A DNA stretch of 64,000 nt from Sipunculus nudus. Its lineage: Eukaryota; Annelida; Sipuncula; Golfingiida; Sipunculidae. Below, one piece after another: positions 1-64,000 of this stretch. Location of the stretch: contig CM049319.1 in the NCBI GenBank assembly GCA_026874595.1, forward strand, positions 61,016,917 to 61,080,916, in the 5' to 3' direction. Numbering within the stretch: the first letter of the stretch is position 1; each line of letters begins with the position of its first letter. Below the pieces are notes generated by a model. That model made no database searches, was not told the origin of the DNA, and saw nothing but the letters and a program-made list of their open reading frames with translations. Position numbers and translations under genes: made by a program.

Positions 1-183
1 GTTCTTGTGTTCATGTGTGTGTAATGTTCTCAGCGTAACTCGTCAGGAGGGTGCATGTACATACATCTCAGTTCTTGTGTTCATGTGTGTGTATGTTCAC
101 AGCGTAACTCGTCAGGAGGGTGCATGTACATACATCTCAGTTCTTGTGTTCATGTGTGTGTAATGTTCTCAGCGTAACTCGTG
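1..183. repeat. Tandem repeat, about 70-bp unit, 2.6 copies
   Basis: Units start at 1, 71 and 140, each opening with gttcttgtgttcatgtgtgt and running through agcgtaactcgtcaggaggg. Unit 2 is one base shorter (69 bp) and unit 3 stops after the agcgtaactcgt motif. The array is cut by the window edge, so its full length is unknown. It leads directly into the interspersed repeat that follows and may be a local expansion of that repeat's end. Confidence 0.9.
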
Positions 184-480
184 CAAACATGAATGTAATC
201 TCATGGAATTTTTATGTCATTTTGGGAATGGGTCTATGAAGAATTGATCAGAATTTGGTGTGGATCCAGCACATGATCCAAATTCACGTAGGTCATCTAT
301 GAGTATTCACAAATGTACAGTCACTTATGCATGAATGGAGCCGGAAATACTGGCGTATTGAATAAAATGCAAACAAAGTTTTGGAAGCATCCAACAATAG
401 GGACAACCACACACATACACATGGCGGAGGCTTGCATTCCTAAGGATGCATATTTCTAGTTAGACTTTGGATTATCATAC
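184..480 (+). repeat. Interspersed repeat, family 6, copy 1
   Basis: This stretch shares an ordered series of blocks with 44528-44860: a gttcttgtgt-like start, gggaatgg, ttggtgtggatccagca, ggtcacttatgca or agtcacttatgca, and a closing block around ggcggaggcttgcattc / ggatgca. The two copies are clearly diverged. No coding frame or clear termini are seen. It is an old dispersed repeat of unknown class. Confidence 0.65.
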
Positions 481-2510
481 TTTGCTTAATGGTATTTTGG
501 GCTTCCAGGTGGCACTTGATGGTACTGTTTACTGAATGAGTATGAAGGTTACTAAATAAGAATGATATATGTTATTACATTAATATAAAGCCTTCTAGGT
601 TTCTGGTTTTATATGCACAGGCCTTAGAATTATCCAGAAGTTATACAGAAATGTAATGATGAATAGATCATCAAGCTTTGATATGTTGACATCAGATCTA
701 TCCATCTTATGAGTAAATTACATGATGGTCATGAAACCACATGATGATCATCCCCGGTATGCTAACCTGATATATTCCTACATCTTGTGGTATGTTAATA
801 TAGATCTATTACCGTGCAAGAACCATTTACACAGAAGTATGCAAGTTATTGTGCAGGAACTCTTCAGAAATACAGAAATCAAGTAAAACACTGTGGTGTC
901 AATCTTTTTCCAGTTTTTGCAAAATCTAGTTTAAAATTATTACAGTATAAGAACTGCAATAAGAGTATTTATGAAAAATAATATCAGTTTTTCTTTAAAA
1001 TGACCAAACTGCTCTCTCAATCACCGTCTTGCAATTAAAATTGGGGTCTCATCTGGGCAGATTTAAAACCAAATTAGTTGAAACTGCAATTGGACCTTGC
1101 CTCTGACAGATCAGAGTCTTTCCTTGGCAAATTTAATATCTGCTTGGAACAAGTAGATTTAAATCTGTTCTGTAACATACAAGTTTATGAAATGGACACC
1201 TCAGAGAGCTGGATCATGACACACACACAGCAGGTGTGTGAACGATAACAAATGAGGCAACACAGTAAAATAAAGTAGAGATGATACTGTTTTCACAATA
1301 TTGGAGGTTACACAGTGCAACAGCTGGATTGCTGGCTGTCTGGACATCCACTGGATCAGCCACAGCCCAGCAATGAAAGTCAGCTGCTGAGGCACAGCTT
1401 CAGGCATGAAGCCCAGCTCCACATGGTCAGGAGATATCTACAGTTGCCATATATAATGAGCAGCACCATTATAGACCAGTTCAAACACAACTCCATGGGC
1501 TACCCAATACATAGAGACCTGACACCAGACAAGTCAAAAACATCATACCACCACCTCCTCAATACCAGCCGGCGGATATGTTGCCTGCTACTACCTTATG
1601 ACTTATCAAACCTACCTATGTATAAATAAAGGGCCTCAAATTACCAGGTGCACCACCCCTCCTGCCTTGAACCCCCTCCCCACTCCATTGCTTTCCTGCT
1701 ATAACTGTATCACATTACGACTAAAACACTGTGATCACCGGCTAAGACGTGCCAGAAAATCTGAATGCGATAAGCACTGCTGGTCAAAATACAGCCAGAC
1801 CCTGAAGGCTACCAAAATATGTGTTAATATACTACCTATATACAGAGGAGAAAGTCTATTCACAAAATGCCATGGGGTATGTCCATGAAAAAAAGCCAAA
1901 AATATGCAAGGGACATGTTATGTCCACTTGATGAAAATGAGGCACTGTGATTCCATTTTTGATAAGTCATAATTAATATAAAATACATGAAATAGCCATG
2001 CTGTAAGGGAAATAAATGACATTTTACACTATGTAAATTGTTAAGTGAGCACAGGTTCCCCCTTCACAACTGTGGACATTCTGTTGGCTCAATGTCACCA
2101 TCATGTCATGCAACACCTTTTGGTCTTTGCTTTTACACTGACTTTTTTTTGGACACCAAAATCAATATTAAGAAATAGTTTTGGAAATCTTGTATTATTT
2201 CATAAATAAACATACAAAAAAAATGACTTAAAAAAATGATTGAAAAATATTTTACATCGCTTCATTTTTCAAAAGAAAATATCTAATCAATACATTTTTT
2301 TGCACCTTCATGAGACACATCTGTGTCTTTTTAAAGATCTTACAAATTATGAAACTGCCCTTTAACTAAAAGTAAGATCCCTCAGTGGTAATTTTTCTTC
2401 AAACTAAGCCCAGATATCAGTAAAATTATAAAATTTATATCAAGTGATAATATACATCTTTTTTCCACCTGACAGACAAGCTGATGACAAATGCTTCTCA
2501 GAAACCTATC
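481..2510. other. No gene seen; AT-rich unique sequence
   Basis: Mostly AT-rich sequence without repeat structure. The part at about 1300-1640 is more complex and less AT-rich and holds two short overlapping open frames (1315-1629 and 1598-1888, plus strand). Neither has a recognisable motif, a splice-site frame or a family match I can name. It could be a conserved non-coding block, an old exon remnant or chance. Confidence 0.5.
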
Positions 2511-2514
2511 AGCT

Positions 2515-2522
2515 CCCCCCCC

Positions 2523-2560
<38 letters not shown>
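2515..2560. repeat. Compound microsatellite (C)n(CT)n(CA)n
   Basis: A run of C (2515-2525) passes directly into CT dinucleotides and then CA dinucleotides up to 2560. Confidence 0.95.
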
Positions 2561-5488
2561 TTTCTGGTTCTGTTCAGTAATAGCACCTTATACCACATTA
2601 GTACTAACACTGAACATAGTCTGGTGTAACATCAGTGCCGTGGCTCCACCATGACAGCAGAACCTTGTGCTGTGGACGGGACCTTTATTTACATGACATC
2701 ACCAGAAATGATATTACCTGCGATGCAAGCCGCTGCCAAGTATATTAAGTGTTTTGAAGGAGCATGGGCTGCCCAGGAAAACCTGACGCTGGGCGTGTAC
2801 TTGGCTGCCTTTCCATGCTGCTAGCTGTGTACTGAGAAGATGCATGGGGGCCTTTTACCAACACAGATGCTATTAGCTCTCAATCAATCAATATTTAACC
2901 ATCCTTCTAACATCTCTGGTGCAAGAGGAGTGCTTTACACAGGGACGCTCTGGAGCATGGTCATTTCCAGGTACACAGATGAAACAAACATTTATCATGG
3001 GAACATTTATCAAAGCAACATTAATCAGAAGAAAAACGGTCTGTGGCAAAATGCTTTCAGGAAGAAATCAACTACGTTCTGACAAATTTCTCCTTTCCCC
3101 TGATGGCACTAAGTTTTTGATCTTTCATACCTGTATTCAAAAGCTGCAAAAAAATTTAACCGGAGAAAATTACGGGAGAATTTTCTATGGACAGGCCCAT
3201 GGCCTGCAGTGAAACTACATGAAGAGAATGAAGCTAACCATACATTAAAAATATTTGTATGCCTTCTGATTTTCAGACAGTATATGCAAAGGGCCAAGAA
3301 TCTTTAGGAATTCATAATCTGTCGTAAGGACACTAATGAATTTCCAAGGTTCTATAGTGGTTTCACTATTATGTACTTGAAGCACCGGCTTGGTTGGAAC
3401 TATGGACCTTTTACACCAAAATCAAATGCCTTACCACACTGCTACATCTTACCTTTACATGGTTAAACCTGTCAACATATGATATAACATTAAATGCTAA
3501 TATTTATCAATCATCATTCATAGAAAGAAAACAAATGTATTAATGCACCAATAAGGAAGCATGTTTGCACTGTTCAGTACAATTTTGAGGAAGTTATAAT
3601 CACTGTGTCAGTGCTACATGTTTATGAAGGGCTCTTGAGTTATTTTCCCTAGTTAAAACACAATGTGTGCAAATCTAGTGCCTTTTAGTACATAAAAAGT
3701 CCCTTTTTACAGACAAGGCAGGTTTAGTATATTCACCTTCTATATATAATCAGATTCATCAAGTTACCTCATGGTGGTAATTGGTAGTAAAAAACAAAAA
3801 AAATTTAACTTGTACAAATAATAGAAATAACACTTCAGATGGCACATATGGTCTTGCTTGATTTTTACACAGGGTTCCAAGGATTCCATGAAAATGAAAT
3901 TCCCTAATCCATTGAGTTAAACCCTAATGTTATTTTTTTCTTCAAAACTCCAGGATAATCAATTCAATCAATTTTGTATTTGATAAATTTATAACTCTCT
4001 ACAGACTCATACTCCAAACTTGTCACAGTGAGATAGGTTGCGTGTCCACACTTGGTTCATATCTCATCCTGATTACACCTAACCAGTTTACTTCAGTCAT
4101 GAAGTAGAATGTTTTTTGTGTCCCTACTGTAAATCACTTTACAATGACCTAAATGGGTTTATACTACAATGGGTTTACTATCAGCATCTGGTTTGTTATA
4201 TATTTAATGAGCTGTTATGTTGTGGAGAAGGACTTGGTGAAAGGGTAGCAGAACAGGTCCATGCAGAAAAGGTGATGGAGTTTGCCTGTATGCTGAAGGA
4301 ACAAGTTTACTGTTAACCAAACTAATGGAAATCTGACTACTGTAGACCATTTTTCAAGAGGACTTCTGTGAACTGATGTGGATAAGTGGCCTGGAGCCAA
4401 CAGAGTAAACCAATTCACAATCTGGATAACATCCAAGTGTGTACTTGGTTATAGAGAGGAAATTCAAAATACAAAGCTGCCACAGCCTTTGTATAAATAT
4501 TTATTGTATATTGACAAAATATAATAACAGACCGATGTTTTTTCAAGAAATCAAAGTCCCAGTTTTTATCCTGATTTGAAGAAAGTTTTCCCTCAAAATC
4601 CCTAATTTTTTCCACACAGAAATAAGGAAAAGTTGTATATTCCAGGTTTGTTCCTAATTCGAGGAAGGCTACATGGGAACCCAGTTGCATGAAGCGGTTT
4701 CATTTAAAGTGATGTACTGATAATACTTTGCACAAATTATGGTGAATAATCCTTGCTAATTCATCAGATATTATGTTTACTTGTGTTTACAGCTGGCTTC
4801 TGCCAAGAAGACAGGTGGTGTTTTTTTATCTTAGCTGATGGTAACCCTGAACATGGCTGGGCTCCATGTCAACAGCAGTCAGATTACAACCTTTCCGTTA
4901 CAGACTTGCAGAAGGTTGCTGTGGCCTTGAACTTGTTTACCAGCTGAGCTGGAAGAAAGCTGCCCAGGGAAATCTACCTCCGGGCAACACACCAAAACCT
5001 GTTTATCTCTCACTAATTAATCAGTTTAATGACCTGATTTCTCCTAAATAACATTCTGTTTCACATTTCTCACTTCCCATCTCAAAATTCCCCAATCTCC
5101 TGATTTTATCTCTCAGAGCATCCTGTTACCCAGTTCCCCTTTTTTCCCCACTTTCTCTTCAGCTGTTGTTATATTACGCCAGCTAGCTGGAACAATATCA
5201 TATCTCTGTACACAGGTAATATACAAGAAACCAGACAGTGCTGTTCTTGGCTACAGGGCCACTAGTCAGGCTGCTACAGCCAGCTGCCGAAGCAGTTCCA
5301 ATAAATTCACACTCATATAATCCCAAGCTATGCCAAAAGCATGCCAGACAAAGATATCAAGACTTAGTGTACAGTTACTGTTTTTCTTCTCAGGTCACAC
5401 AGTGTGCAATAGGGCTGTTACCACACATTATCTCATTATATACAATAGGGCTGAAACAACACTTTATCTCATTATATACAACAGGGGT
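2561..5488. other. No gene seen; unique AT-rich sequence
   Basis: Short open frames only. Nothing here has repeated structure at the scale I could read, apart from a small imperfect duplication of ttatctcattatataca at about 5427-5482. Confidence 0.5.
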
Positions 5489-5570
5489 CAGGGGTGTAAC
5501 AATTCATCGAAAAATCCATTCATTGAAATGGAAGCCCTTGATTTAAATGTTATTGATTACAAAACCTGAA
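5489..5570 (+). mobile_element. hAT-like left end, remnant
   Basis: The string CAGGGGTGTAAC at 5489-5500, followed by aattcatcg, resembles the terminal inverted repeat of common animal hAT elements that start CAGGGGTGTAACGAT. I found no matching right end (GTTACACCCCTG) downstream, so this is a truncated remnant or a chance match. Confidence 0.35.
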
Positions 5571-5824
5571 TCCATTCATTTTGATTATTATTTTTTTGGC
5601 ATGTACCATCCAGAAGTGTCCACTGTGAGCAACTTTATATGTTCACTGGTGGACCACTCCACTTGCACAAATAAAATATATGGCAATCCAAACAGAGAAG
5701 ATGCCACATTTTTCATTAATTTGCTGAAATTTACAAATGTCCATTTTGGTAAAATTGCTTAAATTATTCGAAATTTACCACTTAAGAAAGTATTGAATAG
5801 AAAATTAAATCAAGGTAAAAATGC

Positions 5825-6035
5825 CCTTCATGAATTTTTACTTGCCCTACAGATATAACTGATTGTATTCAAGAACACAAAGATCCTTTTTTCAAGTCTT
5901 TACTTGGCTAAAGGTGTATGTTAGACCCACTTGCCCAGTCAGGCAAGTAGGAAGAGACTTCTAGTTGCCCTTTCCCCTATTTTCTGGAACTTTCACTTGC
6001 CAAGGCAAGTGGTTAACTGTTAATGTTGAGCCCTG
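5825..6035 (+). mobile_element. hAT-like right end, remnant
   Basis: The block contains repeated, inverted 'acttgccc/ggcaagt' motifs (tacttgccct, cacttgcccagtcaggcaag, cacttgccaaggcaagtgg) and ends in TTAATGTTGAGCCCTG at about 6020-6035. That end resembles the terminus of hAT-type elements that open CAGGGCTCAA. The left end was not found. It is a partial copy without coding sequence. Confidence 0.35.
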
Positions 6036-6479
6036 GTCACTGCTCTTCTCTGTGTAAGTTCACCCTACAGCTGCCACCACACTTCATGATTACTTGATAA
6101 TGATACAAATCATGAACTAAATGGATATTTAATCAATAATGTTAAATAAAACTGATTAAATTAAACATAAGTTGTAAACCCATGCCTTAGCTTTATGGAA
6201 GGATAGATCTGTGGCCTGCAGATGGTCCTGTCTATTAAATAAGGATGAATGTAACCACACAATGGGAATTAAATGTTAATATTTATGTCTTTTTGATTGA
6301 AGTTTTACATGCAGGGGCTAGGGATAATTCAGATTTTAAACCAGTTGCTAAAACACTGAGCCAAAATCTCCATATGTTCTATATTTTGTCCTTGCAGGAC
6401 CTTCAGCACAAATGTTCAAAACCTTCACAACTACAATTTTATAGGCTACATAACATCCTACCCTATATATATGTCATGG

Positions 6480-6955
6480 TAGAGATTGCAATTCTACCAA
6501 TAGAAACTACAATTGGAGTCTCTGCTGGTAGAAACCAAGATCGCAGTTTCTACAGGTAGACACTCCGATCCTACTGGTAGAGATTTTGATCATGATTTCT
6601 ACCAGTAGGAACTCCGATTCTACTGGTAGGAACTTCAATTCTACTGATACTATACTGGTAGAGACTCCAATCACAGTTCCTACCTGAAGAAACTGTAATC
6701 CTACTGGTAGGAACTTCAATTCTACTGATACTATACTGGTAGAGACTCCAATCACAGTTCCTACCTGAAGAAACTGTGATCCTACTCTTAGGAACTTCAA
6801 TTATACTGATGGGCCAACCAGTAGAAACTGTGATCCTACCAGGCCAGTAGAAACTGTAATCTTACTGGTAGGAACTTCAATTAATGATAAGCCAACCAGT
6901 AGAAACTGCGATCCCACTGGTAGGAATTTCAGTTCTACAGATGGGAACTCTGTTG
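6480..6955. repeat. Minisatellite built on ctactggtag / ctaccagtag
   Basis: Dozens of short blocks of the type 'tactggtagaaactccaat' alternate with their reverse complements ('gtttctaccagtag'). Inside is a direct tandem pair of 81-bp units at 6631-6711 and 6712-6792 with a third, diverged unit after it. The minus-strand open frame through 6507-6800 simply reflects the 81-bp (27-codon) period and is not taken as a gene. Confidence 0.85.
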
Positions 6956-7339
6956 GTGCAAATCCCAAAATAAATTTCTGTGGTTGTTTAATAATATTAT
7001 ATATTTATTTAAATATTAAATATGTGAATTTTCTTAAAAAATTGTAACTTTATTTCTTATGCCTTTTTCCCCTTTAAAAACCTGTGAATTTATTTCCTAT
7101 TTAATTAAAGTATGTCACAGGTAAGGAACCATTATGTTGTAAAATTATTACCCTTGATGTTTGTTCTTCTAACAAAATAATTCACTAAGATATCTGGAAA
7201 GATAACTGGTAAGTATTGATTAGGTATGAAATGTTTACCTTTAACTTTTTACCTTTAATATATGTTCTTGTTCCCAAACAACTCACAAGGTGTGGAAGCT
7301 GTCACAGTTAAGGTGTTAATTAGTTGTGTAATGATCAAT

Positions 7340-7495
7340 CACAATTTCAACTGGTAGAAACCATGATCGGAATCTCTACCAATGGGATTGTAGTTTCTAC
7401 TGGTAGAGACTCCAATCATGGTTTCTACCAGCAGAGACTCCAATGGTAGTTTCTTTCAGTAGAAACTCCAATTCTACCAGATCGCAAACTCTACC
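7340..7495. repeat. Second cluster of the ctactggtag minisatellite
   Basis: The same vocabulary as the array 400 bp upstream (gtttctactggtagagact, ggtttctaccagcag, agtagaaactccaattctac) reappears after about 380 bp of AT-rich unrelated sequence. Confidence 0.75.
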
Positions 7496-8880
7496 CTTAC
7501 ATATATATTCATGCCCTGTACCTATAAAACCTATCTCAGTCCTGGGCATAACCCCTTGAAGATGAAGACCCCCTAAACTTGTAGACCCTTCTTGCAAAGG
7601 TGTTACCATGGACAGATGTATATGCCCATACCCCATGCTATAAAAAGTGGACAAATACATATCAATACCTCAAGCTTAATATTTTACTGTAAATTAAAAA
7701 ATATGTTATATATTTAACTTGTGGAACACTAATTCCTTGCTACCTCTCTCAAAATGTTGCACTGTAAATTATTTTGTATACTATTATTATTATGTATTTG
7801 ATTTAGAGGAACATTTTCCCCTACCAAATATTTACCAAATCATAAAATGGTAAATATTTCACAGTAATTTTTTAAAATAAATATTTAATTATTTTTATTT
7901 ATTATCATAAATATTTCATTTCATGCCCATATTTGAAATGAGTTAACTGAAACATTTCATGACTGATTTGATTGACATGAAGATTTGCGTCATGCTGATA
8001 AAAATACAGCTCTCCACTGACAGTTGCCTCCACTAAATCCAAGACTTGTAAGTCGTATACATTTCTATAATGCACATGCTAAAGATGCAATCTATAAATT
8101 CACTCGTGGATGCCTTTAAAACATTACCAAGTAGTCTAATCTAAATATATGACAACAATGTTCTATGTTGTTCCTGGGAAATGTCCCTGTCATACAATTC
8201 CCTAAGAGAAGAAAATTACAATATTCCCCTGAAGGTCTCTAGACAAATCTTCTCAGACATATAATCAAATTTGCCTCTTGAGAAATGCTATCTGCATAAA
8301 TATAAATGCCGCAGATCCAAGCTTGATACAGTCTTGTCATAAAGGAACCTTAAAATTGTGCAAATGTATCAGAAGGTCAGATGGTCCTATTAATATTCAT
8401 TAAAGGTCAAAGGCCATGAAGATGAGGCAGAGCTAAAAGCTTGTTCAGGTCTGGCAGCTGGAAGTCACTGAGTGCATTCGACAAAGAATTGCAAGATAAA
8501 GAAGATACAGAAGTTTTAGAATTTTTTTATATAAAAGTAAAACAATGAATTTGTTCGAAACTTTTTCTATACAAGTAAAAAGTACTTTATTTGAAGTACT
8601 GACAAGACCAAGCAATGAGCTGAGTTAGGGATGCTACAGCATTTATCATTTTTATAAAAAAAAACATATTATAACTCACAGTAATGTGTGTCTATCCGTC
8701 TGTTAGTCAGTGTATAGAGCTAATGACTAATTTCAATGAGATTCTGTGGTGGAGAGGTGAGTATTCAGAAAGAATGAGATGCGATTTTGGAGAACTTGGG
8801 ATTCACTCCTAGTGGAGTATTTTTTAATATTTTTTTATAAGCACTGCTCATGGTGGAAGATGTGAGCAAATGCCTGACCC
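7496..8880. other. No gene seen; one possible regulatory motif
   Basis: AT-rich sequence without coding signal. The part at about 8280-8500 is more complex; see the separate DR1-like entry. Confidence 0.45.
8404..8416 (+). promoter_or_regulatory. DR1-like nuclear receptor motif outside any repeat
   Basis: AGGTCA-A-AGGCCA, a direct repeat of AGGTCA-type half sites with one spacer base and one mismatch. DR1 elements are known targets of RXR, HNF4 and COUP-TF type receptors. Unlike the many AGGTCA motifs in the transposon arrays, this one lies in non-repeated sequence. A short motif alone proves nothing about function. Confidence 0.2.
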
Positions 8881-9666
8881 CTCAGCTGCCCCTCTTTTGG
8901 TCCTCCATGTCTGTTTGTATCTTGACCTTCAGATACCCTCGGCCTCTCAGTTCTCTATGTCTGTTCGTATCCTGAATCTCAGATACCCCTCGGTCTCTCA
9001 GTTCTCCATGTTTTTTCGTATCCTGACCAGCGGCTGAGATAGTGAAGGTGAAAATCAATGACCAGCTTGCTGAACCTCAGCTACCCCTCAGCCTCTTGGT
9101 TCTCCATGTCTGTTCGTCACCTGACCCTCGGCTACCCCTCAGCCTCTTGGTTCTCCAAGTCTTTTCGTCACCTGACCCTCGGCTACCCCTCAGCCTCTTG
9201 GTTCTCCAAGTCTGTTCGTTACCTGACCCTCGGCTACCCCTCAGCCTCTTGGTTCTCCAAGTCTGTTCGTCACCTGACCCTCGGCTACCCCTCAGCCTCT
9301 TGGTTCTCCAAGTCTGTTCGTCACCTGACCCTCGGCTACCCCTCAGCCTCTTGGTTCTCCAAGTCTGTTCGTTACCTGACCCTCGGCTACCCCTCAGCCT
9401 CTTGGTTCTCCATGTCTGTTCGTTTCCTGACCCTTGGCTACCCCTCAGCCTCTTGGTTCTCCATGTCTGTTTGTTTCCTGACACTTGGCTACCCCATGGT
9501 CTCTTGGTTCTCCATGTCTGTTTGTTACCTGACCCTCCGCTACCCCTTAGCCTCTGGGTTCTCCATGTCTGTTTGTATCCTGACCCTCATCCTCTCTGTC
9601 CTCCATGTTTGTTTGTATCCTGACCAGCGGCTGAGATAGTGAAGGTGAAAATCAATGACCAGCTTG
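8881..9666. repeat. 51-bp minisatellite with duplicated 52-bp flank
   Basis: Ten well-kept units start at 9081, 9132, 9183, 9234, 9285, 9336, 9387, 9438, 9489 and 9540, exactly 51 bp apart, each opening ctacccctcagcctcttgg. More diverged units extend upstream to about 8881. A 52-bp block beginning gtatcctgaccagcgg and ending gaccagcttg occurs at 9018-9069 and again at 9615-9666, so it flanks the homogeneous part. Because 51 is a multiple of three, several frames stay open on both strands (a 17-residue repeat). That explains the long open frames here, and no gene is called. Confidence 0.95.
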
Positions 9667-12120
9667 TATGTAGAGGCCGCAGCCTGCCCTGCAAATTACA
9701 TTTTCTGAACAATCCATCATGGCAACTCAGGTCTTTCTGCCGGGCAGGACTGCTAATTACAGGAGCTGCGGTAAAAATACACAGCCCTCCCTCCAGCATT
9801 GGCTCATCTTTTCCTGTGGCAATATAAAAACGTTATCAAATCAGCCAATTGCAGAGTACCTGCTGAAGAATATGCAGCCAAAAACAAGCAGGGCTGATAC
9901 AACAGCTACTCTAGTGCTGCAGCTGAGGAAAAATGCAACCTTCACACCATAATATGATTTCAGCACCCTCCTCCTCCCCTCCTCCGCAACTCGTCAGCTC
10001 TGCCAGCCAAGACACAGAGAACTGCACAGGGTGGCCTAAATTTCAGTATCAAATGGGTGGGAAATGACTTCTATAATTAGACCGACCATGTCTCTCCTGA
10101 TATGTTAGCAGGCAGTGCTGTGCCTGCATCCAGCATCAATTTCAGATGAGGAGGGTGGCAGGTGACAGCATCACACATCCATCGACTTCCTATGATGGGG
10201 ACGTCTTAGGCCAAGTGAAATCAGTTCCATTTCTGGTGCCCCAGCAGGGGGTCCATAATTCTTGGCTATCATCATGCCTTTGAACAAGTTAATTATAATA
10301 AATGGCTGATGACAACACTTGCATCAACACTTTCTATTTCACTAAAGCTGTCAGTGGGGCCTTCACATTATGATGATAGATGGGGTGAGAGTGTATCAGA
10401 AATGGCTGCTGTTCAGCAAGTAGCCTCTCTCCTCCACAGCCACCTGCCCTCAGGACAGCCTGGATATTATGCAAGTTGTGTGAAGGAAAGAATCTGGTAT
10501 GAAAAGCAGAACAGTATTTTTCAGACTCTATCACAAACCAGGACAGTATTTGATAGAAATACAGAGTTTGGTCTGAATATTTCCCAGAAATATGATGTAA
10601 AATATAGCACATTTATTTTTTTACAATTTAAAATAACCTTTTGATGTCATACACACTTGTCTCCCATTTTCATAGTACTTGTATTACTAAAGTATAAAAC
10701 AGCTTTGATATAAACACAATTAACTACCACATTTTTTTCATATATAGATTTTGTTTACAAGCAGGCATACCATTATACCATATATATATAAGCCTCCCCT
10801 ATAGGGTCCCCCCTAAATATTGTTTTCAATTTTTTTAAGGGGGGAGGGGAGAGTGGGGGAGGTTCTACTTGTGTTTGAAATAAACCTCCAATGTTACAGT
10901 TTTTTAAAAAATGACGTTTGGTCTTAGTAATAAATTCAGATGACAGATTGGTATGTGATATTTATTTTTGACTTGACCTTATTTTAAGGTCATACACGCC
11001 ATAGCCTATCCCTCTGAATATTGCTTGGTTCCATCTCTGTAGATTCTGGCTCCCAAATATGGGTCATTTATCTGTAAATGACTTTCACAGAAGGTTTCAA
11101 TTAGAGTAACAGCCACAGGTAATAGGCTCCCACAACCTCCACTTGGTGATTGCACACATCTAGTTTAAAGAATACTTGCATATCAAAGCAGCATAGGAAA
11201 TGTTTGACAAATATATAAAATAAAACCTGCTAGTCAATAGAGCTTTTGTCACAAAATACAGGACTATCTGATAGACTGCATACTATATAACAGAATGGAA
11301 AAGAGTTTAAGCAGACCTGCATATTTTAACATTTACTTTGGTACACCTAAATGATTATATAGTTAAATGTTAACAGCAAGCAGAGGCTGACAAAGCAGGG
11401 ATTTTCACTGTGATGATCAACACCTATCTTTAACAATAGAGACTACAAATGGTGTAAACTACGCTACTACTTGACACAACACACCTGGGGAAAACATTCA
11501 GTTTACAACTGGGATTGTCTTTTGTATTGATATTTCAATATAATATTTTGCAGGTCTTAACAGTATTTGATGTAAAATACAGAACTGCACAACTTAAAAG
11601 CTCCTTCAGTGCATCTGGGTCAATAAATGGTTATATGCAATTTCGTTAATTGAAGATTTTCTACAATAGACCTCAAGATCCCACAAGCCCCAAAAAAAAT
11701 TCCTGTTACAGGACAAATTGACATACTGCCTGAAGTTCATGAATTATTCCTTAGAACAGTCTAGCTGACGTCATGACAACATGAATAATTAGTAGAGTGA
11801 TGCAGAATGCGTCATATACATCACTATGCAGTTGTCCAGATTAGCCTCATTATCAAAGAGACTTAATGAGTCTCCCTTTTTTAAAATCAGGGCATTAATG
11901 AAATACCAAGGCATCAATACAAAGTCATACAAGTGAAATATGTATTGCATCGATACACTTAAAATATTTGAGAATCCACTGGAAATACATATATCACATG
12001 CAAGGTGAAAAATTTGTCATTTATGTCAATAATGAATTGAATCACATCAGATAAACAATTATTTGAGAAATTTTATCTAGGGTTTGGAATACATTTTTGT
12101 TACACTTTATAAATGAGCAC
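9667..12120. other. No gene seen; complex sequence 9667-10260, then AT-rich
   Basis: The first 600 bases are of mixed composition, with homeodomain-like strings (gctaattacagg) and no repeats. They read like possible conserved non-coding DNA, but this cannot be tested here. From about 10600 the sequence is AT-rich, with a short purine-rich stretch (about 10837-10861). No exon or RNA gene recognised. Confidence 0.4.
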
Positions 12121-12526
12121 AACAAACGTGCATAATACCCCTGTCATGTGTCTGGTGACCTCTGACCTCATTAAATACCCGGGATTTTGCAGGAAATCAA
12201 TCTAAGGTGAGATAATTTTACTGATTAACATTTCTGATGAGTTTTTTTTTCAAAATCCTTCATATTCTTCATAAGTTATGGCAGCGACACCACAAAGTAG
12301 CCTAGTGACCCGTGAATTTATTTAACATCATGGAAGTCGCCCATAATCTAACTCAGGTGAGAAAATTTGTTGGCAAGTAGTTAAGGTGAGTTTTGTGAAA
12401 ATCCATCAAAGCCCTGGTAAGTTATGGGGGCAACACTAAAAGTTAATGGACGGATGGCACGACAGATGGATGAATGGAAGGTTGGTATACCATAATAATC
12501 CCATCATATGAATGGCTTATAAAAAC
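12121..12526 (-). mobile_element. Family 4 rolling-circle-like element, copy 4a
   Basis: It shares with 52197-52592 the blocks ctggtgacctctgacctcatta, aggtgaga, a 'gagttt...aaaat' block and taagttat. The units repeat two to three times with a period of roughly 130-160 bp. The right part has degenerate gacggatgg microsatellite sequence and ends in ataccataataatcccatc...aatggcttataaaaa, a decayed version of the terminal hairpin seen at 36852-36880. The left end (aacaaacgtg) is only weakly like the AACAAGAG start of copy 4b. Non-coding. Confidence 0.5.
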
Positions 12527-14613
12527 AGGACTGATTCTATACTGATATATACCATGTATGTTTCCAAATGCTCATCCCACTATGAGATAATACATTGTTA
12601 CTGCCTAAATTAGTATTTTATTCAAGAGATGAGCATTTCTGAACAGTTCATACAGTTGACATTCTGATAAAATCAACATTTACTATTCCTGTCTTACTAC
12701 ACAGATGAAAGTGTGATGTAAAATTCTTTGTTCAGATGATATTTTTGCACCATGCAGAAACAAAATTTTCATGAAAAGCTATTGCTCCCAAAAAAGAATA
12801 TCTGCCGATACTGGGACGGGTAAAAATGGCTGCCGTTGAAGATATATTTCTGTTGTAGAGGTTATTACAGGAAGCAGGAGGCCCGGGCCATGTTGCAGAA
12901 TGTCATTTAATGATTGAATCCAGTAAAACATGTACCTGCAGCCAAGGCAAACACCCGTCACAGACATAGCGCTGTTTCCTTCACCTGTCGACTACCTACT
13001 TAACTGGTTAAAACACACACACATTACCATTATCAATATTAAGTATCAACCAGAAAAGGATTTTTTTAGTTCCTGATAAACCATCTGTAAACAATGATTG
13101 CACTGCATCCATTATTAAAATCCTATATATAGCCTTGGATAGCTGGTGTTCTTGTTGATGTAAGGGGCCACATCAGTGTGTCCATCCTATCTAAACATGG
13201 GGAGACAGGTTCATTGTGTACCAAAGCACTGGACATAAAAGGTTATTTGTACAATAGTCTGTTGTTCTATGCAATGAGCGAGGTCCGATGTTGTACAATA
13301 ATAACAATGATTTGTTATGATACACTTCCTCTCAGATAAGTTTAAGGTTATGGCTACCAATACCCCTGATCCAGCTCATAACTGTATCTACTCGCTAACA
13401 TCATGTCCACAAGGCCTTTTTTTGTGTACATTTAACCTACCTAGTATGTGAATAGGTCCCTTTAAGCTGAGAAACATGGATCAGGGTGTCCCCATTAATC
13501 ATGCAACAAAAGATTATACATTGTCTATTTCCAACCTACAGATAATAATGATAATAAAAGCTCTTGCATGCAGACAGAATATCCTAACTTGGTCTGACTA
13601 GCACAGACTAAACCTAAATTTTGGTCATTCACTGCACTTATTAGCTGCAAAGTCTTGCAATGTAGGCTAGCACAGATATTAAATTGAAGCAATGAACTCT
13701 CAAAGGTCTTTTCTAAAATTGGTAATTTACTGAAATTTGTACCTGTCAATGGCTGTTCAAGCCTGTTTATCAAGTAATTTTCTGTTTGTTTTCTGGAGTT
13801 TGTTTCTCTAACTCATGGAGGATGTCATACTGAAACATATTCTCCATAAATGTATGAATTCACTGCTTGCTTGCAATTTAAAAAATTTTTGAATGATAAA
13901 AATACTCATTATTAACAGAAATTTGCAAAATCACTGATACCAGCATTAAAAGAGGTTACTTTTACTCAGATGGAAAATGAAAAACTGTAATGATTTTATA
14001 TATCGAATCCAGTGATATATCATGATATTCAATTTGATGAATGACATATTCATTTTGACGTATATCCCCTGACTTTAACAGTGGGTGGTATCAACGGTTA
14101 CACAGTGGATATACGTGTAGCACTCAGCTGTGTGTGCCAGGCTGGATGATCAGGAAATTTGTCCAGGCCTACAGGTAATTAGCTATTGATCCCCTCGCAA
14201 GGAACCAGAGAAGCCAAGCAGCAGGCAGCCGTGCTTCACCGCTGGGTAACATTATCGTAAGATCAAGTTCAATAACAATTTAGGAGTAAACAATATGGTT
14301 CACTTTCTGGTGTGCTACTTCCTGATTTATGAAGAAAAAATTTGATAATATTGACAAAAATGTTATGTAGGATTTGTTTAAACTTAAACTAGTACATGCT
14401 CAAAAGTCAAGGTCACTAGACTATTGCAAATAAGATTAAGCTAATCAAGAGCATCAAGGTCTTGTCAATCACTTCCTTAGAGCGGTTCCAAAGCTTCTAT
14501 AATGAGGAATGAGATTCGCAAGTTCGTAACTAATCAGGCAAGAGAGAATCGGTTCTGTAAATCTCTCTTGTTATTGGTTTCAGTATATTTTATATAAGAA
14601 TCAATCATGGTAA
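12527..14613. other. No gene seen
   Basis: Unique sequence. It holds a small inverted repeat pair, CCCTGATCCA at 13364-13373 and TGGATCAGGG at 13477-13486. It also holds a more complex block at about 14085-14260, with an 'acaggtaattagctattgatc' type string that contains homeodomain-like cores. No coding signal. Confidence 0.45.
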
Positions 14614-14844
14614 TCACCGTTACTGGTTCAGACAGTTCCACTCTTAATGAACCCACTTGAAGCAATGTCCTCACCCCAATCTGCAGCTGATATACAGTCA
14701 TACATGAACAATACAGCCAATTGGGTAACAGAGATTAATGAACTTTGGGAGGATGAAAAGGCAGTGACCCAAGAACAGTCTCTCAGGCATATTCATGGAA
14801 GTGTGCCACTTCCCATTAGACAGCAGTACTTGATACAAGTATAA
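14614..14844 (+). other. Short open frame with protein-like composition
   Basis: The frame is open from 14614 and has an ATG at 14647, giving 65 residues to the stop at 14842-14844. The composition is unlike that of the surrounding spurious frames: a mixed, acidic/polar protein with segments such as NWVTEINELWEDEKAVTQEQ and SLRHIHGSVPLPIRQQY. I do not recognise a family. A gt follows the codons near the end (acaagtataaagt), so a splice donor is conceivable. It could be a decayed exon or a fragment of a transposon gene next to the family 2 element that starts at 14963. It could also be chance. Confidence 0.15.
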
Positions 14845-14977
14845 AGTCAGGAAGACAGCATTAATTAAGGCTGGCACAATATATCAAATGGTGAATCTAT
14901 ACAAGAGGAACTGTACATTAATCGATGCAAGAATCTGCTAAAAATGCTAAGAATCAATGCATTTGACTCAAAATTTC

Positions 14978-15405
14978 TCGTATCGGAGATGTCACAGTAT
15001 CCCCAGAAAATTAAGGCTAACCCCCTACTAAAATATAATAATAATTTACTGACACTTGACAAGGCCCAGGCCACCAGGGTCAAGGTCACAAATGTTTGAA
15101 ATTGTCTGACACCTGGGTGGAGACAATTCACTAATAAATCGGAAGAAAAGAAAATCAGTCATTTAAAAATTATATAGGTTTAAGTAAACCTTCGTATCGG
15201 AGATGTCACAGTATCCCCAGAAAATTAAGGCTAACCCCCTACTAAAATATAATAATAATTTACTGACACTTGACAAGGCCCAGGCCACCAGGGTCAAGGT
15301 CACAAATGTTTGAAATTGTCTGACACCTGGGTGGAGACAATTCACTAATAAATCGGAAGAAAAGAAAATCAGTCATTTAAAAATTATATAGGTTTAAGTA
15401 AACCT
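14978..15405. repeat. Perfect 214-bp tandem duplication
   Basis: 14978-15191 and 15192-15405 are identical base for base as far as I can read, followed by a diverged partial third unit (15406-15465, ataaatcagaagaaaagaaa...). The duplicated segment includes the subterminal gtatccccag block of element 2c. Identity this high implies a very recent event, or an assembly artefact. Confidence 0.95.
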
Positions 15406-15905
15406 ATTTAATAAATCAGAAGAAAAGAAAAGCAGTCATTTAAAAGTTATAGATTTGAGTAAACCTATTCCATGTGCGTTTGTCGTGTGATGGGAGGATT
15501 TCATCCAGATCCCAGACTTTGTCCTGGTTTGATTACCCGGTAGCTGGTACACATGTGACATCATGGACTGAATTTTATCAACAACTCAGATCTAGTAATG
15601 CATGTTATTTTAATTCTCTGCTGAAAATTTGGGACTGACAGAGGCAGAAATACTGTGTTTTTACTGAGATCTAGAATTTTTAGTCACAGGGGATTTCCCA
15701 GTATGTGATGTCACTGCTGAGTTGACAGTGCTCATCTAGATGTGCAAATAGTTTTTGAGCAAATCACACAGTGGTAAATAGATAGAAAAATTGTTTTTTT
15801 CCTCCAGGAATTGGGCATATTTTATGTAAAATCTATAATAATATTTTTTTTCATAGGCAATTATGTTATATGATAATATAATGAGATTTGGAATATGTTT
15901 GCCTG

Positions 15906-16321
15906 ACCTAATAGGGTTCACAAAAACCCTACGTTTCTTCAGGTTTTACCTTGAAAACAAGGTCTAGGTCAGTTGTCTTGAAAAAATCCAAGATATTGGT
16001 GGAAATATTTTTTGTTTCAAATCTGATGGAAATCTATCCAATAATTCCAAAAATTAGGGGTAAACAAAACTACTATATATTTGAAGATTTGACCTTGAAG
16101 ACCAAACTCAAGTTCACCTCTCTTTAAACAAATCTGAAATATATGTGTGTCAAATTTGTAGGGAACAGATGCAGTACTTCAAAAGTTATAGGGTTAACAA
16201 AAATCCTATATATTCTCACATTTGACCTTGAATAACAAGGTCAAGGTCACTAGTTTTCAAACAATTTGGAAACAAATTCGAAGAAAAGAAGACAGGGTAC
16301 TTCAAAAGTTATAGTGTTAAC
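15906..16321. repeat. Internal array of element 2c, 120-145 bp units
   Basis: Units recur around 'gttaacaaaaatcctatatatt' and its variants (15912, 16057, 16191, 16311), followed by 'tttgaccttgaa' and 'aaggtcaaggtcac', and preceded by 'cttcaaaagttatag'. The last unit is broken by element A and continues at 18952 with aaaaaccctatatatc. Confidence 0.75.
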
Positions 16322-16322
16322 A

Positions 16323-18955
16323 ACAAGGGACCTATGGGTCACGACGCTCAGCTGTTATTTATGATAAAAAATATTATTTAGAAATGAGGCACATGCTGGT
16401 TTTGTGTGGTAATAAATATAAGCTGTATTATGAGTTGTTGTTGTTTAGCTTATGAATGATTTTGATAGTACCTTTGGAGACAGGGAAGAGGATTGATTTC
16501 ATTTATTTTATTAACAATTGGAGTACTATTGTCACACAGATTTTGACTTGGCCATATAACTTATAAGCAGAACATATAATATAAGAGTTTAACTATTTAT
16601 TAAAAAAAATTACAAATATTGTCCCAAATATAATTTTTATTAAAAATAATAAGAGAATCATATGATTTTTTAAAATGAAATATAACTGATATGATTATTA
16701 AAATAATATTAAAGAATATTTTCATGAATGCATTCATGAATACATTTTGAAAGTATTTGCACGAGTATTCATATACTTTCATTTTTACCTGAATTCCCAT
16801 TCTTTATGCAAGAAATTTTATAATGGAGTACATAATCATATTCGTATTTAAATACAATTACAAAGTATTCGCACCATGTCTGGTATTTATTCAATTTTCA
16901 CCAAACAATGATGTTGAGAATCCAGAATATACAAAATTCACACATTTAAATAATGATCAAAAGTACCTGGTTTTATGGCTTTTATTTATATTAAAAAATA
17001 ACTGTGAAATATTCATTTTGGACTAATTTCACATCAATGTACACACTAGACACAGTAGGAATCTAGATTAATATTATCAACTGCATCTTTGTCTATCATT
17101 AATTTCCTTCATATGATCCCTAATGATTAGTAATGAATAATATGATTTACTTCTTTTTCATTAAAATTGAACTGAAAAATGCCATAGGTGACTGCATGGT
17201 GTTATTTGGAATATGTGACATTCTACCCATCGATACAAGATTCTTATATCATCAGTAACTGCAAGTTAATTTCCTGTTATTATAAACTAACAAATTCCTT
17301 TTCTATTTTTCTTTAATTTGTTATTAAAAACCAATAAAAATTTATTAATTTGTTGTTTATTGTTATGTTGTTGGTTAAAACTACTAGATGAGTTGGGTTG
17401 GACACCTGGATCAACTGTGGCTGGCCATAAGCTGCCTGGATTCCTGTATGCCTCGCCTCAAGCGTGCATAATTTGATGAAAGGTCAACAAGGTCAACATA
17501 CAGGTGACTCAAGAGGGGCTGGAGAGAGCCAAAGTCTGACAGGGTCTCATAAAAAACATTAATAAAAGCTACAATTTTTGGCCAATTTCTTTCAGCTTTC
17601 TAAACTAAAAAGCTGAAATCCTTATGTGTGCATGATATGAAAATTATATCAACAGTGCTCACGGGAAACAAACGTGCCATGGTCACAGTTGGGCAAAATT
17701 TAAGGTACTTATTTTATATTTATACTAATAACTTATAAAATTTGAAAAATTCAGAACTAATTTTGGGTATTCAATTGAATCTTGATTAAATAATGTTACA
17801 TCCCTGACAAAAAAATCTCTAGCAATGCCCTTGTTAAGGGAGTAAATATATTTCTTGATTTTTTACAAAGTGCATTATGTTTGGGCCCATAACTTAAAAC
17901 AATTACGCAATACTGACATCATTCTGGGATGTGCATAGAGAATGAAAAATATGTATATTGTTTATGATTAAAGTCAGATAAGTTGTTTTGATATGAGGCA
18001 GTCTTGAAGTGTAACAATGAGTTTTTAATGGAAAAATGAAGTTTTTAATTAATATCTCGAAGGTATTAAGTCCTAGTGACCAAATTCTTGGCATGGTAGG
18101 GGATTTTGGAGACATCTAACTGTATGCTGAATTTAAGGAACTTAGAGCTGAAGCTGGGGAGCTGAGCTTTTGCAAACTGCATAACACTAGCTTGATGTAT
18201 ACAATATGTTACAAGGTGCTTGAAAACTTGATTAAAATCTACAGTTTTTGATCAACTGGTTTCAAATTTTTGGTGTTAACAGTTGAAATGCTGACAAAAA
18301 CATGCTGTGAAAATTAAATCCAAAGTACTTACAGGAAAAAAACGTGCCATGGTCAAAGTTGGGCAAAATTTAAGGTACCAATTTTTTATTTTTATTAATA
18401 TTTTAAAAAATTTAAAAGATTTTCATCTAATTTTGGGTATACAATTTAATTTTGATTAATTAAAGTTATATTACTGGAAAAAAAGGTCCACAGCTTTAAC
18501 ATTTTTTGTGTTAAGTGATCAAATATCTTTCCTTATTTTTTTCAAAATGCATTATGTTAGGGCCCAGAACTTTTTTGAATTAAATAATACAGACATAATT
18601 TCTGGCATGTACATAGGAACTATATAGAGGAATATTTATGGTAAATATGAGGAAAAACAGATGAGTGGTTTTGATATTAGGCAGTCCTAAAGTGTGAAAA
18701 TAGGTTTTTAATAAAAAATTGAGGTTTTTCCTTAATTTCTCAAAGGAACGAAGTTGCAAAGACCCAGTTTTCGGCTTGGTAGGAGATCTTGGGGACATCT
18801 AACATTATGCCGAATTTTGGATTCCTAGGTCTTACAGTTTCAAAACGTGCCACATCTACGGACGGACGGACGGACGGACGGACGGACAGACGGACGGACG
18901 ACGGACAATGGACCACGACTATAGCTCAGATGACTTATAGTCAGCTGAGCTAAAA
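16323..18955 (-). mobile_element. Family 1 Helentron-like element, copy A
   Basis: The left end is aacaaggg, then a small hairpin GACC-TATG-GGTC (16329-16340), then the subterminal repeat GCTCAGCTG (16346-16354). The right end is a strong hairpin at 18923-18951: arms AGCTCAG and CTGAGCT, then an A/G mismatch, then TGACT and AGTCA around the loop TAT. An (ACGG)n microsatellite lies just inside it. The interior contains two related segments about 670 bp apart (aacgtgccatggtca at 17671 and 18341). The short open frames inside are shared with copy B only because the two copies are about 90% alike by eye; none looks selected. Terminal structure, tandem core and microsatellite fit the Helentron-derived non-autonomous elements (HINE/DINE-1 type) of animals. 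Confidence 0.8.
18857..18905. repeat. (ACGG)n microsatellite
   Basis: About eleven ACGG/GACG units with one interruption (gacagacgg), next to the right-end hairpin of element A. The equivalent tract in copy B (22537-22560) is much shorter, so the tract varies between copies. Confidence 0.95.
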
Positions 18956-19795
18956 ACCCTATATATCATCAGCTTTATTTTTAGGTCAAGTTTTCAAACT
19001 CTTCATTTTGATTCTCAGAAAGATACAACTATCTACTTCAGAAACAATGTTTTTGATTGTTTTTCACCAAATATGGAAATATTCAAGGTCAAGGCCACTC
19101 ATAGTGAAGGTCATGACCCTAATTTGAATAGACCATCCTTTAACTCATATCCATTCATGTGTATAATATGAAAGAAAACTGTCCATCAGTTTTTAACTAA
19201 TAATGTCACAGTACTGTGATGAGGCAATGATGGGGTATTAAAAGGCTCAAACATAAGAAAAAGATAATAAGAGGTGCCACCAGTCTCCAGTTATAAGACA
19301 AAGCTATTCAAGATCTTCAGTCAACTTAATTTGTGGACCAATCATGCAATATTCCTTGTGATATTTAAGATTATGTTTGATTTTCACCAAAAATAAGACC
19401 TATTAAAGGTCAAGGTCACCCCTAGTCAGGTCATGAACCCATTTTAAATAGCCTCCTTCCTCTCACCCATATCTATGCACATGTCAAGTTTGGTCAAGAT
19501 CTGTGAAAATTTGTTCAAGTACTGCACAGACAAGCCTTATCTGCAGCTGTATCATGCTAAAAGCACAGTATTCCCAACTTTGTCTGGGGATACAATAACT
19601 GATATAAAGGTAAATATAACCTTCACAACATGGTTCAGTGAATTTAAGTGGACAATTTTATTTTCATCTACATCTGTATCACATGGAAAACAACATAGAT
19701 AAAAAGGGCCTGTCGAGATATTTTAAGGCGAATTAGAAGCAGGCAAAACAACTTCAGCAATGACTTATTGACTTTCCATTTTTTTTAAGGCACCC

Positions 19796-22700
19796 AATCA
19801 CCTATAAAGCATGTTGAGTTAGCATGAAAAAGAGCTTCTTCCCTTTCAAATAAATGTGCCTGCCAAAAGATTGCCCTGAAACCGTTTGCTTACTCCTGTA
19901 AACGAGTGTTAAAAACAGTGAACCGGGCGTGATCGCTGGTGTCAACATGAACGCAAGTGCGCTTGGCCGTGAGCTGCATGGAGCCACAACACGTACCAAT
20001 CAGGAGATGCCCTGACTGACTTTAAACAAGGGACCTATGGGTCACTGCGCTCAGCTGTTATATATGATAAAAAAATATGATTTAGAAATGAGGCACATGC
20101 TGGTTTTGTGTGGTAATAAGTATAAGCTGTATTATGAGTTGTTGTTGTTTAGCTAAAGTATGTCTCCTTTGGAGACAGAGAAGAAAATTGATTTCATTTA
20201 TTTTATTAACAAATGGAGTACTATTGTCACACAGATTTTGACTTGGCCATATAACTTATAAGCAGAACATATAATATAAGAGTTTAACTATTTATTAAAA
20301 ATAATTACAAATATTGTCCCAGATATAATTTTTATTTAAAATAATAAGAGAATCGTATGATTTTTAAAATGAAATATAACTGAAATGATTATTAAAATAA
20401 TATTAAAGAATATATTCATGAATGCATTCATGAATACATTTGGAAAGAATTTGCACTGGTATTCATATACTTTCATTTTTACCTGAACTCCCATTCTTTA
20501 TGCAAGAAATTTTATAATGGAGTATATATTCATATTCGTATTAAAATACAATTGCAAAGTATTCCCACCATGTCTGGTATTTATTCAGTTTTCACCAAAC
20601 AATGGTGTTGAGAATCCAGGATGTACAAAATTCACACATTTAAATAATGATCATAAGTACCTGGTTTTATGGTATTTATTTATATTAAAAAAAATAAATG
20701 TGATATATTCATTTTGGACTAATTTCACATCAATGTACACACTAGACACAGTAGGAATCTATTTGTCTATCATTAATTTCCTTCATATGTTCCCTAATGA
20801 TTAGTAATGAATAATATGATTTACTTTTTATTATTAAAATTGAACTGAAAAATGCCATAGGTGACTGCATGGTGTTATTTGGAATACGTGACATTCTATC
20901 CATCCATACAAGATTCTTACATCATCAGTAACTGCAAGTTAATTCCCTATTATTATAAACTAACAAATTCCTTTTCTATTTTTCTTTAATTTGTTATTAA
21001 AAACCAATAAAAATTGATTAAATTATTGTTTATTGTTATGATGTTGGTTAAAACCACTAGATGAGTTGGGCTGGACACCTGGATCAACTGTGGCTGGCCA
21101 TAAGCTGCCTGGCTGCACCAGTATATGCCTCGCCTCAAGCATGCATAATTTGCTGAAAGTTCAACAAGGTCAACATACAGGTGACTCAAGAGTGGCTGGA
21201 GAGAGCCAAGGTCTGACATGGTCTCATAAAAACATTAATAAAAGCTACAATTTTTGGCATATTTCTTTCAGCTTTCTAAACTAAAAAGCTGAAATCCTTA
21301 TGTGTGCATGAAATGAAAATTATATAAACAGAGCTCACATGAAACAAAAGTGAAATGGTCAAAGTTGGGCAAAATTTAAGGTACTAATTTTATATCTATA
21401 CTAATAACTTATAAAATTTTAAAAATTCAGAACTAATTTTGGGTATTCAATTGAATCTTGATTAAATAATGTTACATCCCTCACAAAAAAATCTCTAGCT
21501 TCAGCAAGCCCCTTGTTAAGGGAGTAAATATATTTCTTGATTTTTTACAAAGTGCATTATGTTTGGGCCCATAACTTAAAACAATACTGACATCATTTCT
21601 GGCATGTGCACAGAGAATGTATAGAAAAACATGTATATTATATATGATTAAAGTCAGATCAGTGGTTTTGATAATAGGCAGTATTGAAGTGTAACAATAG
21701 GTTTATAATTGAAAAATGAAGTTTTTCATTAATATCTCAAAGGTATTAAGTCCAAGTGACCAAATTCTTGGCATGACAGGGGATTTTGGAGACATCTAAT
21801 TGTATGCCAAATTTTACAAACTGAGAGCTTAAGTTGGGGAGCTGAGCTCTTGCAAACTGCATAACACTAGCCTGATGTAAACAATAACGTTACATGGTGC
21901 TTGAAAACTTGAATAAAATCTACAGTTTTTGACCAACTGGTTTCAAATTTTTGGTGTTAACAGACAAAATGCTAACAAAAACATGCTGAGAAAATTAAAT
22001 CCACAGTACTTACAGGAAAAAAACGTGCCATGGTCAAAGTTAGGCAAAATTTAAGGTACCAATTTTTTATTTTTGTTAATATTTTAAAAAATTTACAAGA
22101 TTTTGATCTAATTTTGGGTATACAATTTAATTTTGATTAATTAAAGTTATATTACTTGAAAAAAGTCCATAGTTTTAACAAGTTTTGTGTTAAGTGATCA
22201 AATATCTTTCCTGATTTTTTACAAAATGCATTATGTTCTGGCCCATAACTTTCTTAAATTATACAATACAGACATAATTTCAGGCATGTACATAGGAACT
22301 ATATAGAGGAATATTTATGGTAAATATGAGGAAAAACAGATGAGTGGTTTTGATATTAGGCAGCCCTGAAGTGTGAAAATAGGTTTTTAATAAAAAATTG
22401 AGGTTTTTCCTTAATTCCTCAAAGGAACAAAATCGCAAAGACCCAGTTTTTGGCTTAGTAGGAGATCTTGGGGACATCTAACACTATGCCGAATTTTGGA
22501 TTCCTAGGTCTTACGGTTTCAAAACGTGCCACATCTACGGACGGACGGACGGACGACGGACAATGGACCACGACTATAGCTCAGATAACTTATAGTCAGC
22601 TGAGCTAAAAATTTAATACATGTTCCCGCTGGCTTAAACACCGCATGTGGTGCCTCTTAATCGGACCTCTGTCCATGCGGCCTTCTTATGGTAAACATAC

Positions 22701-22856
22701 AATGTTTACCAACATGCAGAGCAATAACAAGATGTTAAACAGTCGTATGAGACAGTGTGCTGGAATGGTTTTGCTTGGAAACGTTTGTACAAGGCAAAAC
22801 AGAACTGATAGTGTAAAAGAATAGGAATAATATTGCTCCTGATTATGTCCCTTTAA
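19796..22856. repeat. Interspersed repeat family 5, copy 1, interrupted by element B
   Basis: The two parts, 19796-20024 and 22611-22856, align in order with the uninterrupted copy at 57694-58219. Shared blocks are aaagcatgttga, ttgccctgaaac, ggtgtcaacat, taatacatgtt, cactggct or cgctggct, cggacctctg or cagacctctg, tatggtaaac, ttaccaac, aatattgctcctga and the closing ctttaa. No coding capacity is evident. Element B sits between the two parts. Confidence 0.8.
20025..22610 (-). mobile_element. Family 1 Helentron-like element, copy B
   Basis: Collinear with copy A over its full length: left end aacaagggacctatgg, subterminal GCTCAGCTG (20049-20057), right hairpin 22578-22606 with arms AGCTCAG and CTGAGCT. 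It has the same two-segment interior (about 675 bp apart) and a short (ACGG)n tract at 22537-22560. It is inserted in repeat family 5. The pre-insertion site can be inferred from 57950, where the sequence runs on without the element. Non-coding. Confidence 0.8.
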
Positions 22857-24436
22857 TTACTGCTTCTCTTTAACCATGCCAGTGTTAGATACAGTATTTA
22901 AATATTTAATTTTACCAAAAAAATATATTATATTTCAGTTTTAATCCCAGGCTAATTGTAAATATCAGGATTTCCCAAGATAGCAAGTCCAAATTTGTGT
23001 ATTTTCTGTTTCCTCTGCTTTGGTACTGAGGAAATGATAAATCAAGAAATGTCAATAACTGCAATGAACCTTAATTTTAAATGTCAGAGCCACTGATACT
23101 TATATCGATCCTTTCACAACAATCAATGTACTGATATAACACACAAGTCCTAGCTAGTAATAGTGAAAGTAAGAAAAAGTATGAACATAAAGGCATAACA
23201 CCGAATCAACTTCTCCCCAGCCAAGAAGGCTAGAATGCCACAAGAGCTAAAAGGAGAAATTCCCTAAACACCGGAGGACCCTAGGGGTGAAATAACATCC
23301 TCTAATCAACAGAATGTCTTCCAAGGTTCCAATGAAGCCCAGTCATAACTGTGTGTAGACATTTCAGATGTAGCCTATAAACTGTCCAAGCACCATGATC
23401 AATATCTTTATGCCATCCAATCACCCGGCCTACAGCCACTCTCTGAATTTTAATGACAGGTCAAACAAGATCTGACAGTCCAGTGACTTCAATCAAAGAT
23501 AACCAAAAGAACGGAGGCAACTGCAGCAAGAAATGAGACTTACACGAACCATTCTGGGGGCCCGTCAAGCCATTACGTTGTCAATAAAGAAAACTATAAA
23601 GGAAACGATCACGCAGGAAAACCTTTTCTATATTCATCTTAATTTACCAAAAAAATCTTTCCTCAGCCTAGTGCAGATCCTAGTTCATTTTCAATATTAA
23701 CTTTTGATCCACAAACGAGAATTTTTACCAGATCTTCCCCATAAAATAACTTTTGAATATTTATCAATAGTTAAACAGGATAAAAAGCGGACAAAATCAT
23801 GAGCAATGGCAGAACTTATGATAATTTTATCATTAACCTATGCCAACTTGATAATAATTACAACACAGATGATGTTTCACGGAGCAATATCATTCCGAAA
23901 GCAACTGAGCCATCACTCTCAAAGAGCGGAATAAGTAGCCTCTTTACGACTGCTCCAGTCAAGAACAATTCTGCTGACTTGCATCAGAGGGGCACCGAAG
24001 CTTAAAAGGAAATTTGGCAGACACTCCAAATGCATTGTTCATTTATGCCAAAGATGAAAACTTAAGTCACTTTTTGGTTTGCTGTATGGCCTTAACCATC
24101 AAGCCCCTCAAAATAGATGATGGAAACAACCCCATTTGGACCGTGTCCAAGCCACTGAAACAGACAGACTAGTTAAGGGAGGACCGTCCCTGCTAACAGA
24201 ACCTGATATCCCATGATTCCACGTTCCTTGTAAAGCCAATCGTAATTGACCATTCCGCTCTTTGCAAGGAATAATTTAGATTTGTGGAAGTTATGACTCA
24301 AATTCTTATATTATTTATGATGTCAATTTTCTTAGAGGCTGCAGGTCTCTATTTTAAGCACACAATTGGACAATCCTGAATGCAACAAAACTTTCAAATA
24401 CCTTGATTCTTGTGGTTTCTTGTTCCATCCAATGCC
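22857..24436. other. No gene seen
   Basis: Unique sequence of mixed composition. Only short open frames occur (for example 23799-24005, plus), without recognisable motifs or repeats. Confidence 0.45.
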
Positions 24437-24630
24437 AACTAGACATTTCTTGGCACCGCAGGTGCCAGAGTATCCCCAGACATAGTAGGCCCCCCCTCCT
24501 ACAAGAACAGACCCCCATTTTTAGCAGCATATACTGACACTTGGCATATTTATTGTTTATTCCATCTAACAATCCACAATCTTGTTGAAGATGTTGGTCC
24601 TGTGACCTTGATCTTTTTAAAGATGTGTCC

Positions 24631-26450
24631 TGTGACCTTGACCTTTGATCTCATAACCCCAAAATCAATTTGGGTCTTGCTTTTCCAATGGGACATATGC
24701 AAGTCAAGTTTGAAATCTATACATCAATAAAGCAGGAATTATCATCCAGAAACTTATTTTTGGACAGATGGCTCCTGTGACCTTCACCTTTGACCTTGTG
24801 ACCTCAGAATTGATAGTGTTCTTCCTCTCTTGGCAGGAGAACTATATGTGCAAGATGAAAGATATGAGATGAAATGTTTGGCTAAAAATGCATCCACATC
24901 TTTTTAAAGATGTGTCCTGTGACCTTGACCTTTGACCTCATGACCCCAAAATCAATTCGGGTCTTACTTTTCCAATGGGACATATACAAGTCAAGTTTGA
25001 AATCCATACATCAATAAAAGCAGGAATTATCATCCAGAAACTAATTTTTGGACATATGGCTCCTGTGACCTTCATCTTTGACCTTGTGACCTCAAAATTG
25101 ATAGGGGTCTTCCACTCTTGGCAGGTGAACTATATGTGCAAGAGGAAAGATCTGAGATGAATTGTTTGGCTGAAAATGCATCCACAATCTTTTTAAAGAG
25201 GTTTCCTGTGACCTTGACCTTTGACCTCATGACCCCAAAATCAATTTGGGTCTTGCTTTTCTAATGGGTCAATAACAAAGCCAAGTTTGAAATCCATACA
25301 TCAGTAAAAGATGGAATTATCATCCAGAAACTAATTTTTGGACAGATGGCTCTGTGACCTTCACCTTTGACCTTTTGACCTCGACACTGATAGGGTTCTT
25401 CCTCTCTTGGCAGGTGAACTATATGTGCAAGATGAAAGACCTGAGATGAAATGTTTGGCTGAAAATGCATCCACATCTTTTTAAAGATGTGACCTTGACC
25501 TTTGACCTCATGACCCCAAAATCAATTTGGGTCTTGCTTTTTCAATGGGACATATATAAGTCAAGTTTGAAATCCATACATCAATAAAAGCAGGAATTAT
25601 CATCCAGAAACTAATTTTTGGACAGATGGCTCCTGTGACCTTCACCTTTGACCTTGTGACCTCAAAATTGATAGGGGTCTTCCTCTATTGGCAGATGACT
25701 TATATGTGCAAGATGAAAGGTCTGAGATGAAATGTTTGGCTGAAAATGCATCCACATCTTTTTAAAGATGTGACCTTGACCTTTGACCTCATGACCCCAA
25801 AATCAATTTGGGTCTTGCTTTTCCAATGGGACATATATAAGTCAAGTTTGAAATCCATACATCAATAAAAGCAGGAATTATCATCGAGAAACTAATTTTT
25901 GGACATATGGCTCCTGTGACCTTCACCTTTGACCTTGTGACCTCAAAATTGATAGGGGTCTTCCACTCTTGGCAGGTGAACTATATGTGCAAGATGAAAG
26001 ATCTGAGATGAATTGTTGGCTGAAAATGCATCCACAATCTTTTTAAAGAGGTTTCCTGTGACCTTGACCTTTGACCTCATGACCCCAAAATCAATTTGGG
26101 TCTTGCTTTTTCAATGGGACATATATAAGTCAATTTTGAAATCATTACATCAATAGAAGCAGGAATTATCATCCAGAAACTAATTTTTGGACAGATAGCT
26201 CCTGTGGCCTTGACCTTTGACCTTGTGACCCCAAAATTTATATGGATCATCCATTATTGGCAAGTGAGCTATATATTCAAGATGGAAGACCTGGGATGAA
26301 AGTTTGGCTTAAAATGCATCCACAGTATCTTTTAAAATGCCAGTCCAGTGACCTTGACCTTTGACCTCATGACCCTAGAACCTATAGGGTTCTTACTTTA
26401 GTGGTGGGCCATACTTAAGTCATGTTTGAAATCCATATGGCTATCAACAC
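24631..26450. repeat. 285-bp tandem array with AGGTCA-type motifs
   Basis: Units are anchored by 'gtgaccttgacctttgacct', starting at 24631, 24918, 25207, 25488, 25769, 26057 and 26347 (spacings 281-290). Each unit also has a second, weaker block 'gtgaccttcacctttgacc', 'catccagaaactaatttttgg', 'tcaagtttgaaatccataca' and 'aaaatgcatccacatctt'. Diverged units of the same type occur in elements 2b and C. Confidence 0.95.
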
Positions 26451-26620
26451 TGGAGATATCATAAGAGGTGTGTGATTTTCACCATATATGGCAATATTCA
26501 AGGTCAAGGCCACTATCATAGGAAAGGTCATGACCCCAATTTAAACTAGAATACGGGTAGTCGACAAGCGACTACTTGTATCCGCCTAAATCAGAGTGGA
26601 ACGGGTGAAGTGTTGCATAT

Positions 26621-28020
26621 CAGCATGGATGTCTGCAGCCAAATTGTGTATGTAGGTTGCGCTACCTACCAAAAAATCCAGAAAGCCGTCCAAGTTGTAT
26701 ACATATGCAAAATTTAAGGCAGATAAGTCAAACCACTATATTGTATATGAGTGATTTTTGCCCTTGGCAGACAAACAGATGGACGCTGTGCAAAAAAGGG
26801 TTGCAGGTGGCGCCACCAGTTAAGCGTATGATAAAGAGCTTTGTGAGAACTATACACATGCAAAATTTTGGCCCAATTGGTCAAACAGTTCCCTAGATAT
26901 GAGCTTGGATGTCTGCAGCGTAAACTTGATTGTAGGTGGCGCCACCTGTCATAAAATCAGAAAAGCTATTCAGGATGTATAAGCATGCAGAATTTCAGGT
27001 GAATTAGTCAAACCACTGCAGAGATATGAGTGATTTTAACCCAAGGCAGACGAACAGCTGGACACTGTGCAAACATGGTTGCAGGTGGCGCCACCATTTT
27101 TTGTGTATGTTATAAAGCTCTCCAAGGGCTACATTTGTGCAAAAAAATTTTCCTGATCAATCAAACGGTTCCTGAGATATGAGCTTGGATGTCTGCAGCG
27201 TAAACATGAATGTAGGTGGCGCCACCTGTCATAAAATCAGAAAAGCTATCCAGGATGTATACGCATGCCAAATTTCAGGTGAATTAGTCAAGTCACTGCA
27301 GAGATATGAGTGATTTTAACCCAAGGCAGACAAACAGATGGACACTGTACAAACATGGTTGCAGGTAGCGGCACCATTTTTGGTGTATGTTATAAAGCTC
27401 TCCAAGGGCTACATTTGTGCAAAAGAATTTTCCTGATCGGTCAAACGGTTCCCGAGATATGAGCTTGGATGTCTGCAGCGTAAACGTGAATGTAGGTGGC
27501 GCCACCTGTCATAAAATCAGATAAGCTATCCAGGATGTATACGCATGCCAAATTTCAGGTGAATTAGTCAAGTCACTGCAGAGATATGAGTGATTTTAAC
27601 CCAAGGCAGACGAACAGATGGACACTGTGCAAACATGGTTGCAGGTGGCGCCACCATTTTTGGTGTATGTTATAAAGCTCTCCAAGGGCTACATTTGTGC
27701 AAAAGAATTTTCCTGATCGGTCAAACGGTTCCCGAGATATGAGCTTGGATGTCTGCAGCGTCAACGTGAATGTAGGTGGCGCCACCTGTCATAAAATCAG
27801 AAAAGCTATCCAGGATGTTTGCGCATGCCGAATTTCAGGTGAATTAGTCAAGTCACTGCAGAGATATGAGTGATTTTAACCCAAGGCAGACGAACAGATG
27901 GACACTGTGCAAACATGGTTGCAGGTGGCGCCACCATTTTTGGTGTATGTTATAAAGCTCTCCGAGGGCTACATTTGTGCAAAAAAATTTTCCTGATCGG
28001 TCAAACGGTTCCCGAGATAT
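26621..28020. repeat. 280-bp tandem array, five units, dimeric
   Basis: Unit starts at 26621, 26901, 27181, 27461 and 27741 are exactly 280 bp apart. The last three units are nearly identical. Each unit is a dimer: both halves carry the 12-bp palindrome GGTGGCGCCACC or a variant, spaced alternately about 131 and 149 bp (26806, 26935, 27084, 27215, 27495, 27644, 27775, 27924), and both halves end in a 'gagatatgag' block. Copies of family 3 elsewhere have two or three units. Confidence 0.95.
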
Positions 28021-28186
28021 GTGGGTTTATGTGTGGAAACAGACGCACAAACGGACGCAGAGCGCAGAGGAAAGGTCAGAGGTCAAAACAAAATCGGGGC
28101 GCAGCAGTTCACATGTGACCCGAACATAATCCCGGGTTTCGGAAAATTCCGCCCAGCGGTTACGGAGGAGTTCTCCGGACACCTAC

Positions 28187-28206
28187 GCGGCGGCGGCGGC
28201 GGCGGC
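28187..28206. repeat. (CGG)n tract
   Basis: A short pure CGG/GGC run near the right end of element 3a. A similar tract lies at 28672-28688 near the right end of element 2a. The corresponding positions of the other copies are less regular (for example 43365-43390). Confidence 0.9.
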
Positions 28207-28736
28207 CAGCTGAAAACATAGTATCCGCAAAACTCTGTTTTGGCGGATACAATAAGCATTATCCCATAACCCATACCTATGTATATGCATAATATAAAAG
28301 AAATCTGTCCATTAGTTCTTGACTTATAATGCTCACAGTGCTGTAAGGTGGCAATTTAGGGGGTATTAAACGGCACGAAAACAAGTAAAGAATAATAGAT
28401 GGCGCCACCAGTTTCTGGAACATGACAACCCTATCCATGATCTTCCATCAACTTGATTTTGGGATAAATCCATGCAAGATTTCTTGAGATATTAAAGAAT
28501 TTGTGTGATTTTCCCCAAAATTGGACCTATTCAAGGTCAAGGACACTCTCCTTGTAAAGGTCATGACCTCATTTTAAATAGGCGTCGTCCTCTTACCCAT
28601 ATCTATACATATACCAAGTTTGGTAAAGTTCCGTGAAATATTTTTTGGGTTATCGCGCCAACAAGATTCATATGCGGCGGCGGCGGCAGGACCGGTATGA
28701 AAACATAGTATCCCCCGACTTTGTCTGGGGATACAA

Positions 28737-31611
28737 TAATTATGGAACATTCTGCCCTTTGTTCTGGATACAGGCTTGATGAAGGTTTAATTGAAATTCC
28801 TCTATTGGTAATTATATTAATTTTGGTAGGATATCATGTGTCCTCTTTATGCTTTAGGTTACCACCAAATCCTGCATGCTACAACCTTTTCAATAGTTAT
28901 ACATCTTATCCAGTTACTATTTTTTAGACAAATTTCATATCGATAATAGATTCTTTTGTTGGGAAGACAAAATCCCTACCAAGCTGGAATGTAATAAATT
29001 TGTACTAGATAAAATTTGTATCACAAATTATAAATTTGACTAAGTTATCTGTGTATAATTCATATCAAATTGCAAAATAAAGAGAATGCACCTAAACATC
29101 ATCTGAGAAGAACAAAAGAACCACATGCACTGTTAATCAGAATGGGTTAGAGTATGTTTTAAGATACAGTACTGCATGTGAAATGTTTAAATTTTCAAAA
29201 ATAGTAAAAGTAAAGTGAAATTCACTTTGTGAGAAACCCAAAAGATACACCTCCCATATACACCACACAGGCAGTATATACGTAATTTAGTTTTTAACTC
29301 TGGTGAGGTCTACTTCATCCTTGGTTTGTCTTTCAGCAAATTACACAAACATTTCTGAACAGATTTTTTCTGTAATTTTGTGGAGGGTTAGGAAAACACC
29401 CAAAGAAAAATCTAATCAATTTTAGAGGTAATCTGAATTACCATAAATAAATTCAATTCAAAGGATTCTGTCCCATTGTTACAGCTTTCTCATTATAATA
29501 AGAGCTACTGATCAGTATTAGTGGGTGGCTCTGTACTAAAAGTAACCTAGGACAGGGTTGATTAACCAAGACAGGCATAATTACACACAGCAAAGATAAT
29601 CTTGGAGGGATTAATGGACGGACATATAGACAGAACTGATCAAACTGTCTTGCTGAGTCAGGGGATAATTGTTTAATTTAAGGTGACAGGCCACTGATGA
29701 GAACTATCTATAGTGTTTTTTAGGTGAGGTGGGGAAACCATAGTGCCAGGTTTTCTTCATACAAGCTTCAATCAACCTCTGTCATGAGAAAACACATTAC
29801 CATATTTCTCCCTTTAGAAAGTGCAATTGCATTTTAAACCACACCTAGACTTTAACAAAATCCTACATGATATCCCATTAGACTGTCAAATACCAAGAAT
29901 CATCAATCAAAACTGTATGGTGCCTGTTGGAAAAAAAACACCTAGTTTCAGGATTTGAGTTTCTATTAAAAACCATGGTTTAAAAAAGAAGAAATACAGT
30001 ATGTGACATTAGACATGCTGGTATACTGTGCTTGGGTCAAAGTGGTGGCATCTAGATATATCCAAATATGTTTTTGCCTCTGTTTATATATAGCAATGGT
30101 GCCATTATAATAATTACATGTTCAATCTTTATTATAACTGGCATTAGCACTGTATCACCACACATCTCCTCTGTGACCACGCCTCATAAATGACTGTTTC
30201 TGGTCTGAAAGTATCCACAGTGATGACAAGTGTGTCCTGAGAGAGAAGAATGCATTTCATTTTCCATATGTTCCCATAAAACCCGAAGGATTTGACATTA
30301 TTTGGGTCATTTTACAAAGGGTTTCTTCAAGTGACTAAATCAGTGAACTGGACCCATGGAAAACTTATGAAAAAAGAACCAGCCAATGCTTTGCAGAACT
30401 GTCCCACTACAACTTGTATGAGAACAGTTAATATGGAGGTTTTAAAATAGCTTGATTAATCTTTGAAAAACACAGAAAATATAATTCCTCTGGGATGGTT
30501 ATTTTACATATTTTAGTAATTTAATAGACAGCAAATGAAACCTATGATGACATGGACCCAACTCTCAGGCTGAAAGTGGCCCTCTTTTGGGTAGCACAAA
30601 TATAGTCCCAATTATTGGCAGCAAGCCTCCATCAGTCTAGCTTGTGTACATAGCATTGGAAAACAAACCCTGATTAATTCAACAGTAAATTGATACTGGT
30701 GCGGCTGAGATCAATATTACACTTGTAATATGCAGTTGGGCAATATTTTATCCAATGTTCCCTTTGCCCAAAATAAAATGAGGGATACAGAGCCAAACCT
30801 GCCACTAGTTGGCAATTTCCTGGTCTCCCCACAGATGCAAGGGAAATGTTGGTCCAGCAAGCCTTTAGCAATCTGCGGGGAGCTTGCAGTGGTTAACATC
30901 ACTGGCCACCAAAACATCAATTCATTCAAGGCAGCACTTTGTGTATTTTAGCAGAATTGCCCCTTCCCAATTACAAGTTCAACACCAGCAAATACATCTT
31001 TCCCCCACACCGGCTCTCACTGACAGAAGAGAAATGTTTGTTGAGTAGACTTGCCCAAGTTCCCACTGGCACATCTTGACCTTTGACCCTGAGAAAAAAT
31101 CAATCTTCTTGGATTTCACATTCATCCCACTTCTGCCACCGACATGGCAATCTTACAGCCCCCCCCCCCCTTTACTTGTTTTGATCCTTTGGCATTATGC
31201 CTCACAGGGAAATCTAATTAAGCTTTGCTTTGCAACCCTTGGCCATGTGGATCCTGTCTTAGAAGACTTTTGTTCTTTGTCTTTGGAGTTCCAGGTTTTA
31301 ACTATTGTTTAATATGCCTGTAGTGATACACTTGTGCACCAATATCACATCAACATCCTGTGATGCCCCTCTATTGGTAACTGTATATGTATTAATATTT
31401 GACCATCATTCAGTAATTGGTAAAATAGAACCCTTGACTTTCTGACTGAACTGAACTGCATTAAAACACTCCTTTCAAGGCCAACTATCAAATTCTACAT
31501 CAGCTTTGCTCGATATATTACTAACTGATCCATACATTACTCCAAACAACAATTACAAAACAATATGTTCATATAAACTCCATCCAACATGAATCATAGG
31601 TCTGTTGATTG
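28737..31611. other. No gene seen; unique sequence
   Basis: AT-rich sequence with scattered short open frames. The part at about 30720-31320 is more complex and includes a poly-C run (about 31160-31171) and an isolated 'cttgacctttgaccctga' at 31077. No exon, RNA gene or element ends were recognised. Confidence 0.45.
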
Positions 31612-32489
31612 CAGGCCTTGAATTTCATTTTTGGAAATAACAAGCTACTACTGCCTGTCAAATTTGAACTTGACAGGCAACAAAGAAATTTGATAGGCAG
31701 ATTTCATTTTTTTTTTCATTTGTTTGCATCATTTTACTTGGAATAAAGTATAAATAAGAAATAAAGATAAACAAGTATTTTTTTATTCATCCTGACGACG
31801 GTGGGTGAAATGGAGACACGGACGGGGGTTGGGAAATGGGAATTTTTTTACCAGGTCATAATTTGGACGATGACAGACCTTATAATAGATATATTAATGG
31901 AGTTCCCAGTATTTATTTATATACTTTATATGTTAAAAACGAGGTAGCCCTCTTCTGTTTTACAACAGAACACAGTGTGGACATGATGTAGTTTCCTGCG
32001 AAACTGTATTACCAATATCCTTATACAGCGGACCAATCGGATAACGCGTAACATAATGTAGACGTGTAGCCCACGCTGCAGTAACCGCTATGCCTAGCTA
32101 TGATTGGCTGATAACAGACAGCCATAAAATATCATTTTTCTGATTGGCCGATGGGTAGCCATTTTTTATCTGAAATGTTCCCGGAATTTTCCCTGAGTAG
32201 ATCTGAATCATGGCGCTAAGTTGCGACATCGTGTGTCACTGTAAGAGACTATCGGCTCATTTGCTGGTTTCCCAGGCCAGTTTCCTCTTAAACGGGGAAC
32301 CAGTAACATTAAGTTTTTTTAATTAAAAAGCATATAGAATGGCTGTGATTGTGATTGTGTACAGACAAGAAGGATCCAGTGAGGAATTTTTTTGACTGGC
32401 AGCAAGCTGCCGGTCAGGATCGTGGCTGACGGCAGCCAGCCAAATTAAACTGGCATTTGCCGGTTGCCAGTCGTCAAATTCGAGGCCTG
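31612..32489. mobile_element. hAT-like non-autonomous element, 878 bp
   Basis: Inverted ends CAGGCCTTGAATTT (31612-31625) and AAATTCGAGGCCTG (32476-32489) match over 14 bp with one mismatch, and CAG-type ends fit hAT elements. Internal inverted patches occur near both ends (tgcctgtcaaatttgaacttgacaggca near the left, written here in the order seen but broken by mismatches; ggcagcaagctgcc near the right). I could not find a clean 8-bp target duplication; only GATTG is shared by the flanks. No transposase frame. Confidence 0.6.
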
Positions 32490-35400
32490 GGATTGTAAGG
32501 GCCCTTAGAATCAATTGAATTATCAATCCTATACCTTCAATTCTTATCTATGTAGTAAATTTCAGACTTTTTAAAAAATAAAAGAGATTTTATCAAAATG
32601 GATATAAGTGAATTTCAACAAAGAAAAGAAAATCAAGTTTCTATGTGAGTGGATTAATCCACCAGCAAACCTAAGTGTAAAGTAGATTTAGGGCACATAC
32701 ATGATGAAGAGCTTCAACATCACAAACTGCATCATCAAATTTGATTACTCACAAATGGTACATGCAAAAAAATTAATTGAAATGAATCAATTCAGAGGTT
32801 GATAATTACAATTTAATTGGGGGCTTGCAATTCAATGCATTGATTCTTCTATGCACGGTTAAACCCCTTATGGTTGAAACGCACTGGAATATCATTTAAA
32901 GCTAAAAATTTGTATATCTATCCGTAATTTTAGTGGGCTGTTTGTTCAGTCTGTCAGTATTCTTGAAGTTGCCGAGCTTCCAGTACCCTTGGATTATTTG
33001 TGATAAGCTGGTCTCATTAATGGCCACTTATCTCCAGGCAAAAGTATGATGTCAAAGACTGTTCAGATATTGTCATAACCTGTCAAACCCAGATATAAAT
33101 TACAGAACCACTCCAGGGAGCACAGAAAGTGCCACTTCATACCTCCAGCCTACTTGTGGCACAACAAGTAATTTAACTGTGTTAAATTGGGGTTGGCATG
33201 CTAATCATAAAGGGTATTGCAAATCCAGTCATATGTAGCCCTCTTAACATTGTTAGATTGTACTGTGAATACCTTTCATTTTAAATAGATGACACAGGTT
33301 TATAAATTTGTTTAAAGATTCCTTTCACATGGCTTATCTCAAGTGCCTTTTTGTGCAAATTTCTGTATTTTTTTTACAGGAGATCAGCATACGAATTTGA
33401 GATCAATTAGAATTCTGCCACCAGGCAGCTATCTTGGAATTCCTCTTCTGTGCCCTATCCTCTGAGCTGTTTGAGCAACTGCAGTGGAATTTTGACTGAA
33501 GATTGTAAGCTACATATGTAAGAAAGAATGTGTGCCAGCCATTTTAAGACCGGTTAAAATCGAAAACAGCAACAAGACATATTGGCATTTTGGCATAACC
33601 AGGCCTTAAAAGAGGACATTCATGGTACTGGTCTTTACCAATATTAATTTATACTAGCTTTTTGCTATGATGCACTGACATTTTTTCTCTATCCTTCTTT
33701 GATTTGTATGAATAGACTCTGAACAAACAACTATGGTTTTGAAGTCTTAATAGTTTGTTTTTATTATTAATAGTTAATTTACAGTGCTTTTAACGAAGAA
33801 AAGATGCCAGTGACCTAGATACAGATTTGAAAGGAGAGCTTACCCAAAGATAACTGACTACCAAATTAGAAACTTGTAGCCCCAATGGTTTACATGATAC
33901 ATGCAAGCAAGATGCACAGATAGAGCTAAACCCAAAGTCCTCTGCTGAATACTTCTGCAATGTCACTTAGGTGCCTGATAATACAAACTAAACTTTGGTC
34001 AAATAGAATAAGTTAAAAGTTTTAGTCACTTGTCCCACGAGGCTGAAATCCTAATAGTCGAAGCTGCATAAATACCATGCTATGGCCCTAAGTAATAATA
34101 GATCAATCATATTTGGACACTTCATGCACCTAGCTGTAGTTCCCATGTGAATGCTGGTTCTAATGGTCCTACCCTTTGATGTCTGTGAATGTTGGATTGT
34201 ACTAGTGTATCAGTATGTGACATATTGGCAAGCTCCCTGAGCAAACAAAATTTTTGGCAGTGTAAACACGGAAATGCCTCGACATGAATGAAAAGTAAGT
34301 AAAAAAGTTGTTCATACACTAGAAATAAATTTCATATGTTAAATAAAAGCAACCCCCTTCCATCAACCACAGCTATAGATCATGGCAATATACAGAATGG
34401 CATTAATGAAATAATTCATGATTTTCAGTGTACCGTCTGACATAAACATGATATAGGGTGGAGATGATAATTGGATATATCTGAAATTATCATGACATCG
34501 GAGAGCTGCAAACAATTATATCATTAACTTCCCTAAAACTGTAATGTCATCATGTCTTTTTGTCCATGGTTTGTTACACAAACCTGCCCTTTTAGAATCA
34601 TTACCTGAAGATAATGAAAACACCAGGGTCGTTTTGTTTTCAGATAACCTTTTATATCCATAGATATTCTTTATTTCATTTAATCACATACATGAATATC
34701 TATACAAAAGTAATCATTATAATATTGAAAATATATGGGTATTCTATGTCAAAAATAAGTGTTCAACAACCAACTGGCTGAATAGTGTTCTAAAAAAATT
34801 TTAGAAATTTTCTGGCTTATAAGAAGTCCTGGGAATATGGCAGCATGTACTGATAATAGATATACTATGACAAGTGCTGGAGTTCAGTGGCCAGATTTTT
34901 ATATCATGATAAATTATTAAATCATTATCACAATATTAAAACCTTATAATCCCAACTCTAATGTGAGTCATGTATATAACCTTTAAGAGCTTTTGCATAT
35001 TCAAATTTTATACTTAAATCCTGAGAATATAACGAGTCTGTTGAAAAGTTCAAACAACACACAACATATTTTTTTAATTTTTCATGCATATACATGTACA
35101 AACTTTCCCCAATATAAAAATACTTATTTGTGAGTTGAATGATAACATCATAATTGTTGAATGTATAAACTATCACATCTGGCCTACCAAATGAGTTTTA
35201 ATTCTTGTTTGTGCAGTTGTAAATAATATTAAGGCATTTAATAAGTTTCATATTATCCATTTTCCCTTTCTTTTTAATTCTGATATATTTAAGGAATTCT
35301 AGACACCTATCAAAAACTAATTGCATTTTAGGAATTCCAAGCACATGCCCTCTAGGAAATTTGGGTATCTAGGCAATTGAATATAATTTCACTGAAATCC

Positions 35401-36764
35401 ACTGATTTCTAGGCACCTTTAAAAATACATTTGTATACCAGAAAATTAAAGGTACCTATATAAACTCAATTTCATTCCAAGAATTCCATTCAGTTAATGC
35501 ATCCACTTGACACTTAAGACAAACGTGATCAAAGATCCAAAGATCCAACCTAACATTGTGTGCTACGAAAAAATCAAGAAATTTACGTTATTTGTCAATT
35601 TACCAAATGTTCATGTGTTTCTTTTCTGTACATTGTACATTTACCAGTGAGGAGCTTTTCACTTATTCATTCACTGCAGAGACTTTTCTCTTGAAAAGCT
35701 AAAATTGTGTGACTAGCTGCCAAAACGGTGCAACAGAGGCAGTGGAGAGCCCTCCCTGGCTGCCTCTCATGGACCACACTAATACCACTATAGGTTGCCA
35801 TTCACAGCGTCTCCATGGCAACAAAACCAATTTTGCCGCGGCCTCTATTGATCATGTTGTATTTGGCCGGGCACTAATCCTGTGTTGTGGATGGACAGAA
35901 GATATGCCCAGAGTGATGCTGTATCATACGGCCTAATGTCCTTCCCGTATGCTTCAGCTACCCCCCACTCGGGACGGCCTGGGTCAAATTAGGCCACATT
36001 ATGCATCAAACTACAGTAAAATTCAAAGACCTGCTGAGACCACTTGTACATAGAGAGCGTCAGCAGTTAATTATAGCTCTTATCCTATACAGCAGTCAAT
36101 CTCATTACTGATGTCCCTGGCCTTATCCACACACCTAACCAGGGTGGCTGGCTGGAGCTAGCTGCGCTGAAACTATAATCTTGGTACATAATGTATCGAC
36201 AAGGTCTCGGGCATATTTCATGACACCTTCGGCTTCAACTGGTTTCCTCCTCACAAACAATTTCATCACAACAGTATCCCACAATCCCTAGAGCTTAAGA
36301 ACTCATTACCGCCTGGATGCTGTGTGGGTCTATTTATCTCCATATTAACATGATACACTGAAAGCTACGCTATTTATCTGACACAATCGTTCATTTATAT
36401 CTACTCAGGCACGGCCATGGCCATGGAGAATGGTGCAGAATATGCAATATGAAGCATATATTGGTATTCTTGTAGGTTTCCTCATCTTAAAGCTTTCACC
36501 TCAAGTGTGTATAATTGCATGTCATCATAGAAATAGGTAAAATCATATCATAGAATGCCAAAATCATTTGTCACTCAAGCACAAAGCTGATATATGCAGA
36601 TCTGTCTGTAAATCACTATCTATTATATTATTATCTGCATACATAACTGGAAAGTTTGAACTCTAGTAACTTATCCTGGGTCTAATACCTTCCTGAAAAC
36701 AGGGTTTAGGGAAGGGGGGAGCGGGGAGTTGTTTTATCATAAAGTCCATTTTGTGCAAAGTGGT
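32490..36764. other. No gene seen; a complex block at 35700-36420
   Basis: Mostly AT-rich unique DNA. From about 35700 to 36420 the sequence becomes GC-richer and compositionally complex, with no repeat structure. It contains an RFX-like motif listed separately. Short open frames there lack recognisable protein features. Confidence 0.4.
35809..35822. promoter_or_regulatory. RFX X-box-like motif
   Basis: GTCTCCATGGCAAC fits the X-box pattern bound by RFX factors (two inverted GTNNCC-like half sites with a short spacer), which is typical of ciliary gene promoters. No ciliary gene or promoter is visible nearby. A 14-bp match in 64 kb may be chance. Confidence 0.25.
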
Positions 36765-36885
36765 AAACTGAAAATATATATAGAGCTGGAAAGTTATCAC
36801 AGAGACACTAAAGTTAACGGTCGGATGGACAAACAGACCAAGGGTTACCATAATACATCCCGTCATTGATGGGCATATAATAAAA
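36765..36885 (-). mobile_element. Family 4 element fragment, copy 4c (hairpin end)
   Basis: Sequence 'gttatcacagagacactaaagttaacgg' followed by 'tcggatggacaaacagacc' resembles the end region of copy 4a. It closes with cataatac, the hairpin arms ATCCCGTC / GATGGGCAT around ATT, then ataataaaaag (36850-36885). The rest of the element is missing on the left. Confidence 0.5.
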
Positions 36886-39764
36886 AGAGCCGACAGGCCA
36901 ACAATGCTGGATTTATGTTACATGTCTGTAGAACACACATGAGCAAAAAGCTGAACAGCAGTGGTTAGTAAAAACCTGACAACACATGCCGTGTGAACAC
37001 AGTAACTCATTCACCTCATGTCCCATTAAAACATGCCTGGCCCATGTTATACGGCAAGCGAACTCCCATTTCATCCATTGTTAAAATTGGGGGGAACAAA
37101 TAATCACTGATGACGCACCTTTTGTGCAGATGGTGTAAACATGGATGTATGCCCGCATGTACTACATAAATGTTTCAGTTATTTATACAATTTGTGCACA
37201 TTAAACTATATCATCCGCTGTGGCTCACAGCAGTGGCTTCTATATGAAACATTTAAGCATATAACACTGGCATTATTACAACAAGGCTGGCTCACTTATC
37301 GATGATGTCAGCCTGTAATTTATATCTTGACTGCTTTGAATTCACCATCATTTCGCAATTTAGCAAAATTAGGCATGAAGCTGTGTAATGAGTCTGGCAA
37401 GAGACCTCTCCCACCCCACTGATTGAAGGTCATGTGACACACCATCCAAAGTACTGTAAAGGGTCCTATTCCAAATATCCAACTACCTTGAACCTTTTAT
37501 AAATATAGACTAGAAAATGCATTCCATCACACACAGGCTGTTTGTTTTGTTTATAATGTGTGGGGGTCCAACCAAAATAATCCGAATATACTGAACAAGG
37601 GTATCTCCTTGCCATTATTTTGCATCCATAATAAGCCAGAAATCACAATAAAATCTGCAGGAATGGTAGGTGAATGGCAGACGTTAAGGCCTTTACAACT
37701 TTTCCCGTATCAGAAAAAGAGAAAATGATGTTCCATGTTTTTCCTGTTTTGTACAATGGCTGGAAACTGATAACTCATTTCTGCAAGACCTAGAGAATGT
37801 ATCTTTGACACAAAAAATTCACTCAACCTGGTTATCCAAAAATGAAGATTAGATTTTAAGGATATGTGCATGGAATGTAGAATTCAGCATGTGTTATGCA
37901 TGATAAGAGATTCTGGTAAGTTTATGTTGATTTTTTTATCCGCATTCTGCATGCTGGATCCACATTCCATGCATATAGAATCTTGGTATTACTGGTAGAT
38001 ACAATATATACAAACTTGCAGTCAGAAGGGAGTACACCTAAATACCCGATTCAGTTTTTACATTCAACTGTCTAATGGCTATCCTCTTCCTTGATGGAGG
38101 GTACATGGATCGTAAATAGCTTTACAAATAATGCCACTCCAGTAACAGGAATACTCTGCTTCCAATGACTAACCCTTTCCTTGGTCAATATGGATCAGAA
38201 ACATGACCACCCTCTAACATGACCACTTTAAGGGGTCCCTGTGGAGTTACAGATAATACGGGACTCCTGCATTAAACTCTGCCATGAGTGACCTGCTCTT
38301 AAGCATATATCAGGCAATAGTGCTGTAATGTAACACCTATGGATCAAATTTTGTTTTCATTTCATCAGATGTCCTTTATTCATGCTCTGTTTGATCATGC
38401 AATATGGTAAGCACTGGCCACTTTTACTATAATTTGAGAATTTGGGCGTGGTAAAAATTCCACTCAAAACTTTTGCTAATACACTAGCCGTGACAACCCG
38501 ACTCGGTAGGCAATCGGATAACTGGGCTGGTTAGTCTACTTGAGTTGTGATACAAGTAATATCTGTGAATATATCGCAGTGGTCTTGCATCAGGTTGCAT
38601 TCATATTGCGGTAAATGGCCCATAATCTAAATATTATGCTAAGAATGATTGATTAACACAATAGTATACATGTGAGCTCATAACCAAAACTGAAACACCG
38701 TCTCCACGGACATTGGTCATTTCCTGTATCACCTGCAAGCTGCCTGCTTCCTGTAACCCATGCAAGCCATGCTTGTGGTCATGCAGTCATAAATTCAACA
38801 AACATGCAAAGGGGTTTCCCAATGTTCAGGGTTAAAACGGAACTTTTCTCGCTCATATTTGGTATTATTTGAAAGTACACAAAAAATGTAATGATAGGTG
38901 TGTGGTTTATGTTGATTGACAGTGTACCTTAGGCCATGAAGCATTGTTAGAAATGACTAAAATATTTTCATTTTCATAAGGCCTTATAATGCCTTCATCA
39001 GACGTAGATGTAACGACACTCTGGCACCAGTAATCTGATCATAATGCCAGAGGGCCGATATGACACAACTAATGCACATGCCCTTGCATCCAAACTCTCT
39101 CTGCAGATATATTTTCCCCTGGTGTAATTTTTGTGTCTCATGTCTGCACCCTTATCCAACCCTGTATTCAATCCTGAGAGACTTGTTTCTCCAGGTTTCT
39201 CAAAACCACTCATGGGGGCTGCCTTTCTGAGTACACACTAAAAACTGGATGTCACAGGACAAATGCATATACTGATAGTTTTATAAATGTTCTCACTGCC
39301 ATATAATTGATGAAAGGAAAAACATCATTCCTCAGGGATTTTAAAATATTTATGCAAACATCATATGTATAAATATCATATGACTGTGCGAGCAGCAAAT
39401 CTTAAGTGCCATGAAAACACTTTTTTTTTAAGTAATTCCATTCAGTTCATACTCATTTTCTTCCCCTTACTTCAAGGGTTTGTTATTGTACATGGTACAT
39501 TTTCTGAGTGGTGTTGCTTAATAGCCATTAGCAAGTATCTGTATGAACAAGCAGAAGTCCTCGGAAGTACAGAGAACACAAATAGAGGGCAATTCCCCAC
39601 AAAACAACTCAGCTGAAATTGACATCCAGTTGATAAATGTATTAATTATTGATGTTATAATCTGGTGAAAATATGTGTAAAGGAACTTTGAACAATAGAT
39701 AAAATGCCTTCCAGACTGCTCAAAACCAGGCGTTTTGTCCTAAGGCCAAAGAAAATAATATACA
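36886..39764. other. No gene seen; unique sequence
   Basis: Mixed sequence with short open frames only and no tandem structure. Nothing recognisable. Confidence 0.45.
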
Positions 39765-40261
39765 AAGACCTTATTTAGGGTTCAAAGAAAATTTTACCAA
39801 GAACTCCCCAGATGCTTCAGTATGTCCAACTGCTACAGTTTGTGTCAATCTAACTTATCTGGTGCTAAATGCTCACAAATATGGTTCACAGTGACCTTAT
39901 TTAGTGTTTCTAAGTAAATTTTACTGTAAGGGCCCCACCATGGATCTTAATCAAATTAGTTTCTAGGTCCAACTGCTACCATCTGTACCAGAAACACAGA
40001 TAGGATACTAAAATCATGTTCCATCAAACAGGTCAGAATACAGGTCAATACCTAAAAATACCTAAAAAAGGATACATTTTAAGTATGTTTCTGGATCCAA
40101 AATTTAAGATTATGGCCATGTCTGACTTTCTTGGTGCTCAAAATTAGGTTTTCCTCTTGTAACTCACAGAATATTGGCATCACAGTGTTGAAGGAGATTT
40201 GCCCAATATCTCCTTGAATTTTAAGTTAGAAGGTTCTAGGTTGAATTGTTATCATTTGTGC

Positions 40262-41157
40262 TAGTGGTGGGAGTTGGTTCCTTTTTCATAATCGATCATC
40301 GGTTTGAGCAAACCAACTGATGATCGATTATTAATCGGTTCAGACAAATATATGCAATTATCAAAGAAATATGCAATAATCTGTGAATCTCTTCCCGCGT
40401 TTCCTCGGCAGGTACTATCCTGTCGGCCACGAGTGTAACAATCCTTCCACGTATAAAGATACGATCAGACTAATTTTAAGGATCAAATTAAACCATCGGC
40501 AACGTCGGGTAATATCTTTCTATATGGGAATTAAGAGGATATAAGAATATTAGGCCTATAGAGGGGCTTTTTTTCTAGCACATGAAGGCAGATTTTACGG
40601 GCCCAGGTGCCCTTGGGGCAGATCATACCAAAAAAAATTGCAGACTAGTCAAAAAAAAAAATCCAGCGGAAATCCAAATACTCGACCGGCCGGGTAGGCC
40701 CCAACAAAGAATTTCTTCAAGGACAGTCCAAACAGCGGCACCTGGCATGGGTTGAATATATTATTTCTAAGAGAATCTCGCAAAATTGGCATAGACCTCG
40801 AGAATTTATGGAGTATATTAACGCCATCTTGCCCATATTTTGCAATGTACATCTCGTTAGAAAACTCTCTGCTAATTCTGCAGCCCCCTGCCAGTTCACA
40901 GAGGTTTAATAAGTCCTCCGTTCTGGCATCTACCATGTCATTCTCATTCACATACGGAAGTTATTTGGGAATGCATACTCATTATATGAAGCGCGGAATG
41001 TGGTAAAAATGGAAGAATAATTTTTGCCTGTAACTTAGAGGCATTCTGGAAAGTCATTATTATGATGTAATCGAAAGTTGCCTTTGGTAATCAAGCACTT
41101 GAAAGTGGCAGCAAACCGACTGACTTTCGATAAAACTCGCTGATCGGCCCACCACTA
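40262..41157. mobile_element. hAT-superfamily element, 896 bp, with perfect 8-bp target duplication
   Basis: The terminal inverted repeats are perfect over 10 bp: TAGTGGTGGG at 40262-40271 and CCCACCACTA at 41148-41157. Both sides carry ATTTGTGC (40254-40261 and 41158-41165), a perfect 8-bp target duplication. Neighbouring array units have a single, uninterrupted ATTTGTGCC, which confirms the insertion. Eight-bp duplications and short inverted ends are typical of hAT. A subterminal 'aatcgatcatcggtttg...caaaccaactgatgatcgatt' inverted block lies just inside the left end. There is no full transposase; one 100-residue minus-strand frame is listed separately. Confidence 0.85.
40649..40951 (-). 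other. 100-residue open frame inside the hAT-like element
   Basis: A minus-strand frame from ATG at 40951 to 40649. The product has a non-repetitive, protein-like composition (segments such as RTEDLLNLCELAGGCRISRE and NEMYIAKYGQDGVNILHKFS). I recognise no transposase motif, zinc finger or dimerisation domain. It could be a decayed transposase exon, a captured host exon or chance. A plus-strand frame (40752-41006) overlaps it. Confidence 0.2.
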
Positions 41158-41369
41158 ATTTGTGCCTATCTGACTTTCACAGTACTAAAACCATGTTGTT
41201 TCAATAGCTCATAGAATATATGTCACACCTAATTTCAAGAATCAACCGAGACTAGCAAAGGACCTCCCTGGATTTTTAAATAGAAGTTTCTGGGTCCAAA
41301 AGTTTTGTGCCCTGTGTGACTGTGTTTGTGTTTAGAATGATGATTTTTGCCAGTAGCTCATAAAATAAA

Positions 41370-41382
41370 GGTCACCATGACC
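41370..41382. promoter_or_regulatory. Perfect GGTCAnnnTGACC palindrome in array D
   Basis: GGTCACCATGACC fits the estrogen-response-element core (inverted GGTCA half sites, three-base spacer). It is part of the 130-170 bp array unit, so it spread with the array. Whether any receptor binds is unknown. Confidence 0.35.
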
Positions 41383-41498
41383 AAATTTCAGGTTTCCAAG
41401 AAATCTGTTAAAAATGTAAAAAAAAATACAAGTAAAATTGATATAATTTGTACTGTAGGCTCAAAATAAATTTTCTGTTCCACAGCGTTCAGAAAATT

Positions 41499-41511
41499 GG
41501 TCACCATGACC
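41499..41511. promoter_or_regulatory. Second perfect GGTCAnnnTGACC palindrome in array D
   Basis: The same 13-mer in the next array unit. Its last half site was duplicated by the insertion that starts at 41512. Near-perfect versions occur at about 39892, 42072, 42229 and 54957. Confidence 0.35.
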
Positions 41512-41927
41512 TGTTAGGGGGAAACATTGGGCCGATCCCGGATTCGAACCCATGTATGTGACGAACAAGTCCGGCGTACCAACTGCTTCGCTAGCAAATC
41601 AGGCTTCACTAGCAAGACAGTTCAGTCTGCTTTTATTTCACCCCGCAACACACCCCCTCTTAAGAGTGTTCTGCTATCAGAACAAGACTTAATTATCCCA
41701 GGAGTCACACTTTGGTGAGCTTATTCCCTGGGCCACAAAGTTTACCGTCACGTTGGACGAGCCCCCATTTTGTTACAAATACAAATTGCTCAGGGGAAAA
41801 TACTGGGCCGATCTGGGATTCGAACCAATTTCGGTGGTGCAGAAATCCGGTGTACCAACCACTTCGCTAGCAAAGCAAGCTTCACTAGTGAGACAGTTTG
41901 GTCCGCTTTTATGTGCACCCAGTAACA
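41512..41927 (-). mobile_element. Double tRNA-like repeat unit with TGTTA/TAACA ends
   Basis: Two related units, 41512-41650 and 41771-41927, are separated by 120 bp. Unit 1 has ends TGTTAGGGGG and CCCCGCAACA; unit 2 has TGTTAC and GTAACA. On the minus strand each unit has a pol III B-box-like block (GGTTCGAATCC in unit 1, TGGTTCGAATCCC in unit 2) and an upstream A-box-like block (TAGCGAAGCAGTTGG or TAGCGAAGTGGTTGG). The composite is flanked by GACC(T) on both sides, a 4-5 bp target duplication. It could be a tRNA-derived SINE pair, or a short LTR (TG...CA) that carries tRNA-like sequence. It is not a functional tRNA gene: no acceptor-stem complementarity is evident. Confidence 0.65.
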
Positions 41928-42245
41928 GACCTAAATTCCGGTTTCCAAGGCATTTTGCCCAGAAACTCCCTGGATGGTATGTTAGAAGTTTCTAGCCTAG
42001 CAGATGCAATTTGTGCCCATTTGACATTCAGGGTGCTCAAATGACATTTTTTTCCTATAGCTCACAGAATATAGGCCACAGTGACCTAATTTGATGTTTC
42101 TAGAACATTTGCAAAGGACCCACCTAAATGTTTAATTAGAAGATTATAGGCCTAAAGGATACAATTTGTGCTCTGTCTGCCTGTCTTGGTGCTCAAAATC
42201 ATGTTTTCGGCTCATAGGTTGCAGGACGTAGGTCACCATGCCCTA

Positions 42246-43436
42246 ACTAGAATACGGATAGTCAACAAGCGACTACATGTATCCTCCGAAATCAGAGTGG
42301 GACGGGTGAAGTGAGGCATGGATTGAGTGGAAAGGGGAAATAGAGGGAGGTGTGTTCCATATTAGCATGGATGTCTGCAGCCAAAATGTGAATGTAGGTT
42401 GCGCCACCTGTCATAAAATCAAGAAAGCTATCCAAGATGTCTAAAAATGCATAATTTTAGGCAGATAAGTGAAACCACTTCCTAGATATGAGTGATTTCA
42501 TCCCACGGCAGACATACAGACGGACCCTGTGCAAAAAATGGTTACAGGTGGTGCCACTAGTTTTGTGTATGATAAAGAGCTATGTGAAATCTATACACAT
42601 GCAAAATTTTGGCCCAATTGATCAAATGGTTCCCGAGATATATGCCTGAATGTCTGCAGCGTAAATGTAAAAGTAGCTGGCGCCACCTGCCACACAATCC
42701 AGAAAGCTATCCAAGATGTATAAACCTGCAAAATTTCAGGCAGGTAAGTCAAACTACTGCAAAGATATGAGTAATTTTATCCCACGACATACAAACAGAT
42801 GGACGCTGCGCAAAAATGGTTACAGGTGGAGCCTCCAGTTTTGCATATGATAAAGAACTATGTGAGATCTTGACACATGCAAAATTTTAGCCCAATCTGT
42901 CAAATGGTTCCCGAGTTATGAGCTTGGATGTCTGCAGCGTAAAGGTCAATTTAGGTGGCACCACCTGTCTTAAAATCAAGAAAGCTGTCCAGGATGTATA
43001 CACATGCAAAATTTCAGGTGGATAAGCCAAACCAATGCAGAGATATGAGTGATTTTATCCTAAGGCAGATGAACAGATGGATCCTGTGCAAAAATGGTTG
43101 CAGGTGGTGCCACCATTTTTTATGTATGTTATAAAGCTATCCAAAGGCTACATTTGTGCAAAATTTTTTCCTGATCGGTCAAATGGTTCCCGAGATATGT
43201 GGGTGAATGTGTCAAAACAGATGCACAGATGGACGCAGAGCGCAGAGGAAAGGTCAGAAGTCTTAACAAAATTGGGGTGCAGCAGTTCACATGTGACCCG
43301 AACATAATCCCAGGTTTCGTAAAATTCTGCCCAGCGGTTACGGAGGAGTTCTCCGGACACCTTTGCGGCGGTGGCAGCAGTGGCGGTGACGGCAGGCTGA
43401 AAACCTAGTATCCGCAAAACATTTTGGTGGATACAA
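42246..43436 (-). mobile_element. Family 3 Helentron-like element, copy 3b, three array units
   Basis: The left end is aactagaatacgg, with a decayed hairpin (TAGTC/GACTA) and a mutated subterminal repeat (gtatcctccg). The right end hairpin is at 43408-43434 (GTATCCGC and GGTGGATAC). Inside are three 277-280 bp units (about 42364, 42642 and 42919, ending at 43198) and the same right part as copy 3a (gcagcagttcacatgtgacc, ggaggagttctccgg). It is inserted into array D between A and A of a ccctaattac-like site. Non-coding. Confidence 0.8.
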
Positions 43437-43604
43437 TTACATGTTTTAAAAAAGATTTGACTAGGACCTCCCTGGATGTACAATTAGAATTAACTCAGTC
43501 AAACTGTTATGATTTGTGCCCAGTTTATGGCTGGATAACTGGACGTTATCAGGACAATGGATGATTGCTATAGCTCAGATGACTTACAGTCAGCCGCGCT
43601 AAAA

Positions 43605-44527
43605 AGCAATAGACGGAAGTTTTCCTGGGAATCAATTAGTTCACATACACATGCAGTAACAGACACATGTTTTACATAGATAGCTGAAAGATCAGGAGCA
43701 ATTTTCACACATATATGCCAACATGCTTTAAGCAATCAATGTTCCACAATTATTTGAAGAAAAATGGAAAATGATTATGTCTGAACACAGGAATTAATAT
43801 TCAACCATTTTCAGGTGTAAATTACATGATCCATATGCCTGAAAAAAAATAGTGGGGATACTCCAATAGCAGTAGGGGTTTTTGAGATGGATATACATAG
43901 ATGAGCAAAACAGATAGACCAATGAATGGACAGACAGACTGTCAGATGGACAGACGGAGACCATTTTGGCAGTCCTCCAACCAATGGCTGGGGGGGGGGG
44001 GGGGGGCTAAAAACATCTTGAAGTGAACAAGATGTAAAACCTGAGTCTCATCTGATATTTTAGCTGCATCCAAGGCTCCTTCCTGAGCAGATGTTATATT
44101 CGAGTTTTTTGCAACGATGTTTCCCTCACAGCCCTGTAACTATGATTCATCCACTATTCAAGGTCCTTAGATCATTCCACGATGAATCTGAGAGAATCCT
44201 ACGATCGAATAAACCAGAACTTCCACACACCATTGAGATTATGTAAATAATGTCCTGAAAGCCTTGCAGTTTTTGTTATAACCAACACATCTGGGAAAAT
44301 ATATATGTATGATGTACACATGGTGCTATAACAGCCTTACACAATCCGAGCACATGTTATAAATCCCTTAACTGCTTGTATTTCCGCAATACCCTCTGAT
44401 TTCTTACATTGGTCTTTTCATGTTAAAAAATGGGATAAGTGAATATGCAAGTCACGTAGTGCAGGAAAACTCTTCAACGGAATGGAATGCCAATCTGAAG
44501 ACCACAATGTCTGCCTCGGCCAGGAGG
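43605..44527. other. No gene seen; poly-G run and possible decayed element end
   Basis: At 43895-44015 there is gacagacaga-type sequence, then 'ccattttggcagtcctcc', a run of 17 G (43990-44006) and ctaaaaac. This looks like another decayed element end with a microsatellite next to it. The rest (44020-44500) is complex unique sequence without a gene. Confidence 0.4.
43990..44006. repeat. Poly-G run, 17 bases
   Basis: An uninterrupted G homopolymer. Length may be unreliable in the assembly. Confidence 0.95.
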
Positions 44528-44860
44528 TAATTTTTGTTCATTCCGATTCTTGTGTGTTTGTTCACAATATAACTCGCCCGATCTAAATCTCAGGAAATTT
44601 TGAGGACATTTCAGGAATGGGCCAAGGAAAAATCAATTATATTTTGGTGTGGATCCAGCATCTTCTTTGGATTCTGGAGCGTCATCAAGGAATATTATCA
44701 AATGTAAGGTCACTTATGCACAAATGAACCTGGGAATATGGACAAAAGAAACTGGAGCGCCCAGTGTGTTGGCATAGTGTTTTTTAAAACTTGTGCTTCC
44801 ATGGTAGAAGCATGAATCCACTGGGATGCACATTTAGTTTAATTTTTTAAAATGCAAATT
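44528..44860 (+). repeat. Interspersed repeat family 6, copy 2
   Basis: Collinear with 1-480: ttcttgtgtgtttgttca, aactcg, caggaatggg, ttggtgtggatccagcat, ggtcacttatgca, gggatgcacatttagtt. Diverged, with no coding frame. Same orientation as copy 1. Confidence 0.65.
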
Positions 44861-46551
44861 CATGGCCTGTTTGTGGTATTCTCTGTTGTATACGGGTGAA
44901 GGCAACAATACAACTTAACTAATGTGTTATTTTAAAGCCTTTACACAAGGAATAATATTTTTTAGTCTTTCTCAGTAGTTCAGGAATAAGATCAAATCTT
45001 TAAGAATCTATCAAGAGTTAGCCTGTTCAAACCAGGGACCTTAAACTCAATAGTCCCACACCTTAACCACAAGGCAATGCCCAGTTCAAACCAGACATAC
45101 TGGTCTTAAAATACAATAGAGATTTGATCAATTTTGATCCAGTGAAGATTCAACCCTGGACTACATGCCTAGACTGGTCAGAGAAATATAAAGCAAGGCA
45201 CTCTGATCAAGGAAATAAATACTGGTCTTTGAGAATGTTCTGCTTATTAAATATTGGTCTTTGAAATATATGAGAGTGATCAAATACTGGTACAGAATAT
45301 ACAAGTCTTTGTAATACATAAATGTGTTAATTCTCATTGAATAGTAATATCTTTATGAAATACACAAAGTGTTCTGATACAGGATAAATTGAACCAAATA
45401 AAGAACTTTATGCACATAAATCAATTTCTATTAAGGATTTGGTTAAACAATAAAAGCACTGAAGATAGCCCTGGTGACCCCTATATTTTAGAACAGGGCT
45501 TACAATAAAATGGAATATAAATGTGAAGAATGCTGTTATATTTTAAAATATAGCAACTTACATAAGGCTTAACAAAATAACTCTTAAGGGTGAAATCTGA
45601 TTTGGGTACCTTCATAAATCCAAAGAATGGCTGATGTAACAAATCTTAAACTGTTGTTTATCAGTTCATTTTTCTTTCTTTTCAGTATGCATGCATCTGG
45701 TTTTCCAGTCATGTAAACCAAACTTAATTGTTCTCATACCCACTAGTAACTTCAAAAAGTGAACTCTGAAAACTTGGTATTGGAAGTATCTGGGTATTTA
45801 AAACTAAAATCCGAACAAAAATTGGGAAACTGAGAATTTGTTAAAATACAAAACCATATATACCATCATTAACATTATTAATCTTACAAGTATTTTTTCT
45901 CCCCTATGAAATGCGTCTTTCACAAATTTCTATGACAGGAGTGATTTATTTTGAAATGAAGACAAATGAGCTTCCAGGGATGTTTCTGAACCGATGAAAA
46001 CCACAAGGTTTGGCTCTGGCAAAATAAAAAGACCCAAGCAGAGTGGAAGATGGTGATTTGTTTGCCCAGCTTGGCACAGAACAATCCTGATGTAAACAAG
46101 CAACTATACATCCAACAGAATGATATGAGAAGGGCTTCCCTGTGCAAAGTGGTACTGTATACAAGGCCCCTGGTGAAACAGATGATCTGCTCACCTGCGA
46201 TAATACCAACGATTTCTCATCCTCAGAATCGCAGTATCTGTTCACACCTGGCATCTAGCAGGCTCTGACATGCCTCACACCTTCAAATGCTATCATATAA
46301 CTTGACGTGAAGAAAACAGGTATCATCAGCAGGAACTTTGCTGAAAATTAACGCAGATACCATAAGGATCATCTCAAAAAGTCTTTTTGGCATCTGGAGT
46401 GCTACAGGCTCTCCATTACTCCACACATTTATCCAATATAACTATACATACTCTTAAATAAGCATACAGATAATGGTATCAATGACTGACCCTGCATGGA
46501 AAAAGATAATTATGTACTAAGACACATGCTGCAGTTAAAATTAGTAAAAGA
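44861..46551. other. No gene seen
   Basis: AT-rich unique sequence with a tRNA-like remnant (separate entry) and loose repetition of 'aatactggtctttga' at about 45100-45320. Confidence 0.4.
45020..45080 (-). repeat. Decayed tRNA-derived SINE head
   Basis: On the minus strand the order is TTGTGGTTAAGGTGTGGGAC (A-box-like), then ttgagtttaaggtccc, then TGGTTTGAAC (weak B box, GGTTCGAA with changes). This fits a tRNA-like SINE head. There is no intact tRNA fold and no tail was identified. Confidence 0.4.
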
Positions 46552-47447
46552 ACTAGAATACGGGTAGTCAACAAACGACTATGTGTATCCGCAAAAATTA
46601 GAGTGGAACGGGTGAAGTGAGGCATGGATTGAGTGGCAAGGGGAAATTGAGTAAGTTGTGTTGCATATTAGCATGGATGTCTATAGCTGAAATGTGTATG
46701 TAGGTTGGGCCACCTACCACAAATCCAGCTGTCCAAGTTGTATACATATGCAAAATTTTAGGCAGTAAAGCCAAACCACTCCAGAGATATGAGTGATTTT
46801 AGCCCACGGCAGACAAACAGACAGATGCTGTGCAAAAATGGTTGCAGATGACCCCTCCAGTTTTGTGTATGATCAAGAGCTGTGTGAGATCTATACACAT
46901 GCAAAATTTTGGCCCAATCGGTCAAACGGTTCCCAAGATATGGGCTTGGATGTCTGCAGCTTAAACAAGAAAGTAGGTGGCGCAACCTGTCATAAAATCA
47001 AGAAAGCTGTCCAGTATGTATAAATGCAAAATTTTAGGCAGTTATGTCAAACCACTACAGAGATATGAGTGATTTTAACCCAAGGCAGACGAACAGATGG
47101 ACACTGTGCGAACATGGTTGCAGGTGGTGCCACCATTTTTATGTATGTTATAAAGCTATCCAAGGGCTACATTTGTACAAAATTTTTTCCTGATCGGTCA
47201 AACATTTCCTGAGATATGCGAGTTTAAGTGTGGAAACAGACACACAAATTGACGCTGGGCAGAGGAAAAGTCAGAGGTCAACGCCAATTAGTTAGGCACT
47301 AGTTCACATGTTACCCGATAATTGGTGTAAGTTTTGGAAAAATCCGTCCAGTAGTCTCAGAGGAGTTCTCCGGTAACAAAGCAGTGGCAGTGCTGGAACC
47401 TGGTCAAAAACATAGTATCCACAAAAGTTTGTTTTGGTGGAATACAA
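46552..47447 (-). mobile_element. Family 3 Helentron-like element, copy 3c, two array units
   Basis: Left end aactagaatacgggtagtc, subterminal gtatccgcaaaa (46585-46596), right end gtatccacaaaa...gttttggtggaatac (47415-47445) with a decayed hairpin. Two units (about 46670 and 46942) of the 280-bp type, then the family right part (gttcacatgttacccg, gaggagttctccgg). This is the shortest family 3 copy. Non-coding. Confidence 0.8.
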
Positions 47448-47915
47448 TTATTCATATAAAAGATTCCACAGACAATCCTTGGAAACCAAAGGGCTGAATC
47501 TTTGTTAATATAACATGCACTTGGAAAAATGAAATCAGGGTTTGAAATTCATTATATTTTTGCCACTAGATATTTTTAGCAGTAGTATTTCATTTTACAA
47601 GTAATTTCAAATAATCAAATTTCAAATAGCATTAAGTCAGTGTGACTATCTACGGCTGCTAAGTCAGGATATGATAATTCATCTGTGGGTTGTATTGCAA
47701 ACAACAGTATCTATGTTCTCAGTTGCTTATTCCCTGGCCTCAGCTGAACAGGTTAAAACAATGTCTAATTGTGAAGTAACTAGGAATTATTGCTAGTGTC
47801 AGACTTCCTACCAACAAAACAAGAAAATAACTAGAAAACTGCTACTCTGCTATTGGGAAATTTGAACCCTTGAAACAGAAGTAAGTTGTTTTTGTTTGAA
47901 AAGTAAAATATGTAA

Positions 47916-48254
47916 GGCCAAAAAAAATTAAAGGTATGGTTCTCAGGCACCGCCCGCATCAATTTTAAACTCCCGCATCAAAAATTTTTATTTTGATTTT
48001 CAATAGAAACTTATCAATTTCGAGCTTCAGCCGCTCGGACATTTCTTTCAAGAAGATAAAATCATACAACTTCCTTTATAATGTGGTGCTTTTACTTATT
48101 TAGCCAAATAAATATGTTATTATCATGCTTTTCTCTTATAATTTGACATTTTTATCGAAACATACCAAAAAATTTAAAATTAAAAAAACGCCCAACCGCA
48201 TTGATTTTTGGAAAAAAAGTGCCTGAGAACCATACCTTTTTTTTTATTTTGGCC
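47916..48254. mobile_element. MITE, 339 bp, about 38-bp inverted ends, TAA target duplication
   Basis: The left end GGCCAAAAAAAATTAAAGG, continuing with tatggttctcaggcac, is matched inverted by gtgcctgagaaccata and ccttttttttt...ttttggcc at the right. Both sides carry TAA (47913-47915 and 48255-48257). A 3-bp TAA/TTA duplication with GGCC-type ends suggests the PIF/Harbinger superfamily; the family is not certain. The interior is AT-rich and non-coding. Confidence 0.8.
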
Positions 48255-51200
48255 TAAAAATGTAAATTTTTTTTTCTATTAATGTTGCCAGAGATAAATA
48301 TCAGGGTGGTTTTTAAAGTTTTTTGAAGAGCATAAAAATGACTGTTCCCCAGATTCACTGCTACCATTTTTTGATGATCATTTTTTTTACAAATGTAATG
48401 GTAATGTTGCTAATTTGTGCTATGGCACAAGTTATCAATAAGAATTCTCAAAGGTTTGGAAAATAGGCTACATTTTGTGCTGATCCTATACACCATTTCA
48501 AGAAGGAGCAATTCTATACAATGGAGTAAAATTCAAAGCATTCTGTCTACACCATTAAAATAGAAATTTTTATGTTTGCATCTTATTTTTGTTCCAAGAG
48601 TCTGTAGAACATGTGGCCTAATCAATATTATATTATTTGATAATTTTGAATACAGCCTTGCACATCCTGACATGAACCAGAGTTAGCAGAATTAGAATTT
48701 TAAAGCACAACCATATTTTTTTTAAGGCAGCAGGCAGAGATGTCCTTGTGAACTGATATCAAGTTTCTGAAGTGATCTCATCAAGGATTTTGTATGTTAA
48801 CGTCCATATTGAGGGCCAGTCGCAAATCAATTAAGTAAATGTCAGCTGAAGAATGAGAATCTGGGAGGATTAAGAAGCTTCCTGGGAAGAATGAGAATTC
48901 CCAGTCTTCCAGGGAAAAAACAAGAATCAAAAGATGGTATGAAACTATTCCTGTTCTTCCCGGGAAAAATAATAGTTCTCATTCTTCCTGGGGATATAAG
49001 AGATTTCCAGTCTCTCCTGAATATTAAGAAATCTCATTTTTCCTGTGAGGCTGGAATTCAGGTTTAGTTTGAAATTCAAACCTTGGAAAAATGAGACTTC
49101 TCATTTATCTTGGAAATAACAGGAATCATTTCATGCCAGGTTTTTAACTCTTTATTGTTACCAATAAAGAAATATTTATCTATATACTTTCACATTAATT
49201 CCAAACATTGGTGAAGAAAATGAAGTTACACAAATTGATTCCTGTTTTTTGGATAGACTGAGAATTCTAATTTTTCCTGAGAAGAATTGGAATTCTCATT
49301 CTTTTTGGATGATTCTGGACCTTCACACTCTCATTCTTCTCCTGATATAAAGAAAAACAAATATCCAGCCATTCTCTACAGTTGAACATCAAAAGCCAAA
49401 CCAAAGTCTTGAGATGATAGTATGACTCGCACTCTAGCTAAACATGCCTGAAAGTCAAATGAGATGATTTATTATATCCTAATGGTGTACCCTTAAATCC
49501 GAAATATAACTTGCGGCATCTTTGTTTTAGTCTGTATACAAAATGACACCCCCATGAGTGGCTTCCAAAGTTTTGAGGTCAGGGTTTGATGAGGAACTGG
49601 GATGACTACGGCCTCCTATGTAAATTATAGTTTGGTTCATAATCATAATGATTTAATAGTCAATGAACGTACAAATGAAAAAGTGGAGTCTGGGCTCAAG
49701 CCGATCACACCGACTCCACTAAGCCGGGGCCAGGAGCAGTTCCCTCACCAACAACAAAAGTTTAAGAATTTTTTTTTTTTCAGTTATTTGGCCTAAAAAT
49801 ATTGCAAGGTAAAAACAGAAAAAGTGTTTGAATATAAACATAGATACCGCACCAAGCCAAGTGCAAAGGCATCCAAGATACCTTCGCAGGTTAGCTTCAG
49901 AACAATGATGTCATTATGGGAAGTCAGTTGACCAAGCAGGGCATCAGCAACCACGCCCACTCCATGATGAAGGTTTGAGCACCCTAACCACCCAGACAGT
50001 TTGGCACTAGTCAAGAACCTTTATTTTTAATGAAGAAAGAGCAATCTTTGATTTCTTCATTTGCACTTAACTGTCAAGATAAATATTTTTTGCACAAATG
50101 AACTGAAATAAATTTGTCTTAATCATATCTACCATAGTTTATTCAAAGGGTTAGTTATATCTGTGAGAAATGGGAGACGGCCAAGGGAGAAAATAACCAA
50201 ATGAAAACATATATACATGTCCACAGTCTGGCAAATGCTAATCTCAAGAACCTGCCAAAATTCAGAAACCTCTGCCAGAGAATGCACATGACCATCTGTT
50301 AGATGTAATGTGACCCATCACAACAACATGGGAGACTGTTTGTAAACTGGACTGTTACCACTGAGTATATATGTCTAAGCCTACTTAAAACAATATAAAG
50401 ATTAAAACCTTGGTTTATAGTTGCAACCATCATCTGTACGAAAATGATCCTCAAATGGCAAAGGAAAAGCTATCTGATACCTTCAGTAAGCTGTTTCCAT
50501 GTGCACATATACATTTGCGTGTGTATACAAGCATGAAAAAATATTTTCAGCTTTTAAATTTCATGCAAAGGCTTAGAGCAATACAGTTTCTGAAACTAAA
50601 GACCACAGTTTGACCAGTGCTTTTCACTTAATCTTTTATAGCCCTTTTGTAATTTGATCATAATCTAACTATGCTGATCATTAAATATGTTGACTTATTA
50701 TTAATTCTGTATGAAGCAAAAAGGGGTCGGTGTGCACATGCATGCATAAGATCCTTGTTGAAAACGGACATGTAAGCCCCAAAGGGTAAAAATCTGTCAG
50801 TAATTAATTTGTAATACCACATTTTCATTATACTAATATTACGCAAAAGACATAGCCACATGAGCATTGCACTCATATCACAAGCAGCCCAAACAGGCAC
50901 AGAACAGGTTAGAAACAGCACAGCAACAGGTTAGCTGGCCACATAAAAAGGTCAAGGTACTGATCAACTGAAGGACCTGCTAAGACTGTCAGCTCTTGGG
51001 GTTCTGCCAAGGTTCTTGGATTCTGTCACTCGGCACATGGCACAGCATGTGCAGGATCCCCTCACCTCACAGCTCAACACCAGCCCAGCGAGCAAATTAC
51101 AGGACAATAATATTTGAAGATTAACCAAACGGCTCAAGTATTGTGCAAAAATAAATACTTGATTGCTTGTATTAAGTCTGTGGTCTGCACCTTGGGGTAA

Positions 51201-52196
51201 ATGTTGATACAATTGTTGGCCCATCCTTTGTGAAGCATGTTCCACAAGGTTGCCTCATGTCAACACAATGTGTAGCAGCTAGACAGTTTGTTCAGCAAGA
51301 TAAAAGCCATGAGGGATATTTGGTTTGACTACCTCTTGCCTCTCTATAAATCACTGACTTGGCACACTGTTCCAATGGTGGAGATGCACTGTAAGCCAAA
51401 ACCACAAGCTCGGACTGTAATACACAGAATATCATATTAACAAGGCACTGTTGTACTCCTTCCCATAATAGCCCAGGTTCAACGTTGGATCAATATCATG
51501 CAGACCAAGTGATTACTATTCTTTTTATGATGAAGCTCAGCCTAATATAGAACTTGGTTACTAAAAAACTTCCATTAGTGCCATATTTGATTGTGGTAAA
51601 AGAAAATACATATTTTTAATATTTGGCTCTGGTCCACCGTGTACCTTATTTGTATAAGAGTTTTTTGAATGACAAAATTTTGTTTCTTACAAGTGTGTTA
51701 CATTTATAACAATGAAGCACATGCTTTGATTCCCATGATTTCGAAACACATTCTGCAGGAGTATAAGGCTGTCTCACACAGAAAACTGGATGACAGCCAA
51801 CAGCTATGCAACACAGGAAATGACTAGTTACCAATGAGACGGAATAACACACTGGTTTGAGTGTATATATGTATTCTTTTGTGTTAACTCATCACTTGCA
51901 GTGTAATTTTGTTTACTATGATATTAATGCAATAACATGGATGGCCGCTGCAGTGAATGTGAATTTTCCTATTTGACTTGTGTCACAACTGATGAAGGCC
52001 TACCAATCCAAATATAAATGCCTACTGAGTTGTGTATTCAAGACCAGGTCACAGCTGGTGACACAAGATACTGTCAGTTTGACACAAGACAAAGGGTGCT
52101 TCTAATGATAATCCATCATATGGGTGGGTTAGGTTGGATTAATCTTACAGCAACTCATCAATTTTCAGTTGGCAAGTTGGTACTGCAAGATATTAC
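48255..52196. other. No gene seen; one cryptic repeat region
   Basis: Unique AT-rich sequence. See the separate entry for 48870-49330. A 9-bp inverted pair AGTGGAGTC / GACTCCACT lies at 49682-49690 and 49712-49720. Short open frames only. Confidence 0.4.
48870..49330. repeat. Cryptic repeat of gaatgagaattc / attcttcctggg motifs
   Basis: Blocks such as 'cctgggaagaatgagaattc', 'tctcattcttcctgggg', 'gtcttccaggg' and 'agaattctaatttttcctg' recur on both strands with irregular spacing. The style resembles the region at 6480-7500 (alternating direct and inverted copies of a short motif), but the motif is different. Confidence 0.6.
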
Positions 52197-52592
52197 AACA
52201 AGAGCACCTTAAAGGCTAAAGAGTACATAACACCCGGTCTTTAAGTCTTCTGACCTCATGAAATATGTACAGATTCGATCAGTAATAAAACTCAGGTGAG
52301 ATACTTTATTTGTTAGTATTCCTCATACTGAGTTTCATCAAAATCGATGTAGTTCCTGGTAAGTTATCACAGGGACTCAAATGTCTGGTGACCTCTGACC
52401 TCATTAGATATGCACAGATTTTGTCAAGATAAACTAAGGCAAGATACATTTATTGGTAAATATCTATAATGAGTTTCAAGAAAATCAATATTTCTGGCTA
52501 TGGTTACTGCAGCGGCACCAAAAGATGCATGGATCATCAGGATGGATGCTGCTCAAACTATAATAAGACCTGTCAATAAGACAGGCCTATAG
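52197..52592 (-). mobile_element. Family 4 rolling-circle-like element, copy 4b
   Basis: The left end is aacaagagcaccttaaagg (CTCTTGTT on the minus strand). The interior holds two to three units with 'ctgacctcat...cagattcgat', 'aggtgagatac', 'gagtttcatcaaaatcgat' and 'taagttat'. The right end has arms GACCTGTC and GACAGGCC around aataa (52567-52587). About 395 bp, non-coding. Termini of this family are less well supported than those of families 1-3. Confidence 0.55.
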
Positions 52593-53179
52593 AAGAAAGA
52601 GTAGTATAAAAACTTGCAGCTCCAGGTACTGTTATATTTATGCTGAAAACTGAGAGCTAACAGATACTGTCACAATAACAAGGTTTACCAACAGCTAACA
52701 GATATAGTAACATGTACAGGGTTTATTAGCTAACATATATCAATCTCGTAACAGTTTCTAGTAACCATCTGCAACACAAAGACACTGAAACAAGACAAGG
52801 GGCTACAAGCAAACCGCAGCTAAAGTAACTTAATTTCCTGTGACATTTTAAAGGTTACTTTTTTCCTTTCACTTATGCCAACATGTAGCATGACAATTTA
52901 GTAACCAATTGGTGCATGTTTAAATTGCACTTGCACTATTTTGTCAAAATCTTGAATTTATGTACAATTTCTGACATTTCTGGACACAGTATTCAGATAA
53001 CATATACCAGCTTAGAATTTAATTTTTCTGGCATATCAGATATAAATTTCATGTTTGATCTTGTCCTAGTCTTTAGATTTGTTATGTATGTTTTTTTACA
53101 ACATTAAACAAAGTCATAACTTTCTTAATTTATTTGTGACCTTAGCAAATTGAAATGAAATTGGCTCTGTAAAGTATTT
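52593..53179. other. No gene seen
   Basis: Unique AT-rich sequence with loosely repeated 'agctaacagata' (52657, 52692, 52727). Confidence 0.4.
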
Positions 53180-54602
53180 AACTAGGGACCCATGGGTCTT
53201 GACTCTCAGCTGCATTTGTTAATAAGGATATATTTATGAGGATTTCCAAAATATTGGTCCTGTGTTCAGTTTGAAGCCAACCTGTCTAACCAAACTGGAG
53301 TTATCCTCCATAAACTAATTTGTGAATGGATGGGCCCTGTTACCTTAACCTTTGACCTTATGACCCTAAAATCAAAAGGAAACTTTCCCTATTGGCAGGT
53401 GCACCACATGTTGATGATGAAAGGATTGAGATGGAAAGTTTGGCTTAAAATGCATCCACAATCTTTCTAAAGTAGTGGGTCCTGTGACCTTGACCATTGA
53501 TCTCATGAACCCAGAATCAACAGTTCTTACTTTTAGTGGTGGGCCATATATAAAAGTCAAGTTAGAAACCAATATTTCAAACTTAACTGGTGTTATCATC
53601 TGGAAACTAATATGTGGATTGATGGCCCCCATGACCTTCACCTTGTGAGCCCAAAATCCATCAGTTATTTCCACTATTGGCAGGTGAGCAACATCTGGAA
53701 GATAGAATGTTTGGGGACAGAAAGTTTGGCTAAAAATATGTCAACGATCTTTTTAAAGGAGTGGGTCCTGTGACCTTGACCTTTGGCCTTATAACACCAA
53801 ACTCAAAAGGGTTCTTACATTATTGGGGGTTCATATATAAGTCAAAATTGAAACAAATATGTCAATCGAAACTTGAGTTATCATCCAGAAACAATTATAT
53901 GGACAGATGGGCCCCTGTGACGATGACCTTTGACCTTGTGACCCCCAAATCAATCAGTTTCTTCCCCTATTGGCAGCTCAGCTATATGTGCAAGATGGAA
54001 GGTTTTAGATGACAATTTTGGCTTAAAATGCGTCCACAATCTTTCTTAATAAGTGGGTACTGTGACCTTGACCTCTGACCTCATGACCCCAAAACTGAAC
54101 AGAATCTTCCCCTATTGGCGGGTAAGCAGTATCTTGAAGATGGAAAGGTTTGGGATGAAAAGTTTGGCTTCAAATGCATATGCATTCTTTTTAAAGAAAT
54201 GAGTCCTGGAACCATGACCTTTGATATGTTGGACCCCAAAATCCACAAGATTCTTACTTTAGTGGGGAGTCATATATAAGTTAAGTTTGAAACCAATATG
54301 ACAAACTAAACTGGAGTTATTATCTGGATGATAATTTGTGAACAGATGGCCCCTGTGACCTTGACCTTTGACCATGTGACCCCAAATTCATTTATGCTCT
54401 CCCCATACTGGCAAGTCAGCTAAATGTGCAAAACGGAAAGTTTGGGATGAAAAGCTTCGCTAAAAATGCAGCCATTATCTTTTTGAAAATCATTAAGGTT
54501 CTTGCTTTAGTGGTAGGCCATATGTAAGTCAAGTTTGAAATTATTGTGTCAATACAACCTGGAGTTATCATCTGGAAACAAATTTGTGAGGATGGACGGA
54601 TG

Positions 54603-54647
<45 letters not shown>

Positions 54648-55143
54648 GGTGATAACTATATGGCATCCACTTGTGATCAATAAACACACCAGGTTTTGGG
54701 ACACAAGATGTAATAACAGCTGAAAAACTGACATGATTGTTGTCATTTTATAGTAAAAATTTTTTTTTAAATATTCCTTGAAATAACAAAAAATACAGGT
54801 GGCACCACCACTTTTCGGGAACTGACAAAACCAGTCATGGTCAATATTCAAGGCAAGATTCATGACAATCCATGCATTAATTTTCAAGATATTGGAGGTT
54901 TTGTATTATATTTTTTATTATTCTGGAGGGTACTTTCAAGGCTCAGAGGATATAGGTCGCAGTGACCTAATTTCAGGTTTCCAAGGAGATTTTTATTGAC
55001 CTCCCTGAATATTCACTTAGAAGTTTCTAGGTCCAGCAGTTTGTGCCCTGCTAACGGATGGCTGGACGGCCGGACAACCGAACGGACAACAGACAAAGCG
55101 CCATTCCTATACCTAAGTTGACTTACAGTCAGCTGAGCTAAAG
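53180..55143 (-). mobile_element. Family 1 Helentron-like element, copy C, with family-2-type array
   Basis: The left end is aactaggg, then the palindrome GACCCATGGGTC (53187-53198), then CTCAGCTG (53205-53212). The right end has TGACT-TAC-AGTCA and then GCTGAGCT (about 55119-55139). These termini are of family 1. The interior is not like A or B, however: it is a 288-293 bp array of the type found in family 2 (anchors at about 53482, 53770, 54060 and 54353), then a (GACA)n tract, a GGTGGCACCACC block and one unit of the type seen in array D. Non-coding. Confidence 0.75.
54593..54648. repeat. (GACA)n microsatellite
   Basis: About twelve GACA units with one aaac interruption, at the right border of the array in element C, where HINE-type elements often carry microsatellites. 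Confidence 0.95.
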
Positions 55144-55572
55144 ATCTTTAAGAGAAAATTGGAATATATGAAAAGAGAAAACATTCTTGAAAATAATAAA
55201 AGCAGACAAATTTTATCCATATGAAAGCAAAGTCCAGATTTTCATGAGTGTTGGCATCAAATGCAGGACTATTTGAATAAGCATGTCTCTTTAGGATTCA
55301 TTAAGATACCACATCTCTTATGGATACATTTAGATACCTCAAGCAGTGATTGCTGACTGATCATATGCAGCAGGGCATCTGGAGGCCCAGTGGCATCATG
55401 GGATAACATCTGAAGCAGTGGATGCGAGCCATCCAGGCTTTGTCCTGCGCAGCCTTCAATATGAAGGCAATATGATCAAATCCCAAAAGTCTGCGCTTAC
55501 AGATTTTCTGAGGTTTTTTTTATTTTGAAAACATACAATGTTGATGATTATTGATAATACAAACAAAATGAC
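55144..55572. other. No gene seen
   Basis: Unique sequence without repeat structure. The part at 55330-55460 is less AT-rich. Confidence 0.4.
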
Positions 55573-55814
55573 TAATATATGTTTTCATTTATTCATCTTT
55601 ATGTTTTAACATATAAATGTTGGATGTTGACATCCTTTATTTATGTTACAGCAAGAATTCCATCACTGCTGCTACTTAGGTAGCCAGGTTGTCTAATATA
55701 TGTTTTCATTGATTCATCTTTTTGTTTTAACATATAAATGTTGGATGTTGACATCCTTTATTTATGTTACAGCAAGAATTCCATCACTGCTGCTACTAAG
55801 GTAGCCAGGTTGTC
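55573..55814. repeat. 121-bp tandem duplication
   Basis: 55573-55693 and 55694-55814 differ at three positions only. Each copy contains 'catcctttatttatgttacag' followed by 28 bases and then ag-gtagcc, that is, a segment with splice-acceptor and donor-like borders (55652-55679 and 55773-55800). Confidence 0.95.
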
Positions 55815-57693
55815 TTATAACCCAACCACACATAACCTCTATAAAAGACAGAAATCATCAGTGCTTCTTTAAATGATAATGTCAGATGGTATATAGTGTA
55901 AACAGTCATAAGAATAAGTTCCTCAAATGTCTTTACATAATCAATCACATGCATTAACCTGGTCAACATCACTTGCAGCATCTTGGTAAAAAGTGCCAAA
56001 AACTACAACTTTACTCCCAAGGAGCTGAACCAGAGAGGGCTTTATGGGTTCAAATATCTTCCCTTTTATACAGAGACAAATTATTACTGCAGCTTATTTT
56101 TATAATTTCAAGGCTAAACCTATCCACTCTCTATTTTGGAACATTGGCAGTCTCTAAGGATATCATAAATCAGTCAGTGTAAATTGTAAAGCACGCACTT
56201 CCAAAAAAGCCTTGATCTAACAGTGGTAATCTTAGGGTTTATCCAATGGAATTTTCCCTTTTGGGATTATCTGTAGGTTTACAACATATACTGTTTCTCA
56301 TATCTATGAGAAATCTGATCCCTTGAGAATGCTATCATAACCTTTGACACAATCTAGGCGCAGGATTGGGGGGGATTTTAACTACCTAAATTGTAAATAG
56401 TACTGTGCATGCAGTTAACTCGACTTACCTGTAGTAACCATGACAACACTGTGAGACTCGTTTACTGGAGTCTGATGAAGGTGTGGAGATGTGGTACAAC
56501 CCATCATCAATCATGCATCAAGACACCCAACATAATCTGAAACATTGGTTAACTTTAAATAATAATAAAATTTCAAATAAACATTAACAAATTAGTCATG
56601 TAAATTTTTTAAAATTCAATTTCAAGGTTAATTGGTGATCTATTAAATCTATCTTTTCAATTTTTTTTTGTGCAGCATCTTAAACCATCACATCATCCCA
56701 CGTTTCCTTTTTTTCAATTATCCTTTAAAAAAAGTATAGTTTATGAACATAAATAAATTTTTGTTAAAAGGTGAGTACATGAGTATACTCTTCTTGAGTG
56801 AGCAGGAACCCTGTACAAACATATATAATTTTATACATTAACATTTTTAAAAGTATCTACCATTATTTAAAATCTTTGTGTAAAAAATATCATCAAATGA
56901 ACACGGACTGTCATGTCACATCCTGTCACTCAAACCATACATTTTATCAATAGCTCATCACTGAAAAATGATAACATGCAATCAAATATCACCATTCAGA
57001 CCATGCATGCTAAAATAATCACACTGAGAACTTATCACCCATCTCCAAACAAATCATACTACTGGTAGGAGTTATTTTATATTTCATAACTTTTCATCCA
57101 GCATATTTTAATCAGTATGTATTCCATTTCTTGAAAACTGAAAAATATAAATGCTGCCTAGAGTTCAGATGATATCCGTTTTTTTATGTTATGATAATGA
57201 TACTGCAATATATCAAGATAATAATGATATCGTTTCTGGTGTTGAAACTCAAGTACTTCTCATCATATGTCTACTGACAGTACTGTACTTAGTCTTGTGT
57301 TTCTAGGTTCACCTATATGCCGCAAAATCACCATAGTTTTAGGTGTCAATGACTCTGTGGAACACCATAATCTTGAACATAAAATACTAATATATTTTTC
57401 AATATTACAAATTTTTCTGCTTTACAAAATTATATGCAATTCATTAAAATTACAAACACATTGTATCCTTGAAAATAAATGACAAAGAAAACTTTGTGAT
57501 GCCATTTTCTTAAAATTGGTAATAATCCTAAAAAGGCATGTTTGTATACTAAAATTCTGGACAGACAAGAAAAATACCATGATGTTATGATAAAGGGGAA
57601 GTAAACGATAAGATAATTGCAGCTGTCAGATTTCGGGATAGTCCTGGATATTGGCCACATTCAAACCCTAGCCGTACCTCTATTAATCTGACA
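55815..57693. other. No gene seen
   Basis: AT-rich unique sequence with short open frames. No element ends or RNA genes recognised. Confidence 0.4.
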
Positions 57694-58219
57694 CAATCAC
57701 TTATAATAATAAAGCATGTTGAATTAACATGAAAAATAGCTTTTCCCATTTAATATAACTTTGTACCTGTCAAAATATTGCCCTGAAACTGTCTTCTTAC
57801 TACAAACCGTTTGTTAACAAGTTTGACAACCAGTGGACAAGGCATGGTCACAGGTGTCAACATAAACACAGTACATGTATAGCCTGGTCTCAATGCGTGT
57901 GTCAACATAAGTGTATAACTTTGAAGATACCCTGATACCCTGGATAAAATAAAATGTAATACATGTTTCCACTGGCTGAAACAATGCGTGTTGTGGCTCA
58001 CAATCAGACCTCTGGTCAGTTGGTCACGCCGCCTTGTTATATGGTAAACAGACACATTTACTGTGTTTACCAACAAGCAATGCTGTAACAAGGTCTTAAA
58101 CAGCCATATGTGAGGTACTGAGTCTGCATCCTTGGATGGTTTTACTGGAAAACTTGTAGGCAGCAAAACTGAACTGAAGCTGTGAACGCATAATATTGCT
58201 CCTGACAATGTCCTTTTAA
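57694..58219. repeat. Interspersed repeat family 5, copy 2 (uninterrupted)
   Basis: Aligns with 19796-20024 plus 22611-22856, so it shows the site of element B before insertion. A 163-residue minus-strand open frame covers it (58241-57750), the longest protein-like non-tandem frame in the window. The other copy keeps the frame only in part (19999-19802 shows a related FMLTP... segment), and I see no known domain. The repeat's class and true ends are unknown. Confidence 0.75.
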
Positions 58220-58500
58220 ATCTCACATTAACCAAGCTCATTCTTTGTTAGTTGCTCTTTAAGTTTTCAGGAGGAGGCACTAAAAATCCTGCATCAGGAT
58301 CACTTTTCCCTGTCAGTTACTTTGCTTTTTCATGAATTATTATTTTTTTTCTGCATTATGGGGATGTAATTGTACTTTGTCTTTGGTAATCAAGCATTTG
58401 AAACTGAGAGAAGAAGGACTGGCTCTTGATTTAGCTTGATCAACCAATAAATGATCCCTACATTTACAAATTATCTCAAGAGTCCCAACTGTACACACAT
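58220..58500. other. No gene seen
   Basis: Unique sequence between repeat family 5 and element 2b. Confidence 0.4.
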
Positions 58501-60013
58501 AACTAGACATTTCTTGACACCGCAGGTGCCAGAGTATCCCCAGACATAGTACGGCTCCCCCCCTTTAAGAATAGGCCCCAATTTTTAGCAGCAATAACTG
58601 ACACTTGGCAAGCAATTATTGTTTCTTCCATCTATCAATCCACAATCTTTTTGAAAAAAGTTGGTCCTGTGACCTTGACCTTTTGGCACATCATAAGGCT
58701 ATCCACGATCTTCTGTCACCTTGATTTTGGGACCAATCCATGCAACAATCTTGAATATTTAAGAATTTGTGTAATTTTCAGCAGAAATGGACCTATTCAA
58801 GGTCAAGGTCACTCTCTTAGCCTCCTGTGACCTTGACCTTTGACCTCATGACCCCAAAATCAATTTGGGTCTTGCTTTTCCAATGGCACATATACAAGTC
58901 AAGTTTGAAATCCATACATCAATAAAAGCAGGAATTATCATCTAGAAACTAATTTTTGGACAGATGGCTCCTGTGACCTTCACCTTTGACCTTAAAATTG
59001 ATAGGGGTCTTCCACTTTTGGCAGGTGAACTATATATGCAAGATGAAAGATCCGAGATAAATTGTTAGGCTGAAAATGCATCCACAATCTTTTTAAAGAT
59101 GTGTCCTTTGACCTTGACCTTTGACCTCATGACCCCAAAATCAATTCGGGTCTTGCTTTTCAAATAGGTCATATACAAGTCAAGTTTGAAATCCATACAT
59201 CAATAAAAGCAGGAATTATCATCCAGAAACTAATTTTTGACAGATAGCTCCTGTGGCCTTGACCTTTGACCTTGTGACCCCAAAATTGATATGGATCATC
59301 CACTATTGGCCAGTGAGTTGTATATTCAAAATGGAAGACCTGGGATGAAAGTTTTGGCAAAAAATGCATCCACAGTATCTTTTAAGATGCGAGTCTGGTG
59401 ACCTTGACCTTTGAAATCCAAATGGCTATCAACACTGGAGATATCATAAGAGGTGTGTGATTTTCACCAAATATGGACACATTAAAGGTCAAGGCCACTC
59501 TCATGGTAAAGGTCATGACCCAAATGTAAATAGACCTCATCCCATAAACTATAGATCTCTACATGTGCATAATATGAAAGAAATCTGTCCATTAGGTTTT
59601 GACTTATAATGCTTACAGTACTGTCAAGTGGCAATTATGGGGGTATTTAAAGGCGTAAAAACAAGAAAAGGATAATAGGTCGGGCCACCAGTTTCCGGTA
59701 TATCACAAGGCTATCCAAGATCTTCTGTCACCTTGAATTTTGGACCAGTCCATGCGAGCTTACTTGGAATATTCAAGAATTTGTGTTATTTTCAGCAAAA
59801 ATGGACCTATTCAAGGGCAAGGTCACTCCCTAGCATAGGTCATGACCCCATTTTGAAAAGGCTTCATCCCCTAACCTATATCTATACAAATGTAAAGTTT
59901 GAAAAAGATCAGTGAAATATATTTTGAGTTATCCCGCTCACAAGGTTTTTCTGCTGCGGCCATGGCGGAACCTCCGTGAAACCATAGTATCCCGACTTTG
60001 TCTGGGGATACAA
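58501..60013 (-). mobile_element. Family 2 Helentron-like element, copy 2b
   Basis: The left end is aactagacatttctt, then the hairpin (GACACC-GCA-GGTGCC, one arm change, 58516-58530), then GTATCCCCAGAC (58534-58545). The right hairpin is at 59987-60011 (GTATCCC and GGGGATAC, inner GAC/GTC). Inside are a part of the right module out of place (58690-58810), about three 282-290 bp units (anchors 58828, 59110, 59400) and then the right module of 2a without the nested element 3a. It is the best uninterrupted reference for family 2 here. Non-coding. Confidence 0.85.
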
Positions 60014-60184
60014 ATATCTGATCAAACCTTTCATTTATAATACTTAGATGACAATGACTATGTCAGATATCTACAGCAGAGTTATTTATGCATGCAAAAT
60101 CCTGCCAAAAATGGGGCATGAGAGCATTGAACATCATAAAGCAGATCTTCAATGATGCAGTGCACCTTAACCCCTTAACATAAA
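60014..60184. other. Spacer between elements 2b and 3d
   Basis: Short unique sequence, nothing recognised. Confidence 0.4.
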
Positions 60185-61295
60185 ACTAGAATACGGGAAG
60201 TCGACAAGCGACTGTGTATCCGCCAAAATCAAGAGTAGAACGGGTGAAGTGAGGCATGGATTGAGTGGCAAGGGGAAATAGAGCAAGTTGTGTTGCATAT
60301 TAGCATGGATGTCTGCCAGGTAAACATGATTGTAGGTGGCGCAACCTGTTATTTGAACAAGAAACTATCCACATGCAAAATTTCAGGTTGAAAAGTCAAA
60401 CCACTCCAGAGATATGAGTGATTTATCCCACAGCAGACAAACAGATGGACGCTGTGCAAAAATGGCTGCAGGTGGCACCACCATTTTTGTGTATGTTATA
60501 AAGCTATCCAAGGGCTACATTTGTGTAAAATTATTTTCCTGATTGGTCAATGAGTCTGGAGATATAAGCATTAATGTCTGCAGCATGAACTTGATTGTAG
60601 GTGGCGCCACCTTCATAAAATCAAGAAAGCTGTGCGGGATGTATAAGCATGCCGAATTTCAGGTAATTTGGTCAAACCACTGCAGAGATATGAGTGATTT
60701 TAACCCAAGGCAGACAAACAGATGGACATTGTGCAAACATGGCTACAGGTGGCGCCACCAGATTTGCTTCTGATAAAGAGCTATGTGAGATCTATACACA
60801 TGCAAAATTTTGGCCCAATCGGTCCAACGGTTCCTGAGATATGACCTTGGATGTCTGCTATCCAGGATATATACGCATGCTGAATTTCAGGTGAATTTGT
60901 CAAACCACTGCAGAGATATGAGTGAATTTAAACCAAGGCAGATGAACAGATGGACACTGTGCAAACAAGGTTGCAGGTGGCGCCACCATTTTCTGTGTAT
61001 GATATAAAACTATCCAAGGGCTACATTTGTACAATTTTTTTTCCTATCGGTCAAGTGGTTCCTGAGATATGTGGGTTTGTGTGGAAACAGACACACAAAT
61101 GGATGATGGGCATAGAGGAAAGGTAAGAGATTAACGCCAACTGATTAGGCACCAGTTCACGTGACGCGATAACTGATGCAAGTTTCTGAAAAATCCGTCC
61201 AGTAGTCTCAGAGGAGTTCTCTGGAAATGAACGCTGCGGCAGCGGAACCCGGTCAAAAACATAGTATCCACATAACTTTGTTTTCGTGGACACAA
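60185..61295 (-). mobile_element. Family 3 Helentron-like element, copy 3d, three array units
   Basis: Left end aactagaatacggg, hairpin AGTCG-ACAAG-CGACT (60199-60213), subterminal GTATCCGCCAAAA (60216-60228). Right end gtatccacataac...gttttcgtggacac (61264-61291), decayed. Units at about 60301, 60563 and 60842; the last one has a deletion after 'gatgtctgc'. GGTGGCGCCACC occurs three times (near 60600, 60747 and 60977). Non-coding. Confidence 0.8.
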
Positions 61296-62753
61296 AAATA
61301 TGTTGATATTTCAAAGTCCACACCCAGCCCCATCAGATAATACAAGCAAAATCAGGACCTACCATGAAATAAAGGAGGGGAAGCATATTTTTCTGAACTG
61401 TGGAAAGCAGCCAGACAGACCCCATTCAAAAAATGCCATGCCATAAGTTCCCTAGGCTAATGGCCAAATGAGCTAAAACTGTTGGTCATTACCATGCTTT
61501 GATCACACCTTTGCTGCTGATAGAAATGTATACTGTTAAAGTTTTTCCTTTCTGTCAGCTGTTATATCATAATTTTATGTTATAAAACTAGCAACTGCTG
61601 CTGTTGTAATTAAGGCTGCAACAATACACATGCAACAACCGCTTGTGATACACAGCCAAATATCATATTGGATCTGTTAGATGCTGGTGTATTGTCCCTG
61701 AGACCAATCAGTTCTCTAAGTCAAATAAGTATTATGATCAACAGACTGGGGAGTATGGTTATCTTTCCATGAACGGAGAATGTGAAGGACTCGGCATCTG
61801 AACAATATCAAGTGTTATATGTACATGTCATTTTGTGCAATTGCATTGTTCAGAAAATATAACAATATGCATCATGTCATGTCCATGTACTGTTCCAGCT
61901 GTAGTCTTCATTTTGTGTTAAAAAGTCACCATTTATTTAAATAAATTTACAATCTTTAAAAGTAAATATATAAAATATTGATACTTAACAGATAGTAACT
62001 ATTGCTATCTCCTGACAGTCTGCCCAATTTTACTGATAATCAATTGCTGACACTGACCATTAATACTGAAATTTCACTCTGTATATCATATCACACAGAA
62101 AGGATGGTGCTAGGAACTCCCTAATTAATGCATGCAATGTGACAATATTTATTACATCATATTTCAAATACCAGAATTGCTGATTAATTAATCATTACAT
62201 GTTATCTTGCCATTATACATTTATAAATGTACATCTAAATAAACTTAACACAGATGACCTGCAGTCAATAAATTGGAATCCTCCTATATTTATTTACAAA
62301 ATACAACAGCAGACTGAAACATATAAATTCTGCCCATCACTGACACATCTACTGCCGCCCATTGAAATAAAATCCTGATCCACCATTCAACTGAGCTTAA
62401 CAGAACATAATGCTGAATATATGGGCCATTTATCAGTGCCCCGTGCACAGGAAACATGTTGAAATGGAACCAATTGACAAAGTTAAGGACACCATCAGTG
62501 GTGATAATCTGGACCATCAGCAAGATTTCTGGCCTACCCAATTACCGATCGGACTCAATAATGGCTGGCAACCCTGTCATTTTTTCCTAGGATGTCAATT
62601 ATTGGTATCTACTGGTCCATTAATATAAGTGTAAAAGCCTCCCATCCAGACCACTGGCACATTTTTTTTCTTTAAAGGATGGTTTATGGTAGCCAATAAT
62701 ACTTTGTAAACCTATTTTAACAAAGTCTACCAACAATGTATTAGCCAAACATT
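61296..62753. other. No gene seen; complex block at 62270-62640
   Basis: Unique sequence. The part at about 62270-62640 is compositionally complex, without repeats or recognisable coding frames. Confidence 0.4.
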
Positions 62754-62879
62754 ATGAAAATATGAAATATCTTATTGTTAGTAACATTAATGTTACACTG
62801 TGAATCCTTTGTGTTAATGAAAATATGTAATGTCTTATTATTAGTAACATTAATGTTACACTGTGAACCCTTTTTGAAC
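62754..62879. repeat. 63-bp tandem duplication with a 16-bp palindrome
   Basis: Units at 62754-62816 and 62817-62879 differ at a few positions. Each carries the perfect palindrome GTAACATTAATGTTAC (62781-62796 and 62844-62859). Confidence 0.9.
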
Positions 62880-63063
62880 ACACACATAATACTTTTTTTA
62901 ATTATACCATTTGGGTCAACAATGCCTGTCAAAGTCTGAGCATGCCTGTGTTGTCATTTCTAGGATGGCAAAAGGAAGTATTAATTTAGCTATAAAGAAA
63001 TCAAACACAAAGTCCATCACATAGGATGTTTCCAAGTTGTAAAAGATAACAAGGATACTGATA

Positions 63064-63400
63064 ACCAAACATGCAGAAATGTCCAGTAAAGGTCTAAACA
63101 TTTCTAACATGTTTAAACATTTGAGAAAAAAAAGCATTCAATTAAACTTGCAGCAATTACAAAAACAAACAAGCTCGTTTATTTAGCTCATTTTGCATTT
63201 TTTATGAGGGAGGAGATCTTTCATATACTGAAGTTTATTACACCAAACATGAAGAAAATGCCCAGTAAAGGTGGAAACACTTTTTAGAGAAAAGCATCCC
63301 ATTTAACTTGAAGCAATTACAAAATCAAAAAAAGCCAGTTTTTGTAGCTTATTTTGTATGTTTTATAAGAGTGTTGATCTTTCATGTAATTATAAGTTTA
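63064..63400. repeat. Diverged tandem duplication, about 179 bp
   Basis: Units start at 63064 and 63243 with 'ccaaacatg.agaaa' and share 'gtaaaggt..aaaca', 'agcat.c.atttaactt', 'gcaattacaaaa', 'agct.attttg' and 'gatctttcat'. Clearly older than the 63-bp pair. Confidence 0.75.
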
Positions 63401-63554
63401 TTTACCTTGTATTTTAGTTTTCTTGCTTAAAACTATAAAATTAAATACTGATAATGATATCACAATATATTGTAATAAATTTAATATTTTTATATGAGTG
63501 ATATGAAAAACTTGAACCATCTCAACATTAATGGATACAACTATGCTCCTTCTG
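63401..63554. other. No gene seen
   Basis: Short AT-rich unique stretch. Confidence 0.4.
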
Positions 63555-63910
63555 ACTCATGTTTTCGGGTTGTAGCTCACAGAATATAGGTTACCATGAA
63601 CTACATTTTAGGTTCCAATGAGATATACCTACAGAATTTCCTTTGGTAAACAGTTAAAAGGTTCAAGGTCTTATGGTTATGGTTTGTGCCCTGTTGACAG
63701 CCTGACTGCTTCATTTGTGTGTCTCAAATAGAGAGAGAAAATGCAAAAAAAAAAATTTTTTAAATAAAGGTAGCGCCACCAGTCTTCAGTAATTGATGAA
63801 ACTGTCCATGACCAATATGCATCGGCATGCAAATCATTGGATCAGTCATTCAGATACCTGAGGTTTTGTATCACAATTTTAATTTTATACAGTGCAAATT
63901 CAAGCCTCCC
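63555..63910 (-). repeat. Family 1-type array fragment
   Basis: Shares 'gctcacagaatatagg', 'ttttaggttcc' and 'tttgtgccctg' with array D, and 'ggtagcgccaccagtcttc', 'tccatgacc' and 'gaggttttgtat' with the right part of element C (54795-54905). No termini were seen before the window ends. Same orientation as all other copies. Confidence 0.6.
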
Positions 63911-64000
63911 CTTCCACCAGCTAAAAAGGTAGAGGCTTCTGGTTCTAGGAAGATTGGAAAACAACATGACAGACCATGCTAAACCTAAATATGCAAATGG

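What the first reader, a model, noticed from the sequence alone, without database searches (positions are those of the whole stretch)
14963..61295. Three sequence-unrelated element families share one terminal blueprint
Families 1, 2 and 3 have different arm sequences (AGCTCAG, GTATCCCC, GTATCCGC). Yet each has a 25-30 nt terminal hairpin with a 3-base loop and an internal mismatch, an inverted copy of one arm 25-45 bp inside the other end, a second small hairpin there, and then CTAG or CTTG followed by TT. Compensating changes between the two ends within each family suggest that the pairing itself is selected, perhaps as the recognition structure of the rolling-circle enzyme.
Basis: partly seen in the sequence, partly recalled or inferred. 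Interest (0 to 1): 0.75.

Follow-up and report, generated by a model that had tools for sequence, protein, structure and literature searches.

The report
Helentron transposon ends with shared hairpins
The repeats in this window are short copies of a known kind of rolling-circle jumping gene (Helentrons); their ends keep one hairpin design although their sequences differ, and the far end usually matches the starting tip better than the tip's own hairpin arm does.

Summary
The blueprint is real, far above chance, and already known: it is the terminal signature of Helitron2/Helentron rolling-circle transposons (Bao & Jurka 2013, who also reported compensatory changes and proposed that the ends pair).

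Added here: (1) Family 1's ends bound a 15.7-16.1 kb element with a RepHel gene, so its likely enzyme is identified. (2) Two further families with other arms, A and 5, share the layout; A contains its own RepHel gene. (3) In families 1, 2, 3 and 5, and in the C11 and C7 copies of A, the 5' hairpin (arms a:b) has one defect at position 7-9, and the distant 3' repeat c complements a across it. Computed a:c duplexes are 3.6-4.6 kcal/mol stronger than a:b in the best form of each family, but only 0.3 (family 3) and 1.6 (family 1) in the window's own copies. Three A tips at one C5 locus have no defect.

Family 3 double mutants are as enriched at an unpaired control site (odds ratio 3.20) as at a paired one (3.21).

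No autonomous partner was found for families 2, 3 or 5.

The parts
26546..28250 (-). Family 3 element, inserted inside the family 2 element 24439-28734
   Evidence: 5' hairpin and 3' CTAG, exact-structure scan; ends listed
28221..28250 (-). Family 3 5' hairpin: arms a and b, 3-nt loop, bulged C at position 9 of a
   Evidence: folded with DNA parameters
26546..26586 (-). Family 3 3' end: repeat c (GGCGGATAC), second hairpin, CTAG; TT follows at 26544-26545
24439..28734 (-). Family 2 element with 281-bp tandem core
28708..28734 (-). Family 2 5' hairpin, A/G mismatch at position 9
24439..24482 (-). Family 2 3' end: 13-nt repeat c, second hairpin, CTAG
58503..60011 (-). Second family 2 element; its 5' hairpin has lost two bases of arm b
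16324..18951 (-). Family 1 element (hairpin 18923-18951, CTTG 16324-16327)
   Evidence: first 101 bp 85% identical to the autonomous element
20027..22606 (-). Family 1 element (hairpin 22578-22606, CTTG 20027-20030)
42247..43434 (-). Divergent family 3-like element
   Evidence: 3' end 3 substitutions from the motif; 5' hairpin
46553..47445 (-). Divergent family 3-like element
   Evidence: 3' end 4 substitutions from the motif; 5' hairpin
60186..61293 (-). Divergent family 3-like element
   Evidence: 3' end; 5' hairpin 6 substitutions from the motif
53182..55138 (-). Probable family 1-like element ending in CTAG
   Evidence: 5' end 5 and 3' end 8 substitutions from the motifs; pairing of the two ends is by position only

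Best explanation
Families 1-3 are non-autonomous Helentrons (HINEs, Helitron2 group), moved by RepHel enzymes encoded elsewhere in the same genome. The shared blueprint is the cis-acting end structure of this transposon group: a 5' terminal hairpin made of the 5' repeat (a) and a partner arm (b), and near the 3' end an inverted copy of a (called c), a second hairpin, and CTAG or CTTG before TT. Shown: the anatomy; family 1 ends around RepHel sequence; the same layout in two further families; c complements a across the hairpin defect in families 1, 2, 3, 5 and most of A. Inferred: the enzyme nicks at the T-flanked ends and copies the element by rolling circle. When the 3' end becomes single-stranded, c displaces the weaker arm b from a, which marks the end of the element and directs closure. 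That the ends pair at this stage was proposed in 2013; the recurrent defect that favours c over b is what I add. My odds are about 0.9 for the identity and about 0.3 for the strand-exchange step.
For: C10 and C5 copies share homology only between the family 1 ends, 15,727 and 16,126 bp apart, and include RepHel sequence 98% identical over about 7 kb to a C17 copy with a 2,342-codon stop-to-stop frame. Rep and PIF1 domains lie far above cut-off. 29 of 33 terminal 3' bases match the window's family 1. Family A copies on C11, C7 and C5 end at the same layout. 20 of 20 family 5 3' ends read end in CTAG then TT, which the search pattern did not ask for. Defects and c complementarity. Energies.
Against: No RepHel element bounded by family 2, 3 or 5 ends was found. 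The complete family 1 copies (C10, C5) have interrupted frames, and the C17 copy's 5' end was not reached. Three family A tips at one C5 locus have a defect-free hairpin. In the window's own copies a:c is stronger than a:b by only 0.3 (family 3) and 1.6 kcal/mol (family 1). Within-family covariation is absent at the pair tested. The family 1 nuclease match is below Pfam's cut-off in the C17 copy (20.6 vs 24.5 bits).
Confidence: 0.85

Rival explanations
1. Repeats a and c are one double-stranded binding site of each family's RepHel, placed in inverted orientation. Their complementarity follows from protein recognition, not from a pairing with c. Arm b and its defect form a separate recognition hairpin.
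For: Families 1 and A have different arms and different RepHel groups, as expected if each enzyme reads its own site. Bacterial IS200/IS605 transposases read hairpins with a bulged base (recalled, no call). All complementarity data fit this equally well.
Against: It does not by itself predict that the hairpin arm b should lack exactly what c has, as seen in families 1, 2, 3, 5 and part of A.
Confidence: 0.5
2. The hairpin defects are incidental: b is freely decaying, while a and c are constrained, so a:c being better than a:b has no role.
For: Three family A tips at one C5 locus are defect-free. The a:c advantage is small in the window's family 1 and 3 forms. Only five families were examined, two of them related.
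Against: A single defect at position 7-9 recurs in families 1, 2, 3 and 5 and in A copies on two chromosomes, as mismatches in three and bulges in two. If the odd arm out were equally often a, b or c, four of four families with b odd has probability about 0.012 (my arithmetic, small and partly related sample).
Confidence: 0.4
3. The shared ends are arbitrary parts of longer repeats, or ordinary inverted-repeat (MITE-type) DNA transposons.
For: Some family 3 copies are passengers in a larger repeat with shared flanks (L010, L012, L025, L044, L047).
Against: Homology between independent copies stops at the described ends: C10 vs C5 for family 1 and C11, C7 and C5 for family A. Among 19 fetched family 5 3' ends on C1 there are 17 distinct flanks. 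The inverted repeats are asymmetric, and RepHel lies inside.
Confidence: 0.03

Closest known systems
Helitron2 group (Bao & Jurka 2013, PMC3627910; passages seen)
   Same: 5' hairpin involving the 5' ATIR, 8-15 bp asymmetric inverted repeats, 3' ATIR 20-30 bp from the end and upstream of a 3' hairpin; compensatory changes between two related elements; proposal that ATIR pairing breaks the 5' hairpin; some members with the gene reversed, as in family A.
   Different: That report's compensatory evidence is one pair of elements. The recurrent hairpin defect repaired by the 3' repeat is not stated in the passages I saw. Its group lacks the endonuclease domain; family A here has one.
Helentrons and HINE / DINE-1 (Thomas et al. 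2014, PMC4067079, passages seen; DINE-1, PMC2374699, passages seen)
   Same: subTIRs, 3' palindrome, TT insertion preference, RepHel with C-terminal endonuclease, non-autonomous copies outnumbering the partner. In DINE-1 a 13-bp subTIR goes with a second 5' repeat only 'partially complementary' to it.
   Different: Other hosts and arm sequences; no energetic comparison of the two pairings in the passages seen.
Cg_HINE of Crassostrea gigas (PMC7492417; passages and section 7 seen)
   Same: 11-12 bp subTIR, complementary IR of 7-12 bp, GTCY-type microsatellite, satellite-like tandem core, 3' palindrome.
   Different: There no autonomous partner could be related to the Cg_HINEs. Here family 1 is tied to a RepHel element.
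Fusarium FoHeli (PMC5148889; passages seen)
   Same: ATIRs with 5' hairpin; 12-bp repeat longer than the 5-bp hairpin stem.
   Different: Hairpins printed there appear perfect; ends are ATTTT or CTCCTGT rather than CTAG/CTTG.

Membership tests
Helitron2 / Helentron | RepHel protein (Rep plus PIF1 helicase) in the autonomous element | tested here: met
   Families 1 and A: PF14214 and PF05970 far above cut-off inside their ends. Families 2, 3 and 5: no partner found.
Helentron | C-terminal endonuclease fused to RepHel | tested here: met
   Family A: PF03372 49.9 bits, cut-off 24.5. Family 1 group: 20.6 bits in the C17 copy, below cut-off; a 93%-identical relative on C13 has PF14529 33.2, cut-off 27.4. 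So clear for A, suggestive for family 1.
Helitron2 / Helentron | Asymmetric terminal inverted repeats, 5' copy at the tip, 3' copy 20-30 bp inside | tested here: met
   a:c runs of 9-13 bp, c ending 21-32 nt before the 3' end; 0-2 of 2,000 shuffles reach the run.
Helitron2 / Helentron | 5' hairpin including the 5' repeat and a 3' hairpin after the 3' repeat | tested here: met
   All five families.
Helentron | Insertion in TT or T-rich sites without target-site duplication | tested here: inconclusive
   T or TT flanks throughout. One empty-site comparison places the insertion in a T-run, but the joined flanks have two more bases there than the diverged homologue.
Helitron2 / Helentron | Catalytic Rep motifs of the Helentron type, RepHel phylogeny | not tested
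   Only Pfam domains were scored.
Helitron2 / Helentron | Rolling-circle transposition, circular intermediate | not testable with these tools
   Head-to-tail junctions of family A ends on C11 are compatible with it.
Canonical Helitron (Helitron1) | 5' TC start, CTRR end, a hairpin only at the 3' end, A/T insertion | tested here: not met
   CTAG ends of families 2, 3 and 5 fit CTRR, but the 5' start is not TC, a 5' hairpin is present, and flanks are T/T.
MITE-type DNA transposon | Symmetric terminal inverted repeats with target-site duplication | tested here: not met
   The 3' repeat lies 21-32 nt inside. Target-site duplication was not settled.

The most novel reading that the evidence does not exclude
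Helentron ends encode a one-way DNA strand-exchange switch. A deliberately imperfect 5' hairpin, with one mismatch or bulge at position 7-9, is kept weaker by roughly 4 kcal/mol than the pairing of the same tip with the 3' repeat, so completing the rolling circle flips the structure and tells the enzyme where the element ends.
Probability: 0.25. Interest if true: 0.7.

Novelty: new member of a known kind. Interest (0 to 1): 0.42.

Why it matters
How Helitron-type enzymes recognise the end of the element is not settled, and reading past the end is thought to explain gene capture (recalled). The defect rule turns a 2013 suggestion into a quantitative prediction, that Helentron 5' hairpins usually carry a defect which the 3' repeat repairs. 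It can be tested on existing repeat libraries and with short oligonucleotides. Tying a HINE family to a RepHel element also answers, for this genome, a question left open for oyster HINEs (PMC7492417).

Tried and rejected
Within-family covariation: rejected at the pair tested in family 3 (odds ratios equal at paired and unpaired sites). The 42 paired double mutants include 6 in one tandem array on C15; counting it once gives 2.83. Only the AGA-loop form and one pair were tested.

The GCAGATAC 3' variant as a compensated subfamily: rejected, 0 of 5 recovered 5' ends match. 5' ends were recovered in 17 of 40 fetched loci. Two of those 17 (L028, L041) have a compensated a:b pair at position 6 with c unchanged; position 6 is a CpG site.

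Family A RepHel as partner of families 2 and 3: rejected, because it has its own ends. Other RepHel groups: five 7-kb stretches downstream of Rep domains held no family 2/3 end pair, but did hold a family 5 element (L065) and a family 1 5' end (L067). The C3/C5 pair is a duplicated unit of over 13 kb whose ends were not reached. The site on C7 matching L065 in a sister locus (L089) has no family 5 end, so family 5 is not that RepHel group's end.

More families by structure: a looser scan of window and loci was not clearly better than its controls (11 window rows, controls 0-6). A stricter scan of 324,530 bases found only families 2, 3 and 5 plus one spurious hit among 8 rows; Markov controls 2, 0, 0. 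One search timed out and was rerun in simpler form.

Pairing ends by coordinate used 39 picked rows of the roughly 100 listed and 66 of the roughly 100 listed: 27 paired, 39 not. The 27 is a lower bound, and rows are biased to intact outer stems.

Literature: searches showed no statement of the defect rule in the listings or passages I saw. One search failed on a term and was not repeated.

Full report
What was checked. The window lies in a 1.43-Gb eukaryotic assembly. I believe it is a bivalve from its HINE-like repeats, but this was not tested. The elements concerned lie on the minus strand, so 5' below means the high-coordinate end in the window.

Anatomy. Each element begins with a T-flanked hairpin: arm a, a 3-4 nt loop, arm b. 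Near the other end lies c, complementary to a, then a second hairpin, then CTAG or CTTG, then TT. In the window the clear cases are family 3 at 26546-28250, family 2 at 24439-28734 (interrupted by the former) and 58503-60011, and family 1 at 16324-18951 and 20027-22606. Families 2 and 3 have tandem cores of about 280 bp; family 1 has an ACGG microsatellite and repeats about 670 bp apart. In the genome there are 12,623 matches to the family 2/3 5' hairpin pattern against 64 for the reversed control, and 8,819 to the family 3 3' end against 19. Families 2 and 3 share GTATCC at the tip and ACTATGTTTTCA after the hairpin, so they are related.

The enzyme. Pfam Helitron_like_N has 143 scored matches in the genome, a lower bound. 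Three near-identical RepHel loci (C17, C10, C5) were compared. Homology between the C10 and C5 copies starts within a base of TTTTTAGCTCAGCTGACTGAAAGTCATCTGAGCT and ends at CAGCTGAGC..GACCC..CTTG, with different flanks; the elements measure 15,727 and 16,126 bp. These are the ends of window family 1: 85% identity over 101 bp at the 5' end and 29 of the last 33 bases at the 3' end. The C17 copy shares the 3' end and carries a stop-to-stop frame of 2,342 codons in the sense orientation; its 5' end was not reached. The C10 and C5 frames are interrupted. The C-terminal 1,799 residues of the C17 frame hold Rep and PIF1 domains and a sub-threshold nuclease match. Family 1 is therefore a Helentron-type element with a RepHel partner in the same genome.

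A fourth family (A). A second RepHel group (2,235-codon frame; OTU, Rep, PIF1 and Exo_endo_phos domains) has copies on C11, C7, C5 and C17 that are 97-100% alike over about 4.7 kb. Comparing outer parts shows ends at GCTTGCCGGAAATC-TTC-GATTTCCGCAAGC and ATTTCCGGCAAGC..GTGACCTCTGGTCAT-CTTG-TT when read opposite to the gene. The layout is the same, with other arms and the gene reversed, as in some published Helitron2 elements. On C11 copies of these ends abut head to tail.

A fifth family. A stretch downstream of another RepHel locus held a 3'-end-like structure. Its 17-mer occurs 2,317 times, control 0. Nineteen of the roughly 100 listed places were fetched; all 19, plus the first, end CTAG then TT, and two pairs share flanks. 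The complete element in L065 starts TATGCCCC-C-GCCA-CAAA-TGGC-C-GGGGCATA, and the same element came up in a structural scan.

The defect rule. Folding with DNA parameters shows one defect between outer and inner stem: position 8 in family 1 (C/T), 9 in family 2 (A/G), 9 in family 3 (bulged C), 7 in the C11 and C7 copies of family A (bulged C), and 9 in family 5 (C/C). Another energy routine draws the two bulges at 8 and 6, because equal bases are adjacent. In these cases c complements a across that position: a:c runs are 9-13 bp, with 0-2 of 2,000 shuffles of the 3' end reaching the run. Exceptions: the family 2 copy at 58503-60011 has lost two bases of b, and three family A tips at one C5 locus have perfect 11-13 bp stems; of six family A tips seen, three have a bulge. 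Computed duplex energies are a:b -12.0 to -13.8 and a:c -16.1 to -18.3 kcal/mol for the best form of each family. For the window's family 1 and for the ATTTAGG form of family 3, which is the window's form, a:c is -13.6 and -12.7, an advantage of only 1.6 and 0.3. The rule was noted, after families 1-3 and A; family 5 is the only out-of-sample family.

Covariation. Exact counts in one family 3 form: unchanged 2,981; arm a C6 to T 205; its partner in b, G to A, 190; both 42; a non-partner site in b, C to T, 168; a C6 to T with the non-partner change 37. Odds ratios are 3.21 (2.24-4.62) for partners and 3.20 (2.18-4.70) for non-partners. The excess of double mutants is therefore explained by differing copy ages. 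For ends not chosen by their 5' sequence, 40 loci were fetched: 38 of the 39 unpaired places, plus two chosen for the GCAGATAC variant. In 17 the 5' end was recovered; two show a compensated a:b pair, neither with c changed to match. Complementarity is thus kept between families (source lineages), with no sign of it among decaying copies.

How it probably works. Described for this group: RepHel enzymes, T-rich targets, hairpins at both ends. Proposed in 2013: pairing of the two ATIRs breaks the 5' hairpin and sets the replication endpoint. My reading adds that the hairpin tends to be imperfect where c is perfect, so exchange is favoured in one direction. The rival, that a and c are one protein-binding site in inverted orientation, explains the same complementarity and cannot be excluded from sequence. 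DINE-1 shows a similar asymmetry (13-bp subTIR, second repeat 'partially complementary'), and C. gigas HINEs have 11-12 bp subTIRs with 7-12 bp IRs.

Verdict. Its reading as the end structure of a rolling-circle system is right but published. The within-family compensation argument fails at the pair tested. The partner of family 1 and the recurrent, not universal, hairpin defect are the additions.

Noticed in passing
L060 and L062 (G000 C11), around the family A ends: Family A ends abut head to tail on C11: CTTG-TT directly followed by the next hairpin tip, on both sides of the RepHel copy.
   Followed up: partly
G000 C10 end of the family 1 autonomous element, and L070: The family 1 autonomous element and a family 5 element both end immediately before TTTATCATATATAACAGCTGAGC, the T-run about 45 bp from the 3' end of family 1 elements, as if that T-run were a favoured target.
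   Followed up: no
G000 C10 and C5 family 1 autonomous elements, about 1.05 kb from the 5' end: A second, inner copy of the family 1 5' end (hairpin plus GTCC-type microsatellite) lies inside both copies.
   Followed up: no
window 14978-15405: Perfect 214-bp tandem duplication containing a family 2-like 3' repeat without CTAG.
   Followed up: no
G000 C15:63412063-63430578: Six copies of a mutant family 3 hairpin about 3.7 kb apart on one strand, apparently a tandem array of a larger unit.
   Followed up: no
L049/L056 and L050/L057 (G000 C3 and C5): A RepHel-containing unit of over 13 kb, 99.5% identical on two chromosomes; ends not reached.
   Followed up: partly
window 9070-9588: 51-bp tandem array of 10 copies, unrelated to the elements.
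   Followed up: no
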